A stretch of 64,000 bases of DNA from Hyphomicrobiales bacterium (lineage in GTDB: Bacteria; Pseudomonadota; Alphaproteobacteria; Rhizobiales; Beijerinckiaceae): the NCBI GenBank assembly GCA_004144595.1, contig SEEM01000005.1, forward strand, positions 62,001 through 126,000, read 5' to 3'. The translations under genes and the position numbers were made by a program. The notes beneath the pieces are model-generated. The model searched no databases. It was given only the letters and a program-made list of their open reading frames with translations, and was not told the DNA's origin. Positions 1 to 64,000 of this stretch are shown here, piece after piece; within the stretch, counting starts at the first letter, position 1; every line of letters begins with the position of its first letter.

Positions 1-932
1 GGCGACTGCTCCTGAAAGGTGCCGGCGATGGTCAGGCCGAAAGCGGACTGAAGCGCGCGCATTTCAAGGAGTGGCGTCTGCCCTTCTGGCTGCTCGCGCC
101 GCAGCTCTTCATCCTGCTGCTGTTCTTCTTCATCCCCTCGATCAGGGCCTTGATCCAGGCTTTCCAGCTTACCGACCCGTTCGGCGCCACCACCCAATGG
201 GTCGGCTTCCAGAACTTCGAGCGCCTGTTCCGCAGCGGGGTCTACTGGTCCTCGGCGCAGGTGACGTTGGTCTTCACCATCGCCCAGAATGTACTGACAC
301 TGTCCGTCGCGCTGCTGCTCGCCTTTGCTTCCAATCACATCCTGCGCGGTCGCGGTGCCTATCGCACGGTGCTGCTGCTGCCCTATGCCATCGCGCCCGC
401 GATCGCGGGCATCATGCTTGCCTTCCTGTTCAATCCCCGCGTCGGCCCCGTCGCGCAGATGCTCCAGGGGATCGGCTTCGATTGGGACCCGAACCGCAAT
501 TCCTGGCACGCGCTCGCGCTGGTGGTCATGGCCTCCTCGTGGAAGCACATCTGCTACAACTACATCTTCCTCGTCGCGGCGCTGATGTCGGTGCCCCAGT
601 CGATCCTCGAATCCGCTTATCTGGATGGCGCGGGGCCGATCCAGCGCTTCCTGCGCATCTCGCTGCCGATGATCACGCCGACGCTGTTCTTCCTGATCGT
701 CATCAACTTCGTCTACGGGCTGTTCGAGACCTTCGCCATCGTCGACGCGACCACGCGCGGCGGCCCGGCCGGGGCCACCTCGATCCTGGTCTACAAGGTC
801 TATCAGGACGGCTTCGTCACGCTCGACCTCGGCTCCTCGGCCGCGCAATCCGTCGTGCTGATGGCGCTGGCGCTCTTCCTGACCTTCGCGCAGTTCCGCT
901 TCGTGGAGCGCCGCGTGAACTACAGCGTCTAG
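1..932 (+). CDS. ugpA: sn-glycerol-3-phosphate ABC transporter permease UgpA (5' partial)
   Basis: Inner-membrane subunit of a binding-protein-dependent importer for glycerol-3-phosphate or glycerophosphodiesters. The frame is open from base 3 and no in-frame ATG or GTG precedes the first membrane segment (LLAPQLFILLLFFF), so the true start lies at or before the window edge. Six hydrophobic segments are readable. The permease EAA-type loop is seen as ESAYLDGAGPIQRFLRISLP, and the C-terminus LGSSAAQSVVLM is very close to E. coli UgpA as I remember it. ugpE follows after 7 nt. The binding-protein gene ugpB is expected upstream, outside the window; no ATPase gene (ugpC) is present downstream. 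Confidence 0.88.
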   Translation, partial: RLLLKGAGDGQAESGLKRAHFKEWRLPFWLLAPQLFILLLFFFIPSIRALIQAFQLTDPFGATTQWVGFQNFERLFRSGVYWSSAQVTLVFTIAQNVLTLSVALLLAFASNHILRGRGAYRTVLLLPYAIAPAIAGIMLAFLFNPRVGPVAQMLQGIGFDWDPNRNSWHALALVVMASSWKHICYNYIFLVAALMSVPQSILESAYLDGAGPIQRFLRISLPMITPTLFFLIVINFVYGLFETFAIVDATTRGGPAGATSILVYKVYQDGFVTLDLGSSAAQSVVLMALALFLTFAQFRFVERRVNYSV

Positions 933-939
933 GCCAGCG

Positions 940-1830
940 ATGAACGAGCGCACCCCCGTCATCGACGCTCTCTGCCACCTGATTCTGCTGGTCGGCGCGG
1001 GGCTCGTCTGCCTGCCGATCTATTTCGTCTTCGTCACCGGGTCGCTCTCGCAAGCCGAGATCATGCGCGTACCGATGTCCTGGCTGCCCGGCGACCAGTT
1101 CTTCACGAACATGCAGACCGTTCTGAGCACCGCCAATTTCGGCCGGCTGCTGCTGAACTCCTTCATCATCGCCACCGGCATCACCATCGGGAAGCTCTCG
1201 GTCTCGGTGATCGCGGCCTTTGCGGTCACCTATTTCCGCTTCCCTTTCCGGATGACGGCCTTCTGGCTCATCTTCATGTCGCTGATGCTGCCGATCGAGG
1301 TGCGCATCGTGCCGACCTACGAATCCGCCGCGAATGTCGCGCTGCCGCTGAACATCCTCGGCTCGTGGTTCGGCATCCAGGCGCTGGTCGATCTCGACTG
1401 GAACCTGGTCAACACCTATTCGGGACTGATCCTGCCGCTGATCGCCTCGGCGACCGCGACCTTCCTGTTCCGCCAGTTCTTCCTGACCATCCCCGACGAA
1501 CTCTGCGAGGCCGCGCGCATCGATGGCGCGACGCCCTGGCAGTTCTTCCGCCTGATCCTGCTGCCGCTCTCGCGCTCAAACATCGTTGCGCTGGCGATCA
1601 TCCTCTTCCTGATGGGCTGGAACCAGTATCTCTGGCCGCTGCTGCTCACCACCGAGCCCGCCATGGCCAATGCGGTGATCGGCCTGAAGAAGCTGATGCC
1701 GCAGAGCGACTCGCTGCCGACCTGGCATCTCCTGATGAACGCGGCCTTCCTGACGATGTTGCCGCCGACCCTCGTCATCCTCGTCCTCCAGCGCTGGTTC
1801 GTGAAGGGGCTGGTGGATAGCGGCAAATAA
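940..1830 (+). CDS. ugpE: sn-glycerol-3-phosphate ABC transporter permease UgpE
   Basis: Second membrane subunit of the same importer, 296 aa, pairing with UgpA. The EAA loop reads ELCEAARIDGATPWQFFRLI and the tail RWFVKGLVDSGK matches the UgpE C-terminus (VRGLVDSEK in E. coli). Compared with E. coli UgpE recalled from memory, it carries about 25 extra residues (roughly 126-152, starting YESAANVALPL and ending VNTYS) between the PVEVRI-type motif and the following LPLIASATATFLFRQFF segment. The ATG start lies 7 nt after ugpA stops, so the two are co-transcribed. ugpQ follows after a 30-nt gap. Confidence 0.88.
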   Translation: MNERTPVIDALCHLILLVGAGLVCLPIYFVFVTGSLSQAEIMRVPMSWLPGDQFFTNMQTVLSTANFGRLLLNSFIIATGITIGKLSVSVIAAFAVTYFRFPFRMTAFWLIFMSLMLPIEVRIVPTYESAANVALPLNILGSWFGIQALVDLDWNLVNTYSGLILPLIASATATFLFRQFFLTIPDELCEAARIDGATPWQFFRLILLPLSRSNIVALAIILFLMGWNQYLWPLLLTTEPAMANAVIGLKKLMPQSDSLPTWHLLMNAAFLTMLPPTLVILVLQRWFVKGLVDSGK

Positions 1831-1860
1831 CCGGCTAACCGGCAAGCAAGGCTCATCGAC

Positions 1861-2601
1861 ATGCGGATCATCGGTCATCGCGGCGCGCGCAACATCTGGG
1901 CGGAGAACAGCCTGAGCGGCTTTCGCAACGTCTGCGGTCTCGGCGTCGACGCCGTCGAGCTCGACGTGCATCTCTCCAGCGACGGCGAGATCATGGTGAT
2001 CCACGATCCGTTGCTAGACCGCACAACCGATCATAAGGGCCCGGTCGCGCATCTCTCGCGCGAAGCCCTCGCCAAGGTGAAGCTCGACGATACGCTGGGC
2101 GAGACGATCCCGACGCTGTCGCAAGTGCTCGACATCTTCGGCCCGACCGGGATCGAGCTCGAGATCGAGATGAAGATGGATGCCTTCGGCAATCCCTATC
2201 CGGACCTGCTCGACAAGGTCGTCGCCCTCGTCGAGGCCCGCAAAATGGCTGCGCGCGTCGTGCTGACCTGCTTCGTGCCGGAGGTGATCGAGGACATCCG
2301 GGCCAAGGCACCCGCCATGCGCCGGCTCGCCTCGGTCGACCGCCGCTCCTGCGAGGCCTTCGGCGGCGTCGACCGCACCTTGCAGCGCTTCGTCGATCTC
2401 GGCTGCATCATTGCCGTCGAGCAATCGCTGCTGCGGCTCACAGTCGATCGTGCCGTCGGCATCGTCGGTCGCGACAAGCTAGGCGCCTGGGTGCCCAATA
2501 CGGTGCGTGATCTCGATTTCTGGCTGGGCCAGCCGATCTCGCAGATCACCAGCGATCGTCCCGACCTCGCTTTGCAGTTGCGCGCCGCAAGGAAGGGCTG
2601 A
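1861..2601 (+). CDS. Glycerophosphodiester phosphodiesterase, UgpQ-like
   Basis: Cytosolic phosphodiesterase that splits glycerophosphodiesters into glycerol-3-phosphate and an alcohol, 246 aa. The GDPD signature is clear: IGHRGA at the N-terminus (residues 4-9), the metal-binding ELDVHLSSDG, then the HDPLLDRTT motif. ELEIEMK supplies the second acidic motif. It follows ugpE in the same direction, as ugpQ often does, so imported glycerophosphodiesters would be cleaved straight after uptake. No signal peptide is seen, in line with a cytoplasmic role. The 2-nt gap to the next gene suggests translational coupling. Confidence 0.85.
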   Translation: MRIIGHRGARNIWAENSLSGFRNVCGLGVDAVELDVHLSSDGEIMVIHDPLLDRTTDHKGPVAHLSREALAKVKLDDTLGETIPTLSQVLDIFGPTGIELEIEMKMDAFGNPYPDLLDKVVALVEARKMAARVVLTCFVPEVIEDIRAKAPAMRRLASVDRRSCEAFGGVDRTLQRFVDLGCIIAVEQSLLRLTVDRAVGIVGRDKLGAWVPNTVRDLDFWLGQPISQITSDRPDLALQLRAARKG

Positions 2602-2603
2602 CC

Positions 2604-4091
2604 ATGGCGACCCGCCTGTCACTGGCAACGCTCGGACAACTGGGCGCCTCGGTCGGCATCCCCGGCTACCGAAGGGAAGAACTGAGCCCGGGCATCGTCC
2701 ATATCGGCATCGGCAATTTCCACCGCGCCCATCAGGCCGCCTATCTCGACGAGCTCTTCGCGCGCGGGCACGATCATGACTGGGCGATCATCGGCACGGG
2801 CGTGCGCGAAAGCGATGCCGAAATGGGCCGCGACCTGGCCGCGCAGGACTTCCTGACCACGGTGGTGACGCAGGAAGCAGCGCATTCAGAGGCACGCGTC
2901 ACCGGCGCGATGATCGATTTCGTCCCGCCCGGCGAAACGGCAGCGATACTCCGGCGGCTTGTCGATCCCCGAACCCGGATCGTCTCGCTGACGGTCACAG
3001 AGGGCGGCTACTACATCGACCCGGCGACGCAGGCCTTCGATCCCGGGCATCCCGATATCGTCGCCGATGCAGCCGACCGCCTCGCCGCCCCGAAGACCGC
3101 CTTCGGGCTGATCGCCGCGGGCCTTCTCAAACGGCGCGCGGCCGGCCTGCCGCCCTTCACGGTGATGTCCTGCGATAACCTCCCGGGCAACGGCCATGTC
3201 ACGGCGGATGCCGTCGCCGGGCTCGTCGACCTCATCGACCAAGCCGACGCCCGCTGGATCCGCGAAAGCGTCGCCTTTCCCAACGGCATGGTCGACCGCA
3301 TCACCCCTGCGACCTCGGAGCGCGAGCGCCAGGTGCTGCGCGCGGATTTCGGCATCGAGGACGCCAGGCCCGTCTTCTGCGAGGGTTTCCGGCAATGGGT
3401 CCTGGAGGATCACTTCCCGGCCGGCCGGCCGCGCCTTGAGCAGGTCGGCGTGCAGTTCGTCGCCGATGTCGCGCCGTTCGAACTGATGAAGATCCGCATC
3501 CTCAACGGGGGCCACGCGGCGATCGCCTATCCCGCCGGCCTGCTCGACATCCATTTCGTCCACGAGGCCATGCAGGACACCCAGATCGCCCGCTTCCTGT
3601 CGGCCCTGCTCGAGGACGAGGTCATTCCGGTGGTCCCGCCGGTGCCGGACACCGACCTCTCCGACTACAAGCGCACCATCGAGCGGCGCTTCGCCAATCC
3701 GAAGATCGGTGACACGATCCGCAGGCTCTGCCTCGACGGCTCCAACCGCCAGCCGAAATTCATCCTGCCGACATTGCGTGATGCCTTGCGCGCGGGCACG
3801 CCCATCGATGGGCTCGCGCTCGTGAGCGCCCTGTGGTGCCGCTACTGCTATGGCGAAACCGAAAGCGGACAGCCCATCGCACCGAACGATCCGAGCTGGT
3901 CGCGGCTGACCGCACAGGCGCAACAAGCCCGATCGGCGCCGGAAACCTGGCTGCAGATGCCCGACATCTATGGGAGCCTGTCCGGCGATCGGCGATTCCG
4001 GGACGCGTTCTGCAAAACGCTCCTCAGAATCTGGCAAGCCGGAACGCGAGCGAGCATCGACGATTACCTTGCATCGCGCGATGCCTCTTAG
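2604..4091 (+). CDS. Mannitol dehydrogenase family (long-chain polyol dehydrogenase)
   Basis: NAD(P)-dependent oxidoreductase of the polyol-specific long-chain family (mannitol 2-dehydrogenase, D-arabinitol dehydrogenase, fructuronate reductase), 495 aa, usual length. The dinucleotide-binding motif GIGNFHRAHQAAY lies near residue 37. The family catalytic signature K-x4-N-x2-H is present as K296, N301 and H304 in MKIRILNGGH. The exact polyol cannot be read from sequence. Its position 2 nt after the ugpQ-like gene is unusual, because classical ugp operons carry the ATPase gene ugpC here. It may link glycerol or polyol products of the upstream enzyme to central metabolism (inference). Confidence 0.85.
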   Translation: MATRLSLATLGQLGASVGIPGYRREELSPGIVHIGIGNFHRAHQAAYLDELFARGHDHDWAIIGTGVRESDAEMGRDLAAQDFLTTVVTQEAAHSEARVTGAMIDFVPPGETAAILRRLVDPRTRIVSLTVTEGGYYIDPATQAFDPGHPDIVADAADRLAAPKTAFGLIAAGLLKRRAAGLPPFTVMSCDNLPGNGHVTADAVAGLVDLIDQADARWIRESVAFPNGMVDRITPATSERERQVLRADFGIEDARPVFCEGFRQWVLEDHFPAGRPRLEQVGVQFVADVAPFELMKIRILNGGHAAIAYPAGLLDIHFVHEAMQDTQIARFLSALLEDEVIPVVPPVPDTDLSDYKRTIERRFANPKIGDTIRRLCLDGSNRQPKFILPTLRDALRAGTPIDGLALVSALWCRYCYGETESGQPIAPNDPSWSRLTAQAQQARSAPETWLQMPDIYGSLSGDRRFRDAFCKTLLRIWQAGTRASIDDYLASRDAS

Positions 4092-4160
4092 GCGTGTCGA
4101 GCTTGGGATGACGCCTCCAAGGGATCGGGCTCCGTCGGCTTCAGAGGTTGAGAGCGCGGC

Positions 4161-4361
4161 CTAACGGAGCTTGGCGATCCCGATGCCATCGAGCTTGGCG
4201 CGATCCTTGATGGATTCCTCGCTGCGCGTCATCGCTTTTGAAATCGCCTTCAGCGCCATGCCTTTTCCGGCCAGCAATTTCAGTTTCTGAAGCTCCTCGG
4301 AGGTCCAGGGTTGGCGGTGCCGCTCAAATCGCTCGCTTACCATTTGTTCCCGGCCTTTCAC
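4161..4361 (-). CDS. Small HTH/Myb-like hypothetical protein
   Basis: 66 aa basic protein. The stretch RHRQPWTSEELQKLKLLAGKGMALKAISKAMTRSEESIKDRA is split in pattern like a SANT/Myb or short helix-turn-helix repeat: W-x3-E-x2-K-x-K-x2-A, then a turn, then an I-K-x-R recognition-type helix. Such small proteins are common in Hyphomicrobiales and their function is not established. The start is GTG, chosen because GGAGAGG lies immediately upstream on the minus strand; an in-frame ATG at 4343 is the alternative. It stands alone, convergent with the polyol dehydrogenase gene. Confidence 0.65.
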   Translation of the reverse strand: MKGREQMVSERFERHRQPWTSEELQKLKLLAGKGMALKAISKAMTRSEESIKDRAKLDGIGIAKLR

Positions 4362-4669
4362 GACCTCTCCACATTCATCTCGTTTATAGCAGACATGTAG
4401 ACCAAGTGGCGCGCGCGGTGCATCTCATCCCGCGGCAAGGCGGGACCTTTCAGGCGCGGTGCTTGTTGGGCATCCGTCAGCGCGGTAATCATCGCCTCGG
4501 TTGCGCGGGCGCAGCATCGCTTCGGGGGCTCTGATGATCTCGGGGGCATCGTGATAGGGAGACGATGGCGATGGTCGGGGCGAATTCTGCCGCTGCCGGA
4601 TCGACCAGCTTCTACACCTCTTGAAGCCTCAGGCTCTCGGGAGGTGCCAGTGCACTCCAGGCCGCTAGC
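4362..4669. other. Intergenic region without recognisable genes
   Basis: About 310 bases between two divergent genes. Open frames on both strands run through it, but none has family resemblance, a convincing ribosome-binding site or sensible codon use. It should hold the promoters of the small HTH-like gene (leftward) and the hemolysin III gene (rightward). I could not fix either promoter. The sequence is somewhat less GC-rich close to 4370-4395. Confidence 0.5.
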
Positions 4670-5347
4670 ATGTTGGGAACCGGCGTGAATATTCCAGTCG
4701 TAGGACGCTTCGTCTTCAGGCGCGCCGAGCTCTGGGCAGACGGCGTGGTACACGCGCTCGGGGTCGCCCTGGGCCTGGGCGCTGTCGGCGCTCTGATTGC
4801 CGCGGTCGCGATCAAGGCGCCTCTCCTCGACCTGATCCCCGTCTCGATTTACGGCGTTGCGCTCCTGTCTGTCCTCATCGTCTCGGCCACCTACAACATG
4901 TGGCCTGTCTCGCCGCGCAAGTGGTTCATCAGGCGCTTCGACCATTCCGCCATCTACGTGCTGATCGCCGGCACATACACGCCGTTTCTGATGAAGCTGA
5001 GCGACAGCATTTTCGCTCAGGCGCTCCTCGTGATCGTCTGGCTCGCCGCCGCTGCCGGCGTCGTGATCAAGGTGGCATTGCCCGGTCGGTTCGACCGCTT
5101 GTCGATCGCTCTGTATCTCGTGATCGGCTGGAGCGGCCTCCTGATCTGGGAAAGCATCAGCCTGCTGCCGACGACCACCTTGAGTTTGATCGTTGCAGGT
5201 GGCGTCCTTTATTCGATCGGCGTCATCTTCCACCTCTGGGAAAGCCTGCCGTTCCAGAATGCGATCTGGCACGGCTTCGTGCTCGTGGCGTCCGGCTGCT
5301 TCTACGGGGCGGTGTTTCGCGCCTATGCGATGGCACCGATGGCGTGA
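4670..5347 (+). CDS. Hemolysin III / PAQR family membrane protein
   Basis: Seven-helix integral membrane protein of the HlyIII/PAQR family (225 aa, usual bacterial length). Family motifs are readable: ELWADGVVHALG near residues 20-31, RRFDHSAIYVLIAGTYTPF in the middle, and WHGFVLVAS at the C-terminus. Two of the three metal-binding histidines of classical members appear replaced: N76 stands where the YH of helix 2 is normally found, and F211 stands ten residues after the retained H201 where a second His is expected. Despite the name, haemolytic activity is doubtful for most members. The ribosome-binding site is weak. The following gene starts 15-36 nt later. Confidence 0.82.
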   Translation: MLGTGVNIPVVGRFVFRRAELWADGVVHALGVALGLGAVGALIAAVAIKAPLLDLIPVSIYGVALLSVLIVSATYNMWPVSPRKWFIRRFDHSAIYVLIAGTYTPFLMKLSDSIFAQALLVIVWLAAAAGVVIKVALPGRFDRLSIALYLVIGWSGLLIWESISLLPTTTLSLIVAGGVLYSIGVIFHLWESLPFQNAIWHGFVLVASGCFYGAVFRAYAMAPMA

Positions 5348-5383
5348 GCTGCGAGCGCTCCAATGCCTTGCAGGAAGGTCGAC

Positions 5384-5926
5384 ATGACGCCCCGCACCGA
5401 GATCGAGCCAGAAACCACCTCCCCTCGCCCGCTCCGGGTGTCTCCGGTCACGAAAGCCGGGTTCGAGCCCTTCGGCTGGCTGGTGGAAACGGGCGATTCC
5501 GGCCGCGCTGCGAACAATGGGACGGCGCGCCGGCACGATCTCCACGCCCACCCTGCCGCCGATGTCCAGCCCGGCTCCAGGTTCGTCACCTCGATCTTCG
5601 AAGCCAAGCCGCAGCAGCCGACCGCCGCGATCACGATGCTGGAACGCCATGTGAACTCGGTTCAGTTGATCATGCCGCTGGGCGGTGCCGGCCACATCGT
5701 CATCGTCAGCCAGTCCAACCCGGACGGCACGCCCGACCTGTCGACCCTCGCCGCCTTCGCGTTTTCCGCGGCGCAGGGCATGATCTATCGCCGCGGGCTC
5801 TGGCACCATCCGATCATGGCGATCGGTGCGGAGGCCCGCTTCCTCGTCCAGTCCTGGCAGAACGGCACGGAAGCCGATTGCGAGATACTCGCCATCGAAG
5901 CCAGGACCCTGGCTCCGATGGCCTGA
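5384..5926 (+). CDS. allA: Ureidoglycolate lyase
   Basis: Splits (S)-ureidoglycolate into glyoxylate and urea in purine/allantoin catabolism, about 180 aa. Family features are the N-terminal GFEPFGWLVE, the central ERHVNSVQLIMPLGG, and RGLWHHPIMAIG close to the active site. I prefer the ATG at 5384 over the in-frame ATG at 5363, because AGGAAGG lies 6-7 nt before the downstream one. Other allantoin genes are not visible in the window. The neighbouring hydantoinase-like genes act on chemically related cyclic amides, so a link is possible but unproven. It converges on the TRAP operon with a 6-nt gap. Confidence 0.82.
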   Translation: MTPRTEIEPETTSPRPLRVSPVTKAGFEPFGWLVETGDSGRAANNGTARRHDLHAHPAADVQPGSRFVTSIFEAKPQQPTAAITMLERHVNSVQLIMPLGGAGHIVIVSQSNPDGTPDLSTLAAFAFSAAQGMIYRRGLWHHPIMAIGAEARFLVQSWQNGTEADCEILAIEARTLAPMA

Positions 5927-5932
5927 GACGGG

Positions 5933-7240
5933 CTACCCCGCCATCATCTTGGGCAGGATGGTGACGATCTGGGGGAATGCCGTGATGAGCACCAGCAGCA
6001 GCATCAGCAGGAGGAAATAGGGGATCGCCGCCTTGGTCACGGCGAGGATGTCCTTTCCGGTGATGCTCTGCAGCACGAACAGGTTGAAGCCGACCGGCGG
6101 CGTGATCTGCGCCGCCTCGATCAGGATGACCACGAAGATGCCGAACCAGAGCAGGTCGATGCCGGCCGCCTGCACCATCGGCAGCATCACCGACGAGGTC
6201 AGCACGATGATCGAGATGCCCTCGAGGAAGCAGCCGAGGATCAGCATGAACACGGCCAGCACCGCCAGCAGCGCATAGGGCGACAGATGCATCGCGTCGA
6301 CCCAGCCCGCCAGCGAGCGTGGGATGTCGACGAAGGCGACGGCGATCGTGAGACAGGCCGCACAGGCGATGATGAAGGAGATCATGCAGGAGGTCCGCAT
6401 GGCCGCCATCAGCCCGTCCGTGAAGCTCGCGCGCGTCAGCCCGCCGCCGACGGCGGCCAGGATGAGCGCCCCGATCACGCCGATCGTCGCGGCCTCGGTC
6501 GGGGTGGCGATGCCGCCATAGATCGAGCCGACCACCGAGCCGATCAGCAGCGCCACGGGAATCAGCCGGCGCGAGCGGTAGACCTTCTCCAGGAACGGCA
6601 CGGGCGGCTCGGCCGGCGGCATCTTGTCGGGATTGAGCAGGCTCCAGATCGCCGTGTAGCCCATGAAGAGAACCATCAGCAGCAGGCCCGGCAGGACGCC
6701 GGCGATGAACAGCCGCGCAATCGAGACCTCGGCCGTGACGCCATAGACGATCATGATGATCGAGGGCGGGATCAGCAGGCCGAGCGTGCCCGAGCCGGCA
6801 AGCGTCCCGATCGTCATGTTGAGCGGATAGCCGCGCTTCTCCAGCTCCGGCACGCTGATGCGCCCGATCGTGGCGCAGGTGACGGCCGATGAGCCGGCGA
6901 CCGCCGCCATGATGCCACAGCCCAGCACGTTGACATGGAGCAGTCGGCCCGGCAGCCGCGACACCCAGGGCGCCAGCCCCTGGAACATGTCCGCCGACAG
7001 CTTCGAGCGGAACAGGATCTCACCCATCCAGATGAAGAGCGGCAGCGAGGTCAGCGCCCAGCCCCAGCTCGAATCCCACAGCGTCGAGGCGATCAGCGAA
7101 CCCATCGGCGCGGTGGTGAAGAGCCCCATCATCACCATGCCGACGGCGAGCAGCGAGAGCGCGACCCAGACGCCGCTGGCGAGCAGCAGGAGCAGGGAGC
7201 CGGCGAGAACCAGCGAGGCGAGAACGATCGGATCCATCAT
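5933..7240 (-). CDS. dctM: TRAP transporter large permease (DctM)
   Basis: Large membrane subunit (435 aa, about 12 helices) of a tripartite ATP-independent periplasmic transporter, which uses an ion gradient to import carboxylate-type solutes delivered by the binding protein. Typical DctM features are the start with LVLAGSLLLLLASGVWVALSLLAVGM, the GTLAGSGTLGLLIPPSIIMIVYG motif, and the closing ITPPVGFNLFVLQ. It is last in a three-gene operon transcribed leftward (dctP, dctQ, dctM), with 6 nt between dctQ and dctM. The substrate is not predictable from the permease. Confidence 0.9.
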   Translation of the reverse strand: MMDPIVLASLVLAGSLLLLLASGVWVALSLLAVGMVMMGLFTTAPMGSLIASTLWDSSWGWALTSLPLFIWMGEILFRSKLSADMFQGLAPWVSRLPGRLLHVNVLGCGIMAAVAGSSAVTCATIGRISVPELEKRGYPLNMTIGTLAGSGTLGLLIPPSIIMIVYGVTAEVSIARLFIAGVLPGLLLMVLFMGYTAIWSLLNPDKMPPAEPPVPFLEKVYRSRRLIPVALLIGSVVGSIYGGIATPTEAATIGVIGALILAAVGGGLTRASFTDGLMAAMRTSCMISFIIACAACLTIAVAFVDIPRSLAGWVDAMHLSPYALLAVLAVFMLILGCFLEGISIIVLTSSVMLPMVQAAGIDLLWFGIFVVILIEAAQITPPVGFNLFVLQSITGKDILAVTKAAIPYFLLLMLLLVLITAFPQIVTILPKMMAG

Positions 7241-7246
7241 CGTCCC

Positions 7247-7768
7247 CTATGCGACCGGTCGGTCGAGCTCGATCTCGTCTGGCGCCTCGTAGCGAGGCTT
7301 GCCGCCCGCCAGGAGCCAGACGAGTTCGTCGATGAAGGCGATCGCCAGCGCGGCGATGCCGATCGCGACGCCGGTCTGCGGAATCCAGAACGGCATGGCC
7401 AGCAGGCCGGGGCTGACATCGTTGAATTCGCGCGATTGCAACGCGAGCGAGCCGACATGCCAGGCGAGGAACGACACGACGACCGAGCCTAGCAGGCAGT
7501 TGAATATCTCGACGCCGCGCCGCCAGCGCTGCGGCAGACGGTCGATGAGCAGGTTGATCCGCACATGCCCACCGCGCCGGAACGTATGCGCGAGGCCGAA
7601 GAAGGTCGACGCCGCCAGGCACAGACCCGCCGCCTCCGTGGCATCGACCGTGACCCCGCGCATGCGCCCGCCGATCTGGGCGACGATGGCCAGCGCGATG
7701 CCGACCATGAAGGCGGCGGCGAGATAGCCGCACGCCTCGTAGAACCTGTCGAGAACTCCGCGTATCAC
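7247..7768 (-). CDS. dctQ: TRAP transporter small permease (DctQ)
   Basis: Small four-helix membrane subunit, 173 aa. LAAAFMVGIALAIVAQIGGR forms helix 1, AAGLCLAASTFFGLAHTFRRGGHVRI carries the conserved TRAP small-subunit signature (F-R-R-G-x-H-V), and two further hydrophobic segments follow. It partners the DctM protein encoded just downstream and receives substrate from the DctP protein encoded upstream. The ending is hydrophilic (DEIELDRPVA). Gaps of 53 nt to dctP and 6 nt to dctM fit one operon. Confidence 0.88.
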   Translation of the reverse strand: MIRGVLDRFYEACGYLAAAFMVGIALAIVAQIGGRMRGVTVDATEAAGLCLAASTFFGLAHTFRRGGHVRINLLIDRLPQRWRRGVEIFNCLLGSVVVSFLAWHVGSLALQSREFNDVSPGLLAMPFWIPQTGVAIGIAALAIAFIDELVWLLAGGKPRYEAPDEIELDRPVA

Positions 7769-7821
7769 CGGTAACCCCGCTGGCCGTGGTTCATGGGAGA
7801 GGCAGCGTGCAGCCGGAGCGG

Positions 7822-8808
7822 TTACTTCAGGCTCTTCTGATAGGTTTCGTAGACGGCCTTCTCCTCGGCCGTGGCGGTGCCCAGCCAGTCGGCGACCATG
7901 CCTTTGCCGGCGACCTCGATGGCATCCAGGATATCCTTCGGCGACTGGGCGATGGTCACCCCATGGCTCTTGAGCACGGCCTCGCGCTCTTCACCCGCCT
8001 TTTTTGAAAGCTCCCAGCCGCGCTTCGTCGCGGCCTCGCCGGCTTCTGTCACGACTTTCTGCGTCGCTGCATCCAGCTGGCGGAAAGCGCGCTCGTTGAC
8101 CAGGATCGCGTTCTTGTTGTGCATCGTGCCGGTGTAAGTGAAGTGCTTGACATAGTCCCAGATCTGCACGTCCGTACCGGTCTGGGCGCTGGTCCAGAGC
8201 GACTGGATCATGCCGGTCGAGAAGGCCTGCGGCACCTCGGCGAAGGGCAGGATCAACGCTTCCATGCCGAGCTTCTCGCCCATGATCTGTGTCTGCTTGG
8301 AATAGATGCGCAGCTTCTGGCCCTTGAGGTCGGCAAGCCCCTTCAATTCTGCCTTCGTGTAGAAGCCCTGGCCCGGCCAGGCGACATAGGTGATGGCGCG
8401 CATGCCGTTCTTCTTGAACAGCGCATCGAAGAACGGCGCCTGGGCGTCGGTCAGCTTGGTCGCCTGCTCATAGGAGGTGGCAACGCCGGGAATGTTGTCG
8501 AGATTGTACATCGCGCCTTCGTTTCCGTAGACGCCGAGGCGGATCTCCCCGATCTGGATCTGGCCGGACTGCACGGCGCGCTTCACCGCATCGAGCTTGA
8601 TCAGGCTGTCGTTGGAGCGCAGGTCGATTTTGAGCTTGCCGCCGCTCTTCTCCTCGATCTCCTTGATCATCTGCCGGATGTTCTGGGTGAAGAAACTGCT
8701 TTCCGGATAGCCGGAAGCCATGGTCCAGCTCGTCTGGGCAATGGCGGGAGCGTTGAGCCCAACGCTCAGGGCAAGGGCGGCGGACGCGATCAGAGCTCTG
8801 CGGTTCAT
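7822..8808 (-). CDS. dctP: TRAP transporter substrate-binding protein (DctP)
   Basis: Periplasmic solute receptor, 328 aa, with an N-terminal Sec-type signal (MNRRALIASAALALSV, cleavage near AIAQ). The family motif of DctP proteins, around GQKLRIYSKQTQIMGEKLGMEALILPFAEVPQAFSTGMIQ, contains the conserved arginine that clamps the substrate carboxylate. It is the first gene of the operon and is read divergently from the LysR gene; the 204-nt gap holds candidate LysR sites. By context it may deliver a carboxylate or cyclic amide handled by the HyuA/HyuB enzymes encoded beyond the regulator (inference). Confidence 0.88.
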   Translation of the reverse strand: MNRRALIASAALALSVGLNAPAIAQTSWTMASGYPESSFFTQNIRQMIKEIEEKSGGKLKIDLRSNDSLIKLDAVKRAVQSGQIQIGEIRLGVYGNEGAMYNLDNIPGVATSYEQATKLTDAQAPFFDALFKKNGMRAITYVAWPGQGFYTKAELKGLADLKGQKLRIYSKQTQIMGEKLGMEALILPFAEVPQAFSTGMIQSLWTSAQTGTDVQIWDYVKHFTYTGTMHNKNAILVNERAFRQLDAATQKVVTEAGEAATKRGWELSKKAGEEREAVLKSHGVTIAQSPKDILDAIEVAGKGMVADWLGTATAEEKAVYETYQKSLK

Positions 8809-8909
8809 GGTTCCCCTCGTTCTTGTAGCGCCGCGGAGAGGCCGCGCGCGTTTGAGAAGCCGGAGCCGTGCCGAAGCCCGATCGACGGCTACAACTCAGT
8901 CGAGCGCGT

Positions 8910-8967
8910 TATCGCGATAGCAGCCAATTGAAATTATCTGTTGTTGCGATAGATTTTATTTATCAAT
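8910..8967. promoter_or_regulatory. Candidate LysR binding region between dctP and lysR
   Basis: Two elements are visible in an AT-rich stretch. One is the perfect 10-bp palindrome TATCGCGATA (8910-8919). The other is GCGATA-N9-TATCAA at 8946-8966, containing ATA-N9-TAT, which fits the T-N11-A rule of LysR-family sites. The same GCGATA-N9-TATCAA pattern recurs before hyuA. The placement between divergent regulator and target genes is classical for LysR systems. Binding is inferred and not shown. Confidence 0.55.
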
Positions 8968-9012
8968 GCGCCCTGCGGCCCGAAAATTGCTTGTCCGGAG
9001 GATACAAGGCCG

Positions 9013-9951
9013 ATGCCGAACTGGACGCTGAAGCAGCTTGAGAGCTTCGTCTGGGTGGCCAAGCTCGGCAGCTTCCGGGCGACGGCCGAGCGCCTGAACA
9101 CGACACAGCCCAACATCTCGGTCCGCATCTCGCAGCTCGAATCCGTACTCGGCGTGCGATTGTTCCACCGCGATTCCGGCTCGGTCGCGCTGACCCCGAT
9201 CGGCCACTCGCTGCTCGGACAGGCCGAACGTGTCCTGCTCGCCTCCGAGGAATTCTCGCAGCAGTCGATCCGTTCCGACCAGCAGGTCGGCATCCTCAGG
9301 CTCGGCGTCGCAGAGCTCATCGCCCAGACCTGGCTGCGCGACTACCTGCTCGACCTCAGGCAGGTCTTCCCGAATGTCGATGTCGAACTCAGGGTCGACC
9401 TGACCATCAAGCTGCGCGAGGAGCTGGTTTCGCGGTCGCTCGACCTGTGCCTGCTCAACGGCCCGATCTCGAACTTCAACATCACCAATGTCGATCTCGG
9501 CTCCGTCCCATACCTCTGGGTGGCCTCGCCAGCGCTCGGGCTCACCGGCGCCGATCTTGCGACGATGGCGTCGCATACGATCCTCACCCACGCGCGCAAT
9601 ACGCGGCATTTCGTCGAGCTCTCGGCGCATTTCCGCGATAACTGGGAGAGGCCGGTTCGGATCGTGCCGTCGAGCAGCCTCGCAGCCAGCCTGCAGATGA
9701 CCCTCGACGGTCTCGGCATCGCGCCGATGTCGCGAACGCTGGTGGACAAGTTTCTCGACAATGGCGAGCTCGTGGAATTCCCCTATGAATGGAAACCGAG
9801 CGCCCTGATCTTCACGGCCTCATACGCCCATACCCCCGCCAGTTTTCTGCTCAAGCGAGCGGCCGAGCTCGCCGGGGAGCGAGCGGCTCGGCACCATCTG
9901 GACGGTCAGGCACAAGACGCGGAGGCGACCGGGCAGAGGCCGCGGCGATAA
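9013..9951 (+). CDS. LysR family transcriptional regulator
   Basis: DNA-binding regulator, 312 aa. The N-terminal winged helix-turn-helix is typical: LKQLESFVWVAKLGSFRATAERLNTTQPNISVRISQLESVLGVRLFHR (about residues 6-55), followed by an effector-binding domain of periplasmic-binding-protein fold. The C-terminal 20 residues are polar and low in complexity. It lies between the divergent TRAP operon and the co-directional hyuAB genes, and both flanks carry the same ATA-N9-TAT site. It probably senses the transported solute and activates both units (inference). The ATG start follows CCGGAGG, a good ribosome-binding site, about 9 nt upstream. Confidence 0.88.
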   Translation: MPNWTLKQLESFVWVAKLGSFRATAERLNTTQPNISVRISQLESVLGVRLFHRDSGSVALTPIGHSLLGQAERVLLASEEFSQQSIRSDQQVGILRLGVAELIAQTWLRDYLLDLRQVFPNVDVELRVDLTIKLREELVSRSLDLCLLNGPISNFNITNVDLGSVPYLWVASPALGLTGADLATMASHTILTHARNTRHFVELSAHFRDNWERPVRIVPSSSLAASLQMTLDGLGIAPMSRTLVDKFLDNGELVEFPYEWKPSALIFTASYAHTPASFLLKRAAELAGERAARHHLDGQAQDAEATGQRPRR

Positions 9952-9966
9952 AGATAATCTATCAAA
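9945..9966. promoter_or_regulatory. Candidate LysR site upstream of hyuA
   Basis: GCGATA-N9-TATCAA at 9945-9965, containing ATA-N9-TAT, begins inside the last codons of the lysR gene and ends about 80 nt before hyuA. It matches the element before dctP (8946-8966) in both half-sites and spacing, while the nine central bases differ. The sequence just downstream is AT-rich (AATAACATAGAGAATAATAATT), unlike its surroundings, and probably holds the hyuA promoter. Confidence 0.55.
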
Positions 9967-10045
9967 TAACATAGAGAATAATAATTCGACGACATCGGCG
10001 GCCGGCTCCATCTTTCGCCTCTCAGACAACGGAGGCGCGTAAGCC

Positions 10046-12169
10046 ATGTCCATTCTCGGGGCTCGACTGGGCGTCGATATCGGGGGAACCTTCACGGACG
10101 TCGTGCTCGAGCAGGACGGAGAGCGGTTCTCGACCAAGGTACTCACCACCTACACTGCCCCCGAGGATGCGATCATCGAGGGCATGCACCGGGTCTGTGC
10201 CAAGGCGAACGTTCCGGCTTCCGCCATCGGTCAGATCATTCACGGCACGACGCTGGCGACCAATGCGCTGATCGAGCGGCGCGGCGCCAAGACCGCGCTG
10301 ATCACCACCGAGGGCTTCCGGGATGTGATCGAGATGCGGACCGAGAGCCGCTTCGAGCAGTACGATCTCAACCTGACGCTGCCTGCCCCGCTGCTGCCGC
10401 GCAACCGCCGCTACACCGTCCGGGAACGCATGGATGCTCGCGGCAATGTCCTGATCCCGCTGGATCGCGTCGCCATCGAGACGCTGGCCGACGAATTGCG
10501 CGAGGCCGGCTACGAGAGCGTGGCCGTTGGACTGCTGCACTCCTATGTCAACGACGCCCATGAGCGCCTGATCCAGGAGGTGCTGACTGAGCGCCTGCCG
10601 GGCGCGATGGTCTCGCTCTCCTCGGAAGTCTCGCCGCAGATGCGCGAATACGAGCGCTTCAACACGACGATCGCCAACGCTTTCATCAAGCCGCTGATGA
10701 AGAGCTATCTCGTCCGGCTGAAGGGGCGGCTCGCGGCTGAGGGCGCCTCATGCCCGATCTTCCTGATGCATTCAGGCGGCGGCATTATCTCGCTGGAAAG
10801 CGCCTCGGAATTCCCGGTGCGCCTCGTCGAATCCGGCCCTGCGGGCGGCGCTGTCTTCGCCGCCGATATCGCCGCGCGTCACGGGCTGAAGAAGGTCTTG
10901 TCCTTCGACATGGGCGGCACCACCGCAAAAATCTGCCTGATCAAGAACTATACGCCAAAGACCGCCCGCGTCTTCGAGGTCGCCCGGACCTATCGCTTCA
11001 AGAAGGGGTCGGGCATGCCGATCTCGATTCCCGTGATCGACATGGTCGAGATCGGTGCCGGCGGCGGCAGCCTCGCCCATGTCGACTCGATGAACCAGAT
11101 CCGCGTCGGCCCGGAAAGCGCCGGTTCCGAGCCCGGCCCGGCCTGCTATGGCCGCGGCGGCAAGCGACCGGCCGTAACCGACGCCGACGTCATTCTCGGC
11201 AAGATCGATCCGGACAATTTCGCAGCGGGCACGATTCCCCTCTTCGCCGACCAGTCGGCTGCGGCGCTGACGTCCGAGATCGGCGGCAGGCTCGGCATGG
11301 ATGCCCTGGAAAGCGCCTGGGGCGTGGCCGAGGTCGTCGACGAGAACATGGCCAATGCCGCCCGCGTCCATGCCGTCGAGAACGGTGAGGACCTCTCGGA
11401 ATACACGATGATCGCCTTCGGCGGTGCTGCCCCCCTGCATGCCGGCCGACTCTGCGAGAAGCTCGGCATCAGCAGATGCCTCGTGCCGCCCGGCGCCGGT
11501 GTCGGCTCGGCGATCGGCTTCCTCAGGGCACCGTTCAGCTTCGAGGCCAACCGCACCCTGTTCATGCGGCTTGCCCAGTTCGATTCGTCACGCGTCACCA
11601 AACTCTTCGACGAGATGGAACAGGAAGCGACGCGGGTGGTGCGCTCCTGCGGCTGGGACGGCGCGATTGAGGCCGAATACAAGATCTACATGCGCTATGC
11701 CGGCCAGGGCTGGGAAATCCCGGTCACGCTGACGCCGGAGGAGGCCGGTTCCGCCGATCCGGCCGTTATCCTCAAGCGCTTCGAGCACGAGTACGCCAAC
11801 CTGTTCGGCCGCACCGTGAAGGGCCTCGCCGCCGAGATCACGGTCTGGTCGGTCAACGCGCATACGCCTCAGGAGGCCGTCGCCCCGGTGGCGCCGGTCT
11901 CTCAGACCCGCGACGCATCGGCGCAAGGCAGCCGCTCCGTCTTCGACGCCGGGCTCGGCCGTCGCGTCGAGGCTGGGTCCCATAGCCGCGCCGCGCTGCC
12001 CGCGGGCAGCCGGATCGACGGCCCCGGCATCGTCACCGAGGACGAGACCACCATCATCCTGCCGTCGAGCCGCTTCGCCGTCACGCTGAACGACGGCTGC
12101 ATCGACATCCGCCTTTCAGAAGCCGCACCCGCCGCCGTCGCTGCGCGGAAGGAGCCCGCTCATGTCTGA
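10046..12169 (+). CDS. hyuA: Hydantoinase/oxoprolinase family protein, A subunit (HyuA)
   Basis: ATP-dependent amide-bond hydrolase subunit of the N-methylhydantoinase / 5-oxoprolinase / acetone-carboxylase superfamily, 707 aa. The N-terminal nucleotide-binding motif is LGVDIGGTFTDVVLE (residues 8-22), followed by HGTTLATNALIERRGAKTALITTEGFRD. The second ATPase-fold motif, SFDMGGTTAKICLI, lies near residue 288, and GGAAPLHAG near residue 460. It works with HyuB, encoded next with an 8-nt overlap. The substrate may be a hydantoin, a pyrrolidone carboxylate or another cyclic amide, and sequence alone does not settle which. Confidence 0.87.
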   Translation: MSILGARLGVDIGGTFTDVVLEQDGERFSTKVLTTYTAPEDAIIEGMHRVCAKANVPASAIGQIIHGTTLATNALIERRGAKTALITTEGFRDVIEMRTESRFEQYDLNLTLPAPLLPRNRRYTVRERMDARGNVLIPLDRVAIETLADELREAGYESVAVGLLHSYVNDAHERLIQEVLTERLPGAMVSLSSEVSPQMREYERFNTTIANAFIKPLMKSYLVRLKGRLAAEGASCPIFLMHSGGGIISLESASEFPVRLVESGPAGGAVFAADIAARHGLKKVLSFDMGGTTAKICLIKNYTPKTARVFEVARTYRFKKGSGMPISIPVIDMVEIGAGGGSLAHVDSMNQIRVGPESAGSEPGPACYGRGGKRPAVTDADVILGKIDPDNFAAGTIPLFADQSAAALTSEIGGRLGMDALESAWGVAEVVDENMANAARVHAVENGEDLSEYTMIAFGGAAPLHAGRLCEKLGISRCLVPPGAGVGSAIGFLRAPFSFEANRTLFMRLAQFDSSRVTKLFDEMEQEATRVVRSCGWDGAIEAEYKIYMRYAGQGWEIPVTLTPEEAGSADPAVILKRFEHEYANLFGRTVKGLAAEITVWSVNAHTPQEAVAPVAPVSQTRDASAQGSRSVFDAGLGRRVEAGSHSRAALPAGSRIDGPGIVTEDETTIILPSSRFAVTLNDGCIDIRLSEAAPAAVAARKEPAHV

Positions 12170-13892
12170 TATCTCCAAGGTCGCCTATCAGGTCATGTGG
12201 AACCGCCTGATCTCGGTCGTCGAGGAACAGGCGCAGGCGCTGATCCGCACCTCCTTCTCGACCTCGGTGCGCGAGGCCGGCGATCTTTCCGCCGGCGTCT
12301 ACAACGAGAAGGGCGAGATGCTGGCGCAGGCGGTGACCGGCACGCCCGGCCACGTCAACGCCATGGCCGATGCCGTCGCCCATTTCATCCGCCGGATCGG
12401 GCGCGAGAATATCGCCGAGGGCGACGTCTACATCACCAACAATCCCTGGGAAGGCACCGGCCACCTGCACGACATCACGGTCGTCAGCCCGTCCTTCCAT
12501 GGGGGGCGCCACGTCGGCTTCTTCGCCTGCACGGCCCATATCGTCGATATCGGCGGGCGCGGCTTCGGCGCCGATGCCAACTCGGTCTACGAGGAAGGCC
12601 TGCATATCCCGATCATGAAATTTGCCGACCGCGGCACGGTCAACGAAACGCTGGTCACGATCATCCGCGGCAATGTCCGCGAACCCGACCAGCTTGTCGG
12701 CGACGTCTATGCGCTGGCGACCTGCAACGAGATCGGCCACCGCCGGCTGATCGAGATGATGGTCGAGTTCAAACTCGCCGATCTCGCCGGAATCTCCGAT
12801 TTCATCCTGACCAATTCCCGCCAGGCGACACTCGACAAGATCGCGGCTCTGCCGCGCGGCCAGGCCGAGGGCCATATGCGGATCGACGGCTACAGCCGGC
12901 CGATCGACCTCTGCGTCAAGATCACGATCGAGCCGGATGGCGTGCTCTGCGACTGGGCCGGCACCTCCGGCGTCGACAAGAACGGCATCAACGTGCCGCT
13001 GGTCTATACGAAGGCCTATACCTGCTACGCGCTGAAATGCGCGATCGCGCCGGAAATCCCGAACAACGCGGCCTCGCTGGAGCCGTTCCGGATCACGGCG
13101 CCGGAGCATACCATCGTCAACGCGGTCTGGCCGGCGCCGGTGGCGCTGCGCCACATCATCGGCCACATGGTGCCGGACACGATCTACGACGCGCTCGACA
13201 AGCTCCTGCCCGGTCTCGTCCCGGCCGAGGGCGCCGGGAGCCTGTGCAACTTCCAAGTCTCGCTCCGGCCGCGCAGCGATGGCCCCTGGCCGACCGATGC
13301 GGTCCGCGCCGAAGTCCTGACCTTCAACTCGGGCGGCTCGGGCGCGCGGCCTGCCCTCGACGGCATGAACGCCACCGCCTTCCCCTCGGGCGTGATGACG
13401 ATGCCGGTCGAGGCGACCGAGCAGGTCGGTCCGGTGATCGTCTGGCGCAAGGAGCTTCGGCCCGATTCGGGCGGCAAGGGCCAGCATCGCGGCGGCCTCG
13501 GCCAGTATATGGAGGTCGGCGCCTGGGACGGCTACGAGTTCGACATCCAGGCGATGTTCGACCGCGTCCACCATCCAGCACGCGGCCGGCGCGGTGGCGG
13601 CGGCGGCGCGCCGACGACGATCGCGCTCGACGACGGTACGGCCATGAAGGGCAAGGGCAAGCAGTTCGTGCCGCATGGCCGCAAGGTCGTCATGGCCTTC
13701 CCCGGCGGCGCAGGCTACGGCGCGCCGGCCGAGCGGGATCAGAGCAGCATCGAGCGCGACCTCGCCCTCGGCTATATCTCAGCCGACGCCGCCCGTGCTG
13801 ATTATGCCTTGCCCGAGAGCCGCGTCGCCGATGTCCTGGCGACATCGCGGCGAGGCGATCTGCCGCCCGGAGCCACGCCGCGCGACCGCTGA
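12162..13892 (+). CDS. hyuB: Hydantoinase B family protein (HyuB)
   Basis: Second subunit of the HyuA/HyuB cyclic-amide hydrolase, 576 aa, normal length. Recognisable stretches are the start SKVAYQVMWNRLISVVEEQAQALIRTSFSTSVREAGDLSAGVYN, the NNPWEGTGHLHDITVVSP motif that belongs to the catalytic core, and the glycine-rich RRGGGGGAPTTIALDDG toward the C-terminus. It begins 8 nt inside hyuA, so the two subunits are translationally coupled. A short palindrome with A- and T-runs follows the stop codon and may end transcription. Confidence 0.88.
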   Translation: MSDISKVAYQVMWNRLISVVEEQAQALIRTSFSTSVREAGDLSAGVYNEKGEMLAQAVTGTPGHVNAMADAVAHFIRRIGRENIAEGDVYITNNPWEGTGHLHDITVVSPSFHGGRHVGFFACTAHIVDIGGRGFGADANSVYEEGLHIPIMKFADRGTVNETLVTIIRGNVREPDQLVGDVYALATCNEIGHRRLIEMMVEFKLADLAGISDFILTNSRQATLDKIAALPRGQAEGHMRIDGYSRPIDLCVKITIEPDGVLCDWAGTSGVDKNGINVPLVYTKAYTCYALKCAIAPEIPNNAASLEPFRITAPEHTIVNAVWPAPVALRHIIGHMVPDTIYDALDKLLPGLVPAEGAGSLCNFQVSLRPRSDGPWPTDAVRAEVLTFNSGGSGARPALDGMNATAFPSGVMTMPVEATEQVGPVIVWRKELRPDSGGKGQHRGGLGQYMEVGAWDGYEFDIQAMFDRVHHPARGRRGGGGGAPTTIALDDGTAMKGKGKQFVPHGRKVVMAFPGGAGYGAPAERDQSSIERDLALGYISADAARADYALPESRVADVLATSRRGDLPPGATPRDR

Positions 13893-13959
13893 AAAAGCGC
13901 GATCGCGTTTTGGAACAGGGCAATGAGCCGCGAAATCGCGCGCTGTTCGACGCGCACGC

Positions 13960-14238
13960 TCAGTCAGGCCGCTTCGCGAGATCGACGACCTTGATCGTCC
14001 CGCTGGGCTTGCGTTCTTCCGCGGGCTCGGTCCGCATCTCCACGCGCTCCGAATGGTGCTTCTCGGCCGCCAGCCCCTCCGGATCATCGGGCTCGTAGGG
14101 CGCATGCGGCCCGGTCGGATGGGCAGAGCGGGGATTGGGGCCGGCACGGCTCTCGTTTTCGTCCCCGGGCTGGCCGGGCCTCCGGGCCGTGTCGTATGGG
14201 GCCGGGGCATCCGTCACGCGGTCGGAATTCTTGGGCAT
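13960..14238 (-). CDS. Hypothetical hydrophilic, probably disordered protein
   Basis: 92 aa, rich in Pro, Glu, Arg, Asp and Ala and without hydrophobic segments (MPKNSDRVTDAPAPYDTARR at the start, TIKVVDLAKRPD at the end). No family recognised. I accept it as a gene because a perfect AGGAGG lies 8 nt before the ATG on the minus strand, although the frame is open for another 180 codons upstream. The composition suggests intrinsic disorder. It stands alone between hyuB (convergent) and opgG (divergent). Confidence 0.6.
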   Translation of the reverse strand: MPKNSDRVTDAPAPYDTARRPGQPGDENESRAGPNPRSAHPTGPHAPYEPDDPEGLAAEKHHSERVEMRTEPAEERKPSGTIKVVDLAKRPD

Positions 14239-14445
14239 TGATCCATCCTCCTGCGGGATGAACCGAAGCCGGCGAACAGGGTTCCAAACCAGCCGCTCCC
14301 GAACCGCCGGCCCCGCTCCGCCTGAAATCCTTTTCCGCTCCGGATGTCGTTCGAGGTCTCCGGGAACCGCGGCATCGCGCCGGGGTTCTATGGGCGCCAG
14401 CCAACAGAGGCTCGCAAGCCATTCCGGGGGAAACACACGTTGTCC

Positions 14446-16044
14446 ATGCCGTCTCGCCGCACGATGCTCGCCTTGCTCTCTGGCACCTGCCTGATGGCAA
14501 ACCGCTCGGTGCAGGCCCAGGCGCCCGCAGGCGCCGCGAAAGCCTTCGGCTATGACGACGTCGTCCAGCAAGCGATGGCTTTGGCAAGACAACCTTTCGA
14601 TGCCGAGAGCGCGAAGATTCCGGCCGAGCTCTCGAATCTGACCTATGACAGCTATCGAGAAATCCGGTTTCGCCGCGACAGGGCCTTCTGGCGCGAGGGC
14701 GGCTCGGACTTTCGCCTGCTGCCTTTCCATCTCGGCTTTCTGCACGACAAGCCGGTTCAGGTTCACATCATCAACCACGGCAACGCGATCCCGATCCCGT
14801 TTACGACGGGCTTGTTCGAGTACGGCAAGGTCCCAGTGCCGAAGGGTCTCTCACCGGCGTTGGGGTTCGCAGGTTTTGCTGTCACCACCAACCTTAACGA
14901 CCCGAAGGTGCAGGACGAAATCATCTCGTTCCTGGGCGCGAGCTATTTCCGGTTGATCGGCCGGGGCCATCGCTATGGCCTGTCGGCGCGCTCGCTGGCC
15001 CTGGATGTCGGCGGCAAAGGCCCCGAGGAGTTCCCGTTCATGCGCGCGCTCTGGATCGAGGAGCCCTCGCGCGACACGACCACGCTCGTCATCTATGCCC
15101 TGCTCGATTCCCCGTCGGTCGCCGGTGCCTTTCGCTATGTCGTCAGCCCGGGCCGGGACACCCATATGGACGTCACCGCGACGATCATCCCGCGCCGGGA
15201 GATCGATCGGATCGGCATCGCACCGCTGACCTCGATGTTCCAGGCCGGCGAGGGCGATCTCAGCCAGAGAACCGATTTCCGCCCGGAAATTCACGATTCC
15301 GACGGGCTGATGCTGCAGTCCGGCAGCGGAGAATGGATCTGGCGACCCATCCGCAATCCCAAGGCGCTGCGCATATCGAGCTTCGGCGACACGAACCCGC
15401 GCGGCTTTGGCCTGATGCAGCGCGACCGCGACTTCGGCAGCTATCAGGACCTGGAAGCACGCTACGATGCGCGGCCGGGCTATTGGGTCCAGCCGCAGGG
15501 CGACTGGGGCGGAGGCCGGATCGACCTCATCGAGATTCCGACGGATAACGAGGCCTTCGACAACATCGTGACGTGCTGGACGCCCGACAAGCCTCTGCCG
15601 AGCGGGCAGCCGGCCGAGTTCCGCTACCGCATCTCGGCTATCTCGACGACCGGTCACCTGCACCCTTATGCGCAGGTGCAACAGACGTTCAACGGCTCCG
15701 ACATCGAAGACGGCGTCGTCGATGGCAATGGCACGAAGCGCTTCATTGTCGATTTTGCCGGTGGCGACCTCGCCTATTACCAGAGCGAGCCCGATCGCCT
15801 GGAGCTTGTCGCGACGACGACGGCAGGGGCGATCACCACGAAGATCCTGACGTTCAACGCGCCGCTGAAAGGCGTGCGCGCGATTGTCGATGCAACGCTG
15901 CCGGACGGTCAGTCGGCCGAGCTTCGGATGTTCCTGAGGTCGAGAAATCGCACCTTGAGCGAGACCTGGACGGCGACCTGGTCGGTCCCAACCGGTGACA
16001 CCACACGGCATCAGCGTCCGAAGAGCGAACCGGCACGCAATTGA
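14446..16044 (+). CDS. opgG: Osmoregulated periplasmic glucan biosynthesis protein (OpgG/MdoG family)
   Basis: Periplasmic protein for the backbone or branching of osmoregulated periplasmic glucans, about 532 aa from the ATG at 14446 (TTG at 14440 possible). Residues 1-25 form an export signal with SRRTMLALL, which resembles a twin-arginine motif. Family blocks are GFAGFAVTTN, SFLGASYFRLIGRGHRYGLSARSLALD, IAPLTSMFQAGEG, the GEWIWRP stretch and RDFGSYQDLEARYDARPGYWV. It resembles OpgG more than OpgD in the stretches I can recall. No opgH glucosyltransferase is visible nearby. The frame opens 34 codons further upstream, but that extension is not signal-like. Confidence 0.83.
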   Translation: MPSRRTMLALLSGTCLMANRSVQAQAPAGAAKAFGYDDVVQQAMALARQPFDAESAKIPAELSNLTYDSYREIRFRRDRAFWREGGSDFRLLPFHLGFLHDKPVQVHIINHGNAIPIPFTTGLFEYGKVPVPKGLSPALGFAGFAVTTNLNDPKVQDEIISFLGASYFRLIGRGHRYGLSARSLALDVGGKGPEEFPFMRALWIEEPSRDTTTLVIYALLDSPSVAGAFRYVVSPGRDTHMDVTATIIPRREIDRIGIAPLTSMFQAGEGDLSQRTDFRPEIHDSDGLMLQSGSGEWIWRPIRNPKALRISSFGDTNPRGFGLMQRDRDFGSYQDLEARYDARPGYWVQPQGDWGGGRIDLIEIPTDNEAFDNIVTCWTPDKPLPSGQPAEFRYRISAISTTGHLHPYAQVQQTFNGSDIEDGVVDGNGTKRFIVDFAGGDLAYYQSEPDRLELVATTTAGAITTKILTFNAPLKGVRAIVDATLPDGQSAELRMFLRSRNRTLSETWTATWSVPTGDTTRHQRPKSEPARN

Positions 16045-16533
16045 GGTCGCGTGACGGGGCACTGCGTCGGGCGGCCGGGATAGATGCGTCAAGTATTCGC
16101 GCGCGGAAGCAGGCTGAAATCTTGAAACGCAGGGTGGCCGGCCGGCGGCGGTTCTGAGGAGGCCAGAATTCCGTCACCGACCGACCGAGCCCTTCGGTTT
16201 CCCAGGAGATGCGGCGGACCTGAGCACCCGAGGGGCATTCGCGAGCGATCTCTTTGATCGCTGCGTTGCACAATCTCTACAATGCGACGGGTCCGAATCA
16301 ATCAAATCCGACCAATCGGCGCCGTACATCAATCGTTAACCCTACCGGCTAAGCTTAAACCTTGCGGCAGCCCGCGCTGCTCCGCCGCGTTTCCCGGCTC
16401 GACATCAACGACTTGCCTCAACTGTCTGAGAACAAGCTCGAAGATGGCGCGAAAACGCATCGCCCGGCGCGCGCCGCCTGCGGGGGTCGACTGGCGGGAA
16501 CAGGGCTGGAAGAGATCGAGCGCGGACCGGCCG
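16045..16533. other. Intergenic region without recognisable genes
   Basis: About 490 bases between convergent opgG and pleD. Open frames crossing it are continuations of shadow frames and show no family resemblance. A patch that is AT-rich for this genome lies around 16260-16360 (with GTTAACC and AAGCTTAAACC). I looked there for a CtrA-type box and found no proper spacing. No convincing terminator hairpin with a U-run was found for either gene. Confidence 0.5.
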
Positions 16534-17910
16534 TTACGCCGCGCTGGCGACGATCACGCGGTTGCGGCCGTCGGCCTTGGCCCGGTACAGCGCATCGTCC
16601 GCACGCTTCATCATGTCGGCGGAGGATGCATCCCCGGCGCGCCGGTTGGAGACGCCGACGGAAACCGTCACCTTGATGTCGCGCGTGTTGTTTTGGACCG
16701 CGAAGGGCGAACCCTCGACCCGCTCGCGAATGCGCTCGGCGACGCGATAGGCCGCATCGCGCCCGGTATCGGGCAGCACGACCACGACCTCCTCGCCGCC
16801 CATGCGCGCGACGAGATCGATGCCGCGCGTGCACGCCCGCACCCGGTCGGCGAACTCGCGCAGAACCTCGTCGCCGACATCATGGCCCCAACTGTCGTTG
16901 ACCGACTTGAAATGATCGATGTCGAGCACGAGCAGCGAGAGCGAGCGGGCCCGGAGCGCCGATTCGTCGAACATCGCCGACAGCCTGTTGTCCATGTAGC
17001 GGCGGTTATGCAGCCCGGTGAGCTGGTCCATCACCGCCATTTCCATCGAGGACTGCACGCTGTCGCGCAACCGTTCGGTGAAGCGCTTGCGCCGCACCTG
17101 GGTGCGCACGCGCGCCAGCAATTCATTGCGGTCGATCGGGCGGATGAGGAAGTCATGCGCCCCGATTTCGAGCCCGCGCAGGATGCGATCGCGATCCTCG
17201 GCCTCGCCCATCAGCAGGACGGAGATATTGCGGGTGCGCTCCAGCGAGCGTAACTGGCTGCACAGGCGCAGGCCATCCTGACCCTGCAGGTCGAGGCTGA
17301 CGACGACGGCGTCGAAATCGCCCTCCGCGGCACGCACAACCGCCTGCTGCCCGTCGCTCTCGATCTCGACGAGATGGAAGGCGGAGAGCGCGCTCTGCAG
17401 CCTGTCGGCGACGTTCGGACGGTCCTCGATCACAAGGATGCGACCGTTGAGGCCGGTCTCGGCCGCGGCGGTTGCGAGCGGGTCTGCGATGCCGAGCCGA
17501 ACCGAGGCGACGGCGCGGCTGCGCAACTCGTCGGTCATCGCCTTCAGCCGAGCAAGGCTGCGGACGCGCGCGAAGAGCGCGGTGTCGTCGAGCGGCTTGG
17601 TCAGGAAATCGTCGGCGCCGGCATCGAGGCCCTGCAAGCGGTCGCGCGGCTGATCGAGCGTGGTAACGATCACCACCGGGATATGCGCGGTCGAAGGCGC
17701 GCCCTTCAGGCGCCGGCAGACCTCGAAGCCGTTCATGCCCGGCATCATCACGTCGAGAAGCACGATATCGACTTCGCCGCGCTCGCAGAGTGCGATCGCA
17801 TCGCGCCCGTTCGTCGCCGTGACCACGCCAAAATACTCGGCCGAGAGCTTGGCCTCGAGCAGCTTCACATTGGCGGGGGTGTCATCGACGACGAGGACGC
17901 GGGCAGTCAT
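16534..17910 (-). CDS. pleD: Response regulator diguanylate cyclase PleD
   Basis: Makes cyclic di-GMP from two GTP and controls polar development and the cell cycle, 458 aa. Domains are REC1 (about 1-120, with the phosphoacceptor Asp of VLLDVMMPGMNG), REC2 (about 155-275) and GGDEF (about 295-455). REC2 is degenerate: the phosphoacceptor position is Ser (AVVVSLDLQGQDG), as expected of an adaptor domain for dimerisation. The active site reads GGEEV, and an RxxD inhibitory site (RGID) lies five residues before it, so product feedback is likely. The gene follows divK by 18 nt, the same order as in Caulobacter. Confidence 0.93.
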   Translation of the reverse strand: MTARVLVVDDTPANVKLLEAKLSAEYFGVVTATNGRDAIALCERGEVDIVLLDVMMPGMNGFEVCRRLKGAPSTAHIPVVIVTTLDQPRDRLQGLDAGADDFLTKPLDDTALFARVRSLARLKAMTDELRSRAVASVRLGIADPLATAAAETGLNGRILVIEDRPNVADRLQSALSAFHLVEIESDGQQAVVRAAEGDFDAVVVSLDLQGQDGLRLCSQLRSLERTRNISVLLMGEAEDRDRILRGLEIGAHDFLIRPIDRNELLARVRTQVRRKRFTERLRDSVQSSMEMAVMDQLTGLHNRRYMDNRLSAMFDESALRARSLSLLVLDIDHFKSVNDSWGHDVGDEVLREFADRVRACTRGIDLVARMGGEEVVVVLPDTGRDAAYRVAERIRERVEGSPFAVQNNTRDIKVTVSVGVSNRRAGDASSADMMKRADDALYRAKADGRNRVIVASAA

Positions 17911-17928
17911 GGCTGTGCTTTCGCCGGC

Positions 17929-18297
17929 TCAGGCCGCGCCGGCATAGGTGCGGACGGTCTCCAGGAATTTCGCGACCGAGATCGGCTTGGAGAGATAGGC
18001 CTCGCAGCCGCCTTCCCGGATCCGCTCCTCGTCGCCCTTCATCGCGAAGGCCGTGACCGCGACGACCGGAATGGACTTCAGGTCGTCATCCTCCTTGATC
18101 CATTTGGTGACCTCGAGCCCGGAGACCTCCGGAAGCTGGATATCCATCAGGATCAGCGCGGGGTGATGCGTCCGCGCCAGCTCGATCGCCTCGATGCCAT
18201 CCGACGTCTTCAGCGTCGCATAGCCGTGGGCCTCGAGCAGATCATTGAAGAGCTTCATGTTGAGCTCGTTGTCCTCGACGATCAGAACCGTCTTCAT
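17929..18297 (-). CDS. divK: Single-domain response regulator DivK
   Basis: Stand-alone receiver protein (about 122 aa) of the alphaproteobacterial cell-cycle phosphorelay acting on CckA-CtrA through DivL/PleC/Div[26 protein letters not shown] and [25 protein letters not shown] are close to Caulobacter DivK; the Asp of MDIQLP is the phosphorylation site. I start it at the ATG at 18297 (MKTVLIVED) and not at the in-frame ATG at 18312, because known DivK proteins begin there. It is co-transcribed with pleD. Confidence 0.92.
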
Positions 18298-18428
18298 CGG
18301 GCCGCCCTTCATTCGCGCCGGGAAGACTCACGCCGAAGGCGGGCTTTCCAAATTGGCGGCGTCATCAGATGATTGCGTAGCACGCGAGCAGTTGACGAAA
18401 CGCAAACCGGATACGCGACTCAAAGCCC

Positions 18429-18719
18429 ATGTTACGACGACCCACACCCGACGAAGCCGAGGCGCTCGCGCTCCAGGCGCTTGCTTTCCTGGCTGCCGAA
18501 CCCGAACGGATCGAGCCTTTTCTGAGCGTGACCGGCCTCAACCCGGCCAATCTGCGCCAAGCCGCCGGCGAGCCGGGCTTTCTCGCCGCCGTGCTCGACC
18601 ATATCGGCTCAAGCGATTCGCTCCTGCTGGAGTTTGCCGGAAATTTAAGGCTGAATCCCGAAATCGTCGCCGATGCGAGGCGCGTTCTCGCCGGGCCGGA
18701 GCCGGACGACTTCTCTTGA
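18429..18719 (+). CDS. DUF3572 family protein
   Basis: 96 aa acidic helical protein of unknown function, of a kind found throughout Hyphomicrobiales. Recognisable parts are DEAEALALQALAFLAAEPERIEPFLSVTGL and the C-terminal GNLRLNPEIVADARRVL. No signal or membrane segment. Its stop codon overlaps the start codon of dinB (TTGA, sharing TG), so the two are translationally coupled. It is read divergently from divK across about 130 nt. Confidence 0.8.
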   Translation: MLRRPTPDEAEALALQALAFLAAEPERIEPFLSVTGLNPANLRQAAGEPGFLAAVLDHIGSSDSLLLEFAGNLRLNPEIVADARRVLAGPEPDDFS

Positions 18720-20065
18720 GCGCCGGCGCGCCCTCGCCGCGCATTCTCTGCCGCGACTGCCTCGCGGATCACGATGTCGGCGGGTCGCTGAAGCGCTGCC
18801 CGGCCTGCGGCTCGCCGCGGCTGCTCGGCCATGCCGAGCGGGACGCCTTGAGTCTGGCCCATATCGATTGCGACGCCTTCTACGCCACGATCGAGAAGCG
18901 CGACGATCCGAGCCTCCAGGACAAGCCGGTGATCGTGGGCGGCGGCAAGCGTGGCGTGGTCTCGACCTGCTGCTACATCGCCCGCACCTATGGCGTGCGC
19001 TCGGCCATGCCGATGTTCAAGGCGCTGAAGGCCTGCCCGGAAGCCGTGGTGGTCAAGCCGAACATGGCCAAATACGTCACGGTCGGCCGCCAGGTGCGCC
19101 AGCTCATGCGCGAGCTCACGCCGCTGGTCGAGCCGCTCTCGATCGACGAGGCCTTCCTCGACCTCTCCGGCACGGAACGGCTGCACCATGCCAGCCCTGC
19201 GGTAACGCTGGCGCGCTTCGCGAGGCATGTCGAGGCCGAGCTCGGCATCACCGTCTCGGTCGGCCTCTCCTATGCCAAGTTCCTGGCCAAGGTCGCCTCC
19301 GATTTCGACAAGCCGCGCGGCTTCTCGATCATCGGGCGGGCCGAGGCCGTCGCGTTCCTGGCGGGGCAGCCGATCAGCCTCATCCCCGGCATGGGCCCGG
19401 CCGGCGTCGCAAAGCTGGCGGAAGGAGGCTTCAAGCTGATCGGTGACCTGCGCGAGGCTCCCGTCGACAAGCTCTTCAAGCTGGCCGGCAAGGACGGACC
19501 GCGCCTCAAGAACCTCGCCAACGGCATCGACGCCCGCCAGGTCACGCCGGAGCGTGAGACCAAGAGCGTCTCAAGCGAGACGACCCTCGATGTCGACCTC
19601 GCACGCTTCGAAGAGCTGGAGCCGATCCTGTGGCGGCTTTGCGAGAAGACCTCGAAACGCCTGAAGGCGCAGGAGCTTGCGGGGAGGTCCATTACGCTGA
19701 AATTGAAGACGGCGGACTTCCACATCATCACCCGCGCCGCCCGCCTGCCCGAGCCGACGCAGCTTGCCGCCCGCCTCTTCGCGGCAGGCCGCGACCTGCT
19801 GAAGCGTGAATGCAACGGCGCGCATTACCGGCTGATCGGCATCGGCGCGAGCGACTTCAGCCCGCCTGAAGCCGCCGACCGGGGCGACCTCGCCGATACC
19901 GCGACGCCGCGCCTGAAGGCGATGGAAGGCGCGCTCGACAAATTGCGCGCCCGCTTCGGCGACGAGGCGATCGGCAAGGGCCTGAGCCTCAGGCTGCCGC
20001 AGCGCCGCGCGTCGGAACCCACTACTTCGCGCAAGGCTCCTGAGGAAGAAGATCCAGACGCGTGA
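18716..20065 (+). CDS. dinB: DNA polymerase IV (DinB) with N-terminal zinc-ribbon extension
   Basis: Y-family translesion DNA polymerase, about 449 aa. The catalytic core starts at LAHIDCDAFYATIEKRDDPSL and carries the second acidic pair in VEPLSIDEAFLDL. Little-finger sequences follow from about residue 290. The TTG start at 18716 overlaps the DUF3572 stop, and translation from there adds about 40 residues with CRDC and CPAC, a four-cysteine ribbon absent from E. coli DinB. The frame is open further upstream but that region encodes DUF3572 in another frame. The C-terminus overlaps the 3' end of the convergent eipB gene by 44 nt. Confidence 0.88.
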   Translation: MSAGAPSPRILCRDCLADHDVGGSLKRCPACGSPRLLGHAERDALSLAHIDCDAFYATIEKRDDPSLQDKPVIVGGGKRGVVSTCCYIARTYGVRSAMPMFKALKACPEAVVVKPNMAKYVTVGRQVRQLMRELTPLVEPLSIDEAFLDLSGTERLHHASPAVTLARFARHVEAELGITVSVGLSYAKFLAKVASDFDKPRGFSIIGRAEAVAFLAGQPISLIPGMGPAGVAKLAEGGFKLIGDLREAPVDKLFKLAGKDGPRLKNLANGIDARQVTPERETKSVSSETTLDVDLARFEELEPILWRLCEKTSKRLKAQELAGRSITLKLKTADFHIITRAARLPEPTQLAARLFAAGRDLLKRECNGAHYRLIGIGASDFSPPEAADRGDLADTATPRLKAMEGALDKLRARFGDEAIGKGLSLRLPQRRASEPTTSRKAPEEEDPDA

Positions 20066-20867
20066 GCGTGCCGCGCAACGAGAAGGTGCCGTAATCGAGC
20101 CGGATCGCGCCCGTGACGCCGTTCTCGTAGAGCTCGAAATTGATGCTGTAGGCCGGCGTCGATTCGCCCGAGCCCGCCTTGAAATAGGAGATGGTCACCG
20201 GCCAGCGCGCCATCGTCTCGAATTCCGGGCGCTGCAGCGGCTTCTCGGAGGGCTCGGTCTCGATGCGCTTCCCGATGATCGAAAGCGTGTCGTAGACCTC
20301 CTTGCCAGAATTCGCGCCGTCATAGAGCCGCACGTTCAGCGTCTTCTGCCCGGCCCGCGCGGCCTGGATCACCGCCTTCATCTGCGCGTTCGGAAACAGG
20401 GCGTCGTTCGCCTCGCGATGGGTCTCGGCCTTGGGTTGGCGCAGCTTCACCTCATAGCCGCTACCGCTCTTCTGCGCGGTGCCGTCGACCGTATCCGGCT
20501 TGGCGCCACCGGTGGAGCTTTCGGTCTTGAAGCGGTAATTCGCGCCGTCACCGGCCTCGAAACTGGTGGTACGGGCATCGATCAGGCGCGGGCCCGACTC
20601 GGTGCCGAGTTGCGTCACCTGCCGGAAGGAGAGCGCGTAGCCCTCGCAGGCATCGCCCGTGAACTCGAAGGCGATGCGGCCCTTTGCCGTTTCGATATTG
20701 CCGGACGGCTTGCCGCTGTCGAGCACGAGGTCATAGACCGCGCGATGCGGCGCCAGCAGCACCCGCTCCGGTGCAGCCTGCGCCCAGGCCGGCATCGCGG
20801 CCAGAACCAGCGTCCCGGCGAAAACCCCGCTCGCGCTCGCCGCGAGCTTCGTGACTGTTCCGTTCAT
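20022..20867 (-). CDS. eipB: Cell envelope integrity protein EipB (DUF1849)
   Basis: Periplasmic beta-spiral protein needed for envelope integrity in Brucella and relatives, about 281 aa. Signal peptide about 1-30 (FAGTLVLAAMPAWAQA). Two cysteines, C74 in GDACEGY and C279 in QEPCAK, correspond to the conserved disulfide pair of the family. Typical stretches are LAPHRAVYDLVLD and a central YRFKTESSTGG. The start is the ATG at 20867. The open frame upstream to 21134 overlaps the ridA gene and is rejected. The gene converges on dinB, with a 44-nt 3' overlap. Confidence 0.85.
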   Translation of the reverse strand: MNGTVTKLAASASGVFAGTLVLAAMPAWAQAAPERVLLAPHRAVYDLVLDSGKPSGNIETAKGRIAFEFTGDACEGYALSFRQVTQLGTESGPRLIDARTTSFEAGDGANYRFKTESSTGGAKPDTVDGTAQKSGSGYEVKLRQPKAETHREANDALFPNAQMKAVIQAARAGQKTLNVRLYDGANSGKEVYDTLSIIGKRIETEPSEKPLQRPEFETMARWPVTISYFKAGSGESTPAYSINFELYENGVTGAIRLDYGTFSLRGTLTRLDLLPQEPCAK

Positions 20868-21063
20868 GCGCCGCTCGTCCGTGTCTGGCCTGTTGCGAAA
20901 TCTAGGTGCATTGCGGCAATGGCGCAAACATGGCGGAGGAGCCGCTCTCAAGCATCGCATCGGCCTTGCCCGCTCGGCATGCCCCGGTGCTTGCGGGCCG
21001 CCCGGCCATCGGCCATGAAAGGCCTGCCCGAATGCACACTGTCTCGCTCGCGGAGCCAAGCCC

Positions 21064-21537
21064 ATGAACGCCGCCGACACCCGACTCGCCGAACTCGGCA
21101 TCACCCTGCCGAGCCCGGCCGCGCCCATCGCCAACTACGTGCCTTATGTGATCACCGGCAACCTGCTGGTCATCTCGGGCCAGATCTGCTTCGGGCTCGA
21201 CGGCAAGCTATCCGACCAGCACAAGGGCAAGCTCGGCGCCGAGATCTTCAACGAAGCCGGGCTCGAAGCCGCGCGCCTCTGCGCCATCAACGTGCTCGCC
21301 CAGGCCAAGGCTGCGCTCGGCGGCGATCTCGGCCGCATCGTGCGCTGCGTCCGCCTCGGCGGCTTCATCAATGCCACCCCGCATTTTGCCGCGCTGCCGG
21401 CGATCATGAACGGCGCCTCCGACCTGATGGTCGAGGTGCTCGGCGATAAGGGCCGCCATGCCCGCTCGACCGTGGGCGTCGCCCAGTTACCGGCCGATGC
21501 CGCCGTCGAGGTCGAAGCCATCTTCGAGATCGCCTGA
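21064..21537 (+). CDS. RidA family protein
   Basis: Member of the YjgF/YER057c/UK114 (RidA) family, 157 aa, which removes reactive enamine/imine intermediates. This is the longer subgroup with a C-terminal GRHARSTVGVAQLPADAAVEVEAIFEIA. The Arg of GRHARS sits where RidA uses Arg for substrate carboxylate binding. It begins a five-gene operon: its TGA shares one base with the ATG of the GDPD gene (TGATG). It is read divergently from eipB. Confidence 0.85.
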   Translation: MNAADTRLAELGITLPSPAAPIANYVPYVITGNLLVISGQICFGLDGKLSDQHKGKLGAEIFNEAGLEAARLCAINVLAQAKAALGGDLGRIVRCVRLGGFINATPHFAALPAIMNGASDLMVEVLGDKGRHARSTVGVAQLPADAAVEVEAIFEIA

Positions 21538-22316
21538 TGCCTCAGGGAGCGCTCAAGGGCGCCGGCCGGCCCGATCTGGGCTGGCTGGTGGCGAGGCCGA
21601 TCGCCCATCGCGGCCTGCATGATCTCGCGGCGGGCGTGATCGAGAACAGCCCGTCCGCCGCCACGGCCGCCATCGCAGGCGGCTTCGGTATCGAATGCGA
21701 CGTCCAACTCACCGCCGATGGCGAAGCGGTCGTGTTTCACGACTTCGTGCTCGACCGGCTGACGGGCCAGACCGGCGCGATCGTGGCGCGCAAGGCGGCG
21801 GAACTCAGCGCCGTGACGCTGAAGGGTTCCGACGATCGCATTCTCACCCTGTCGGCCTTTCTCGACCTGATCGGCGGGCGCGTCCCTGTCGTCATCGAGA
21901 TCAAGAGCCGCTTCGACGGCGATCTCGCGCTGACGAGGCGAACCGTGGACGTCATGGCGGGCTACAGGAGCCATCCGATCGTGATCAAGTCCTTCGATCC
22001 CGCGATCGTGACGGCTTTGCGTGAGCTGGCGCCCGAGATTCCGCGCGGCATCGTCGCGATGAACGCCTATGGTTACGGCGATTACGACAAGCTCTCAGCC
22101 GACCGGAAGCATGCCCTCGCCAATCTCCTGCACTTCACCGAGAGCCGGCCGGACTTCGTCTCCTGGAAGGTCACGGATCTCGACAGCGCCGCGCCCTATC
22201 TCTGCCGCAGCGCGCTGGGCCTGCCGCTGATGAGCTGGACGGTGCGCACGCCGGAGGAGCGGCAGCGGGCCGCCGCCATGGCCGACCAGATGGTCTTCGA
22301 GGGTTTTCGCCCTTGA
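21537..22316 (+). CDS. Glycerophosphodiester phosphodiesterase family protein
   Basis: 259 aa, cytosolic, second GDPD-family enzyme of the window and clearly different from the UgpQ-like one. Motifs are AHRGLHD near residue 22, ENSPSA, ECDVQLTADGEAVVFHDFVLDRLTG and VVIEIKSRF (acidic metal ligand). These members often act on lipid head-group phosphodiesters. The gene overlaps ridA by 1 nt and the acyltransferase-like gene by 4 nt, so it belongs to the same operon and is not tied to glycerophosphate transport. Confidence 0.85.
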   Translation: MPQGALKGAGRPDLGWLVARPIAHRGLHDLAAGVIENSPSAATAAIAGGFGIECDVQLTADGEAVVFHDFVLDRLTGQTGAIVARKAAELSAVTLKGSDDRILTLSAFLDLIGGRVPVVIEIKSRFDGDLALTRRTVDVMAGYRSHPIVIKSFDPAIVTALRELAPEIPRGIVAMNAYGYGDYDKLSADRKHALANLLHFTESRPDFVSWKVTDLDSAAPYLCRSALGLPLMSWTVRTPEERQRAAAMADQMVFEGFRP

Positions 22317-23551
22317 GCGAAGCGGAGCGCGGCGATCTCACCGTTCGTGTCGCGACCTCCCTCAAGGCCGTCCCCGCGGGCGCATGGAACGCCTGCGCCA
22401 ATCCCCATGCGCTGGCGGACGCGATCTCGCCATCCGCCGCGCTGCCGGGCGATCCCGCGCTCGACCGGGACAATCCCTTCGTCAGCCATGAATTCCTCGT
22501 GGCGCTGGAAGACAGCCGCTGCACCGGCGGCCGTACCGGCTGGTCGCCGGCCTATCTCCTCGTCGAGGACGATTCAGGCCAGTTGCTGGCAGCCGCGCCC
22601 AGCTTCCTGAAGAGCCACAGCCAGGGCGAGTACGTTTTCGACCATGGCTGGGCCGACGCCTATGAGCGTGCCGGCGGGCGCTACTATCCGAAGCTTCAGG
22701 TCGCCGCTCCTTTCACCCCCGCCACCGGCCCGCGCCTGCTGGTCGCGGAGGGCATGCGCGCCGAGGAAGCCCGCGCGGCTCTGGTCGGCGGGCTGGAAGC
22801 CTTGCGCGGCCAAACGCGATCCTCCTCGGTCCATGTCACTTTCGTGCAGGAGCCGGATGTCACCACGCTGAAACAGGCCGGCTACATCGAACGCAACGAC
22901 CTGCAGTTCCATTGGCAGAACGAAGGCTTCAAGACCTACGACGATTTTCTCGCGACGCTGGCCTCGCGCAAGCGCAAGGCGCTGAAGCGCGAGCGGCGCG
23001 AGGCGCTCGCCAACGGCATCGCCGTAGATGTCCTCTCCGGCAACGACCTCACCGAGGCGGTCTGGGATGATTTCTTCTCGTTCTATGAGGATACTGGCAC
23101 GCGCAAATGGGGCCGGCCCTATCTCAACCGCGCCTTCTTCTCGGCAGTGGGCGCCGCGATGGGTGAGCGCATCGTGCTGGTGATGGCGAAGCGCGCCGGG
23201 CGCTACATCGCCGGCGCGATCAATTTCCGCGGCGCCAATACGCTCTACGGCCGCAACTGGGGCTGCATCGAGGATCACCCCTTTCTGCATTTCGAGGTCT
23301 GCTACCACCAGGCCATCGATTATGCGATCGCCCATGGCCTGGCCCGCGTCGAAGCCGGCGCGCAGGGCGAGCACAAGCTCGCAAGAGGCTACCGGCCGGT
23401 CATGACGCGCTCGCTGCATCATATCGCCGATCCCGGCCTGCGCCGTCCCGTCGCCGCCTATCTCGCGCAGGAGCGCGAGCAGATCGCGGCGGCCCGCGAA
23501 GCGCTCGCAGCCGAAAGCCCCTTCCGCAAGACGGATACCGCCGATGACTGA
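22313..23551 (+). CDS. FemAB-like GNAT family N-acyltransferase (DUF482)
   Basis: 412 aa, of the DUF482 / peptidogalycan-biosynthesis group with a FemAB-like double GNAT fold. Seen are DRDNPFVSHEFLVALEDS, DHGWADAYERAGGRYYPKLQ, the basic RKRKALKRERREAL and, near the C-terminus, ARVEAGAQGEHKLARGYRPVMTRS. Function of the family is not established; amino-acyl transfer to a lipid or cell-wall acceptor is a guess. The start is TTG, overlapping the GDPD stop as TTGA. The end overlaps the next gene by 8 nt. Confidence 0.8.
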   Translation: MSEAERGDLTVRVATSLKAVPAGAWNACANPHALADAISPSAALPGDPALDRDNPFVSHEFLVALEDSRCTGGRTGWSPAYLLVEDDSGQLLAAAPSFLKSHSQGEYVFDHGWADAYERAGGRYYPKLQVAAPFTPATGPRLLVAEGMRAEEARAALVGGLEALRGQTRSSSVHVTFVQEPDVTTLKQAGYIERNDLQFHWQNEGFKTYDDFLATLASRKRKALKRERREALANGIAVDVLSGNDLTEAVWDDFFSFYEDTGTRKWGRPYLNRAFFSAVGAAMGERIVLVMAKRAGRYIAGAINFRGANTLYGRNWGCIEDHPFLHFEVCYHQAIDYAIAHGLARVEAGAQGEHKLARGYRPVMTRSLHHIADPGLRRPVAAYLAQEREQIAAAREALAAESPFRKTDTADD

Positions 23552-24320
23552 CGCCGCACTCGCAAGTCCGGTCTCAGCGGCACCCGTGTTCTGCGAGGAC
23601 GACGGGCTCAGTTACCGCCGCAGCCTCACCGATTTCACCACGCCGCTCACGCTCGATGACAGCTACCGGATGGCGCATCTGCCTTTGGTCGCGCCGGAGC
23701 ATCCCGGTGTCATCCCCCGGCGAGAGGGCAAGTTCTACGAGATGGGCCGCCACCCGGCGGTCTACTCGCTGGTGCTGCCGGTCGAGGACGGAGCCCTGCG
23801 CGCCTCTCCTGACTTCCTCGCGCTGGAGGCCGAGCTCAAGGCCGCGCCCTTTGCCGGCAAGATCGCCTGGGACATCCTGCCGAGGCGACAGGACCGCCTG
23901 CACGCCACGGTCTGCGGCACGCTCAGCCTCGCCGAGCCTGCGGCTATCTCCGCAGAGACACGCGAAGCCCTGCGCACGATCGGACCCTTCACGGTCGAGC
24001 TGCGCGGGCTCTTCTCCGGCAACGTCAATCGCGGGCGGCTCTACCTCCCGGTCTATCCGGAGAAGCGCGCCGGCCGAAACACGCTGCAGGAGGTGCAGGC
24101 CGCCTTCGGCCGGGCGCCGGGCGACCTCTGGCTCGTGGGTCTCTACAACTTCAGCGATGATCTCGACGCGACCGAGACCGCGTCACTGGCCGATATCGTC
24201 ACCCGCTGGTGGGGCAAACCTCTGCTCCGCCTCACCGTGACGGAGCTTCAGGTGATGGGCGCGAGCGACGACCTCGTCCTCGACGCCCATGTCGAGACCG
24301 TGCTGCCGCTTGGCGCCTGA
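23544..24320 (+). CDS. Hypothetical protein with a 2H-phosphoesterase-like motif
   Basis: 258 aa, family not recognised. The middle part RLHATVCGTLS resembles the first H-x-T motif of 2H phosphoesterases (tRNA ligase-like folds). The expected second H-x-T position, about 105 residues on, reads RLTVTELQVMG, with Arg in place of His. Upstream is a soluble, proline-rich region without signal peptide (SYRMAHLPLVAPEHPGVIPR). It overlaps the acyltransferase gene by 8 nt and is followed after about 90 nt by the HIT gene. I infer a possible nucleotide- or RNA-binding relative of 2H enzymes that may have lost activity, with low certainty. Confidence 0.6.
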   Translation: MTDAALASPVSAAPVFCEDDGLSYRRSLTDFTTPLTLDDSYRMAHLPLVAPEHPGVIPRREGKFYEMGRHPAVYSLVLPVEDGALRASPDFLALEAELKAAPFAGKIAWDILPRRQDRLHATVCGTLSLAEPAAISAETREALRTIGPFTVELRGLFSGNVNRGRLYLPVYPEKRAGRNTLQEVQAAFGRAPGDLWLVGLYNFSDDLDATETASLADIVTRWWGKPLLRLTVTELQVMGASDDLVLDAHVETVLPLGA

Positions 24321-24408
24321 GGCGCGGACATCACCCGGTTCCGCCCTTGACGCTTCAGCCGCCCCGCCGCAGCTTGCGCCTACCCTTTTCGATCCTGCCG
24401 GACCCGCC

Positions 24409-24837
24409 ATGACCGCCTATGATCAATCCAACGTCTTCGCCAAGATCCTGCGCGGCGAGCTGCCCTCCCACACCGTCTACGAGGACGCCGAGACGCTCGC
24501 GATCATGGACATCATGCCGCGCGCCGACGGCCATGTGCTGGTCATCCCCAAGACGCCCTGCCGCAATGTCTTCGATGCGCCGGCCGACGCCCTGAAGGCG
24601 GTGGCGCTGACCACGCAGACGCTGGCGCGCGCCGTGAAGGCAGCCTTCTCGGCCGAAGGCGTCACCATCCAGCAGTTCAACGAGGCCGCCGGCGGCCAGG
24701 TCGTGTTCCATCTCCATGTCCATGTGATGCCGCGCTTCGAGGGCGTGGCGCTGCGCCCGCATACCGGTGCGATGGAGAAAAACGAGGTTCTCGCCAGCAA
24801 TGCCGAGAAAATCCGCGAGGCCCTGAAAAAAATCTGA
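24409..24837 (+). CDS. HIT family protein
   Basis: Histidine-triad nucleotide hydrolase or transferase, 142 aa. The triad is FHLHVHVMPRF near residue 105, preceded by SNVFAKILRGELPSHTVYED and the HVLVIPK motif. Members of this HinT-like branch hydrolyse AMP-amidates or AMP-lysine. The start is the ATG at 24409; an earlier in-frame ATG at 24289 lies within the preceding gene. It closes the ridA-GDPD-acyltransferase-2H operon. Confidence 0.87.
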   Translation: MTAYDQSNVFAKILRGELPSHTVYEDAETLAIMDIMPRADGHVLVIPKTPCRNVFDAPADALKAVALTTQTLARAVKAAFSAEGVTIQQFNEAAGGQVVFHLHVHVMPRFEGVALRPHTGAMEKNEVLASNAEKIREALKKI

Positions 24838-24899
24838 CGAGCCATGTCACAGCGAGGCGAGCTGCCTCGTCTTGTCCTCATCAACCGATGGAGACAATC

Positions 24900-25370
24900 A
24901 TGAGCCAACGCCTCAACGCCTTCCAGGTCGCTCCCGAAGCCTACAAGGCCATGCTGGTCCTGCAGGATTACGTCAATCAATCGGCGCTTGAGCACAGCCT
25001 GATGGAGCTGGTGAAGATACGCGCCTCGCAGATCAACCGCTGCGCCTATTGCCTGCACATGCATATCCTCGATGCGCGCAAGGCCGGGGAGACCGAGACC
25101 CGCATCAATCTCCTCAGCGCCTGGGACGAATCGGAGCTCTATACGCCCCGCGAGCGCGCTGCCCTGCGCTGGACGGAAGAGCTGACGCGCGTGGCCGAGC
25201 GGAGCCCGAGTGACGCGGCTTACGCCGAGCTCCGGGAGCATTTCAGCGAGAAGGACAGCGTCGATCTGTCCTTCGCCATCGGCGCGATCAACACCTGGAA
25301 CCGCATCAATTGCGGCTTCCGTACGCGCCACCCGGCCGACCGGCCGCGCAAGACCGAGGCTGCCGCCTGA
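24900..25370 (+). CDS. Carboxymuconolactone decarboxylase / AhpD-like peroxidase-fold protein
   Basis: About 156 aa. The AhpD redox signature is CAYCLHMHILDARKAG (Cys-x-x-Cys with a His three residues on). An N-terminal helix (EHSLMELVKIRASQINR) and a C-terminal segment ending in CGFRTRHP follow the usual fold. It may reduce peroxides or aldehydes by the thiol pair. I use the ATG at 24900, with GGAG about 7 nt upstream, over the ATG at 24888. An ECF41-type sigma gene begins 20 nt after its stop, a gene pair known for that sigma family. Confidence 0.87.
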   Translation: MSQRLNAFQVAPEAYKAMLVLQDYVNQSALEHSLMELVKIRASQINRCAYCLHMHILDARKAGETETRINLLSAWDESELYTPRERAALRWTEELTRVAERSPSDAAYAELREHFSEKDSVDLSFAIGAINTWNRINCGFRTRHPADRPRKTEAAA

Positions 25371-25389
25371 TGACACCGCTCCGGCGCGC

Positions 25390-26280
25390 ATGACGGGCGC
25401 GCCTGCCAGCCCTTTCGAGGCAAACCGGTCCTACCTGACCCGCCTCGCCTACCGCATGCTCGGCTCGCTCAGCGACGCCGAGGATGTCGTGCAGGATGCG
25501 TGGCTGCGCTGGCACGAATCCGTGCCCGGAGCGATCGCGAACCCGCGCGCCTGGCTCGGGCGCGTGGTGACGCGGCTTTGCCTCGACCTGATGAAATCGG
25601 CCCGGCGCAAGCGCGAAACCTATGTCGGCGGCTGGTTGCCCGAGCCCCTGATCGAGGCGATCGGCAGCGCGCCCAGCGCCGACGAGGCGATCGATGTTCC
25701 CTATGCGCTCCAGCTCGCGCTGGAACGGCTCTCCCCGCTGGAGCGTGCCGCCTTCCTGCTGCACGACGTCTTCGATCTGCCTTTCGCGGAGATTGCCGAC
25801 ACGCTCGGCCGCAGCGAGACGGCTTGCCGCCAGCTCGTCTCGCGGGCGCGCCGCCATGCCCGCGAGGAGGATGGCCCGCGCCATCCGCTCTCGCCCGACG
25901 AGGCAAGGCGCTATGCGAAAGCCTTCTTCGACGCCGCCCACAGCACCGACGCCACCATCCTGAAGAGTATGCTCGCCCAAGACGCGATCCTGCGCGCCGA
26001 TGGCGGCGGCAAGGTCAATTCGGTGCTGAACCCGATCCTCGGCAGCGACAGGATCGCCCGCTTCTTCGCCGGCATCAGCCGCCATGTCGAGCGGCAGGCA
26101 CGCGCGACGACGCGCTATGAGTTCGTGACGATCAACGGCCTGCCCGGCTATGTCAGCCTTGAGCGCGGCGAGACCGTGCAGGCGATGGCTCTCGACATCC
26201 GCGACGGGGCGGTGGCCGCGATCTACATCATCCGCAACCCCGACAAGCTCCGCCACGTCATACGATTGCTGGAAGCTTAG
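25390..26280 (+). CDS. ECF41-type RNA polymerase sigma factor (SigJ-like)
   Basis: Alternative sigma factor, 296 aa, with sigma-2 (YLTRLAYRMLGSLSDAEDVVQDAWLRW), sigma-4 (LSPLERAAFLLHDVFDLPFAEIADTLGRSETACRQLVSRAR) and a C-terminal SnoaL-like domain. Features that place it in ECF41 are the linker WLPEPL, the DGGGK motif near residue 205 and NPDKL near residue 283. In this group the C-terminal domain controls activity in place of a separate anti-sigma factor, and the usual target is a neighbouring AhpD/carboxymuconolactone decarboxylase, oxidoreductase or epimerase gene, here the one just upstream. The start is the ATG at 25390, 20 nt after that gene. Confidence 0.88.
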   Translation: MTGAPASPFEANRSYLTRLAYRMLGSLSDAEDVVQDAWLRWHESVPGAIANPRAWLGRVVTRLCLDLMKSARRKRETYVGGWLPEPLIEAIGSAPSADEAIDVPYALQLALERLSPLERAAFLLHDVFDLPFAEIADTLGRSETACRQLVSRARRHAREEDGPRHPLSPDEARRYAKAFFDAAHSTDATILKSMLAQDAILRADGGGKVNSVLNPILGSDRIARFFAGISRHVERQARATTRYEFVTINGLPGYVSLERGETVQAMALDIRDGAVAAIYIIRNPDKLRHVIRLLEA

Positions 26281-26296
26281 ACAGTGCGGACCACGA

Positions 26297-26430
26297 CTGT
26301 CATTCCGGGGCTTCGCGCAGCGAAGAGCCCGGAACCCAGGACCGGGTGAGACTTCTCACGCGGAGTTGCAGACCGCTCGACCCGTCGTGGATTCCGGGTT
26401 CGCGCCTCCGGCGCGCTCCGGAACGACAAG
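26297..26430. repeat. Intergenic palindromic repeat, family A (copy 1)
   Basis: An imperfect inverted repeat between the sigma gene and azlD. It opens with TGTCATTCCGGGGCTTCGC and has GGAACCCAGGACCGGGTG, then the mirror GGATTCCGGGTTCGCG and CGGAACGACA at the right end. The blocks recur at 44521-44562 and 46867-47019. Its position between two convergent genes fits a bidirectional terminator or REP-like element. Confidence 0.65.
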
Positions 26431-26437
26431 GCTGTGC

Positions 26438-26647
26438 CTAGCCCGCAAGCAGCCAGACGCCGCCGATCAGGATGGTCTCTCCGGCGAGCATCGCGAGCAT
26501 CATCCGGCGCTTGTCGAAGAGCATGACGGCCGCGGCCGCAAAGCCGACCGCGAGCCAGCGCCAGATCTCCGTCGGCAGCACGGCGAAGAGTATCAGCGCG
26601 AGATAAGGCCAGAACGGCCCGTCGAGTACGGCGATCGGCTGGGTCAT
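26438..26647 (-). CDS. azlD: AzlD family branched-chain amino acid exporter subunit (short)
   Basis: Small membrane protein, 69 aa, with about two hydrophobic segments. It partners AzlC, encoded directly upstream on the minus strand with a 4-nt overlap (ATGA), so the pair is translationally coupled. Readable is FWPYLALILFAVLPTEIWRWLAVGF, followed by the closing KRRMMLAMLAGETILIGGVWLLAG. AzlD proteins normally have about 100 residues and four helices; here the part between WRWL and the last helix pair is short, as if about 30-40 residues were deleted in frame. Confidence 0.7.
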   Translation of the reverse strand: MTQPIAVLDGPFWPYLALILFAVLPTEIWRWLAVGFAAAAVMLFDKRRMMLAMLAGETILIGGVWLLAG

Positions 26648-27366
26648 GCCGGCTTTCGCTTTCGTCCGATCAGGAACGCCAAGGTTCCGGCCACGAGCCC
26701 GCCGACGATCAGGTCGAAACCGCCGCCGATGAAGCGCTCGCAGATTGGCGCCAGCGCGAGTCCAAGAATGAGCGCTGCCACGTCGCCGCGATGGCGCAAA
26801 CCTGCCATCAGCGAGACCAGGAAGAACATTGGTGTCAGGCAAAGCAGCCCGGCGGCAAACGGGATCGGCAGCGCGCCGAGCAGATAATAGCCGGTGAAGG
26901 TGCCGATCGAGCTCACCGCCATGCAGGTATTGGCGAAACCGAGAAAATAGGCGACGCGCTGCTGCGGCGCGATGCCGGGCAGGCGCCGCAGGCCCTCGCT
27001 CCAGGCGGTGACCGCGACGTAATGCGCGAGCACGAGCTGCAGCCAGAGGCTCTGGCCGGGCCGGCGCAGCAGCGGCAGGATCGCCATCGTCATCGGCAGA
27101 AAGCGCAGCGAGGCGAAGCCGATCGCGATCGCGATGGCGCTCCAGGCGGCGCCGGCGGCGATCGAGGCGAAGAACAGAACTTGGGAGGGGCCGGCCCAGA
27201 CCAGAATGGTCGAGAGCACGGCGACATCGACGGGATAGCCGACATCGCGAGCGAGCGAGCCGACGCCGAGCAACCCGAAGCCGACGATCCAGGCCGGCAG
27301 CATCAGCGCATCTCGCATGCCGGCCAGCGCGACGCGCTGCCAGCTCCAGTCGATGGATACGCTCAT
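26644..27366 (-). CDS. azlC: AzlC family branched-chain amino acid exporter subunit
   Basis: Large subunit (240 aa, several helices) of a two-component exporter of branched-chain or other hydrophobic amino acids. Family signatures are RDALMLPAWIVGFGLLGVGSLARDVG, AGPSQVLFFASIAAGAAW and the helix LRFLPMTMAILPLLRR. The start is taken at MSVSIDWSW (27366), since residues upstream of it in the open frame look like noncoding extension. It is first in the azlC-azlD pair and the gene pair ends at the repeat before the sigma gene. Confidence 0.82.
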   Translation of the reverse strand: MSVSIDWSWQRVALAGMRDALMLPAWIVGFGLLGVGSLARDVGYPVDVAVLSTILVWAGPSQVLFFASIAAGAAWSAIAIAIGFASLRFLPMTMAILPLLRRPGQSLWLQLVLAHYVAVTAWSEGLRRLPGIAPQQRVAYFLGFANTCMAVSSIGTFTGYYLLGALPIPFAAGLLCLTPMFFLVSLMAGLRHRGDVAALILGLALAPICERFIGGGFDLIVGGLVAGTLAFLIGRKRKPA

Positions 27367-27508
27367 GAGGTCATCGGTGCAGGATGGGGTCAAGGGGTTG
27401 AGGCCCGGAACGTGCTGGGCCTTAACCTCTATCGTCCATGCACGCAGCGCTTGCATAGGCGCCGGCAAGCCGGCCCGCTCTGCATCTCCTGCACGAGCAG
27501 CGCCGCCG

Positions 27509-27808
27509 TCAGCCCTTGCCGCCCTTCATCGCGATGGCGATGAGCTCGTTGGCGAAGTCGGTCAATTCCTTGGGAATGCCGCCGATGGCCTGAAAGCCCA
27601 GGTAGATCAGGTAGATGAAAGCCGGTACCAGGATCCAGCCCAGCACCTCCTCGAAGATCTTGCGACGCCGGCGGCGCCGGTCCCGCTTCTCGAACCAGCC
27701 GAGCTTTTCCTTCGTCGGGCGCGCAGGCGCCACCGGCGCCGCCTGAGCCTCCTGAAATACCTCGCCGCTCTCCGCGGCGAGGTTCGCAGTCTTTCGCTTG
27801 AACAACAC
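27509..27808 (-). CDS. Small membrane protein downstream of clpA
   Basis: 99 aa, unknown function. The N-terminal half is hydrophilic, then comes a strongly basic patch (EKRDRRRRRRKIFEE), followed by one transmembrane segment (LGWILVPAFIYLIYLGFQAIGG) and a short C-terminal tail with Lys and Gly. The basic patch before the helix predicts an inner-membrane protein with the N-terminus inside. The start codon lies 4 nt after the clpA stop, so it is almost surely part of the clpS-clpA operon. Confidence 0.65.
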   Translation of the reverse strand: MLFKRKTANLAAESGEVFQEAQAAPVAPARPTKEKLGWFEKRDRRRRRRKIFEEVLGWILVPAFIYLIYLGFQAIGGIPKELTDFANELIAIAMKGGKG

Positions 27809-27812
27809 GTTC

Positions 27813-30338
27813 TCAGGCCTTCGTCAGCGGAACCTTCGGCACGGTGCGGACGCTTTTGGCCGAAGCCTTCGGCGCGCCATCCGTTCCATCAGGCGTTCCG
27901 CCACCTTTAGGCGCTCGCCGCGGCGGAGTCTTGGTCGTTTTGCCGGCAGACGCAGCTTTCGCGCGCGGCTTTGGCGCGCGCTTGGCGGTTGCCGCCTCGA
28001 CATCCTTCTCCGGCTTCGGCTTGGCCGGTCCGTCCGGGAATTCGAGGCCGAGCACCTTGATGCCGGTCTCGGACTGGACGACGACGACCTTCACCGCGCC
28101 GCCGTTCTTGAGGCGCCCGAACAGCACCTCGTCGGCCAGCGGCGTCTTGATCGTCTGCTGGATCAGGCGGGCCATCGGCCGGGCACCCATCGCCTCGTCA
28201 TAGCCGTTCTCGACCAGCCACTCGCGCGCCTCGTCGGAGAGTTCGATCGTGACGTTGCGGTCGGCGAGCTGCGCTTCGAGCTGAAGCACGAACTTGTCGA
28301 CGACGCGCGCCACCACCGTCTTCGGCAGATGGCCGAAGGAGACGACCGAATCGAGCCGGTTGCGGAATTCCGGCGCGAACAGCTTGTTGATCGCGTCGGT
28401 ATCGTCGCCCTCGCGCTTGGTCCGGGTAAAGCCATAGGCATTGCGGGCCATGTCCGCGGCGCCGGCATTGGTCGTCATGATCAGGATGACGTTCCGGAAA
28501 TCGACCTGCTTGCCGTTATTGTCGGTCAGCTTGCCGTGGTCCATGACCTGCAAGAGGATGTTGAACAGGTCGGGATGGGCCTTCTCGATCTCGTCGAGCA
28601 GCAGCACGCTATGCGGATGCTGGTCGATCTGGTCGGTCAGCAGGCCGCCCTGGTCGAAGCCGACATAGCCGGGAGGCGCGCCGATCAACCGCGAGACGGT
28701 GTGGCGCTCCATGTATTCCGACATGTCGAAGCGGATCAGCTCGACGCCGAGCGACGAAGCGAGCTGGCGTGCCACCTCGGTCTTGCCGACGCCGGTCGGC
28801 CCGGCGAAGAGATAGCAGCCGATCGGCTTCTCGCCGTCGCGCAAGCCGGCGCGGGCGAGCTTGATCGAGGAGGACAAGGCCTCGATCGCCTTCTCCTGGC
28901 CGTAGACCGTCCGCTTCAGCGTGTTCTCGAGGTTGCGCAGCACCTCGGCATCGTCCTTGGAGACGGTCTTGGCCGGGATACGCGCCATGGTCGCGATCGC
29001 AGCCTCGATCTCCTTGACGCCGATCGTCTTCTTGCGCTTGGACTCGGTCACCAGCATCTGCGAGGCACCGGTCTCGTCGATCACGTCGATCGCCTTGTCC
29101 GGCAGCTTGCGGTCGTGGATGTAGCGCGCCGAAAGCTCCACCGCGGCCTTGATGGCGTCGTTGGTGTAGCGCAGCTTGTGGAACTCCTCGAAATAGGGCT
29201 TGAGGCCCTTGAGGATCTCGATCGTGTCCGGAACCGACGGCTCGTTGACGTCGATCTTCTGGAAACGACGCACCAGCGCCCGGTCCTTCTCGAAATACTG
29301 GCGGTATTCCTTGTAGGTGGTCGAGCCGATGCAGCGCAGGCCCCCAGAGGCCAACGCCGGCTTGAGCAGGTTCGAGGCGTCCATCGCGCCGCCCGAGGTC
29401 GCACCGGCGCCGATCACCGTGTGGATCTCATCGATGAACATGATCGCCTTAGGGTGGGCCTCGATCTCCTTCATCACCTGCTTGAGGCGCTCTTCGAAAT
29501 CGCCGCGATATCGCGTGCCGGCGAGCAGCGTGCCCATGTCGAGCGAGAAGACGGTCGCGTCCTCCAGCACCTCGGGCACCTCGCCGCGGGTGATCTTGAG
29601 GGCGAGCCCCTCGGCGATCGCGGTCTTGCCGACGCCGGGGTCGCCGACCAGCAGCGGATTGTTCTTCTGGCGGCGGCACAGGATCTGGATCGTGCGCTGC
29701 ACCTCGGCCTCGCGGCCGATCAGGGGATCGATGCGCCCATCCCTCGCCTTGCGGTTGAGGTTGACGCAGTAAGCGTCGAGCGCGCTTTCCTTTTTCTTCT
29801 TGTCCTTGTCCTCGGCCTGGCCCTGTTCGGAGCGCTGCTCGCGCTGCGGCTCGCCCTCCTCCTCGGAGCCGCGGACGGGCCGGCTTTCGCCGGCGCCGGG
29901 GCGCTTGGCGATGCCGTGGCTGATATAGTTGACCGCGTCGTAGCGGGTCATGTCCTGCTCCTGCAGGAAGTAGGCCGCGTGGCTCTCGCGCTCGGCGAAC
30001 ATCGCGACGAGCACGTTGGCACCGGTCACCTCCTCGCGGCCCGAGGATTGGACATGGATCACCGCACGCTGGATGACGCGCTGGAAACCGGCGGTCGGCT
30101 TGGAATCGTCGCGCCCGTCGGTGACGAGATTGGTCAGCTCCGCGTCGATGTAATCGACGAGATTGCGCCTGAGCAGGTCGAGATCGACGCTGCAGGCGCG
30201 CATCACCGCCGCCGCGTCCTGGTCGTCGACCAGCGCGAGCAAGAGGTGTTCGAGAGTGGCGTATTCGTGACGGCGCTCATTGGCCAGAGCCAGAGCCCGG
30301 TGAAGCGCCTGTTCGAGACTGCGCGAGAAACTCGGCAA
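27813..30338 (-). CDS. clpA: ATP-dependent Clp protease ATP-binding subunit ClpA
   Basis: Unfoldase of the ClpAP protease, 841 aa. The N-domain is present (residues 1-145, binding ClpS), followed by AAA-1 with Walker A GDPGVGKT and AAA-2 with Walker A GPTGVGKTE. A Walker B (SVLLLDEIEKAHPDL) and an arginine-finger region (GAPPGYVGFDQGGLL) are seen. The C-terminus carries an extra Ala/Lys/Pro-rich tail (about 75 residues). It follows clpS and precedes the small membrane protein gene in one operon. Confidence 0.95.
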   Translation of the reverse strand: MPSFSRSLEQALHRALALANERRHEYATLEHLLLALVDDQDAAAVMRACSVDLDLLRRNLVDYIDAELTNLVTDGRDDSKPTAGFQRVIQRAVIHVQSSGREEVTGANVLVAMFAERESHAAYFLQEQDMTRYDAVNYISHGIAKRPGAGESRPVRGSEEEGEPQREQRSEQGQAEDKDKKKKESALDAYCVNLNRKARDGRIDPLIGREAEVQRTIQILCRRQKNNPLLVGDPGVGKTAIAEGLALKITRGEVPEVLEDATVFSLDMGTLLAGTRYRGDFEERLKQVMKEIEAHPKAIMFIDEIHTVIGAGATSGGAMDASNLLKPALASGGLRCIGSTTYKEYRQYFEKDRALVRRFQKIDVNEPSVPDTIEILKGLKPYFEEFHKLRYTNDAIKAAVELSARYIHDRKLPDKAIDVIDETGASQMLVTESKRKKTIGVKEIEAAIATMARIPAKTVSKDDAEVLRNLENTLKRTVYGQEKAIEALSSSIKLARAGLRDGEKPIGCYLFAGPTGVGKTEVARQLASSLGVELIRFDMSEYMERHTVSRLIGAPPGYVGFDQGGLLTDQIDQHPHSVLLLDEIEKAHPDLFNILLQVMDHGKLTDNNGKQVDFRNVILIMTTNAGAADMARNAYGFTRTKREGDDTDAINKLFAPEFRNRLDSVVSFGHLPKTVVARVVDKFVLQLEAQLADRNVTIELSDEAREWLVENGYDEAMGARPMARLIQQTIKTPLADEVLFGRLKNGGAVKVVVVQSETGIKVLGLEFPDGPAKPKPEKDVEAATAKRAPKPRAKAASAGKTTKTPPRRAPKGGGTPDGTDGAPKASAKSVRTVPKVPLTKA

Positions 30339-30383
30339 GGGGCGCGCTCCTATCTGTTTAGGGTGTGTCCGATCAACCCAAGG

Positions 30384-30740
30384 CTACTTTTTTTCCATGA
30401 CGCATTGCAGCGGATGCATGTGCTTGCGCGCCAGATCCATGACGAGCGTAACCTTGGTCTCGGCGACTTCATAGGTGAAGACGCCGCATTCCCCGACGCC
30501 GTTCTGATGCACATGCATCATGATCTGCGTGGCGGCGGCGCGGTCTTTCTGGAAGAACCGCTCCAGAACGTGAACGACGAACTCCATCGGAGTGTAGTCG
30601 TCGTTGAGCAGCAGGACACGGTAGAGATTGGGCTTGCGCGTCCGCGTCCGGGTAAGGACCGCGGTGCCGCTGCCCTCGCGCCCGTTGCCGTCGCGCCCGC
30701 CACCATCGGGCGGCTGGCCGCGCTTGGGGCGATCGGCCAT
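30384..30740 (-). CDS. clpS: ATP-dependent Clp protease adaptor ClpS
   Basis: N-degron-binding adaptor that directs substrates to ClpAP. The core is [23 protein letters not shown], with [25 protein letters not shown] and the closing [14 protein letters not shown]. ClpS needs the NDD and the H-P-L-x-C/T motifs, both present. The glycine- and arginine-rich N-terminal extension (about 35 residues) is common in this group. I start at the ATG at 30740; a GTG at 30830 and an ATG near 30809 are alternatives. Confidence 0.9.
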
Positions 30741-31010
30741 GACCAGCCCGCCGCTAGTGCGCGCCAGCTGCCCGATCTGCCTTGCCCTGTCCTGGCCTGA
30801 CTGCATCATTCCCGTCCGCGCCGTATCCACATCCGATCCTGCATCGTCACCCGAGATAGTGCTTCGCCTGCGAATTTACAGACCTCGCTGCCGCTTCGCC
30901 AGCCCGTTCCCACCAAACATGGCCGATCCGCTTTCCGCAGGACCGTCCTGACTTGACCCGGCAGGGCTCGCGGACATAAGCCCGGCGGCCCGCTGGACAA
31001 GGACGCCGCC

Positions 31011-31883
31011 ATGACTCCCAACGCCATCGTGACCATCGGCGAGGATCTCGCCCGCCCGGTGCGCTTCGGCAATGCGCTGCCGCTCGCCCTGATCGCCGGC
31101 CCCTGCCAGATGGAAAGCCGCGACCATGCGCTGGAATGCGCACTGGCGCTCAAGGAGATCGCGGACGAGCTGAAGATCGGCCTCGTCTTCAAGGCCTCCT
31201 TCGACAAGGCCAACCGCACCAGTGTCAAGGGCGCCCGCGGCATGGGGATGAAGGCTGGCCTGCCCGTCTATGCCGAGATCCGCGAGCGCACCGGCCTGCC
31301 GGTCGTGACCGACGTCCACGAGGCCGACCAGTGCGCGCCCGTCGCCGAGGTCGTCGACATCCTCCAGATCCCGGCCTTCCTGTGTCGCCAGACCGACCTG
31401 CTCGTTGCGGCCGCGAAGACCGGCCGCGTCGTCAACGTCAAGAAGGGCCAGTTCCTCGCGCCCTGGGACATGGTCAATGTCGCGGCCAAGGTCACCGAGA
31501 GCGGCAACCCCAACGTGATGCTGACGGAGCGCGGCGCCTCCTTCGGCTACAACACGCTGGTGTCCGATATGCGCGCTTTGCCGACCATGGCCGAGATCGG
31601 CGCGCCCGTGATCTTCGACGCCACCCATTCGGTACAGCAGCCCGGCGGCAAGGGTGCCTCCACCGGTGGGCAGCGCGAATTCGTGCCGGTGCTGTCGCGC
31701 GCGGCGGTCGCCGTCGGCGTCGCCGGCCTGTTCATCGAGACCCATCCCGATCCCGACAAGGCCCCTTCGGACGGACCCAACATGGTGCCGCTTTCCGAGT
31801 TCAAGGGGCTGATCGCCGAGTTGCAGGGCTTCGACCGCCTGACCAAGTCGCGCATGGCCCCGATGGCCGTCGCCTATGTCTGA
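31011..31883 (+). CDS. kdsA: 3-deoxy-8-phosphooctulonate synthase (KDO8P synthase)
   Basis: Condenses phosphoenolpyruvate with D-arabinose-5-phosphate to form KDO-8-phosphate, an early step of lipopolysaccharide core/lipid A assembly; 290 aa, cytosolic. The family signatures are readable: [72 protein letters not shown] and [17 protein letters not shown]. It overlaps the next gene (MFS) by 8 nt. The gene begins on the plus strand about 270 nt after the divergent clpS. Confidence 0.95.
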
Positions 31884-33099
31884 ACCTGCCTCGCCGGTAG
31901 CCTCACCCGAGACGTCGCTCAAAAAGCTTGTCCTCGTGCTGGGGGCCTGCGGCTTCGCATCGACCTTTACGATGCGCCTCATCGATCCGCTGGTGCCGAC
32001 GCTCGCCGCTCATTTCGGGACGTCGATAGCGCAGATAGCGGTGATGGCGACGGCATTCTCCTTCTCATACGCTTTCGGCCAGCCGATTCTGGGGCCCATC
32101 GCCGATGCGGTCGGGAAGATCCGCACGATCGGCACTTGCCTTGCCCTCCTGGTCCTGCTGTCGAGCGCCTGCTCTTTCGCACCGAATTTCGAGGCCTTGC
32201 TCGCGCTGCGCGCCGCCAGCGGCATCGTGGCCGGCGGGATCATCCCGATCGCGATGGCGGCGATCGGCGATCGCGCGACAATGACACAGCGCCAGGTCAC
32301 GCTCGGCCGCTTCACCGTCATCATGATCTTCGGCCAGATGGCCGGCGCCGCCTGTTCCGGCGTGATCGCCGAATATCTCGGCTGGCGGGGCGTCTTCCTG
32401 ATGGCCGGCGGCATTGCCGCAATTGCGTTCCTGATGCTGACGCTGACGATGCGGCCCCGCACTGGCGCGGTGCGCCGCCGCCCGACCTTTGGGGGAGCGG
32501 TCGCGAGCTACGCCGCCGTCTTCTCGAACCCGCGCTCGAAGCTGCTCTATGCACTGGTGATCACCGAGGGCAGCCTGATTTTCGGCATGCCTCCATTCGT
32601 TGCCGCGATCCTGCAGGAGCGGTCCGGTATCGGCCCTTCGCTCGCCGGACTGGTCATCGCGGGAACTGGCATCGGCGGGCTGATCTACGGTCTCTCGACC
32701 CGGATTCTGGTGGATCGGATCGGGCCCACCCGCATGCCGGTCGTCGGTGGCATCCTGATGGCGATCGGCTATGGGCTGTTCGCACTGCCCTTCCTGCCGT
32801 GGTGGAGCGCCGTGCTGTTCTTCGTGATCAACGGCTTCGGCTTCTTCCTGATGCACGGCACGTTTCAGGCGCAGGCTACCGAACTCGCGCCCGGCGCCCG
32901 CGGCTCGGCGGTCTCGCTGTTCGCCTGCTCGCTGTTTGCAGGCCACGCGCTCGGCCCCGTGTTGATGGGAACCGCGCTGCACTTGCTCGGCACGACCGGC
33001 GCGGTCACCCTCTTTGCTATCGGGATCGGGCTACTCGGCTTTGCCGCGCCGCGCATCCTGCCAATGCTCGGCGCGACGGAAGCTCAGCGCCCGCGATAG
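31876..33099 (+). CDS. MFS transporter
   Basis: 407 aa, twelve predicted membrane helices, major facilitator superfamily. The N-domain loop between helices 2 and 3 reads [19 protein letters not shown], matching the conserved G-x3-D-x2-G-R/K. The C-terminal domain has the equivalent at [20 protein letters not shown]. The substrate cannot be predicted. It starts within the last codons of kdsA (8-nt overlap) and ends convergently with queF (16-nt overlap of coding ends). Coupling to kdsA makes an envelope-related or export role worth considering. Confidence 0.82.
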
Positions 33100-33539
33100 G
33101 GCGCGACGCCCTGGTCGGGCAGCCAGAGACCCTTCGGCGGCTCGCCCGTCTGCCAGAACACGTCGATCGGGATGCCGCCGCGCGGATACCAGTAGCCGCC
33201 GATGCGGAACCATTCCGGCTCCAGAAGATCGACCAGCCGCTTGCCGATGCCGACGGTGCAATCCTCGTGGAACGCGCCATGGTTGCGGAACGAGCCGAGA
33301 TAGAGCTTCAGCGACTTCGACTCCACCAGCCACTGGCCCGGCAGATAATCGATGACGAGAATGCCGAAATCCGGCTGGCCGGTGACCGGGCAGATCGAGG
33401 TGAATTCCGGGCAGGTGAAGCGGGCGAGATAATGCGTGCCGGCATGCGGATTGGGCACGCGGTCGAACCGCGCCTCCTCCGGCGAGGCGGGCAAGGCGCT
33501 GCTCTGGCCGAGTTGCAAGGTCGAGGCGTCGATGGTCAT
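33084..33539 (-). CDS. queF: NADPH-dependent 7-cyano-7-deazaguanine reductase (preQ0 reductase)
   Basis: Reduces preQ0 to preQ1 in queuosine biosynthesis, about 151 aa, unimodular type. The nucleophile Cys is in [14 protein letters not shown], with the conserved NADPH-binding [20 protein letters not shown]. The ATG at 33539 is favoured over 33554 since AGGAG lies 7 nt upstream. The tgt gene, for the next step of the same pathway, lies at 38.1-39.3 kb, so two queuosine genes are in this window though not adjacent. Confidence 0.93.
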
Positions 33540-33821
33540 GGGATGCTCCTGCATTTGGCCGGGGTTCTAGAGCATCTCTGCCCGGTATGGGAACCGCCGC
33601 CGGCGGGCTTCCGTTTTCCCTGTAGAACATCCCGCGAGCCTGAAGGCCGGCTGCACGAGCAGCACGCTCCGTGAACGGATTCTGAAATAGAACGATCAAG
33701 TTCTATGTAATTGAGCGTGAAGTTTTCTTAAAAATTTCTCGATCTTCCACACGCTTGTTTGCGCGATCGCACGGTACGCTCTAGGTCGATTTCACGAAAT
33801 CAGAAGCCTCGACCGAACTAT

Positions 33822-34121
33822 ATGATCATTGCCGGCACACTATTCCTGATCGGCCTTCTGATCGGCTTGTCCCGCGGCTATCCGGCAATCCTTCTCGCGA
33901 GCGTCGCTGTCACGCTCCTTGCTTTCCCGGCATGGATCATCCGCGGCGAATTCGGTCTGTTCGTCGTCCTCGTCTGGATCGGCTATCTCTTTGCACTGCA
34001 GGCCGGCTTCCTCCTCGGCGGCTATCTCGGCCTGCCCGACGAAGCGGGGGACCTACCAGAACCAGACCGGCCGCCCCGCAAAAAGGCAGAGTCCGGCCCA
34101 CCACAGGACGGTGAGCCCTGA
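33822..34121 (+). CDS. Hypothetical membrane protein
   Basis: 99 aa. Three hydrophobic segments are visible: IIAGTLFLIGLLIGL, YPAILLASVAVTLLAFPAWII, and LFVVLVWIGYLFALQAGFLLGG. A hydrophilic tail of about 30 residues rich in Pro, Glu and Lys follows. No family recognised. The start is the ATG at 33822 after an AT-rich stretch that may hold the promoter. Its 3' tail is overlapped by a small antisense open frame (34053-34178). Confidence 0.55.
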   Translation: MIIAGTLFLIGLLIGLSRGYPAILLASVAVTLLAFPAWIIRGEFGLFVVLVWIGYLFALQAGFLLGGYLGLPDEAGDLPEPDRPPRKKAESGPPQDGEP

Positions 34122-34178
34122 CCAGAACAGGACAGATGAGCGTGAGGGCCGGCGGTTTGCAGGCATGGTCTGAAACAT
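34053..34178 (-). CDS. Possible very small membrane protein (antisense, uncertain)
   Basis: 41 aa open frame whose product would be largely hydrophobic: SSVLFWSGLTVLWWAGLCLF after a short basic head. It overlaps the tail of the gene on the other strand by 69 nt. The composition looks like a real membrane peptide and not a shadow, but the ribosome-binding site is weak (GGGAAA). If this gene is real, the hydrophilic tail of the plus-strand protein may be noncoding in origin. Confidence 0.25.
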   Translation of the reverse strand: MFQTMPANRRPSRSSVLFWSGLTVLWWAGLCLFAGRPVWFW

Positions 34179-34317
34179 GATCGTTTCCCGATGGGACGAA
34201 GCGTCTGAACGACCGGGAAATCCGCAAGCCGCACGCCATCGGGCCGTCGTCATGCGCTCACGGACCTGCGGATTGAGGCTTTCCCCGCGGCGGGCTCTTG
34301 GCTAGAAGCGCCTGTAA

Positions 34318-35628
<1,311 letters not shown>

Positions 35629-35642
35629 TCGGGTCCTTCAGG

Positions 35643-35666
35643 CTGCCGCGCTCACCAGCGCGGCAG
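35643..35666. terminator. Hairpin between eno and the convergent gene
   Basis: A perfect 10-bp stem (CTGCCGCGCT and its complement) with a 4-nt loop CACC. It begins 14 nt after the eno stop and includes the stop codon and last codons of the gene on the other strand. No U-run follows on either side, so classical intrinsic termination is uncertain. Confidence 0.5.
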
Positions 35667-36293
35667 CAGCCCGCTCGCCTGGTTGAGCGTCCACGACCCG
35701 GCCGCCTGAATGCTTCCGGCCGCACCGGACACCACATCGACGACCTTCATCGCCGGCGAAACGAGATAGGACTGTAGCGGCGACGCACCCCGCTCACGCT
35801 CCACGAGTTCCGCCGTCTGCATCGACTCGATGCGAGCACTCGACACGGGCGGCAGGATCGCCAGCGGCGCGGCTCCCGCCGACGCCTTTTTCTCCGAAAG
35901 AGCGGCGATACGGCGCGGCGGCAGGCTCACGCTGCCCGTGGTGGCGGACAGGTCCGCCTGCTGGAATTTCGTGCGCGACGACGTTGTCCAGTCGCCCTCC
36001 TCCGGCCAGGCCACGGTCATCGGCATCGCCAGAGCCGCCGGCGTCAACGGTCGTTCGGTCGCGTTGGCGCCCTCGCCGTTTGCATCGAGCTCCGCCAAGC
36101 GGTCGCCGATCTTGCCGTCGCGCAGCAACGTCATGGTCGGTGCCCTGGCACGCTCCGGCGCTGCCTCCGAGACCCAGGCAGGGGCGAGCACCACCACTGC
36201 GACGGCCGTCACGACGCCGAGCGAAAGCAGGAGATCGCCGCCCAGGCGCGCCGCCATCGTGCGCGGTCGAGGAATGTCAGTGTCGTTCGTCAT
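35652..36293 (-). CDS. Hypothetical protein with one membrane segment
   Basis: About 213 aa, family not recognised. A transmembrane segment (LLLSLGVVTAVAVVVLAPAWV, about residues 21-41) follows a polar head, and the remainder is Ala- and Ser-rich without clear domains (PERARAPTMTLLRDGKIGDRLAELDANGEG). The ATG at 36293 (MTNDTDIP) is chosen because upstream codons in the open frame look noncoding. It may be an anchored periplasmic protein. It converges on eno. Confidence 0.5.
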   Translation of the reverse strand: MTNDTDIPRPRTMAARLGGDLLLSLGVVTAVAVVVLAPAWVSEAAPERARAPTMTLLRDGKIGDRLAELDANGEGANATERPLTPAALAMPMTVAWPEEGDWTTSSRTKFQQADLSATTGSVSLPPRRIAALSEKKASAGAAPLAILPPVSSARIESMQTAELVERERGASPLQSYLVSPAMKVVDVVSGAAGSIQAAGSWTLNQASGLLPRW

Positions 36294-36465
36294 CGGCTGC
36301 GCTCCGCATTGCTGCGCCCCTTCGCATGTTGCAATGCCAGGAAGCCGTCGCGCCTGGGCGCCAGCAGGGCCGAAACGGGGCGCAAATGCGGTCTGCCGCC
36401 GCACGCGCGGGCGCCATGCAAAAGGTCCGGTAACGCCTGGCCGGCAATCCGCGCTATGGCGGCGC

Positions 36466-37446
36466 ATGGATCAGGGCACCACCGATCACCCGGCGCACCA
36501 CCGCGAGCAGAGCCGGCGGCGCCGCCTGGCCATTGCCGGCATGATATTCAGCGTCCTTGTCTTCGGCTCCAATTTTGTCGTCAGCCGCTACGCCGTGCTG
36601 CACGGCATGACAGCGCACGATATGATGGCCGTCCGCTTCGGAACGTCCGGTCTGCTGCTTTTGCCACTCTTCCTGCGGCGAGGGCTCCTGAACTGCAGCG
36701 GCGTCGGCTGGGGGCGCGGCCTTTTCCTGCTCGTCTCGAGCGGCTTCCCCATGAGCTTTCTCATGCTGACGGGCTTGAGCCTTGCGCCCGCGGCGCATGG
36801 CGCGACGATCACGCCCGGCACCGTGACCATGATCGGCATCGTCGGCAGCGTGGTGATGTTCGGAGCCGCAATCACACGCAATCTCCTGGCCGGAACCGCG
36901 GGGATGCTCGCCGGGCTCGCCTGCCTCGCCATCGCCGGTTCGGCGGGCGGCCACGGCACGCTGACGGGCGACCTGATGTTCTTTTGCTGCGGCCTGCTCT
37001 GGGGTTTCTACCCGCTGATGGTCCAGCGCTGGCGGATCGACGGGCTTCATGCGGCGGCGATCGTCGCGGTGCTGTCGCTCGCCTATCTGCCGTTCTATTT
37101 CGCCTTCTTCCACCATGGCTTCGGCGCGCATTGGACGGTCTTCGCCTTCCAGGGCTTCTACCAGGGCGTGCTGAACATGATCATCGGGCTGTGGCTATGG
37201 GGTCGCGCCGCGCATGTGCTTGGGGCAGCCGTCGTAGGGCGCTTTCCGCCATTGATCCCCGTCACCGGAACGGCGCTGGCGATCCCGGTGCTGGGCGAAT
37301 GGCCCGCCGCCCTGCAATGGATCGGCATCGTGCTGATCATCGGCGGCCTGTTCGTGGCGTCATGGCGACGTCCGACGCGCAAGCCCGAGCAGGACCAGGT
37401 TCCAGCCCACGGCGATGGCGAGGCCGAGGCCCAACGCCGTCCATGA
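36466..37446 (+). CDS. EamA/DMT family transporter
   Basis: 326 aa, ten hydrophobic segments, drug/metabolite transporter superfamily with two EamA domains. Seen are AGMIFSVLVFGSNFVVSRYAVLHG (first helix, family-typical), LSLAPAAHGATITPGTVTMIGI and, in the second half, AAVVGRFPPLIPVTGTALAIPVLGEWPAALQWIGIVLIIGGLF. The hydrophilic tail after SWRRP (about 25 residues) is encoded entirely within the 3' end of the convergent membrane-protein gene. The substrate is not predictable. Confidence 0.8.
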   Translation: MDQGTTDHPAHHREQSRRRRLAIAGMIFSVLVFGSNFVVSRYAVLHGMTAHDMMAVRFGTSGLLLLPLFLRRGLLNCSGVGWGRGLFLLVSSGFPMSFLMLTGLSLAPAAHGATITPGTVTMIGIVGSVVMFGAAITRNLLAGTAGMLAGLACLAIAGSAGGHGTLTGDLMFFCCGLLWGFYPLMVQRWRIDGLHAAAIVAVLSLAYLPFYFAFFHHGFGAHWTVFAFQGFYQGVLNMIIGLWLWGRAAHVLGAAVVGRFPPLIPVTGTALAIPVLGEWPAALQWIGIVLIIGGLFVASWRRPTRKPEQDQVPAHGDGEAEAQRRP

Positions 37447-38145
37447 GCCCAAGGGCACGGCGGCGAGATGCACCGCCGCCAGCCCCAGCCCCGCCCCGAG
37501 CAGGCCGAGCGCGCTGCTGCCGATGACCGCTGCAGCGGCCGGGCCGCCGGCGCGCGTGTGCAGGATAATGATCAGGCTGGAGAGGATGATCGGCAGTCCG
37601 GCAAGGATGCCGGACCATTGCGGCCCGACGCGTTCGCTCAAGCCGGTCACGACCCCCACCAGCGCAGCGACGCAGGCCGCGCGGATCGGGATGGCATAGC
37701 GCGAGATCCCGGCCGGCGGCCTGGCGCGCACCCTGAGATAGGGCCGCACCAGCAGGTGCACCACGAACAGCGCGAGCACCGTCAGCACCGTCAACGGAGC
37801 CACCGACAGCGCCATGCTGCGAAGCCCCAGCAGCAGCACCGTCCAGATCGCCAGCGCTCCGCCGAGGGAGACGACAACGCCGTGGCGCTGGGCAAGCAGG
37901 ACATAGCTCAGGACGAAGCTGGCATGGGTTGCGTTGGCGTTCATCGTGCCGAGCGCGGCGCCCGCGACGAAGCCGGGTCCATGGTCGAGAGCCAGGAAGA
38001 CCAGGATCGGGCCGAGCGAGATCGGCAGGGTCGCGATCATCGCCGCCATCAGCGGCCCGGCCCGCTCGGCCAGCATCGAGCAGCTCACGACCACGCAGGC
38101 CGCGAGCGCCATCTTGAGAGGCAGCAGGGCGAGGCCCGTGCTCAA
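37360..38145 (-). CDS. Hypothetical multi-pass membrane protein coupled to tgt
   Basis: About 261 aa, eight or so hydrophobic segments, no family I can name ([46 protein letters not shown] at the start). The TTG start overlaps the tgt stop (TTGA, sharing TG), so it is translated by coupling from tgt; an internal ATG 11 codons later is the alternative. Its 3' end overlaps the convergent EamA gene by 87 nt, unusually long. The fusion with a queuosine gene operon gives no clear clue to function. Confidence 0.65.
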
Positions 38146-39305
38146 GCCGGCTCGCCCCTTTCCCAGTCTTCCCGGGTCTCGGCGATGAAATCGTCGAGTT
38201 GTCCGGCAGCGATCGCAGCGCGCAGGCCTGCCATCAGGTCCTGGTAATAGGCGAGGTTCACCCAGGTCAGCAGCATCTTGCCGAGCATCTCCTCGGCCTT
38301 GACGAGATGGTGCAGATAAGCGCGCGACCAGCCGTTGGCGGCGGGGCAGGAGGATTGCTCGTCGACCGGGCGCGGGTCTTCCGCGTGCTTGGCGTTCTTC
38401 AGGTTCATCCGGCCGAAGCGGGTGAAGATCTGGCCGTGGCGCCCCGCCCGCGTCGGCATGACGCAGTCGAACATGTCGATGCCGCGCGCCACCGCTTTCA
38501 CGATATCGTCGGGCGTGCCGACGCCCATCAGGTAGCGCGGCTTCTCCTGGGGCAGATGCGGCTCGACCGTCTCGATCATCGCCAGCATCACGTCCTGCGG
38601 CTCTCCGACGGCCAGTCCGCCGACCGCATAGCCCTTGAGGTCCATGGCGGCGAGCTCCCGCGCGCTTTCGACGCGCAGATGCGGCACGTCCCCGCCCTGC
38701 ACGATGCCGAACAGCGCCCGCCCCGGATGATCGCCGAACGCCGTCTTGCAGCGCTCGGCCCAGCGCAGCGACAGGCGCATCGCCTTCTCCGCGACCTTTT
38801 CCTCGCAAGGCAGCGCCACGCATTCGTCGAGCTGCATCACGATGTCCGACCCGAGCAGGTTCTGGATCTCGACCGAGCGCTCGGGGCTCAGCATGTGCTT
38901 CGAGCCGTCGATATGGGAGCGGAAAGTCACGCCCTCATCGGTGAGCTTGCGCAGGTTGGCGAGCGACATCACCTGGAATCCGCCCGAGTCAGTGAGGATC
39001 GGGTGCGGCCAGTTCATGAACGTGTGCAGCCCGCCGAGCTTGGCGACGCGCTCTGCGCCCGGCCGCAGCATCAGGTGATAGGTGTTGCCGAGCACGACAT
39101 CGGCGCCGAGCGCCCTCACCTGCTCCGGATACATGCCCTTCACGGTCGCGGCGGTGCCGACCGGCATGAAGGCCGGCGTACGGATGACGCCGCGCGGCAT
39201 GGTGATCGCACCGGTGCGCGCGGCGCCGTCGCGGGCCGCGACCTTGAAACTGAATTCGGGTGTGGCAGCGATTTCGGGCTGCAGGACTTGAGGCTGAACG
39301 GTCAT
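38142..39305 (-). CDS. tgt: tRNA-guanine transglycosylase (Tgt)
   Basis: Exchanges guanine 34 for preQ1 in tRNAs with GUN anticodons, 387 aa. Present are [33 protein letters not shown] (D106) and FDCVMPTR (D280, the nucleophile region). The zinc site is altered: in the bacterial enzyme the ligands are C318, C320, C323 and H349 by Zymomonas numbering, and here the aligned residues are S318, C320, A323 and V349. The rest of the sequence looks intact. It is co-transcribed with the downstream membrane-protein gene by a TTGA overlap. Confidence 0.93.
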
Positions 39306-39370
39306 GGCCAGCGAGGTAGAGCAGCGCGCGGGTTTAGGGAAGACACCCGCGCGCCGGATGCCCCTCTCTC

Positions 39371-39474
39371 GTCGTCATGCTCGGGCTTGACCCGAGCATC
39401 TCATGACCAGAGGGCTCAGCCCTTTTCTGCGCGAGATTCTCGGGTCCACGCTGCGCGTCGCCCGAGAATGACGG
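39371..39474. repeat. Intergenic palindromic repeat, family B (copy 1)
   Basis: A bipartite palindrome. The left part GTCATGCTCGGG-N4-CCCGAGCAT is a stem-loop (TGCTCGGG with CCCGAGCA), then comes a spacer, then GAGATTCTCGGGTC and its mirror CGAGAATGACGG. Copies with the same two halves lie at 42254-42362 and, in reverse order, at 62058-62156. It sits between two genes read in the same direction (ArsC-like, then tgt further left). Confidence 0.65.
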
Positions 39475-39486
39475 AGCATGGAGGGC

Positions 39487-39843
39487 TCACCCCTTCGCGA
39501 CTGCGTCAGCATAGATCTCCGGCTTGAAGCCGACGATCGTCTTGCCTTGGCCCAGGTCGAGCACCGGCCGCTTGATCATCGAGGGCTGCGCCAGCATCAG
39601 CGCGATCGCCTTTGCGGCGTCGAGCCCCTGCTTCTCGGCATCCGGCAATGCCCGGAAGGTCGTTCCGGCGCGGTTCAGCACGGTCTCCCAGCCATGCTCC
39701 TCGACCCAGCGTTCGAGCGAGGCCTTTTCGATCCCGCTCGCCTTGTAGTCATGGAACCCCGCCGCGACGCCGTGGCCGTCGAGCCAGGCGCGCGCCTTCT
39801 TCATCGTGTCGCAATTCTTGATGCCGTAGATGGTGATAGCCAC
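39487..39843 (-). CDS. ArsC family (Spx/YffB-like) reductase
   Basis: About 118 aa, thioredoxin-like fold of the ArsC/YffB group, which uses one cysteine with glutathione or an unknown partner. ITIYGIKNCDTMKKARAWLDGHG carries the active-site Cys (about residue 11), and KRPVLDLGQGKTIVGFKPEIY carries the conserved Arg. The start is GTG at 39843, chosen because the ATG further upstream would include GST gene sequence. It lies 13 nt after the GST gene, in one operon. True arsenate reduction is not assured. Confidence 0.78.
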   Translation of the reverse strand: MAITIYGIKNCDTMKKARAWLDGHGVAAGFHDYKASGIEKASLERWVEEHGWETVLNRAGTTFRALPDAEKQGLDAAKAIALMLAQPSMIKRPVLDLGQGKTIVGFKPEIYADAVAKG

Positions 39844-39856
39844 GTCGCGACCCCGC

Positions 39857-40564
39857 TCAGGCTGGGCGCTTCGGGCTGTCGAGGCCGCGCTGCACGGCCG
39901 GGCGCGACAGGCAGCGCTCCAGCCAGATCGGGACATGGGTCAGCTTGGAATAGTCGACGAGCTCCCCCGCGCCATAGAAGCCGACGAGATTGCGGACCCA
40001 GCCGAGCAGCGCGATATCGGCGATGCTGTAGTCGTCGCCCATGATCCAGGTGTGGCTCGCAAGCCGGGTCTCGAGCACCGCGAGCAGGCGCTTGCTCTCG
40101 CTGGCATAGCGGTCGCGCGGGCGCTTGTCCTCGTATTCGCGGCCGGCGAACTTATGGAAGAAGCCGAGCTGGCCGAACATCGGGCCGACCGCCGCCATCT
40201 GGAAGAACACCCACTGGATGGTCTCGTAGCGGGCGGCGGGGTCCTTCGGCAGGAGCTTGCCGGTCTTTTCGGCGAGATAGAGCAGGATCGCGCCGGATTC
40301 CCACAGGCCGAACGGCTTTCCGCCGGGGCCGTTGGGGTCGATGATCGCCGGGATCTTGCCGTTGGGGTTCAGCGACAGGAATTCCGGCCCCCAGGTCTCG
40401 TTCTTGCCGATGTCGATGAGATGCGGCTCGTAGGGCAGCTCCAGCTCCTCCAGCGCGATCGAGACCTTCACACCGTTCGGCGTCGGCAGCGAATAGAGCT
40501 GGATGCGTTCGGGATGCGCGGCGGGCCAGCGCTTGGTGATCGGGAAGGCGGACAAATCGGCCAT
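39857..40564 (-). CDS. Glutathione S-transferase (YfcG/YghU-like)
   Basis: 235 aa, cytosolic. The N-terminal thioredoxin-fold has RIQLYSLPTPNGVKVSIALEEL, with the TPNG motif in place of a catalytic Cys/Ser/Tyr, then GKIPAIIDPNG and FGLWESGAILLYLAEKTGKLLP. The C-terminal helical domain has YSIADIALLGWVRNL. This matches the Nu-class (YfcG/YghU) disulfide-bond reductases. The start ATG at 40564 has AGG in GGTAGG close by. The ArsC-like gene follows at 13 nt. Confidence 0.83.
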   Translation of the reverse strand: MADLSAFPITKRWPAAHPERIQLYSLPTPNGVKVSIALEELELPYEPHLIDIGKNETWGPEFLSLNPNGKIPAIIDPNGPGGKPFGLWESGAILLYLAEKTGKLLPKDPAARYETIQWVFFQMAAVGPMFGQLGFFHKFAGREYEDKRPRDRYASESKRLLAVLETRLASHTWIMGDDYSIADIALLGWVRNLVGFYGAGELVDYSKLTHVPIWLERCLSRPAVQRGLDSPKRPA

Positions 40565-40848
40565 GGTAGGCTCCGTCTGAATCGGATGAGGCTTCGGCCG
40601 CAGACGATAGAGCCGGCCGCCCCCAAAGCAACGGCCCGTAGCCGCGCCGGCCGCAAACCGGCCTTGCATCGCTGCATGAACCGCGACGCGCCCAGCGAAT
40701 TCCGCAGGGCAGCCAGTCGCCCTAGCCGCCCTGCCCGCGCTTGAGCGCCACTCACCCCGCGTTTAGGCTGCCTTCGGTGGCCGCACGGTCGCCACTTGCG
40801 CCCCCGCTTGGCGGGCGGCACGGATTCCTCTCCTGTCAGGCATTGGCT

Positions 40849-42228
40849 ATGGCTTCCTCAGACGCACTCGCCGCGGTCTTCGATCATATCGAGGCGAACC
40901 GCAGCGCCTTCCTCGACCGCCTCATCGCGTATCTGCGCCATCCCAGCATCAGCGCCGAGAATATCGGCATCGCCGAGGTCGGCGTCCTGCTCGTCGATAT
41001 GCTGACCGAGATCGGCCTCGAAACCAGCCTGATCTCGACCGAGGGCCACCCGGTCGTCGTCGCGCGCTGGGAGAAGGCGCCGGGCAAGCCGACCGTGCTG
41101 CTCTACGGCCATTACGACGTGCAGCCGCCCGACCCGCTCGACAAATGGGTCTCGCCCCCCTTCGAGCCGACGATCCGCGACGGCCGGCTCTATGCGCGCG
41201 GCGTCGGCGACAACAAGGGCCAGCATTTCGCCCAGATCCTCGCGATCGAATCCCATCTGAGGGTCCATGGCGAACTGCCCTGCAACGTCATCCTCGTGCT
41301 TGAGGGCGAGGAGGAGATCGGCAGCCCGAACATCGCCGGCTTCGTCCGCGCCAATCCGCATCTGCTGAAGGCCGACCTAGCCGTCACCGCCGATGGCCCG
41401 CGTCATGCCAGCGGCGCGCCCTCGATCAAGTTCGGCTCGCGCGGCGTCGTCTCCTTCGACCTGCGCTGCCGCCACGCCAGCCGCGACGTCCATTCCGGCA
41501 ATTTCGGCGGCGTCGTACCGAACCCGATCTGGACGCTGGTGCATCTGCTCGCGACGATGAAGAACCCCGAGGGCCAGATCACCATCGATGGCCTGCACGA
41601 TGCCGTCGAGCCGCCGACGGCGGAGGAGCTCGAAGCGGTCGCGCGCCTGCCGCTCGATATCGAGGCCTTCAAGCAGGGGGTTGGCCTCACCCGCCTCGAC
41701 GCGCCGGCAGATCGCCCGTTCTACGAGCGCCTCTGCTTCCGCCCGACCCTGACGATCAACGGCTTCCATGGCGGCTATGGCGGGCCGGGCACCAAGACCG
41801 TGCTGCCGAACGAGGCGCTGGTGAAATGCGACATCCGCCTCGTCGAGGCGCAGGACCCGGAGGACATCCTGCGCAAGGTCCGGGCGCACGTCGAAAAGCA
41901 CGCGCCGGAGGTCGAGTTTATCGCCGAGGAGAAGGGCATGCAGCCCTCCAAAACCTCGATCGCCTCGCCCTATACCGCGCCGCTGCGTCGCGCCTTCGTT
42001 GCCGCGCAGGGCGAGGAGCCCCTGCTGATCCCCGCCGGCTTCGGCAGCCTGCCGAACTACGTCTTCACCAAGATTCTCGGCATCCCCGCCTTCGTGACGC
42101 CCTACGCCAATCACGACGAGGCGAACCACGCCCCCAACGAGAACATGACGCTGGACTGCTTCCATAGCGGCGTGCGCACGGGCGCGGCCCTGCTGCACGA
42201 GCTCGGGCTGTTGGGAAAGGCGGACTGA
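40849..42228 (+). CDS. M20 family dipeptidase
   Basis: Di-zinc carboxypeptidase or dipeptidase, 459 aa from the ATG at 40849 (an in-frame ATG at 40741 would add a proline-rich head that looks noncoding). Metal-binding motifs are LLYGHYDVQPPD, RGVGDNKG, LEGEEEIGSPN and, at the C-terminal, NHDEANHAPNE. The dimerisation lid is between about residues 205 and 330. The long M20 group (CNDP-like) acts on dipeptides. It lies about 230 nt before the crotonase gene, which is in the opposite direction. Confidence 0.86.
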   Translation: MASSDALAAVFDHIEANRSAFLDRLIAYLRHPSISAENIGIAEVGVLLVDMLTEIGLETSLISTEGHPVVVARWEKAPGKPTVLLYGHYDVQPPDPLDKWVSPPFEPTIRDGRLYARGVGDNKGQHFAQILAIESHLRVHGELPCNVILVLEGEEEIGSPNIAGFVRANPHLLKADLAVTADGPRHASGAPSIKFGSRGVVSFDLRCRHASRDVHSGNFGGVVPNPIWTLVHLLATMKNPEGQITIDGLHDAVEPPTAEELEAVARLPLDIEAFKQGVGLTRLDAPADRPFYERLCFRPTLTINGFHGGYGGPGTKTVLPNEALVKCDIRLVEAQDPEDILRKVRAHVEKHAPEVEFIAEEKGMQPSKTSIASPYTAPLRRAFVAAQGEEPLLIPAGFGSLPNYVFTKILGIPAFVTPYANHDEANHAPNENMTLDCFHSGVRTGAALLHELGLLGKAD

Positions 42229-42253
42229 GATAGCGCTATCGGGCAGCCCAAGG

Positions 42254-42362
42254 CCGTCATGCTCGGGCTTGACCCGAGCATCTCATGCCGAAGAGTGCAT
42301 CCGGCGCCCCTTCCAGCCTGAGATTCTCGGATCTCCCCTTCGCTGCGTCCGAGAATGACGGC
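42254..42362. repeat. Intergenic palindromic repeat, family B (copy 2)
   Basis: Same two-part structure as the copy at 39371-39474: GTCATGCTCGGG with CCCGAGCATCTC, then a variable middle, then GAGATTCTCGGATC with CCGAGAATGACGG. It lies between the convergent M20 and crotonase genes and could act as a bidirectional terminator. Confidence 0.65.
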
Positions 42363-42427
42363 TGGGTAGGGAGCCCCGGAGGTCAAGCGCGGGATGACGG
42401 CGTGGTTCGGGTGGCAAATTGGAGGCG

Positions 42428-43210
42428 CTACCTGCCCTGCCAGTTCGGCGTCCGCTTGCCCAGAAACGCCTCCATCCCCTCGCGGAAATCGGCGCTGGTA
42501 TAGCAGAGCGTCACAAGGTCGTGGCCGTCGATGCCCGCAGCGGTCGCTGCCGTCAGGCGGCGCATCGCCTCCTTGGTCGCGCGCATCGTCAGGGGCGCGT
42601 GGCCGGCAATGATTTCGGCCAATTCGCGAGCCCGCCGCATCAGCGCCCCATGGTCCGGCACCAGCTCGTTATAGAGGCCGATGCGCGCGCCCTCCTCCGC
42701 CTCGACCAGCCGGGCGGTGAAGACGATATCCTTGACCCGCGCCGGTCCGAGGATGGCGTAGAGCCGTCCGTAATTCTCCATCGACAGGCAGTTGCCGAGC
42801 GTGCGCGCGATCGGGAAGCCGAAGCGGGCCGTCTCCGTCGCGATGCGCAGGTCGCAGGCGAGCCCGATCGCCGCCCCGCCGCCGGTGAAGGCGCCGGAGA
42901 TCGCGGCGATCGTCGGTATCGGGCAGCGCTCGATCGTCTGGATCACCGTCTCGATCCGCTCCTCATAGGCCAGCGCATCCTCGGCGCTGGAGAAGGCGCG
43001 GAACTGCGCGATGTCGGTGCCGGCGGCAAAGGCCTTCTCGCCCGCGCCGGTCATGACGATGACGCGCGGATCGCCATGCGCGGCCGGGTCGCGGCAGATC
43101 TCGGCGATGCGCTCGTACATGGCGAAGGTCAGCGCGTTGCGCGCCTGGGGTCGGTTGAGCGTGATCGTGCCGACCTCGCCTTCGACCGCATACAGGATTT
43201 CGTCGTTCAC
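42428..43210 (-). CDS. Crotonase (enoyl-CoA hydratase/isomerase) family protein
   Basis: 260 aa. The oxyanion-hole GGG (110-112) lies in the typical SGAFTGGGAAIGLACDLRIA. The two catalytic glutamates of enoyl-CoA hydratase (E144 and E164 in the rat enzyme) align with A114 and I134, so water addition is unlikely and isomerase, lyase or hydrolase-type chemistry more probable. CoA-binding parts look normal (AGTDIAQF). It follows the CoA-transferase by 11 nt in one leftward operon, so it probably acts on the CoA ester made there. Confidence 0.85.
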   Translation of the reverse strand: MNDEILYAVEGEVGTITLNRPQARNALTFAMYERIAEICRDPAAHGDPRVIVMTGAGEKAFAAGTDIAQFRAFSSAEDALAYEERIETVIQTIERCPIPTIAAISGAFTGGGAAIGLACDLRIATETARFGFPIARTLGNCLSMENYGRLYAILGPARVKDIVFTARLVEAEEGARIGLYNELVPDHGALMRRARELAEIIAGHAPLTMRATKEAMRRLTAATAAGIDGHDLVTLCYTSADFREGMEAFLGKRTPNWQGR

Positions 43211-43221
43211 GCAGGCCTCCG

Positions 43222-44415
43222 TCAGATCACGCCATCGGCCCGCAAGCGCGCGAGCCCGGCTTCGTCATAGCCGAGATCGGCCAGGATCTCGTCGTTATGG
43301 GCGCCGGCCGCAGGCGTCGGCGTCGCGACGTCGGCGGGGGTGCGCGACAGCGTCACCGGCTGGCCGATCAAGCGGATATCGCCGAGTTCGGGATGGCTCA
43401 CCGGCTTCGCGATGCCGAGATGGCGCACCTGCGGGTCCTCGAACATCTCGTCGACCGCATAGATCGGCCCGGCCGGGACGCTGTTGCGTTCCATTTCCGA
43501 GAGCCAATGCGCGCTGTCTGCAGCCGCGAATATATCCTCGATCAGCTCGCGCAATTCCGGCCGGCGGGCGAAGCGCTTCTCGGTGCTGTCATAGCGCGCA
43601 TCGGAGCCCCATTCCGGCCGCCCGATCGCCCGGCAGAAGGAGCGCCACTGCTCCTCCCCGCCGACGCCGAGATTGATCGCGCCGTCGCGCGTCCGGTAGA
43701 CCCCCATCGGCGTCTGGTAGGGATGATCGTTGCCCGATTGCGGCGGCACCGAGCCTTCGACGAGATAGCGCGCCGCCTGGAAATCCATCATCGCGATCTG
43801 GGCTTCGAGCAGCGAGGTCTGGACCCACTGCCCTTTCCCCGAAACGGCCCGCTCCTGCAGCGCCACCAGCGCGCCGACCGCGCCATAGAGCCCGGCCGAG
43901 GAATCGGCGAGCGCGATGCCCGCCCGGACCGGCCCCTGGCCCGGCAGCCCAGTCACCGACATCATCCCGCCCATGCCCTGCGCGATCTGGTCGAAGCCGG
44001 CGCGCGTCCGGTACGGGCCGGACTGGCCGAAGCCGGAGATCGAGACCAGGATCAGGCGCGGGTTGCGCGCATGCAGCGTTTCGAAATCGAGCCCGAGCCG
44101 CTCCTTCACATCGGGGCGAAAGTTCTCGACGACGAGATCGGCGTCGTCGACGAGCTTCATCAGGATCGCCTTGCCCTCGGGCGTCTTGAGGTTGAGCGCC
44201 AGCGAGCGCTTGTTGCGATGCAGGTTCTGCATGTCGTAGCCGAGGCGCGGACCGCTCATGTTCTCGTTGGGGTCGAGCCCCGGCGGGCTCTCGACCTTGA
44301 TCACATCCGCGCCGAAATCGGCAAAGACCCGCACGCAGGTCGGCCCGGCCCGGACCCGCGTCAGGTCCAGCACCTTGAGCCCGGTGAGCGCGGTTGAGGG
44401 TTTCGGCTGCGGCAT
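43222..44415 (-). CDS. CaiB/BaiF (family III) CoA-transferase
   Basis: Moves CoA between carboxylic acids by an aspartyl-CoA intermediate, 397 aa. The start is ALTGLKVLDLTRVRAGPTCVRVFADFGADVIKVE, with the conserved Asp171 in IALADSSAGLYGA as nucleophile. The substrate acid is not identified. It is first in a two-gene operon with the crotonase. A perfect 22-bp palindrome starts 6 nt before the ATG and overlaps the predicted transcription start, so a repressor probably controls it. Confidence 0.88.
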   Translation of the reverse strand: MPQPKPSTALTGLKVLDLTRVRAGPTCVRVFADFGADVIKVESPPGLDPNENMSGPRLGYDMQNLHRNKRSLALNLKTPEGKAILMKLVDDADLVVENFRPDVKERLGLDFETLHARNPRLILVSISGFGQSGPYRTRAGFDQIAQGMGGMMSVTGLPGQGPVRAGIALADSSAGLYGAVGALVALQERAVSGKGQWVQTSLLEAQIAMMDFQAARYLVEGSVPPQSGNDHPYQTPMGVYRTRDGAINLGVGGEEQWRSFCRAIGRPEWGSDARYDSTEKRFARRPELRELIEDIFAAADSAHWLSEMERNSVPAGPIYAVDEMFEDPQVRHLGIAKPVSHPELGDIRLIGQPVTLSRTPADVATPTPAAGAHNDEILADLGYDEAGLARLRADGVI

Positions 44416-44420
44416 CGGTC

Positions 44421-44471
44421 TTCGCTCCCGTACGGGAGCGAACTATCCGGTACGGTACGCCGTGCGGTCAA
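44421..44471 (-). promoter_or_regulatory. Promoter and 22-bp palindrome before the CoA-transferase gene
   Basis: On the minus strand TTGACC (44466-44471) is followed 18 nt later by GATAGT (44442-44447), giving a plausible -35/-10 pair. Directly downstream lies a perfect palindrome, 44421-44442, with arms TTCGCTCCCGT and ACGGGAGCGAA; its one edge touches the -10 box and it ends 5 nt before the CoA-transferase start codon. It may be a repressor operator or a hairpin over the ribosome-binding site. No regulator gene is adjacent. Confidence 0.55.
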
Positions 44472-44520
44472 TGGCAGGGCGCATGCTGCATGCAGAAGTT
44501 GGGCGCATGGCGAGCCCCTT

Positions 44521-44562
44521 TGTCATTCCAGGGCGCGCCGCATGCGTGAACCCGGAATGACA
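44521..44562. repeat. Intergenic palindromic repeat, family A (copy 2, short)
   Basis: Short copy: TGTCATTCCAGGG on the left and CCCGGAATGACA on the right, with a 17-nt middle. The outer arms are mirror images apart from one base. It lies between the aminotransferase gene and the CoA-transferase promoter. Confidence 0.6.
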
Positions 44563-44582
44563 GGGGGTGAGGCCTGAAACTG

Positions 44583-45899
44583 CTACGCCACTGCCTGCGC
44601 CGCGTCGCGCACTGCCGCCAGCGTGGCATCGACCACCGCCGAGTCGTGCTCCGACGACACGAACCACGCGCCGCGCTCAAGCACGCGCACGCCGCGCTTG
44701 AGCAGCTCATGGGCGAAGCGGCTATAGGCGGCCTTGTCGGCACTCGCGACGTCCCGGTAGTTCCGCGCCGGGGCATCGAGCCCGAACGCGACATGGAACA
44801 TCAGCGGGAAGCCGGCGACCTGCGCCTTGATGCCCGTCTCCTCGAGGATCGTACGGATGCCGTCCTGCAGGCGCTGGCCATGGACGGAGCTGCGCTCGTA
44901 ATGTTCCGGCGTCAGCGCCTTCTGGGTCGCGACCAGCGCCGCCATTGCCACCGGCTGGGCATTGAAGGTGCCGCCATGCAGCACGCCGTCGGCGAAGAGG
45001 TCGAGCAGGTCGGCCCTACCGGCGATCGCCGCGACAGGGAAGCCGTTGGCGATCGCCTTCGCCATCAAGGTGAGGTCGGGCGTGACGCCGAAGCGCTCCT
45101 GGGCCCCGCCGCGCCCGAGCCGGAAACCGGTGATGACCTCGTCGAAGATCAGGATCGCGCCATGCTTGCGGCAGGCGGCGAGCGCGCCCTCCAGATAACC
45201 CGGCGCAGGCGCAATGGCGCCCTGGTTGCACATCGCCGGCTCCATCAGCACGGCGGCGATATCGCCCTTGGCAAGCCGTGCCTCGAGTGCCGCAAGGTCG
45301 TTCCAGCCGAGGATCGAGAGCCCCTCGCCGGCTTGCGGGTCCTGGCCCTTGCTGCCGATCACCGGCGTCGGCGCGTCTTCCGGCCCGGCCGCGTTCAGCC
45401 CGGGCGCCGTCGACCACAGGATGTTGTCGAACCAGCCGTGATAATGTCCCTCGAACTTGACGATGGTGTGCTTGCCCGTCGCGGCGCGCACCAATCGCAT
45501 GGCCGCCTGCGCCACCTCCGAGCCGGACGAGCCGAAGCGCAGGCGCTCCGCCGAGGGGATACGCTCGCAGATCAGTTGCGCCGCTTCCGCCTCGATCGGC
45601 ATCTGGCCGGCGAACAGAATGCCTTTCTCGGCCTGGCGCTTCACCGCCTCGATGACCGGCGCCGGCGTGTGGCCGAGCACGGTCGCGCCCATGCCGCAGT
45701 AATAGTCGATGATCCGGTTGCCGTCGGCGTCGATCAGATAGGCGCCCTCGCCGCGCTCGAAGACGAGCGGTCCAGGCTGCATGCCCAGCCGGAAATTGCT
45801 GTTCACGCCACCCGCGATGAAACGCGCATTCGCCGCGATCTGCCGGGCGGATTCGTCGAAGCGCAGAGCGCCCGCCTGCTGGCTGCCGTTGCCTGTCAC
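44583..45899 (-). CDS. Class III aminotransferase (glutamate-1-semialdehyde mutase-like)
   Basis: PLP-dependent enzyme, 438 aa, cytosolic. Signatures are RIIDYYCGMGATVLGHTPAPVIEAVK, RFGSSGSEVAQAAMRLVRAATG, the Asp of LIFDEVITGFRLG and the PLP lysine K281 in LMAKAIANGFPV. It resembles glutamate-1-semialdehyde aminomutase in these motifs, but the context (IclR regulator, peptide import, CoA-transferase) suggests catabolic transamination of an unusual amino acid and not haem synthesis. It is read divergently from iclR; the gap carries two copies of the putative IclR-site pattern. Confidence 0.83.
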   Translation of the reverse strand: MTGNGSQQAGALRFDESARQIAANARFIAGGVNSNFRLGMQPGPLVFERGEGAYLIDADGNRIIDYYCGMGATVLGHTPAPVIEAVKRQAEKGILFAGQMPIEAEAAQLICERIPSAERLRFGSSGSEVAQAAMRLVRAATGKHTIVKFEGHYHGWFDNILWSTAPGLNAAGPEDAPTPVIGSKGQDPQAGEGLSILGWNDLAALEARLAKGDIAAVLMEPAMCNQGAIAPAPGYLEGALAACRKHGAILIFDEVITGFRLGRGGAQERFGVTPDLTLMAKAIANGFPVAAIAGRADLLDLFADGVLHGGTFNAQPVAMAALVATQKALTPEHYERSSVHGQRLQDGIRTILEETGIKAQVAGFPLMFHVAFGLDAPARNYRDVASADKAAYSRFAHELLKRGVRVLERGAWFVSSEHDSAVVDATLAAVRDAAQAVA

Positions 45900-45941
45900 T
45901 GCGTTGCCTCCTGCTTGTTGCCCCGACCAGACCAGACCGTC

Positions 45942-45981
45942 CGCTCCGCGTAAAGGAACAGCGGTTTCGTCTTGCGGAATT
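45942..45981. promoter_or_regulatory. Two variant IclR-type sites between aminotransferase gene and iclR
   Basis: Site C1 (45942-45960) is CGCTCC-N7-GGAACA and site C2 (45963-45981) is GGTTTC-N7-GGAATT. Both match the pattern TGTTCC-N7-GGAACA found upstream of the M81 and peptide transporter genes, with mismatches in one half. Reading rightward, C2 is followed after exactly 8 nt by TTGATC (45990-45995), the spacing seen at the other sites, so iclR is probably autoregulated. Confidence 0.5.
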
Positions 45982-46033
45982 TGCTTTCGTTGATCATGCT
46001 GGCTCGCAAGGGAGCCCGACCACAGGAGCGGCC

Positions 46034-46825
46034 ATGCCTAAGAAACCCGACAATCCTTACGTGGTGCAGCCGGTGATGAAGGCGCTGAAGGTGCTGGAGC
46101 TGGTCGCTCGCCATGGCCACGAGATCGCGCTGACCGCCGTCAGCAAGGAGCTCAAGATCCCGAAGACGACGACCTTTCGCTATCTGCAGACGCTGACCGC
46201 GGCCGGCTTCCTTGACCACAACCGCGCAACGGATCGCTACAATCTTGGACCGCAATTGCGCTCCATCGCCCGTGCCGACGCCAGTGTCAGCAAGGTCCGC
46301 GAGCTTGCCCGCCCCGCCATGATCGAGCTGATGCAGGAGTTCAACGAGACCGTGAACCTCGCGGTGAAAGGCAATGGCAGGGTCGTCTATATCGACCTGA
46401 TCGAGGCCAATCGCTCGCTGCGGATGCAGGCCCGCATCGGCGAGAGCCACCCGATGCATTCGACCGCACTCGGCAAGGCGATCCTCGCCTTCATGCCCGA
46501 CGCCGAACGGCAGCGGCAGCTCGACCTGCCCCTGACCGAACGCACCGGCCGCACGTTGCTGGAACGCGAGGAGATCGAGCGGCAGCTCCGGCAGGTCGCC
46601 CGCACCGGCTATGCCACGGAGATGGGCGAGAACGAGGACGGCGCCATGTGCGTCGGCGTGCCGATCCTCGACGAGGACGGCTATCCGGTCGCGGCGATCA
46701 GCGTCTCGGCGCCTTTGATGCGGATGCCGCATTCGCTGGCGGCCAAGGTCGGCACGCGCCTGCGCGAGGTGGCGGCAGGCATCTCGACCCATCTCGGTTC
46801 GCGGCCCACGGCCGATCCGCGTTAG
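46034..46825 (+). CDS. IclR family transcriptional regulator
   Basis: 263 aa. The N-terminal winged helix has YVVQPVMKALKVLELVARHGHEIALTAVSKELKIPKTTTFRYLQTLTAAGFLD (residues 8-61). The C-terminal effector domain carries GNGRVVYIDLIEANRSLRMQARIGESHPMHSTALGKAILAFMPD and AAISVSAPLMRM. The start has AGGAG 7 nt upstream. It is centrally placed between the aminotransferase gene and the peptide uptake operons. Its own upstream DNA carries variants of the palindrome that precedes the M81 and ABC genes, so I infer it controls that regulon, probably as an activator. Confidence 0.88.
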   Translation: MPKKPDNPYVVQPVMKALKVLELVARHGHEIALTAVSKELKIPKTTTFRYLQTLTAAGFLDHNRATDRYNLGPQLRSIARADASVSKVRELARPAMIELMQEFNETVNLAVKGNGRVVYIDLIEANRSLRMQARIGESHPMHSTALGKAILAFMPDAERQRQLDLPLTERTGRTLLEREEIERQLRQVARTGYATEMGENEDGAMCVGVPILDEDGYPVAAISVSAPLMRMPHSLAAKVGTRLREVAAGISTHLGSRPTADPR

Positions 46826-46866
46826 GCGGTTTGGACAATTGCCGGCAATGAAGCTGCTGGAGCCAC

Positions 46867-47019
46867 CGTCGTCATTCCGGGGCAGGCCGCAGGCCTGAGC
46901 CCGGAACCCAGAACCGATGCGGTTATGACGGCAGGCCCCGACCCGACGGCGCTTCTCATAGAAGCGGCATCGGCTCTGGGTTCCGGGCTCTTCGCTGACG
47001 CGAAGCCCCGGAATGACGG
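46867..47019. repeat. Intergenic palindromic repeat, family A (copy 3, long)
   Basis: A large inverted repeat with arms of about 55 nt: CGTCGTCATTCCGGGGC and GAGCCCGGAACCCAGAACCG on the left are mirrored by CGGCTCTGGGTTCCGGGCTC and GCCCCGGAATGACGG on the right, with a shorter unpaired middle. The right arm carries TTCGCTGACGCGAA. It lies between convergent iclR and the DppB-like permease gene, where termination of both would be useful. Confidence 0.7.
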
Positions 47020-47073
47020 TGGAGCCTCGGCACGGCCTCTGCGACCAGATGTCCACGGAAGCTGGAAGCCCGC

Positions 47074-48021
47074 TCATCGGTATTCGATCCGCGGGTCGAT
47101 CCAGGCGTAGAGCATGTCGACCGTGAGGTTGATCAGCATGTAAGCGACCAGGATCACCAGGATGCAGCCCTGGAGCAGCGGGTAGTCGCGGGTGCTGATC
47201 GCCTGGATCAGCAGGCGCCCGAGTCCGGGATAGGTGAAGACCGCCTCGGTCACCACGGCACCGCCGATGAAATTCGCCATCATCAGGCCGACGATCGTGA
47301 CGAAGGGCAGGAGCGCGTTGCGCATGATGTGAAAGCCGACGATGCGGTTCTCCGGCACGCCCTTGGCCCGCGCCGTGCGGACGTAATCGGCCCGCGCCTC
47401 GCCGATCAGCGACGCCCGCAGGAACCGCGCCAGGATGCCCGAGACATAGGTGCCGAGCGTGATCGCCGGCAGCGCGAGGCTGCGCAGCGCATCGACCGGC
47501 GACTCCCAGAACGGAACGTGGCGCGACGCCGAGGGCAGCCAGCGCAGCTCGACTGCGAAGAGCAGGATCAGCAGGATGCCAAGCCAGAAGGTCGGCACGC
47601 CCAGCGCGAGCGCGCTCCAGCCGCTGAGCATCCGGTCGAGCCACGAATTCGGCCGGACCGCGCTGGCGATCGCCACGGGAATGCCGATGACGAGCGCGAC
47701 GAAGATCGCCGCCAATGCAAGCTGGAGCGTCGCCGGCAAGCGCTCGCCGATCAGTTGCAGCACCGGCTGGCGGCTGTGGAGCGACAGGCCGAAATCGCCC
47801 GTCGCCGCCCGGCCGAGCCAGTCCGCATATTGCACCACCATCGGCCGGTCGAGGCCGTAGCGCTGGATCGCGGCGGCGACCTCCTCCGGTCCGGCATTCT
47901 CGCCGACGATCACCGCGACCGGCCCACCCGGCACGGCATAGATCATCGCGAAGATCGCGAAGGAGGCGATCAGCAGCACCGGCAGCATCTGGAACAGGCG
48001 GCGCAGGACATAGGCCGTCAT
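47074..48021 (-). CDS. ABC transporter permease, DppB-like (system 1)
   Basis: Inner-membrane subunit of a dipeptide/oligopeptide importer, 315 aa, six helices. YVLRRLFQMLPVLLIASFAIFAMIYAVPGGPVAVI at the start is standard for the DppB branch. The EAA loop is DYVRTARAKGVPENRIVGFHIMRNALLP. It is last in the leftward operon M81-SBP-permease-permease, with a 4-nt overlap (ATGA) with the DppC-like gene. No ATPase gene belongs to this unit; the OppD/OppF pair of system 2 may supply energy. Confidence 0.9.
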   Translation of the reverse strand: MTAYVLRRLFQMLPVLLIASFAIFAMIYAVPGGPVAVIVGENAGPEEVAAAIQRYGLDRPMVVQYADWLGRAATGDFGLSLHSRQPVLQLIGERLPATLQLALAAIFVALVIGIPVAIASAVRPNSWLDRMLSGWSALALGVPTFWLGILLILLFAVELRWLPSASRHVPFWESPVDALRSLALPAITLGTYVSGILARFLRASLIGEARADYVRTARAKGVPENRIVGFHIMRNALLPFVTIVGLMMANFIGGAVVTEAVFTYPGLGRLLIQAISTRDYPLLQGCILVILVAYMLINLTVDMLYAWIDPRIEYR

Positions 48022-48896
48022 CGCCGCCCCCCGACGATCTCGCCGCTCGCATCGGTCTCGTCGCGGTCGAGGATCGCGGTCAGCGCCCGGCCGATCGTAT
48101 CGAGCGACAGGATCGTCATCGTCAGCACGATGCCGGGCAGAACCGCATAGGTCGGTGCCTCGTAGAGATAGGATTTGCCGGTGCGCAGCATCTCGCCCCA
48201 GCTCGGCGTCGGCGGCGGCACGCCGACCCCGAGGAAGGCAAGCGCCGCCTCCAGCAGGATCGCGATCGAGGCCAGCACGATCGCCTGCACCACCAACGGG
48301 CTCAAGGCGTTGGGCAGGATCGTTTTGAACATGATGTAGGCCGGGCTCCCGCCGAAACCGCGAACCGCCATGACGAAATCGAGCTGGCGCAGCGCCATGA
48401 CCTGTGCGCGGGCGATGCGGGCGAAGCCTGGAATGCCGGCGATGCCGACCGCGATCAGCGCCGCCCCCTGGCTGCGCCCGAGCACGGCGATCAGCGCCAT
48501 CGCGAACAGGATGTTCGGCAGGGCCAGCAGCACGTCGATGCAGCGCATCAGCAGGGAATCGCGCCAGTCACCGTAGAAGCCGGCGGCGAGCCCGATCGGC
48601 ACGCCGACGAGCGCCGCGATCACCACCGCACCCACCGCCGCAACCAGCGATGTCCGGGCGCCGTAGATGACGCGGGCGAAGATGTCCCGACCGAGTTCGT
48701 CGGTCCCGAACCAGTTTTCGGGTGAGGGCGGCTTCAGGGAATCGGCGACGCTCTGGCTCAGCGGATCGAGCGGCAGCAGTCCGGCGCAGGCCGCCGTCAA
48801 CGCGATGAGCGCGAGAAAGGCCAGCCCAAGTGTCGCGCCGCGCCGGGCAAGCAGCCGGCGCAGCACATGGACGAGCGAAGCGGCAGCATCGTTCAT
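48018..48896 (-). CDS. ABC transporter permease, DppC-like (system 1)
   Basis: 292 aa, six helices, second permease of the same importer. NWFGTDELGRDIFARVIYGARTSL is the family N-terminal block, and the EAA loop lies at QLDFVMAVRGFGGSPAYIMFKTILPNALSP. Its C-terminus is hydrophilic (ETDASGEIVGGRR). It begins 37 nt after the binding-protein gene and overlaps the DppB-like gene by 4 nt. Confidence 0.9.
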   Translation of the reverse strand: MNDAAASLVHVLRRLLARRGATLGLAFLALIALTAACAGLLPLDPLSQSVADSLKPPSPENWFGTDELGRDIFARVIYGARTSLVAAVGAVVIAALVGVPIGLAAGFYGDWRDSLLMRCIDVLLALPNILFAMALIAVLGRSQGAALIAVGIAGIPGFARIARAQVMALRQLDFVMAVRGFGGSPAYIMFKTILPNALSPLVVQAIVLASIAILLEAALAFLGVGVPPPTPSWGEMLRTGKSYLYEAPTYAVLPGIVLTMTILSLDTIGRALTAILDRDETDASGEIVGGRR

Positions 48897-48933
48897 GCGC
48901 CGCCGCGCCCGCAGCCTCGCGAGTCCGCTCGGC

Positions 48934-50472
48934 TCATTTGAAACCGATCGTGCGGGCGACGAACAGGTTGTCGATGTCTAGCGTGATGCCGCCGATCTTG
49001 TCGGAGGCAACGATCAGGCCGACATCGTACGAGTTGGTCGGGATCGCGAAGGCCTCGTCGACCAGCACCTTGTTGAGATTGTCATAGGCCGCCTTGACCT
49101 CGGCCGCGCCGCCGGAAGCGGCATCGACCTTGGCGATGGCCTCGACATAAGCCGGGTGCGGGTGCGGGTCCTTCAGCACGGGATTGCCCGAGGTCCTGTA
49201 GATCGAGTTCGTCGCGACGCGCGAGGGGAACTTCTGGACATTGCCGATCGCGCCGAAGGTAGCGTCGAAATCGCCGCCCAGCAGTGCGCTGGTATATTCT
49301 GCGCCTTGACGGACATCGAGGTCGATCGCGATGCCGACCTTGGCGAGCGAGCCCTGCAGGATCTGGCTGATCGCGACGGAGGATTCGTCGGTGCCGTAGA
49401 CCAGGAGCTTCCACGCCTTCGCGTCGGCCGGCGACACGCCTGAATCGGCGATGAGCTTCTTCGCCTTGTCGAGGTCATAGGCATAGGTCTTGATATAGCT
49501 CGCGTCGACGGCCGGGCTCGCCGGCGCCCAGGGCAGCGCAACGATCTCGCCCATGTTGGCGTAGCCGACGCGCAGGATGTTGGCCCGGTCGACCAGATAG
49601 TTGAATGCCTGGCGGAAGGCCTTGTTGCGGAACGGGCCGCGCGTCGAGTTGATGCGCAGGACCTGGACGAGCTTGCCTGGCCCAGAGGTGACCTGATAGC
49701 CGGCCCCCTTCAGCCGGACAGCGCTGCGCGAACTCCCGTTGTAGATGATGTCGGCGGCGCCCGATTCGAGCGCGGCGCTGGCAGCGGCATCCTCGCTGAA
49801 GATCGTGAAGACCAGGTCCTGAACGATCGGCTGCTTCTCGCGCCAGTATTTCGGATTGGCCTTGAGCGTCAGGCTCTGCCCCACCGCGCGGTTCACCAGC
49901 GTGTAGGGTCCGGTGCCGGCCGGCACGGTCTCGACCGTGTCGATACCCTTGGGATCGATCGGGATCAGGAACTGCAGCAGGTCGAGAATCTGGCGCTCGG
50001 GCACCGGCGCCTTGAAGTTGACGGTCACCGTCGCATCGTCCGGCGCCGACCAGTCCTTGACGATCGACATGGTCGCGAAGACGTTCTTGCCGCGCTTGGG
50101 ATCGGCGCCCTTCTGCAAGGTCGCCAGCACTGAATCGGCCTTGAACGGCGTGCCGCTATGGAAGGTCACGCCGCTGCGCAGCTTCAGCGTCACCGCGGTC
50201 TTGTCGGGCGCGATCGTCCATTCCGTCGCCAGGCTCGGCTCCGGCTTTCCCTCAGGGGTGTACTCGATCAGGCTGTCATAGAGGTTCTTGATGACGTGGA
50301 AATTCACCGTCGAGAGCTGCTGCGGATCGTAGTTCGCGAGCTCGCTCAGCACGGCGACGCGCAGCCTCCCGCCCTTGAGCTGCTGGGCGGAGGCTGGAAA
50401 CGTTCCCGCCAGGGATACGCCCGCCAGCGCAAGGCCGGTGATGCCGAATTGACGTCGCGACAGCTTTGTCAT
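48934..50472 (-). CDS. ABC transporter substrate-binding protein, peptide family 5 (system 1)
   Basis: Periplasmic receptor, 512 aa. The N-terminus SRRQFGITGLALAGVSLAGTFPASAQ is a twin-arginine-type signal. Family-5 features include RLRVAVLSELANYDPQQLSTVNF, LRSGVTFHSGTPFKADSV and GTGPYTL. It resembles dipeptide- or oligopeptide-binding proteins; the ligand is unknown. It lies 33 nt after the first M81 gene, whose product could process what is imported. The DppC-like gene follows by 37 nt. Confidence 0.88.
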   Translation of the reverse strand: MTKLSRRQFGITGLALAGVSLAGTFPASAQQLKGGRLRVAVLSELANYDPQQLSTVNFHVIKNLYDSLIEYTPEGKPEPSLATEWTIAPDKTAVTLKLRSGVTFHSGTPFKADSVLATLQKGADPKRGKNVFATMSIVKDWSAPDDATVTVNFKAPVPERQILDLLQFLIPIDPKGIDTVETVPAGTGPYTLVNRAVGQSLTLKANPKYWREKQPIVQDLVFTIFSEDAAASAALESGAADIIYNGSSRSAVRLKGAGYQVTSGPGKLVQVLRINSTRGPFRNKAFRQAFNYLVDRANILRVGYANMGEIVALPWAPASPAVDASYIKTYAYDLDKAKKLIADSGVSPADAKAWKLLVYGTDESSVAISQILQGSLAKVGIAIDLDVRQGAEYTSALLGGDFDATFGAIGNVQKFPSRVATNSIYRTSGNPVLKDPHPHPAYVEAIAKVDAASGGAAEVKAAYDNLNKVLVDEAFAIPTNSYDVGLIVASDKIGGITLDIDNLFVARTIGFK

Positions 50473-50505
50473 CGCTTTCCCCTTTTTGGTGTGTCTGGTT
50501 TCGTT

Positions 50506-52020
50506 TCAGCGCGTCCCCGCTCCCGGCTGGGACGAATGTGCCCGCCAGTCGCTTATTGTCTCCAATGGATAGACCGGGCGCGGAATCCGCTGCCACGGCA
50601 AGGTGAATACGTCCGACTGCCCCGGCCCGCTGGTATCGGCGCGGACGAGCCCGGAGGCGAGGCGATCGAAATACTGGAAATTCGAGGCCGTCTTGAGCAC
50701 CGCCATCTTGTACTCGGAGAGGTCGATCCCGAAGGCCTCGTAGACATCGGGCACATTGCCCGCGACGCCCCGCAATTCCGAGATCAGCAGAGTCACCGGC
50801 CCGACATCGAAGACCGCGACGCGACCCATGTCGACTTCCGGCTGATGGTTGAAGTTCAGCGCAATCGACCCGCCGCCGAGCTTCCTGACCCGCCCGGTCA
50901 CCGTGAGCGGCTTGAAGAAGGCGGTCGCCGCATCGCCGCCGAGCGGCAGCGTCACTTCGGCGCCCTCGCCTGCCTCGGTCAGGGTCGCGACGGCCTTTGG
51001 CGAGATCAGCGGGATCAGAGCCTTGCTCTTGATCCCGAGCCGCAGCATCGATTCCAGCAGCAGGTTGCTGTCGCCGGCCGCGCCGCCGAAGACGGTGTCG
51101 CCGGTGTCGCTGACCACGACCATGCCGCGTTCGGCCGCATCGGCCCTGCGCACGGCATCGTCGATGGAAACCGCCTCGCGCACCTGAAAGTCGTCGCGCA
51201 TCGACCAGGCGAGATCAGCCAGTTCATCCGCCAGCTTCTCCGCGAGCGCCTGGTCGCCATCTGTGACCACGATCGTCGACCAGCCCCCCTCGGCGACATC
51301 GAGCCAGGGCTGCATCGGATAGTTCGAGGCCTGCAAGACGCGCCGGTCGGCCTCGATGGAGCGGGCCCGGTCGAACCAAACCTTCATCGGCCCTTTCGAG
51401 GTCAGGAACTGCTCCTGATGCGAGAGCAGCGGGATCTTGCGCCAGGCCATGACCGGCCTGCTCTTCTCGGTGAGGATACGCAGCAGCACCTCGGTGCCGA
51501 CCTTGCCGGTGTCGAACACGTCATGCGGCTGGGTGCGGTGCCCGACGATGGCCGTGCAATTGGCCATGATCTTGTGGGTGACGTTGGCGTGGTGATCGAG
51601 CCCGAGCAGGATCGGCACGTCCGGCCCCAGAATCTTGCGGCAGAGCTCGACCTGCTCGCCTTCGACATCGTCGATGCCCTCGGCCGCGCAGGCACCGTGG
51701 AGTTGCAGGACGAGCCCGTCGATCGGCCCGGCCATCTCGAGCCCCGCCCGGATTTTTGCCTGGAAGAAATCGAACGCTTCGCGCGAGATGCGCCCGCCTG
51801 CCACGGCAAAGGCGCGGATGATCGGGATCGTCTCGATATCGAGCCCGCTGTCCTTGACAGCCGCATAGTGCCCGCCGATCTGGCCTATCTCCCGGAACTG
51901 CCGTGCGATCTCCTCGCCCTCGACCAGCCCGAACGCCTCATAGTCGGCGAGCGTCGTCGGCAGCGGATTGAAGTCGTTCGTCTCCTGAGCGATGTGGATC
52001 AGCGCAAGGCGCACAGGCAT
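50506..52020 (-). CDS. M81 family metallopeptidase (MlrC-like), copy 1
   Basis: Zinc peptidase of the MlrC family, 504 aa, first known from cleavage of linearised microcystin. Putative zinc ligands are D142 and H144 (LDHHANVTHK) and H166 (RTQPHDV). The N-terminus HIAQETNDFNPLPT and LQLHGACAAEG are family blocks. The C-terminal domain has GDTVFGGAAGDSNLLLESML. No signal peptide, so it acts in the cytosol, on what its operon's transporter brings in. The operator and promoter at 52129-52185 lie about 110-165 nt upstream. Confidence 0.88.
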   Translation of the reverse strand: MPVRLALIHIAQETNDFNPLPTTLADYEAFGLVEGEEIARQFREIGQIGGHYAAVKDSGLDIETIPIIRAFAVAGGRISREAFDFFQAKIRAGLEMAGPIDGLVLQLHGACAAEGIDDVEGEQVELCRKILGPDVPILLGLDHHANVTHKIMANCTAIVGHRTQPHDVFDTGKVGTEVLLRILTEKSRPVMAWRKIPLLSHQEQFLTSKGPMKVWFDRARSIEADRRVLQASNYPMQPWLDVAEGGWSTIVVTDGDQALAEKLADELADLAWSMRDDFQVREAVSIDDAVRRADAAERGMVVVSDTGDTVFGGAAGDSNLLLESMLRLGIKSKALIPLISPKAVATLTEAGEGAEVTLPLGGDAATAFFKPLTVTGRVRKLGGGSIALNFNHQPEVDMGRVAVFDVGPVTLLISELRGVAGNVPDVYEAFGIDLSEYKMAVLKTASNFQYFDRLASGLVRADTSGPGQSDVFTLPWQRIPRPVYPLETISDWRAHSSQPGAGTR

Positions 52021-52128
52021 CCTCCCGGATTGCGGCTCCGGCCGATGCCGGGCGAAGCGGTTTGCGAACGTCAGGGCATCGTTCCGGGCACTTTTTTGGT
52101 CGATCGGCAGCCCGGCGTCATGGTCAAA

Positions 52129-52185
52129 AGCGTAGTTGCGTCAGATATTTCGCGTCAAGGATTGAATGTTCCGCCCAAAGGAACA
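52129..52185 (-). promoter_or_regulatory. Promoter with IclR-type operator before M81 copy 1 (site A)
   Basis: On the minus strand TGTTCC-N7-GGAACA (52167-52185, a perfect palindrome, one more matching base at either end) is followed after 8 nt by TTGACG (52153-52158), and 18 nt on by TACGCT (52129-52134). The stretch CAATCCTTGACG is shared exactly with site B. The operator position just upstream of -35 suggests activation. It drives the M81-SBP-permease operon. Confidence 0.65.
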
Positions 52186-52190
52186 TCGGG

Positions 52191-53150
52191 TCACGCTGCC
52201 GCGCTCTGCTCCTTCGGCCAGTAGCGGCAAGAGACGCCGTGCCCCGGCGTGACCTCATGCCATTCGGGCGTCCCGGTCCGCACGTGATCGACGCCATGGA
52301 CGCAGGCTCCGCCATCCCCATCAAGGAAGCGCAGATCCGGCGGCGGCCGCCGAAGCCGCTCGCGCTGGAGCGCGGGATCTGGAACCGGCACGGCATCGAG
52401 CAAAAGCTGCGTGTAAGGGTGAGCCGGGCTGTCATAGACCTGACCGGCGCTGCCCATCTCGACGATCCGCCCGCGGAACATCACTGCGACGCGATGCGCC
52501 ATTTCCCTGACGATCGCGAGGTCATGCGCGATGAAGAGATAGGACAGGCCGAGCCGCTCCTGCAGCGATTGCAGGAGCGCGACGATCTGCGCCTGGGTCC
52601 GCACGTCGAGCGCCGAGACCGGCTCGTCGCAGACGACGAAATCCGGATTGACCGCAAGCGCCCGCGCGATAACGACGCGCTGGCGCTGCCCGCCCGAGAA
52701 CTCGTGCGGATAGCGCCGCATCATCGCGGGATCGAGGTTGACCAGTTCGAGCAGTTCCTCGACACGCTCGCGGATGCGGTTGGCGGGCACCGTGCGGTGC
52801 ACCTGCAAGGGCTCGCTCAGGATCTGCCCGATCGTCATGCGCGGATGGAGGCTGGAATAGGGGTTCTGCAGCACGAACTGCATATGCCGCCGCATCCTGC
52901 GCAACTCGCCGGATCGCATCGTCGTCAGTTCCTGCCCCATCAGCCGGACCGAGCCCTGGCTCGCCTTCTGGAGCTGAAGGATGGCGCGCCCGGCCGTCGT
53001 CTTGCCGGAGCCGGACTGGCCGACGAGCCCGAGCGTCTGCCCCGGAGCAATATCGAACGAAACGCGCTCGACCGCCTTGACCGGTGGGGCTCCGCGCCGC
53101 GCCGGAAACAGCACGCAGAGATCGCGGACCTGAAGTAGCGGCTCCGTCAT
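52191..53150 (-). CDS. ABC transporter ATP-binding protein, OppF/DppF-like
   Basis: Second ATPase of a peptide importer, 319 aa. Walker A is GQSGSGKTT, the signature is FSGGQRQRVVIARALAVNPD, and Walker B is PDFVVCDEP followed by VSALDVRTQAQ. The C-terminal extension has SCRYW, and a Cys-x-rest pattern (CVHGVDHVRTGTPEWHEV) typical of OppF/DppF. It is last in the second operon, overlapping the OppD-like gene by 4 nt, and ends just before the operator of the first operon. Confidence 0.9.
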   Translation of the reverse strand: MTEPLLQVRDLCVLFPARRGAPPVKAVERVSFDIAPGQTLGLVGQSGSGKTTAGRAILQLQKASQGSVRLMGQELTTMRSGELRRMRRHMQFVLQNPYSSLHPRMTIGQILSEPLQVHRTVPANRIRERVEELLELVNLDPAMMRRYPHEFSGGQRQRVVIARALAVNPDFVVCDEPVSALDVRTQAQIVALLQSLQERLGLSYLFIAHDLAIVREMAHRVAVMFRGRIVEMGSAGQVYDSPAHPYTQLLLDAVPVPDPALQRERLRRPPPDLRFLDGDGGACVHGVDHVRTGTPEWHEVTPGHGVSCRYWPKEQSAAA

Positions 53151-53959
53151 CGCATCGCTCCCGCCCCTTGCAGACGTGGAACCGCGTCGAGCAGCGCCCG
53201 CGTATAGGCATGCTGCGGCTCGGCGAAGACGGCATCGACCGGCCCGGCTTCGACGATCTCGCCGCGATACATCACGTTGACCCGGTCGACCATGCCGGCC
53301 ACCACGCCGAAATCATGGGTGATCAGCATCAGCGCCATGCCGCGCTCCTCCCGCAGCCGCAGCAGGAGCCGCAGGATCTGGGCTTGCACGGTGACGTCGA
53401 GCGCCGTGGTCGGCTCGTCGGCGATCAGTAGGTCGGGCTCGCAGGAGATCGCGATGGCGATCATCACCCGCTGGCGCTGCCCGCCCGAGAACTGGTGCGG
53501 GAAATCGTCGATCCGCCGGGCCGGATCGGGAATCCCGACGAGGTCGAGCAGCTCGATGCTGCGCTCGCGCGCGCCCTTCGCCGAGAGGCCGAGATGGCGG
53601 CGCAGCATGTCGTCCATCTGCGCGCCGATGCTCATTACCGGGTTGAGAGAGGTCATCGGGTCCTGGAACACCATGGCGATGCGCCGGCCGCGCAGGTCGC
53701 GCATCTGGTCTTCGCCGAGCCCGAGCAAGTCCTGCCCCCGGAAGGCGACCGACCCGCCGAGCCCGATGGAGGCTCCCTCCGGTGCAAGCCGCATCAATGC
53801 CTTGGCGGTGACGCTCTTGCCGCAGCCGGATTCGCCGACGAAACCGACTGCCTCGTCGGCATTGATGTCGAAGGAGATGCCGCGCACCGCCTGGATCACC
53901 TCGCGACGGGTCGTCACCGTGGCGGTGAGATCGCGCACCTTGAGCAGCGGGTCCGTCAT
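53147..53959 (-). CDS. ABC transporter ATP-binding protein, OppD/DppD-like
   Basis: 270 aa ATPase, with Walker A GESGCGKSVTAKALMRL, signature FSGGQRQRVMIAIAISCEPDLLIADEPTTALDV and D-loop following. It is shorter than many OppD proteins (about 320), lacking most of the C-terminal domain. It begins at ATG 53959 and overlaps the DppC-like gene by 4 nt on the one side and the OppF-like gene by 4 nt on the other. As the sole OppD-like gene in the region, it may serve both transporters. Confidence 0.9.
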   Translation of the reverse strand: MTDPLLKVRDLTATVTTRREVIQAVRGISFDINADEAVGFVGESGCGKSVTAKALMRLAPEGASIGLGGSVAFRGQDLLGLGEDQMRDLRGRRIAMVFQDPMTSLNPVMSIGAQMDDMLRRHLGLSAKGARERSIELLDLVGIPDPARRIDDFPHQFSGGQRQRVMIAIAISCEPDLLIADEPTTALDVTVQAQILRLLLRLREERGMALMLITHDFGVVAGMVDRVNVMYRGEIVEAGPVDAVFAEPQHAYTRALLDAVPRLQGAGAMR

Positions 53960-54822
53960 CGCACGCTCCCGACGTCGAGAACCTCGCGCAAGCCGTTGGC
54001 GATGATGATGAAGGTCAGCGTCGCGAAGACGATCGCCAGCGCCGGGCCGACCACGGTCAGCGGCGCGAGCTCCATGAACTGGCGGGCTTCCGAGAGCATG
54101 CCGCCCCAGTTCGGATCGGGCGGCGGCGGGCCTAAGCCCAGGAAGGACAAGGCCGTCACGGTGAAGATCGTCTGGGACAGCGTCAGGCTGGTCGCCACGA
54201 GGATGGGCGAGACCACGATCGGCAGGATATGGCGCAGCACGAGCCTGATCTCGCTCATCCCGACGCTTCGGGCAGCCTCGACATGGTCCCATTGCTTGAC
54301 GCTGAGCACGGGCGCCCGCACCACCCGCGCCATTGCCGGCGTGTAGACGATGGCGATGGTCAGGATCAGGTTCGGCACCGTCGGCCCCAGCGCGGCGACG
54401 ACTGCAATGGCGAGCAGCAGCACCGGGAAGGCGAAGACGACATCGAGCAGCCGCATGATGATCTCGTCTGTGCGCCCGCCGAGATAGCCGGCAGCAAGCC
54501 CGAGGATCAGTCCGGCCACCAGCGCGATCAGCACGGCCGAGACCGTGATGAGCAAGGTCGTGCGCCCGCCGACGATCAGGCGGCTCAGCACATCGCGCCC
54601 GATCGAATCCGTTCCCAGCCAATGAGCGGCACTCGCGGGAGCCAATGAATCCGGCGAGGTGGCGGAAGGATTATAGGGCGCAATCATCGGCGCGAAGATG
54701 GTCAGCACCAGCATCGCTGCCAGCATGGCAAGCCCGACGGCAAGCAGCAGCCAGCCCTGCGTGATCCCCGCGCCCTTCCGCGCCGCAGCCACCGGCGCGC
54801 TGTCCTGCACCGTGCCACTCAC
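53956..54822 (-). CDS. ABC transporter permease, DppC-like (system 2)
   Basis: 288 aa, six helices. HWLGTDSIGRDVLSRLIVGGRTTLLI is the family N-terminal block, and the EAA loop is DHVEAARSVGMSEIRLVLRHILPIVVSP. The start is GTG at 54822, overlapping the stop of the upstream DppB-like gene (GTGA), which decides the start. The gene is coupled to the ATPase gene downstream by 4 nt. It is part of the five-gene operon of system 2. Confidence 0.88.
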   Translation of the reverse strand: MSGTVQDSAPVAAARKGAGITQGWLLLAVGLAMLAAMLVLTIFAPMIAPYNPSATSPDSLAPASAAHWLGTDSIGRDVLSRLIVGGRTTLLITVSAVLIALVAGLILGLAAGYLGGRTDEIIMRLLDVVFAFPVLLLAIAVVAALGPTVPNLILTIAIVYTPAMARVVRAPVLSVKQWDHVEAARSVGMSEIRLVLRHILPIVVSPILVATSLTLSQTIFTVTALSFLGLGPPPPDPNWGGMLSEARQFMELAPLTVVGPALAIVFATLTFIIIANGLREVLDVGSVR

Positions 54823-55760
54823 ATCTGCACCCGTGCATCGACGCGGGCATAGGCGATGTCGATCATCGTATTGACCAGCACGACGATGCCGGCCGCGATC
54901 AGAACGATCGCCTGGATCACCGGGTAATCGCGGCTGTTGATGGAATCGAACAGGTACTGCCCCATGCCGGGAATGGCGAAGATGGTCTCGACCAGGATGC
55001 TGCCGCCGAGCAGCGCCGCGATCTTCAGGCCAGCCGCGGTGATGACAGGCGTCAATGCGTTGCGCATCAGGTAGTCGCGCAGGATCGCGGCCGGGGTCAG
55101 GCCCTTGGCGCGGGCGACCATGACGAAATCCTGGTTGGCGACCTCGAGCACGGCGGCGCGCGTGTTCTCCGCGATCGTTACGGAAACCGCGAGTGCCAGC
55201 GCGAAGGCCGGCAGCAGCAGACTGGCGAGATTGCCGAGCGGACTTTCCAGGAAGGGCGTGTAGCCGAGCACGGTGATCTCGGGAAAATAGAGCCCGAAAA
55301 GCAGCACGATCAGCGTCGCCACCACATAATTCGGCACCGCCAGCATCAAACCGTTCCAGAGCCGGACCAGCCAGTCGGTCGCGCCCCGCAGCCGCGCAGC
55401 CGCGAGCCCGGACGCGACGCCCATCACCGCAGCGATGACAGCGGCAAAGAGCGTGAGCTGGATGGTGACGATGAGCCTGTTCAGCAATTCCCCGAGCACC
55501 GGCTGGCGGGTGACGAACGACCTGCCGAAATCGCCGGTCAGCGCCGCGCCGAGCCAGCTCAGATATTGCGCCATCAGGGGCTGGTCGAGGCCGAGATCGC
55601 GGCGGATCGTCGCCAGCACCTCCGGCGCCATGCTTTGCGAACCTGCCGCGGCAATGGCGAAATCGCCGGGAATGGCCCGCATCAGCATGAAGGCGACGAA
55701 GGAGACGCCGAGCAGGATCGCGGCCATCCAGGCCAGACGCCCGAGGACGAAACGCGTCAT
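54819..55760 (-). CDS. ABC transporter permease, DppB-like (system 2)
   Basis: 313 aa with six helices: FVLGRLAWMAAILLGVSFVAFMLMRAIPGDF at the N-terminus is standard. The EAA loop reads NQDFVMVARAKGLTPAAILRDYLMRNALTP. The C-terminus VNTMIDIAYARVDARVQM fits the family. The start is 34 nt after the binding-protein stop, and the end overlaps the DppC-like gene by 4 nt. Confidence 0.9.
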   Translation of the reverse strand: MTRFVLGRLAWMAAILLGVSFVAFMLMRAIPGDFAIAAAGSQSMAPEVLATIRRDLGLDQPLMAQYLSWLGAALTGDFGRSFVTRQPVLGELLNRLIVTIQLTLFAAVIAAVMGVASGLAAARLRGATDWLVRLWNGLMLAVPNYVVATLIVLLFGLYFPEITVLGYTPFLESPLGNLASLLLPAFALALAVSVTIAENTRAAVLEVANQDFVMVARAKGLTPAAILRDYLMRNALTPVITAAGLKIAALLGGSILVETIFAIPGMGQYLFDSINSRDYPVIQAIVLIAAGIVVLVNTMIDIAYARVDARVQM

Positions 55761-55794
55761 CGGGAGCCCTCCGCCGCAAGGCGGAAGGCGGGGC

Positions 55795-57399
55795 CTATTT
55801 CTTCAGCCATGTCGTACGCACGAAGGAACGGATATTCGCGGCGAGCGGCACATATCCCTGAACGTAGTTCCACCAGATCTCCCAGCGCAGCGGATACTGA
55901 TAGACCTGGATGACATAGGCATTGTCGGCGATGCGCTTCTGGATCGCCTGGTTCATAGCAGCGCGCTTGGGAACGTCGAGTTCGGACCGTGCCTCCAAGA
56001 TCATCCTGTCGAGCTCGGGATCGTTCGAGCCCATGCCTTTGCCGTAACCGCTGGTCGAGGTGATGTACTGGAACACGCTGTCGGGATCGGGCGTCCAAGA
56101 CAGCGCGATGGAGAGGAGCGTCGGCCAGTCGCCGCTCGCCCACTTGGCGATAAGCGGCGCGGTTTCCATCGGCACCAGTTTCACGGTGATGCCGGCCGCC
56201 TGCCATTGCTGCTGTAGAATCTGCGCGCAGGCGACATCGAGCGGGTTGGCGGCGACCACGATATAATCGCCCAGGTCGATCCCGTTGGGGTAGCCTGCCT
56301 CGGCCAGCAGAGCCTTCGCCGCCGCCGGGTCATGCTTGTAATAGGGCAGTTCACTGGAGCCGTCATAACCGCCGACCTGGCTTTCCGGGATCATCGCGCC
56401 GACCTTGCCGGCGCCGCCGAGCACGGTGTCGAGGCAAGCCTTGCGGTCCGTCGCGAGGCTGAGCGCCCGACGCACCTTCACGTCGTTGAGCGGCTTGGCC
56501 TTCATGTTCAGCCAGATCGGGAAGGTCCGCGAAGTCTGCCCCGGCGCCGAGACAAAATTCGACGAAGCGCGCGAGATCGCGGTCGCGACCTTGGGATCCT
56601 TCACCCAGGTCATGTCGATGGCGCGCGATCGCAGCGCCGAGGTCAAGGTCGCCTGGTCCTTGTAGAACTTGAAGACGACCTTTGCGAGATAAGGCTCGCC
56701 CTTCTCATAATAGCCATCGAAACGCGTCAGCGAAAACTGCTGGTTCGGCTGATAGGCCTCGAAGGCGAACGGCCCCGTGCCGATCGGCTGGGTGGCGAGA
56801 TTCTCGACGCCGGCCGGCGCGATCGCGCCGTTGGGATTGCTGGCGAGATTGCTGAGGAAGGACGCGTCGGTGGAATTGAGCTGGAACTTCACCGTGAAAG
56901 GGTCGACCACCGTCACCGACTCGATGCTGGAATAGAGCGCCCTGAGCCGGCTGCCCGTCGCCGGGTTCATGATCCGGTCGAAGGTGTGCTTCACGTCCGT
57001 AGCCGTGAAATCCTTGCCGTTGTGGAATTTCACGCCCTGCCGGAGCTTGAAGACATAAGTCTTCGGATCGGGCTGCTCGTAGCCGGTCGCGAGGTCCGGC
57101 TCGACCTTCATCTCAGCGTTCCAGCGCAGCAGGCCGGTATAGAGAAGGCTGGTAAAGTCGTAGGACGAGAAGGCGTTGACCGTGACCGGGTCAAGCCCGA
57201 TCGGATCGGCATCGGCACCGATCGTCAGCGTGCCGCCGGCGACCGGGGCCTGCGCTTGAGCATGCGCGAGGCTGCTCCACAGTCCCGGAGCCGCGAGCGC
57301 AGCGCCGCCCGCCGTCAGCAGATGCAGCAGGCTGCGCCGCTGGAGGCCCTGCGCGACGAGATCGGGCTCGTCAGTCATCGGGAATGACGGTGTCGTCAC
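55795..57399 (-). CDS. ABC transporter substrate-binding protein, peptide family 5 (system 2)
   Basis: 534 aa periplasmic receptor. A cytosolic-looking head (TTPSFPMTDEPDLVAQG) precedes a twin-arginine-like signal QRRSLLHLLTAGGAALAAPGLWSSLAHAQ, so the N-terminal extension is about 18 residues; ATG codons at 57399 and 57378 are both possible starts. Family-5 features are LDPVTVNAFSSYDFTSLLYTGLLRW and FKLRQGVKFHNGKDFTATDVKHTFDRI. It is only distantly similar to the system 1 receptor, so the two systems probably take different ligands. Confidence 0.88.
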   Translation of the reverse strand: MTTPSFPMTDEPDLVAQGLQRRSLLHLLTAGGAALAAPGLWSSLAHAQAQAPVAGGTLTIGADADPIGLDPVTVNAFSSYDFTSLLYTGLLRWNAEMKVEPDLATGYEQPDPKTYVFKLRQGVKFHNGKDFTATDVKHTFDRIMNPATGSRLRALYSSIESVTVVDPFTVKFQLNSTDASFLSNLASNPNGAIAPAGVENLATQPIGTGPFAFEAYQPNQQFSLTRFDGYYEKGEPYLAKVVFKFYKDQATLTSALRSRAIDMTWVKDPKVATAISRASSNFVSAPGQTSRTFPIWLNMKAKPLNDVKVRRALSLATDRKACLDTVLGGAGKVGAMIPESQVGGYDGSSELPYYKHDPAAAKALLAEAGYPNGIDLGDYIVVAANPLDVACAQILQQQWQAAGITVKLVPMETAPLIAKWASGDWPTLLSIALSWTPDPDSVFQYITSTSGYGKGMGSNDPELDRMILEARSELDVPKRAAMNQAIQKRIADNAYVIQVYQYPLRWEIWWNYVQGYVPLAANIRSFVRTTWLKK

Positions 57400-57542
57400 G
57401 AGCGATCCTCCCAGTATCCTGCTTGCCGGCCGACCCCGGCCGCTTCCGCGCGAGATGGAGCCGGCCTTCGCCGTGCCACCGTCATCGCTGCCCGGCCCGT
57501 TTCATCCGCTTGCGGATGGCGGACCTTCCCTCTGTGATATGC

Positions 57543-57598
57543 AGGCTAGGAACCGCCTTAATTCACGTCAAGGATTGCAGGTTTCACCAGAAGGAACA
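57543..57598 (-). promoter_or_regulatory. Promoter with IclR-type operator before ABC system 2 (site B)
   Basis: On the minus strand TGTTCC-N7-GAAACC (57580-57598) is followed after 8 nt by TTGACG (57566-57571) and, 17 nt on, by TAGCCT (57543-57548). Operator left half, the 8-nt gap and the CAATCCTTGACG stretch match site A. It drives the binding-protein, permease and ATPase operon. Confidence 0.65.
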
Positions 57599-57612
57599 GA
57601 TTCGGAAGTGCG

Positions 57613-58917
57613 TCAGAAGAAGGTCCGGATTGCACCGGTGATGGTCCAGTCGTCATCCACCAGCATCAACACCGCCCATTTATCGAAGGTCAGGCAGGGA
57701 TGCGCGATGCCGAAAGCCACCATATCGCCGACCTGCAGCGGGCTCTCCTCCGGCGTGCCGAGATGGCAATGCTGGTCGTTGAGCGCCAGCACGTTATGCC
57801 CGGCCGGCATCGGCTCCGGCCGTACCATCCCGCTCCCCGGGCGATACCAGCGCAGCGGCACCGGCAAGGCGGAATCATAGGTGACGTCGCGCTTGCCGAG
57901 CGTGAGCAGGCTGCGCCCACGCTCCGGCCGCGACTGGACATAGGCCCAGACCTCGAGAGCGGGTTCGAGCCCGCCCGGCGGCAGCTTCAGGCTGGTCTCC
58001 AGCATGATCCGGCGGAAAGACGCCGAATAGCCGAGATCGTCATGCGTCAGATAGCAGCCGGAGCGCAGCACCTTGAGCAGCGGGCGCCCGAGGCTCGCCG
58101 CATTGAATTTCTCGCCGACGCGGTCGAACAGCGCAGTTCCGCCGGCGCTCAGCACCAGAGGCTCGGGGCTGAGCAGGCCTTCGGCATTCGCCGCCGCCGC
58201 GACAGCAATCACTTCGTCGAGCAGCTTGTCGGCGCCTGCACTGTCGCTGTGCAGCCCCTCGAAACATTCGAAGCCGGCAAGCCTAAGGCCCGGCGCGGCG
58301 GCAGCCGCTCGTGCCACGGCCAGCGCCTCCTCGCGGGTCCGGGCGCCGGTACGCCCGCCCATGAAGCCGATCTCGACGAGGATGCCGAGCGGATTGGCGC
58401 CCGCATGCCCCTTCGCCGCTTCTGCCAGCAAGCCAACCCCGGCGACGCTGTCGGCGAGGCAGTAGAGCTCGAAACCGGGCTCGCGCAGCACCTGGAAACA
58501 ACAGGCGATCTCCTGCGGGCCCACCGGCTGGTTGGCGAGGATGACGCGCTTCACGCCGAAATGCCGGGCGACGGCGAGCTGCTGCATCGTCGCGACGGTG
58601 ATCGCCCAGGCGCCGTCGGCGATCTGCAGGTCGAACAGCTGCGGCGCCATCGTCGTCTTGCCATGCGGCGCGATCAGCAGGCCGTTGCCGGCGCTGAAGG
58701 CGCTCATCCAGGCACTATTGGCCTTGAGCACGCTCTCGCGGATCACGGCGAGCGGCATCGGCATGTCCCCGGCGAGCACGTTCCACCCCTGCTTGCCGAC
58801 GTCGCCGAGCCGTACAGAGGCCCCCGCCGGCATGCCCTTCACCAGCCCATCGAGGCGCTGGTCCTCGATCTCGCGGAGCGACAGGCGCGGGAGCGGGGCA
58901 GAAGCAGTCACAGCCAT
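57613..58917 (-). CDS. D-amino-acid deaminase / D-threonine aldolase-fold protein
   Basis: PLP-dependent enzyme of the alanine-racemase-N / DSD1 group, 434 aa. The PLP lysine is probably K87 in LIAPHGKTTMAPQLF. A C-terminal metal site looks present (NDQHCHL and IAHPCLTF), as in D-threonine aldolase and eukaryotic D-serine dehydratase. The usual annotation is amino acid deaminase. Being encoded 10 nt inside the end of the second M81 gene, it likely acts on D-residues released by that peptidase (inference). Confidence 0.82.
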   Translation of the reverse strand: MAVTASAPLPRLSLREIEDQRLDGLVKGMPAGASVRLGDVGKQGWNVLAGDMPMPLAVIRESVLKANSAWMSAFSAGNGLLIAPHGKTTMAPQLFDLQIADGAWAITVATMQQLAVARHFGVKRVILANQPVGPQEIACCFQVLREPGFELYCLADSVAGVGLLAEAAKGHAGANPLGILVEIGFMGGRTGARTREEALAVARAAAAAPGLRLAGFECFEGLHSDSAGADKLLDEVIAVAAAANAEGLLSPEPLVLSAGGTALFDRVGEKFNAASLGRPLLKVLRSGCYLTHDDLGYSASFRRIMLETSLKLPPGGLEPALEVWAYVQSRPERGRSLLTLGKRDVTYDSALPVPLRWYRPGSGMVRPEPMPAGHNVLALNDQHCHLGTPEESPLQVGDMVAFGIAHPCLTFDKWAVLMLVDDDWTITGAIRTFF

Positions 58918-60374
58918 GGGTTCGGGTCCAGCGGAGAGAAGGGGCGTTTCACCTTGGTATAGGGGATCTTGCTCGCGTCGGGCGGATAGGGTCCACCGCT
59001 GTCGAGATAGAGCACGCTCGCGGCCATCGGCGCGAAGGCGGCGTGGAAATGGTTGGAGGATTTCACCACCACCACCTTCTTGGCGCCGAGGTCGATGCCG
59101 AGATTGGTGAAGACCGGCGGGCTGAAGGTCTGCGCCCGGGTCGAGGCCAGCACGATATCGAGCGTGCCGATCCGGATCGCCGCCGCCGGCCCGAGCGAGA
59201 CCCAGCTCTGCTCGAACGGGATCAGCAGGTCCGCGGTCGTGCCGGTGACCGTCACCACGGCGTCGATCGGCCGGCCCGAGGACGGCGCCGCCTTGCCGAT
59301 GAAGCGCAAGGGAATCTCGGTCCCGACGCCGGCCGCCCGGCACAGGCTCACCGCGACCGGGTCCCACAGCGCGCCGATAGCCGCCGGAATTTCCGGATGG
59401 CGCAGCAGCGCCTCGACCATCACCGAGGAATCGCCCGCGACGCCGCCACCCGGATTGTCCCAGCGATCGGCCAGCACCACCGGCTTGCCGGGCTGGGCCA
59501 GCTCGACCGCTGCGGCGATGCCCTCCTCGGGCTTGTAATGCTTCGGCGAGGCACCCTGCCCCCAGCGCAGGATTTCGAGACCGAGTTCTTTCGCCAGCGC
59601 AGCCGCCTTGGCCTCGTCGCCATCGGCAATGACCAGCACCTTGCTCCCGACATCGGCGACATCGGCCGCCTGGAAACCATGCGCGACCGAGATCGAGAGG
59701 ATGCCGTCTTTCCCTTCCATCGCCAGGAGGCGGTCGACGAAGCTGCGTCCGGGCTCGCGGCTGGTCATGAAGGCCGCGAACCCTCGGCAATCGAACACCG
59801 CGCTCACCGGCTTTACCTGCCCCCGCGCCGTCTTCAGGCAAAGCTCCAGCAAATCCTCGGCCCGCGCCAGAAAATCCGTATGCGGGAACTCCTTGAAGGC
59901 GACGATGATGTCGGCGCCCCCGACCATCTCGGCGGTCAGATGGCAATGCATGTCGAGTTCGGCTCCGATGACGCAGTCCGGCCCGGCCAGCGCCCTCACC
60001 CGCGCAATCAGGTCTCCTTCGCAATCGTCATAGCCGCGCGCCACCATCGACCCGTGCAGGCCGAGCAGCACGATGTCGACCGGCAGCGCCGCCTTGAGCT
60101 GGTCCAGAATCTCATCTCGCAGGCTCTCATAGCCCTCCTGCGAGACGAGGCCGGCCGGCTCCGCCCAGGTCGCCGTGCCCTCGACCAAGTCATAGCCTTC
60201 GCTGGCGGCCCCGCGCCGCGCCGCCACGGTGGGCGCCGAGCACAGCGTCGGCGTGTCCGGATGCGTGCCGGGCGGACAGTAGAAGCCGCCCTCGAAGGCG
60301 CTGCGATCGACGAAGAGCGGCGCGAACGTATTGGTTTCCGTCGCCAGCGAGGCCGTAAAGACGCGCATCCGCAT
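58908..60374 (-). CDS. M81 family metallopeptidase (MlrC-like), copy 2
   Basis: 488 aa from ATG 60374. Putative zinc ligands are D141 and H143 (ELDMHCHLTAEM) and H165 (FPHTDF). ATETNTFAPL at the N-terminus and LLGLHGSMVARGYDDCEGD are family blocks; ADRWDNPGGGVAGDSSVMVEALL is the C-terminal one. No signal peptide. It overlaps the deaminase gene by 10 nt and is divergent from M81 copy 3; a palindrome between them is spaced correctly for both. It differs widely from copies 1 and 3, so this is no recent duplication. Confidence 0.88.
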   Translation of the reverse strand: MRMRVFTASLATETNTFAPLFVDRSAFEGGFYCPPGTHPDTPTLCSAPTVAARRGAASEGYDLVEGTATWAEPAGLVSQEGYESLRDEILDQLKAALPVDIVLLGLHGSMVARGYDDCEGDLIARVRALAGPDCVIGAELDMHCHLTAEMVGGADIIVAFKEFPHTDFLARAEDLLELCLKTARGQVKPVSAVFDCRGFAAFMTSREPGRSFVDRLLAMEGKDGILSISVAHGFQAADVADVGSKVLVIADGDEAKAAALAKELGLEILRWGQGASPKHYKPEEGIAAAVELAQPGKPVVLADRWDNPGGGVAGDSSVMVEALLRHPEIPAAIGALWDPVAVSLCRAAGVGTEIPLRFIGKAAPSSGRPIDAVVTVTGTTADLLIPFEQSWVSLGPAAAIRIGTLDIVLASTRAQTFSPPVFTNLGIDLGAKKVVVVKSSNHFHAAFAPMAASVLYLDSGGPYPPDASKIPYTKVKRPFSPLDPNPWL

Positions 60375-60448
60375 GCTCTTTCGATCAGGGGCGGCAGCCG
60401 CCCCTCGGACTGCCGACCAACCGCATGAGACCGGCACGGGGTGCGGCC

Positions 60449-60495
60449 TGTCAAAGCACCTGCGTTCCCTACGATGGAACAATGCTGGCTTGATC
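60449..60495. promoter_or_regulatory. Divergent IclR-type operator between M81 copies 2 and 3 (site D)
   Basis: CGTTCC-N7-GGAACA (60463-60481) is flanked symmetrically: 8 nt to the left, on the minus strand, is TTGACA (60449-60454), and 8 nt to the right is TTGATC (60490-60495). The same palindrome can therefore serve both genes. The -10 elements are weak on both sides (TCTCAT leftward at 18 nt; none clear rightward), as expected of activated promoters. Confidence 0.65.
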
Positions 60496-60554
60496 CGGAA
60501 CAGATCGGCGGCCGAGATGAACGGGCCTCACAAGCCTGGGAGATTCAGCCGATC

Positions 60555-62039
60555 ATGTCCCGCCGCCGCATCCTGCTGGGATCGCTCTTCCACGAGACCC
60601 ACAGCTTCGTCGACGAAGAGACGACGCTCGCCGACTTCACCATCCGCAAGGGCGAGGAGCTGTTGGCCCGCCGCGGGGACGGCTCGACGGTGGACGGCTT
60701 CCTCGAAGTCGCGGAAACCGAAGGCTGGGAGGTCCTGCCGACGATCGACTATGGAGCGCTGCCGGCCGGCCCGGTCGACCACGCCGTATTCCAGCGCTTC
60801 CTTGGGGAATTCGATGCCGGATTGAAAGCGGCCCTTGCCAATGGCGGCCTCGATGGCATCTGGCTCGCCCTGCACGGCGCCATGGTCACGACCGAATGCC
60901 TCGACCCGGAAGGTGCGCTGCTGGCCCATATCCGTTCGGTGCCGGGTTGTGAAACGCTCCCGGTCTTCGCCGTCTTCGACCTGCACGCCAACTTCACCGC
61001 TTCCATGGCGGCGCATGCCAACGCCCTCGTCGCCTATCGCGAGAACCCGCATACCGACGCCCGCGAATCCGCCGTCCGCTCTGCGAGACTGCTGGCGAAG
61101 TCGCTCGCGAACGCGGAACGACCCCGCATGCTCTCCTGCAACGCACCCGTGATCTGGCCGCCGACCGGCACCGGGACCGCAGACCGGCCGATGCGCGATC
61201 TGGAGGCTTTGGCGCGGCGGATCGAGCAGGAGAACCCGGATATCTGGGTGGCCAATGTCGTCGGCGGCTATTCCTTCTCCGATATGCCGGAGGCCGGGGT
61301 CGCCTTTGCGGTCGCCTTCACCGGCCCAGAGGCGGCAGCTCGTGACGCCTTGGAGCGCCTGACCGCAGTCGCCACGGAATTGCGCGCGTTCGGCCAGCCG
61401 GCGGAACGGGATATCGACGAGGCCGTCGCGGAGATCCTGCGCTCGGAGGGCGGGCCCTATATCGTGGTCGAGCCATCAGACAATATCGGCGGCGGCGCGC
61501 CGGGCGACGCGACCTCGGTGCTGCGCGCCTTTCTGCGCCACGGCGTCGAGAATTGCGCGGTCGCCATCGCCGATCCCGCCGCGGTCGCCGCCATGGCTGG
61601 CGCGAAGCCCGGCGAGACCCGCAAGCTCTCGATCGGCGGCAAGGGCAGCGCCATCGCCGAGGGGCCGGTCGAGATCGAGGCCAGCTTCGTCAGCGCCAGC
61701 GACGGCGGATTCGCGCTGGAGGACCTCAACAGTCACCTCGCCGCTGCGCAAGGCTCGCATTTCAGCATGGGCCCGTGCGTGGTGGTGAAGGTGGAGGGCG
61801 TTACCGTGTTGCTGAGCACCCGCAAGACGCCACCCTTCGACCTCGGCCAGCTCCGCTCGCAAGGCATCGAGCCGGAGACGCTGAAGGCGATCGGCGTCAA
61901 GGCGGCGGTCGCGCATCGGCGCGCCTATGACAAGATCGCCAGGGGCAGCTTCACCGTGGCGACACCCGGCCCCTGCACCAGCCAGATCGCCGGCCTCCCG
62001 TACAAGCACCTGCGCCGGCCGGTCTTTCCGCTGGATTGA
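60555..62039 (+). CDS. M81 family metallopeptidase (MlrC-like), copy 3
   Basis: 494 aa from ATG 60555; the frame is open further upstream but runs through the operator. Putative zinc ligands are D142 and H144 (FDLHANFTASM) and H166 (RENPHTDARE). LLGSLFHETHSFVDE at the N-terminus and LALHGAMVTTECLDPEG are family blocks, with VEPSDNIGGGAPGDATSVLRAFL in the C-terminal half. It stands as a single gene, read divergently from copy 2, and is followed by repeat family B. Confidence 0.88.
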   Translation: MSRRRILLGSLFHETHSFVDEETTLADFTIRKGEELLARRGDGSTVDGFLEVAETEGWEVLPTIDYGALPAGPVDHAVFQRFLGEFDAGLKAALANGGLDGIWLALHGAMVTTECLDPEGALLAHIRSVPGCETLPVFAVFDLHANFTASMAAHANALVAYRENPHTDARESAVRSARLLAKSLANAERPRMLSCNAPVIWPPTGTGTADRPMRDLEALARRIEQENPDIWVANVVGGYSFSDMPEAGVAFAVAFTGPEAAARDALERLTAVATELRAFGQPAERDIDEAVAEILRSEGGPYIVVEPSDNIGGGAPGDATSVLRAFLRHGVENCAVAIADPAAVAAMAGAKPGETRKLSIGGKGSAIAEGPVEIEASFVSASDGGFALEDLNSHLAAAQGSHFSMGPCVVVKVEGVTVLLSTRKTPPFDLGQLRSQGIEPETLKAIGVKAAVAHRRAYDKIARGSFTVATPGPCTSQIAGLPYKHLRRPVFPLD

Positions 62040-62057
62040 AAGTGAGCGACACCCCGG

Positions 62058-62156
62058 CCGTCATGCCCGGGCGAAGCGCAGCGCAGACCCGAGAATCTCA
62101 GCCAGGATAGGGCGCGTCCTTGTCCCGAGATGCTCGGGTCAAGCCCGAGCATGACG
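62058..62156. repeat. Intergenic palindromic repeat, family B (copy 3, inverted)
   Basis: Same two-part element, in opposite orientation: CCGTCATGCCCGGG-N16-CCCGAGAATCTC first, then GAGATGCTCGGGTCAAGCCCGAGCATGACG. The stem-loop of the second half (TGCTCGGG with CCCGAGCA) is identical to the first half of the other copies. It lies between M81 copy 3 and the metal ATPase promoter. Confidence 0.65.
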
Positions 62157-62184
62157 CCCATGCACCCGAGGTGCATTTTCCCTC

Positions 62185-62215
62185 TTGAACCTGAAGTGGC
62201 TACAGCTTGTAGAGA
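62185..62215 (+). promoter_or_regulatory. MerR-family (CadR/PbrR-like) promoter of the metal ATPase gene
   Basis: TTGAAC (62185-62190) and TAGAGA (62210-62215) are separated by 19 nt, the overlong spacer typical of MerR-type promoters. Within the spacer lies the dyad CTGAAG-TGG-CTACAG, and AGTGGCTACAG also occurs in the published cadR promoter as I recall it. A MerR-type sensor gene is not in the window. The ATG of the ATPase is about 36 nt downstream. Confidence 0.6.
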
Positions 62216-62250
62216 CATGTCCCGTAGCGAAAGAGAGACGGAGACACGTC

Positions 62251-64000
62251 ATGGCCACCGAGCCCGAAACCGTCACCCAGACCCTGTCCTGGAAGGTCGG
62301 CGGCATGGATTGCGCAAGCTGCGCGGCAAAGATTCGCGGCGCAGTGGAGCGGCTGCCGGGCGTCAGCGACGTCAAGCTCTCGGTGATGTCGGAGACGCTG
62401 ACGCTCGCGCTCGGCACCGGCGCGACCACGCCGGAAGCGATCGAAAAGCGCGTCAACAGCCTCGGTTACACCACCGTCGCGCTGGCAGCCACGGCCACTA
62501 AGCGCGCCGCGCCGAAACAGGATGCCTGCGGCTGTGGACATGACCATGGCGACCACGCGCATGACCACAGCGGCCACGCACGTGATCACGGCCAGCATGA
62601 GCACGGCGACGCCTGCTGCTCGGGCGATGCGCATGGTCACGATCACAAGCACGATCATTCGGACCACGATCACGCCGGCCATGACCACAGCCCGAAGCCT
62701 CCCAAGCAGCCCGCCGCCGCGAAGGATCACGGCCACGGCCTGCCCGGCCATGTCCATGAAGCCACGCCCGATGGCGCAAGCTGGTACCAGACGGCCAAGG
62801 GCCGCCTCGTCATCGCGACGGGCGTTTTCCTCGGCGCCGCCTACGCCGCCGGACTGATCTGGCCGGGCATCGGCCACTGGGCCTTCATCCTGGCCTGTAT
62901 CGTCGGCGTCGCTCCGGTAGCGAAGCGCGCCTTCGCTGCGGCCCGCGCGGGCATCCCCTTCACGATCGAGATGCTGATGACGATCGCCGCCATCGGCGCT
63001 CTCTTCATCGGCGCGGCCGAGGAGGCGGCGCTGGTCGTCTTCCTGTTCGCGGTCGGGGAAGTGCTGGAAGGCGTCGCGGCCGACCGCGCCCGTGCCTCGA
63101 TCCGCGCGCTCGGCGATCTCGTTCCCAAGACCGCCATCGTCGAGGAGAACGGCGCGACCCGCCAGGTCGATGCCGCGAGCCTTGAGGTCGGCCAGACCGT
63201 GCTGGTCCGTCCCGGCGACCGCATCCCGGCCGATGGCGAGATCATCGAGGGCATCTCCGGCATTGACGAGAGCCCGGTCACCGGCGAATCCGTGCCCAAG
63301 ACCAAGGGCGTCGGCGAACCCGTCTATGCCGGCTCGGTCAACCGCGAGGCGGCCTTGCGCGTGCGCGTCGACAAGGCGGCGCAGGACAACACCATCGCCC
63401 GCATCATCCGCCTGGTCGAGGAGGCGCAGGAGGCACGCGCGCCGACCGAGCGCTTCATCGACCGGTTCTCGCGCTGGTACATGCCGGCGATCGTCGGGCT
63501 CGCCGTGCTGGTCGCGCTGGTTCCCCCGCTGCTGCTCGGCGCCGAATGGTCGGTCTGGATCTACCGGGCGCTGGCGCTGCTGCTGATCGGCTGCCCATGC
63601 GCGCTGGTCATCTCGGTTCCCGCGGCCATCGCAGCCGCCCTCTCGGCAGGCGCCCGTCAGGGCCTGCTCATGAAGGGTGGCATCGTCATCGAGACAGCCG
63701 CCAAGACCGGGCTCGTCGCCTTCGACAAGACGGGCACGCTGACCCAAGGCAAGCCGCGTGTCACCGATATCGTAGCGCTCGCCGGCAGCGAAACCGAGCT
63801 CCTCGCCTTCGCCGCCGCGGTCGAGCATGGCTCGTCGCACCCGCTGGCCGAGGCCGTAATGGAGCGCACCCGCACCGACGGTATCGCCTACAAGCCTGCA
63901 ACCGAAGCCGCCGCCCTGGCCGGCCAGGGCGTTACAGGCAAGGTCGATGGCCGCGCCGTCTTCGTCGGCGCACCGCGCCATGCCGAGAGCCGCGCGCCCT
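62251..64000 (+). CDS. Heavy-metal P1B-type ATPase, Zn/Cd/Pb type (3' partial)
   Basis: Exports divalent heavy metals (ZntA/CadA type), and runs off the window after about 583 codons. An N-terminal metal-binding domain has GGMDCASCAAKI (residues 17-28). A His- and Asp-rich stretch with CGCGHDH and several H-x-H runs lies at about 90-170, which is longer than in E. coli ZntA. The CPC motif is in IGCPCALVIS, and the phosphorylation site is DKTGTLT. The start ATG lies downstream of a MerR-type promoter. CadA or ZntA cannot be separated by sequence here. Confidence 0.92.
   Translation, partial: MATEPETVTQTLSWKVGGMDCASCAAKIRGAVERLPGVSDVKLSVMSETLTLALGTGATTPEAIEKRVNSLGYTTVALAATATKRAAPKQDACGCGHDHGDHAHDHSGHARDHGQHEHGDACCSGDAHGHDHKHDHSDHDHAGHDHSPKPPKQPAAAKDHGHGLPGHVHEATPDGASWYQTAKGRLVIATGVFLGAAYAAGLIWPGIGHWAFILACIVGVAPVAKRAFAAARAGIPFTIEMLMTIAAIGALFIGAAEEAALVVFLFAVGEVLEGVAADRARASIRALGDLVPKTAIVEENGATRQVDAASLEVGQTVLVRPGDRIPADGEIIEGISGIDESPVTGESVPKTKGVGEPVYAGSVNREAALRVRVDKAAQDNTIARIIRLVEEAQEARAPTERFIDRFSRWYMPAIVGLAVLVALVPPLLLGAEWSVWIYRALALLLIGCPCALVISVPAAIAAALSAGARQGLLMKGGIVIETAAKTGLVAFDKTGTLTQGKPRVTDIVALAGSETELLAFAAAVEHGSSHPLAEAVMERTRTDGIAYKPATEAAALAGQGVTGKVDGRAVFVGAPRHAESRAP

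Follow-up and report, generated by a model that had tools for sequence, protein, structure and literature searches.

Is the mixed block of genes between 44.6 and 62.0 kb of this Bosea genome under the control of a single regulator, and if so, through which sites? The DNA analysed, called the window here, is a 64,000-nucleotide stretch from this soil bacterium. The block comprises fourteen genes: a class III aminotransferase gene with iclR, opp-type ABC genes, three M81 genes, and one for a PLP enzyme. The answer proposed from sequence comparison is that a recurrent palindrome is very probably the operator of the IclR protein encoded at 46034–46825, which would activate the structural promoters and control both iclR and the aminotransferase gene.

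The aminotransferase gene (44583–45899, minus strand; PF00202, 9.7e-61), whose HemL/GSAM-like product scores under the cut-offs of the NCBIfam GSAM models, is divergent from iclR (plus strand). The proposed cluster regulator carries HTH_IclR (PF09339, 6.2e-13; 48.7 bits, cut-off 22) and IclR_C (PF01614, 6.8e-40; 136.9 bits, cut-off 24), which places it in the IclR family. Four minus-strand genes follow: ABC permeases P1 (47074–48021; PF00528, 9.1e-42) and P2 (48018–48896; PF00528, 5.6e-25); the family 5 solute-binding protein SBP1 (48934–50472; PF00496, 1.4e-71); and the M81 metallopeptidase M81a (50506–52020; PF07364, 1.5e-75; PF07171, 3e-32). These likely form one operon, M81a-SBP1-P2-P1, with M81a leading. 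The second opp operon is led by another family 5 solute-binding protein, SBP2 (55795–57399, minus; PF00496, 9.5e-92). Beside it on the same strand lie genes for ABC permeases P4 (54819–55760; PF00528, 2.8e-32) and P3 (53956–54822, start codon uncertain; PF00528, 4.6e-28), and for two oligopeptide ABC ATPases, OppD-like (53147–53959, start codon from the ORF and uncertain; PF00005, 2.9e-28; PF08352, 4.5e-07) and OppF-like (52191–53150; PF00005, 1.7e-30; PF08352, 2.8e-09).

The remaining genes encode DTA (57613–58917, minus; PF14031, 2.9e-16; PF01168, 5.4e-07), a fold-III PLP enzyme resembling D-threonine/3-hydroxyaspartate aldolases; M81b (58908–60374, minus; PF07364, 2.4e-76 on the longer ORF 58908–60482); and M81c (60555–62039, plus; PF07364, 8.7e-77; PF07171, 2.6e-40). 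The DTA gene, its start codon taken from the ORF, overlaps the M81b stop codon. All three M81 proteins contain PF07364 and PF07171 (the M81 N-terminal and MlrC C-terminal domains), and residues E13, H107, D141, H143, and H165 (M81b numbering) are invariant among them. Weak generic ATPase and HTH matches aside, the Pfam domains of the fourteen genes are of M81, ABC-transport, PLP-enzyme, and IclR types only. The first-pass annotation had named IclR as the sole suitable regulator nearby; the fourteen assigned genes fill 44.6–62.0 kb, and no second regulator is among them.

Palindromes and their promoters

Three definitions are used here: the full palindrome, TGTTCC-N7-GGAACA; its core, GTTYC-N7-GRAAC; and the composite, which is the core, 9 nt, and TTGA. 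Palindrome S1 (TGTTCCGCCCAAAGGAACA, 52167–52185), between the oppF stop codon and M81a, has no mismatches and is the sole perfect copy of the full palindrome in the genome. S2 (GGTTTCACCAGAAGGAACA, 57580–57598) has two mismatches to the full palindrome and an exact core, and S3 (CGTTCCCTACGATGGAACA, 60463–60481), with one mismatch to the full palindrome, is common to the divergent M81b and M81c genes. The "variants" earlier placed at 45942–45981, between iclR and the aminotransferase gene, are indeed present, and are more exactly two putative operators with centres 21 bp apart: A (CGCTCC-N7-GGAACA, two mismatches, 45942–45960) and B (GGTTTC-N7-GGAATT, 45963–45981). The core is exact in S1, S2, and S3 and has one mismatch in each of operators A and B; the 7-nt spacers of S1–S3 are GCCCAAA, ACCAGAA, and CTACGAT. 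Given the start codons adopted, all sites are intergenic, and the S1–S3 centres lie about 80–190 nt from the start codons.

Eight nucleotides from the palindromes stand −35-like boxes: TTGACG for the M81a operon (52153–52158, minus) beside S1; TTGACG for the SBP2 operon (57566–57571, minus) beside S2; and, on either side of S3, TTGACA for M81b (60449–60454, minus) and TTGATC for M81c (60490–60495, plus). The first-pass annotation had proposed that one palindrome, 8 nt from a TTGAnn box, unites the peptide-uptake and M81 genes, with identical sequence following it at 52.1 and 57.6 kb. Its coordinates are correct; the palindrome is present in all four promoter regions of the block; the 8-nt gap is right at 52.1, 57.6, and 60.4 kb on the minus strand and at 60.4 kb on the plus strand; and S1 and S2 do have CAATCCTTGACG in common. 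A strict sigma-70 scan found a promoter at none of these sites, where the −10 boxes are poor, so the −35 and −10 assignments rest on conservation.

Exact cores in 25 Bosea relatives have 86 TTGA boxes in their neighbourhood, and 78 of these stand at the 9-nt distance. An exact core with TTGA at 9 nt precedes M81a (26 of 26 sequences) and SBP2 (15 of 15); the M81b box keeps the same distance in 25 of 26, the gap being one base shorter in L048. The S3 core is exact in 22 of 26 and has one mismatch in four (L052–L055). In the M81b region, conservation over 26 sequences is 95% for the half-sites, 38% for the spacer, and 69% for the remainder. At iclR, the right part of operator A (GTAAAGGAAC) is invariant in 26 of 26 and its left half-site poorly conserved; the half-site bases of operator B, the first base excepted, are likewise invariant in 26 of 26; and the right-hand boxes of the pair keep their 21-bp offset in all 26 Bosea sequences. 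(A TTGATC 9 nt past the operator B core in the window was considered as a conserved feature and rejected, being seen in one of 26 Bosea sequences.)

Some orthologous sites show three or four mismatches to the full palindrome (8 of 26 at M81a), and the L054 locus has no full-palindrome site within two mismatches; these sites hold only under the degenerate core. Seven Bosea genomes carry an SBP_bac_3 gene after M81c, and in all seven that gene is preceded by an exact core, 9 nt before a TTG box.

Most likely IclR activates from a position immediately upstream of −35 and also governs iclR itself; the role of activator is assigned because of the position of the sites. A dimer would bind the palindrome, and two dimers the tandem pair next to iclR. 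At the M81a operon, the SBP2/opp operon, M81b-DTA, and M81c, IclR would sit at the palindrome, always on the same face of the DNA, 8 nt ahead of −35; the palindrome centre is estimated to fall near −54. Once it senses a small metabolite derived from the compound taken up, IclR would there touch RNA polymerase and so activate promoters with poor −10 boxes. The tandem operators, which have no conserved TTGA at that distance, would serve control of iclR and of the divergent aminotransferase gene. We infer binding, activation, autoregulation, and ligand alike; the ligand is probably one of the pathway's products, a keto or amino acid. Repression, too, may be served by sites in this position immediately upstream of −35.

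Could IclR instead bind these same sites to repress the transport and M81 genes, until an inducer releases it? Repressors are many among IclR-family proteins, AllR being one instance, and repression is usual in divergent regions such as the one that holds the iclR operators. Nevertheless this is unlikely: S1–S3 lie entirely upstream of −35, at a fixed distance conserved over different promoters and families, whereas a roadblock would tolerate other positions; and the −10 boxes are poor, no consensus promoter having been found there.

The regulator across families

Twelve IclR orthologues outside Bosea, 50–57% identical and from six families, were compared, and the motif lies beside all twelve. 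It is upstream of iclR itself in ten (nine within one mismatch of the core; L088 with two) and before a binding-protein gene in six of the twelve; in one genus it precedes a binding protein merely 24–30% identical. Six of seven TTGA boxes near an exact core stand at the 9-nt distance, GTAAAGGAAC of operator A recurs in six of the twelve loci, and the tandem right-hand boxes are retained. An aminotransferase gene (63–67% identity) is near iclR in 11 of 12 distant loci, and adjoins it in 25 of 25 Bosea loci. The distant orthologues also have in common the recognition-helix stretch PKT[TS]xFRYLxTL. (In L089–L091 the left of the two operators at iclR has been lost. The four g336 genomes all belong to one genus and are therefore not independent.) On these comparisons, decisively, the site goes with the regulator across families.

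IclR and M81a occur in an identical set of genomes (26 of 121, at the thresholds used), and M81a without iclR was found in none of the 121. This shared distribution, the distant orthologues, and the match to group 1 operators described below tie the site to IclR, as had been proposed at first. In 12 cluster-bearing Bosea genomes, 38 of 49 composite matches fall inside the cluster (control, 4); the 11 outside include a recurrent AGTTCCTCCGGCAGGAACATGCCGCC in G018, G021, and G026. Cluster-less Bosea genomes have background numbers similar to these out-of-cluster matches. A composite excess is absent both from 29 cluster-less Bosea genomes (16 versus 24 for the backwards control) and from 26 genomes outside the genus (19 versus 31).

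The palindrome might belong to another regulator encoded elsewhere, an IclR paralogue or one of TetR/GntR type, with the adjacent IclR acting otherwise. A loose search gave 23 IclR-query candidates in the genome, and there may be paralogues among them whose sites are similar. Such an arrangement is nonetheless quite improbable, given the motif beside twelve distant orthologues of this very protein; the lack of motif excess in cluster-less Bosea genomes; the invariant pair on the iclR promoter itself; and a fourteen-gene block holding no other regulator.

Chance, duplication, and a movable module

At up to three mismatches the palindrome occurs 22 times in the window, against 14.3 ± 4.2 expected, and 6 of 100 shuffles reach 22. 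At up to one mismatch it is not enriched in the genome (10 sites; backwards control, likewise 10). The exact core occurs at 20 places in the genome and the control at 11; of the 20, 3 are in the cluster. Since these palindrome-only statistics are unconvincing, the composite with its fixed spacing was analysed. It has four exact matches in the 4.95-Mb genome, all four in the cluster; one mismatch adds five genome matches, one of them at 45964 beside iclR; and its backwards control at up to one mismatch gives none forward and one reverse. A matrix built from the distant sites only, applied to all window positions, ranks S2 first, S1 and S3 tied next, and operator B fourth; with the composite matrix score, one position in all reached, over 20 Markov-resampled windows, the fourth-best window score. 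The composite is clearly not due to chance.

The first-pass annotation had argued that the fixed distance speaks against chance repeats, and the four exact composites, every one in the cluster, bear this out. It had also held that many equal matches in coding DNA would count against the proposal; on that point the composite survives, whereas the palindrome alone is nearly refuted. Outside the cluster, the genome holds eight palindromes with at most one mismatch, two of which were viewed (L002, L003), and one-mismatch composites at three places (L098, L100, L102). The sites at L002, L003, L098, and L100 overlap open frames of 290–588 codons that are probably coding; the frames overlapping the L102 site are only 81 and 66 codons long. 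Near-perfect palindromes at L076:16189, L077:16395, and L079:16288 have a TTG box at 9 nt on neither side.

That the sites recur by chance, or that duplication merely multiplied promoters in which nothing binds them, is scarcely credible: the palindrome alone is indeed not enriched at up to three mismatches, and S1 and S2 do share CAATCCTTGACG, but spacers and flanks differ among sites, half-sites are kept while the spacer drifts, the spacing is fixed, and distant loci share the layout, which in one genus stands before a binding protein of scant similarity, so that the distant-site matrix, half-site conservation, composite uniqueness, and fixed spacing refute this in substance.

For the activator reading, a wider view has evenly balanced chances. 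One IclR activator lineage would use again and again an operator-promoter module of rigid build (GTTYC-N7-GRAAC, 9 nt, TTGA). The iclR/aminotransferase pair would be its near-constant core, to which species add, or from which they lose, transporters, M81 peptidases, and PLP enzymes; every operon added would gain the module, as the extra family 3 binding-protein gene of seven Bosea genomes would have done. If so, the shared substrate could be traced through the regulon; in all probability the aminotransferase acts on it, and it is peptide-like or a beta/D-amino compound.

Comparison with known systems

M81 peptidases also figure among the mlr microcystin-degradation genes (PMC12474180). Of the three M81 proteins here, M81b is closest to microcystinase MlrC (PDB 7ylq, E 3.2e-114). 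Its E13/H107/D141/H143/H165, from their equal spacing, would correspond to the microcystinase zinc-area residues Glu56/His150/Asp184/His186/His208 (PMC12474180). Identity of the M81 proteins with MlrC itself (NF041767) was rejected (98, 136, and 397 bits; curated cut-off, 999), and the Pfam domains of the fourteen genes include none of the mlrA/mlrB kind; microcystin is an unlikely substrate. A search of the open literature found no paper on a Bosea IclR regulon or on IclR with TGTTCC, and none by title on M81/MlrC with an oligopeptide ABC transporter and IclR, the single M81/operon match concerning Arthrobacter drought stress.

PcaU and PobR are activators, and against the PcaR/PcaU model the IclR protein here scores 135 bits (cut-off, 285). 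These IclR-family regulators use palindromic boxes plus an extra box, and differ from the present case in their GTNCG-type half-sites and in governing aromatic catabolism (main text of PMC8222616). Closer is BhcR of the beta-hydroxyaspartate cycle in Paracoccus denitrificans: PMC11323563 proposes a palindrome just upstream of the bhcA −35 and a dual role for a regulator divergent from its target. The palindrome/−35 layout and divergent regulator are the same here, and BhcR (NF045644) is the nearest NCBIfam model; with 176 bits against a curated cut-off of 350, however, the IclR protein is not BhcR. The regulated genes differ as well, DTA (shorter frame) scoring 67.7 bits against the BhcC model cut-off of 690.

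The closest operators are those of IclR-family group 1 (ii), GTT-11-AAC sites with the consensus GTTYCRYW3RYGRAAC (Suvorova & Gelfand 2021, main text of PMC8222616). S1–S3 have the same half-sites, GTTYC/GRAAC, and the same 7-nt spacing, and the group 1 regulon is small and local, as here. According to that main text, tandem IclR sites have 18–22 nt between centres in many, though not all, groups, and the iclR operator pair, at 21 bp, follows this group 1 rule. The S1–S3 spacers, read by eye, do not fully match the inner consensus RYW3RY, treated here as its peripheral part. COG5476, MlrC, oligopeptide, dipeptide, Bosea, and Methylobacterium are absent from the same main text. What sets S1–S3 apart from group 1 as presented there is a fixed distance to −35 while the distance to the start codon varies.

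This type of IclR switch is already well known; its Bosea peptide-uptake/M81 instance is a new and convincing one. It places the M81 (MlrC-like) peptidases and the opp-type transporters of Bosea and relatives in a specific candidate regulon, and it directs attention to the aminotransferase as the likely centre of the pathway. Moreover, an IclR operator held at constant distance from −35, over different promoters and in several bacterial families, would help settle how IclR proteins activate transcription.

The gene block and its palindromes

Fourteen genes occupy 44.6–62.0 kb of the window, which comes from a draft genome of 4.95 Mb. The left part of this block encodes a class III aminotransferase, the divergent regulator IclR (iclR, 46034–46825), two ABC permeases (P1 and P2), a family 5 binding protein (SBP1), and the M81 metallopeptidase M81a; the right part encodes two Opp-type ATPases (OppD and OppF), two permeases (P3 and P4), a second family 5 binding protein (SBP2), a fold-III PLP enzyme (DTA), M81b, and the divergent M81c. 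Spacing and strand suggest the following transcription units: M81a-SBP1-P2-P1; SBP2-P4-P3-OppD-OppF; M81b-DTA; M81c; iclR; and the aminotransferase gene. Genes for an M20 peptidase, an enoyl-CoA hydratase, and a family III CoA-transferase (40741–44415) flank the cluster. The window scan found no palindrome site with three or fewer mismatches at 38.0–44.6 kb.

The palindrome TGTTCC-N7-GGAACA is present in each of the four intergenic regions able to hold promoters of the block. Its coordinates in the first-pass annotation (52167–52185, 57580–57598, 60463–60481, and variants at 45942–45981), together with the 8-nt gap to a TTGAnn box, proved exact on rechecking. That annotation proposed iclR as the suitable adjacent regulator, and indeed the 14 genes filling the block include no other. 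It also held that the repeats are not due to chance, which is borne out for the composite element (core GTTYC-N7-GRAAC, 9 nt, TTGA) but not for the palindrome alone. Counts of the full palindrome are unconvincing, both in the window (22 matches with up to three mismatches versus 14.3 expected) and genome-wide (10 with up to one mismatch versus 10 in a backwards control); the exact core has 20 genomic sites, three of which are in this cluster, versus 11 in the control. All four exact matches to the composite in 4.95 Mb lie in the cluster, and one mismatch admits five more, one of which is beside iclR.

The TTGAC form of the composite, allowing two mismatches, was sought in 67 genomes and tallied by hand. 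Twelve cluster-bearing Bosea genomes gave 49 matches, 38 inside the cluster (control, 4); genome G024 had none there. Counts were 16 versus 24 in the control for 29 cluster-less Bosea genomes, and 19 versus 31 for 26 genomes from outside Bosea.

Conservation within Bosea

The comparison took in every Bosea relative whose IclR match reached E ≤ 1e-50, 25 in all (26 sequences with the window). Every relative retains iclR, the aminotransferase, P1, P2, SBP1, and the three M81 genes, and IclR orthologues from 14 of the loci are 88–97% identical. The second opp operon is found in 14 of the 25; SBP2-P4-P3-OppD-OppF is wholly absent from the locus in 11 (L036, L041, L042, L045–L051, and L055), so that the PLP enzyme adjoins M81a or, in L041 and L055, M81b does.

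An exact core with TTGA after 9 nt precedes M81a in 26 of 26 sequences and SBP2 in 15 of 15. Ahead of M81b, 22 of 26 sequences have the exact core, and the remaining four (L052–L055) differ from it by one mismatch; the distance to TTGA there is 9 nt in 25 of the 26, L048 being the exception with 8 nt. Across the 25 relatives, the 20-kb loci contain 86 TTGA boxes whose start is no more than 24 nt from an exact core, and 78 of these have the 9-nt distance. Identity to the window for half-sites, spacer, and remainder, respectively, is 95%, 38%, and 69% in the M81b/M81c region; 88%, 57%, and 57% in the M81a region; and 93%, 81%, and 70% in the SBP2 region (15 sequences). Judged against the full palindrome, 8 of 26 M81a sites carry three or four mismatches, and L054 has no site within two.

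The iclR/aminotransferase region holds two sites, operator A (45942–45960) and operator B (45963–45981), 21 bp apart centre to centre. The right part of operator A, GTAAAGGAAC, and GTTTC-N7-GGAAT of operator B keep the same register in 26 of 26 sequences; operator A's left half-site shows little conservation. By eye, a GGTCTG/TCTGG-like box lies on operator A's aminotransferase side (45899–45942, minus strand), about 9 nt from the core. It occupies the place of a consensus −35, and is common to Bosea and distant families (L076–L079, L081, and L092).

In seven of the 25 relatives (L039, L040, L041, L043, L046, L047, and L049), M81c is followed within the stretch examined by a gene for a family 3 binding protein of the polar amino acid type, which is not found after M81c in the window; the L046 copy is SBP_bac_3. 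In all seven, an exact core starts about 105–110 nt upstream, with TTGTT or TTGCT 9 nt past it, and thus the newly joined gene has the same operator layout. Permease-looking frames, noted by eye, follow it in the five loci inspected for this.

Tracking the regulator in distant loci

A palindrome recognised by this IclR protein would be expected to track the regulator rather than the transporter. Orthologues outside Bosea were sought in partly overlapping genome sets drawn from the class (385), the family (149), the order (347), and the phylum (398). Twelve emerged, 50–57% identical and from six families, one being Bosea's own, with nothing further gained at phylum level. The comparison covered every one of these 12 loci. 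A site stands immediately upstream of iclR in ten (nine GTTYC-N7-GGAA; L088, GTTTC-N7-AGAA). Six loci (L076–L079, L081, and L092) keep the second box, GTAAAGGAAC, unaltered; it is changed in L088 and lost in L089–L091. In L080 and L093, iclR is downstream of the PLP-enzyme gene, and the site is upstream of the next gene, SBP1.

Six of the 12 loci, from three genera, place the core exactly 9 nt ahead of TTGAC before a binding-protein gene; the protein is 63–66% identical to SBP1 in L080 and L093, and only 24–30% identical to its Bosea counterparts in L076–L079 (one genus). Of the neighbours of iclR, the aminotransferase is the most constant (11 of 12 loci; not found in L092), and 17 of 17 IclR orthologues compared (5 Bosea, 12 distant) share a recognition-helix stretch.

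A half-site matrix built from 14 distant sites and no Bosea site placed 57581, 60464 and 52168 (tied), and 45964 as the top four of all window positions; operator A ranked 14. This ranking, with the site accompanying the orthologues in the 12 distant loci, upholds the proposed IclR regulon. On these sequence comparisons, the operators are a real, conserved set, best explained as the regulon of the adjacent IclR protein. We found no published account of it among the open-access papers searched.

L081 (another family) has the tandem pair twice, at L081:3232 and L081:5014, one upstream of the aminotransferase and one between iclR and a binding-protein gene. L093 (another family) has a second divergent IclR-family gene (L093:5834–6589; 31% identity) between M81c and M81b. 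L080 has, by eye from the DNA, an apparent RidA-like coding stretch upstream of the aminotransferase (about 4717–5265), whose product would suit imine-forming PLP chemistry.

Mechanism, substrate, and known systems

The palindrome lies wholly upstream of the −35 box, on one fixed helical face, and the −10 boxes are poor; activation is therefore the best reading. Given IclR binding, this position makes it quite likely that the protein activates by contacting RNA polymerase, and at iclR it would regulate itself. A strict scan recovered none of these promoters. Repression by IclR at the same sites is a possible alternative to activation.

M81a, M81b, and M81c all keep five residues spaced as in the published MlrC zinc centre. 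Their scores fall far under the curated MlrC cut-off, so microcystin is not implied. Since the aminotransferase is the most constant neighbour of iclR, our guess is that its substrate or product is the ligand.

For BhcR, PMC11323563 places a proposed palindrome immediately upstream of the bhcA −35 box and suggests that the protein has a dual role. Tandem sites are described in PMC8222616 for IclR proteins of 94 orthologous groups, and the arrangement is that of operators A and B.
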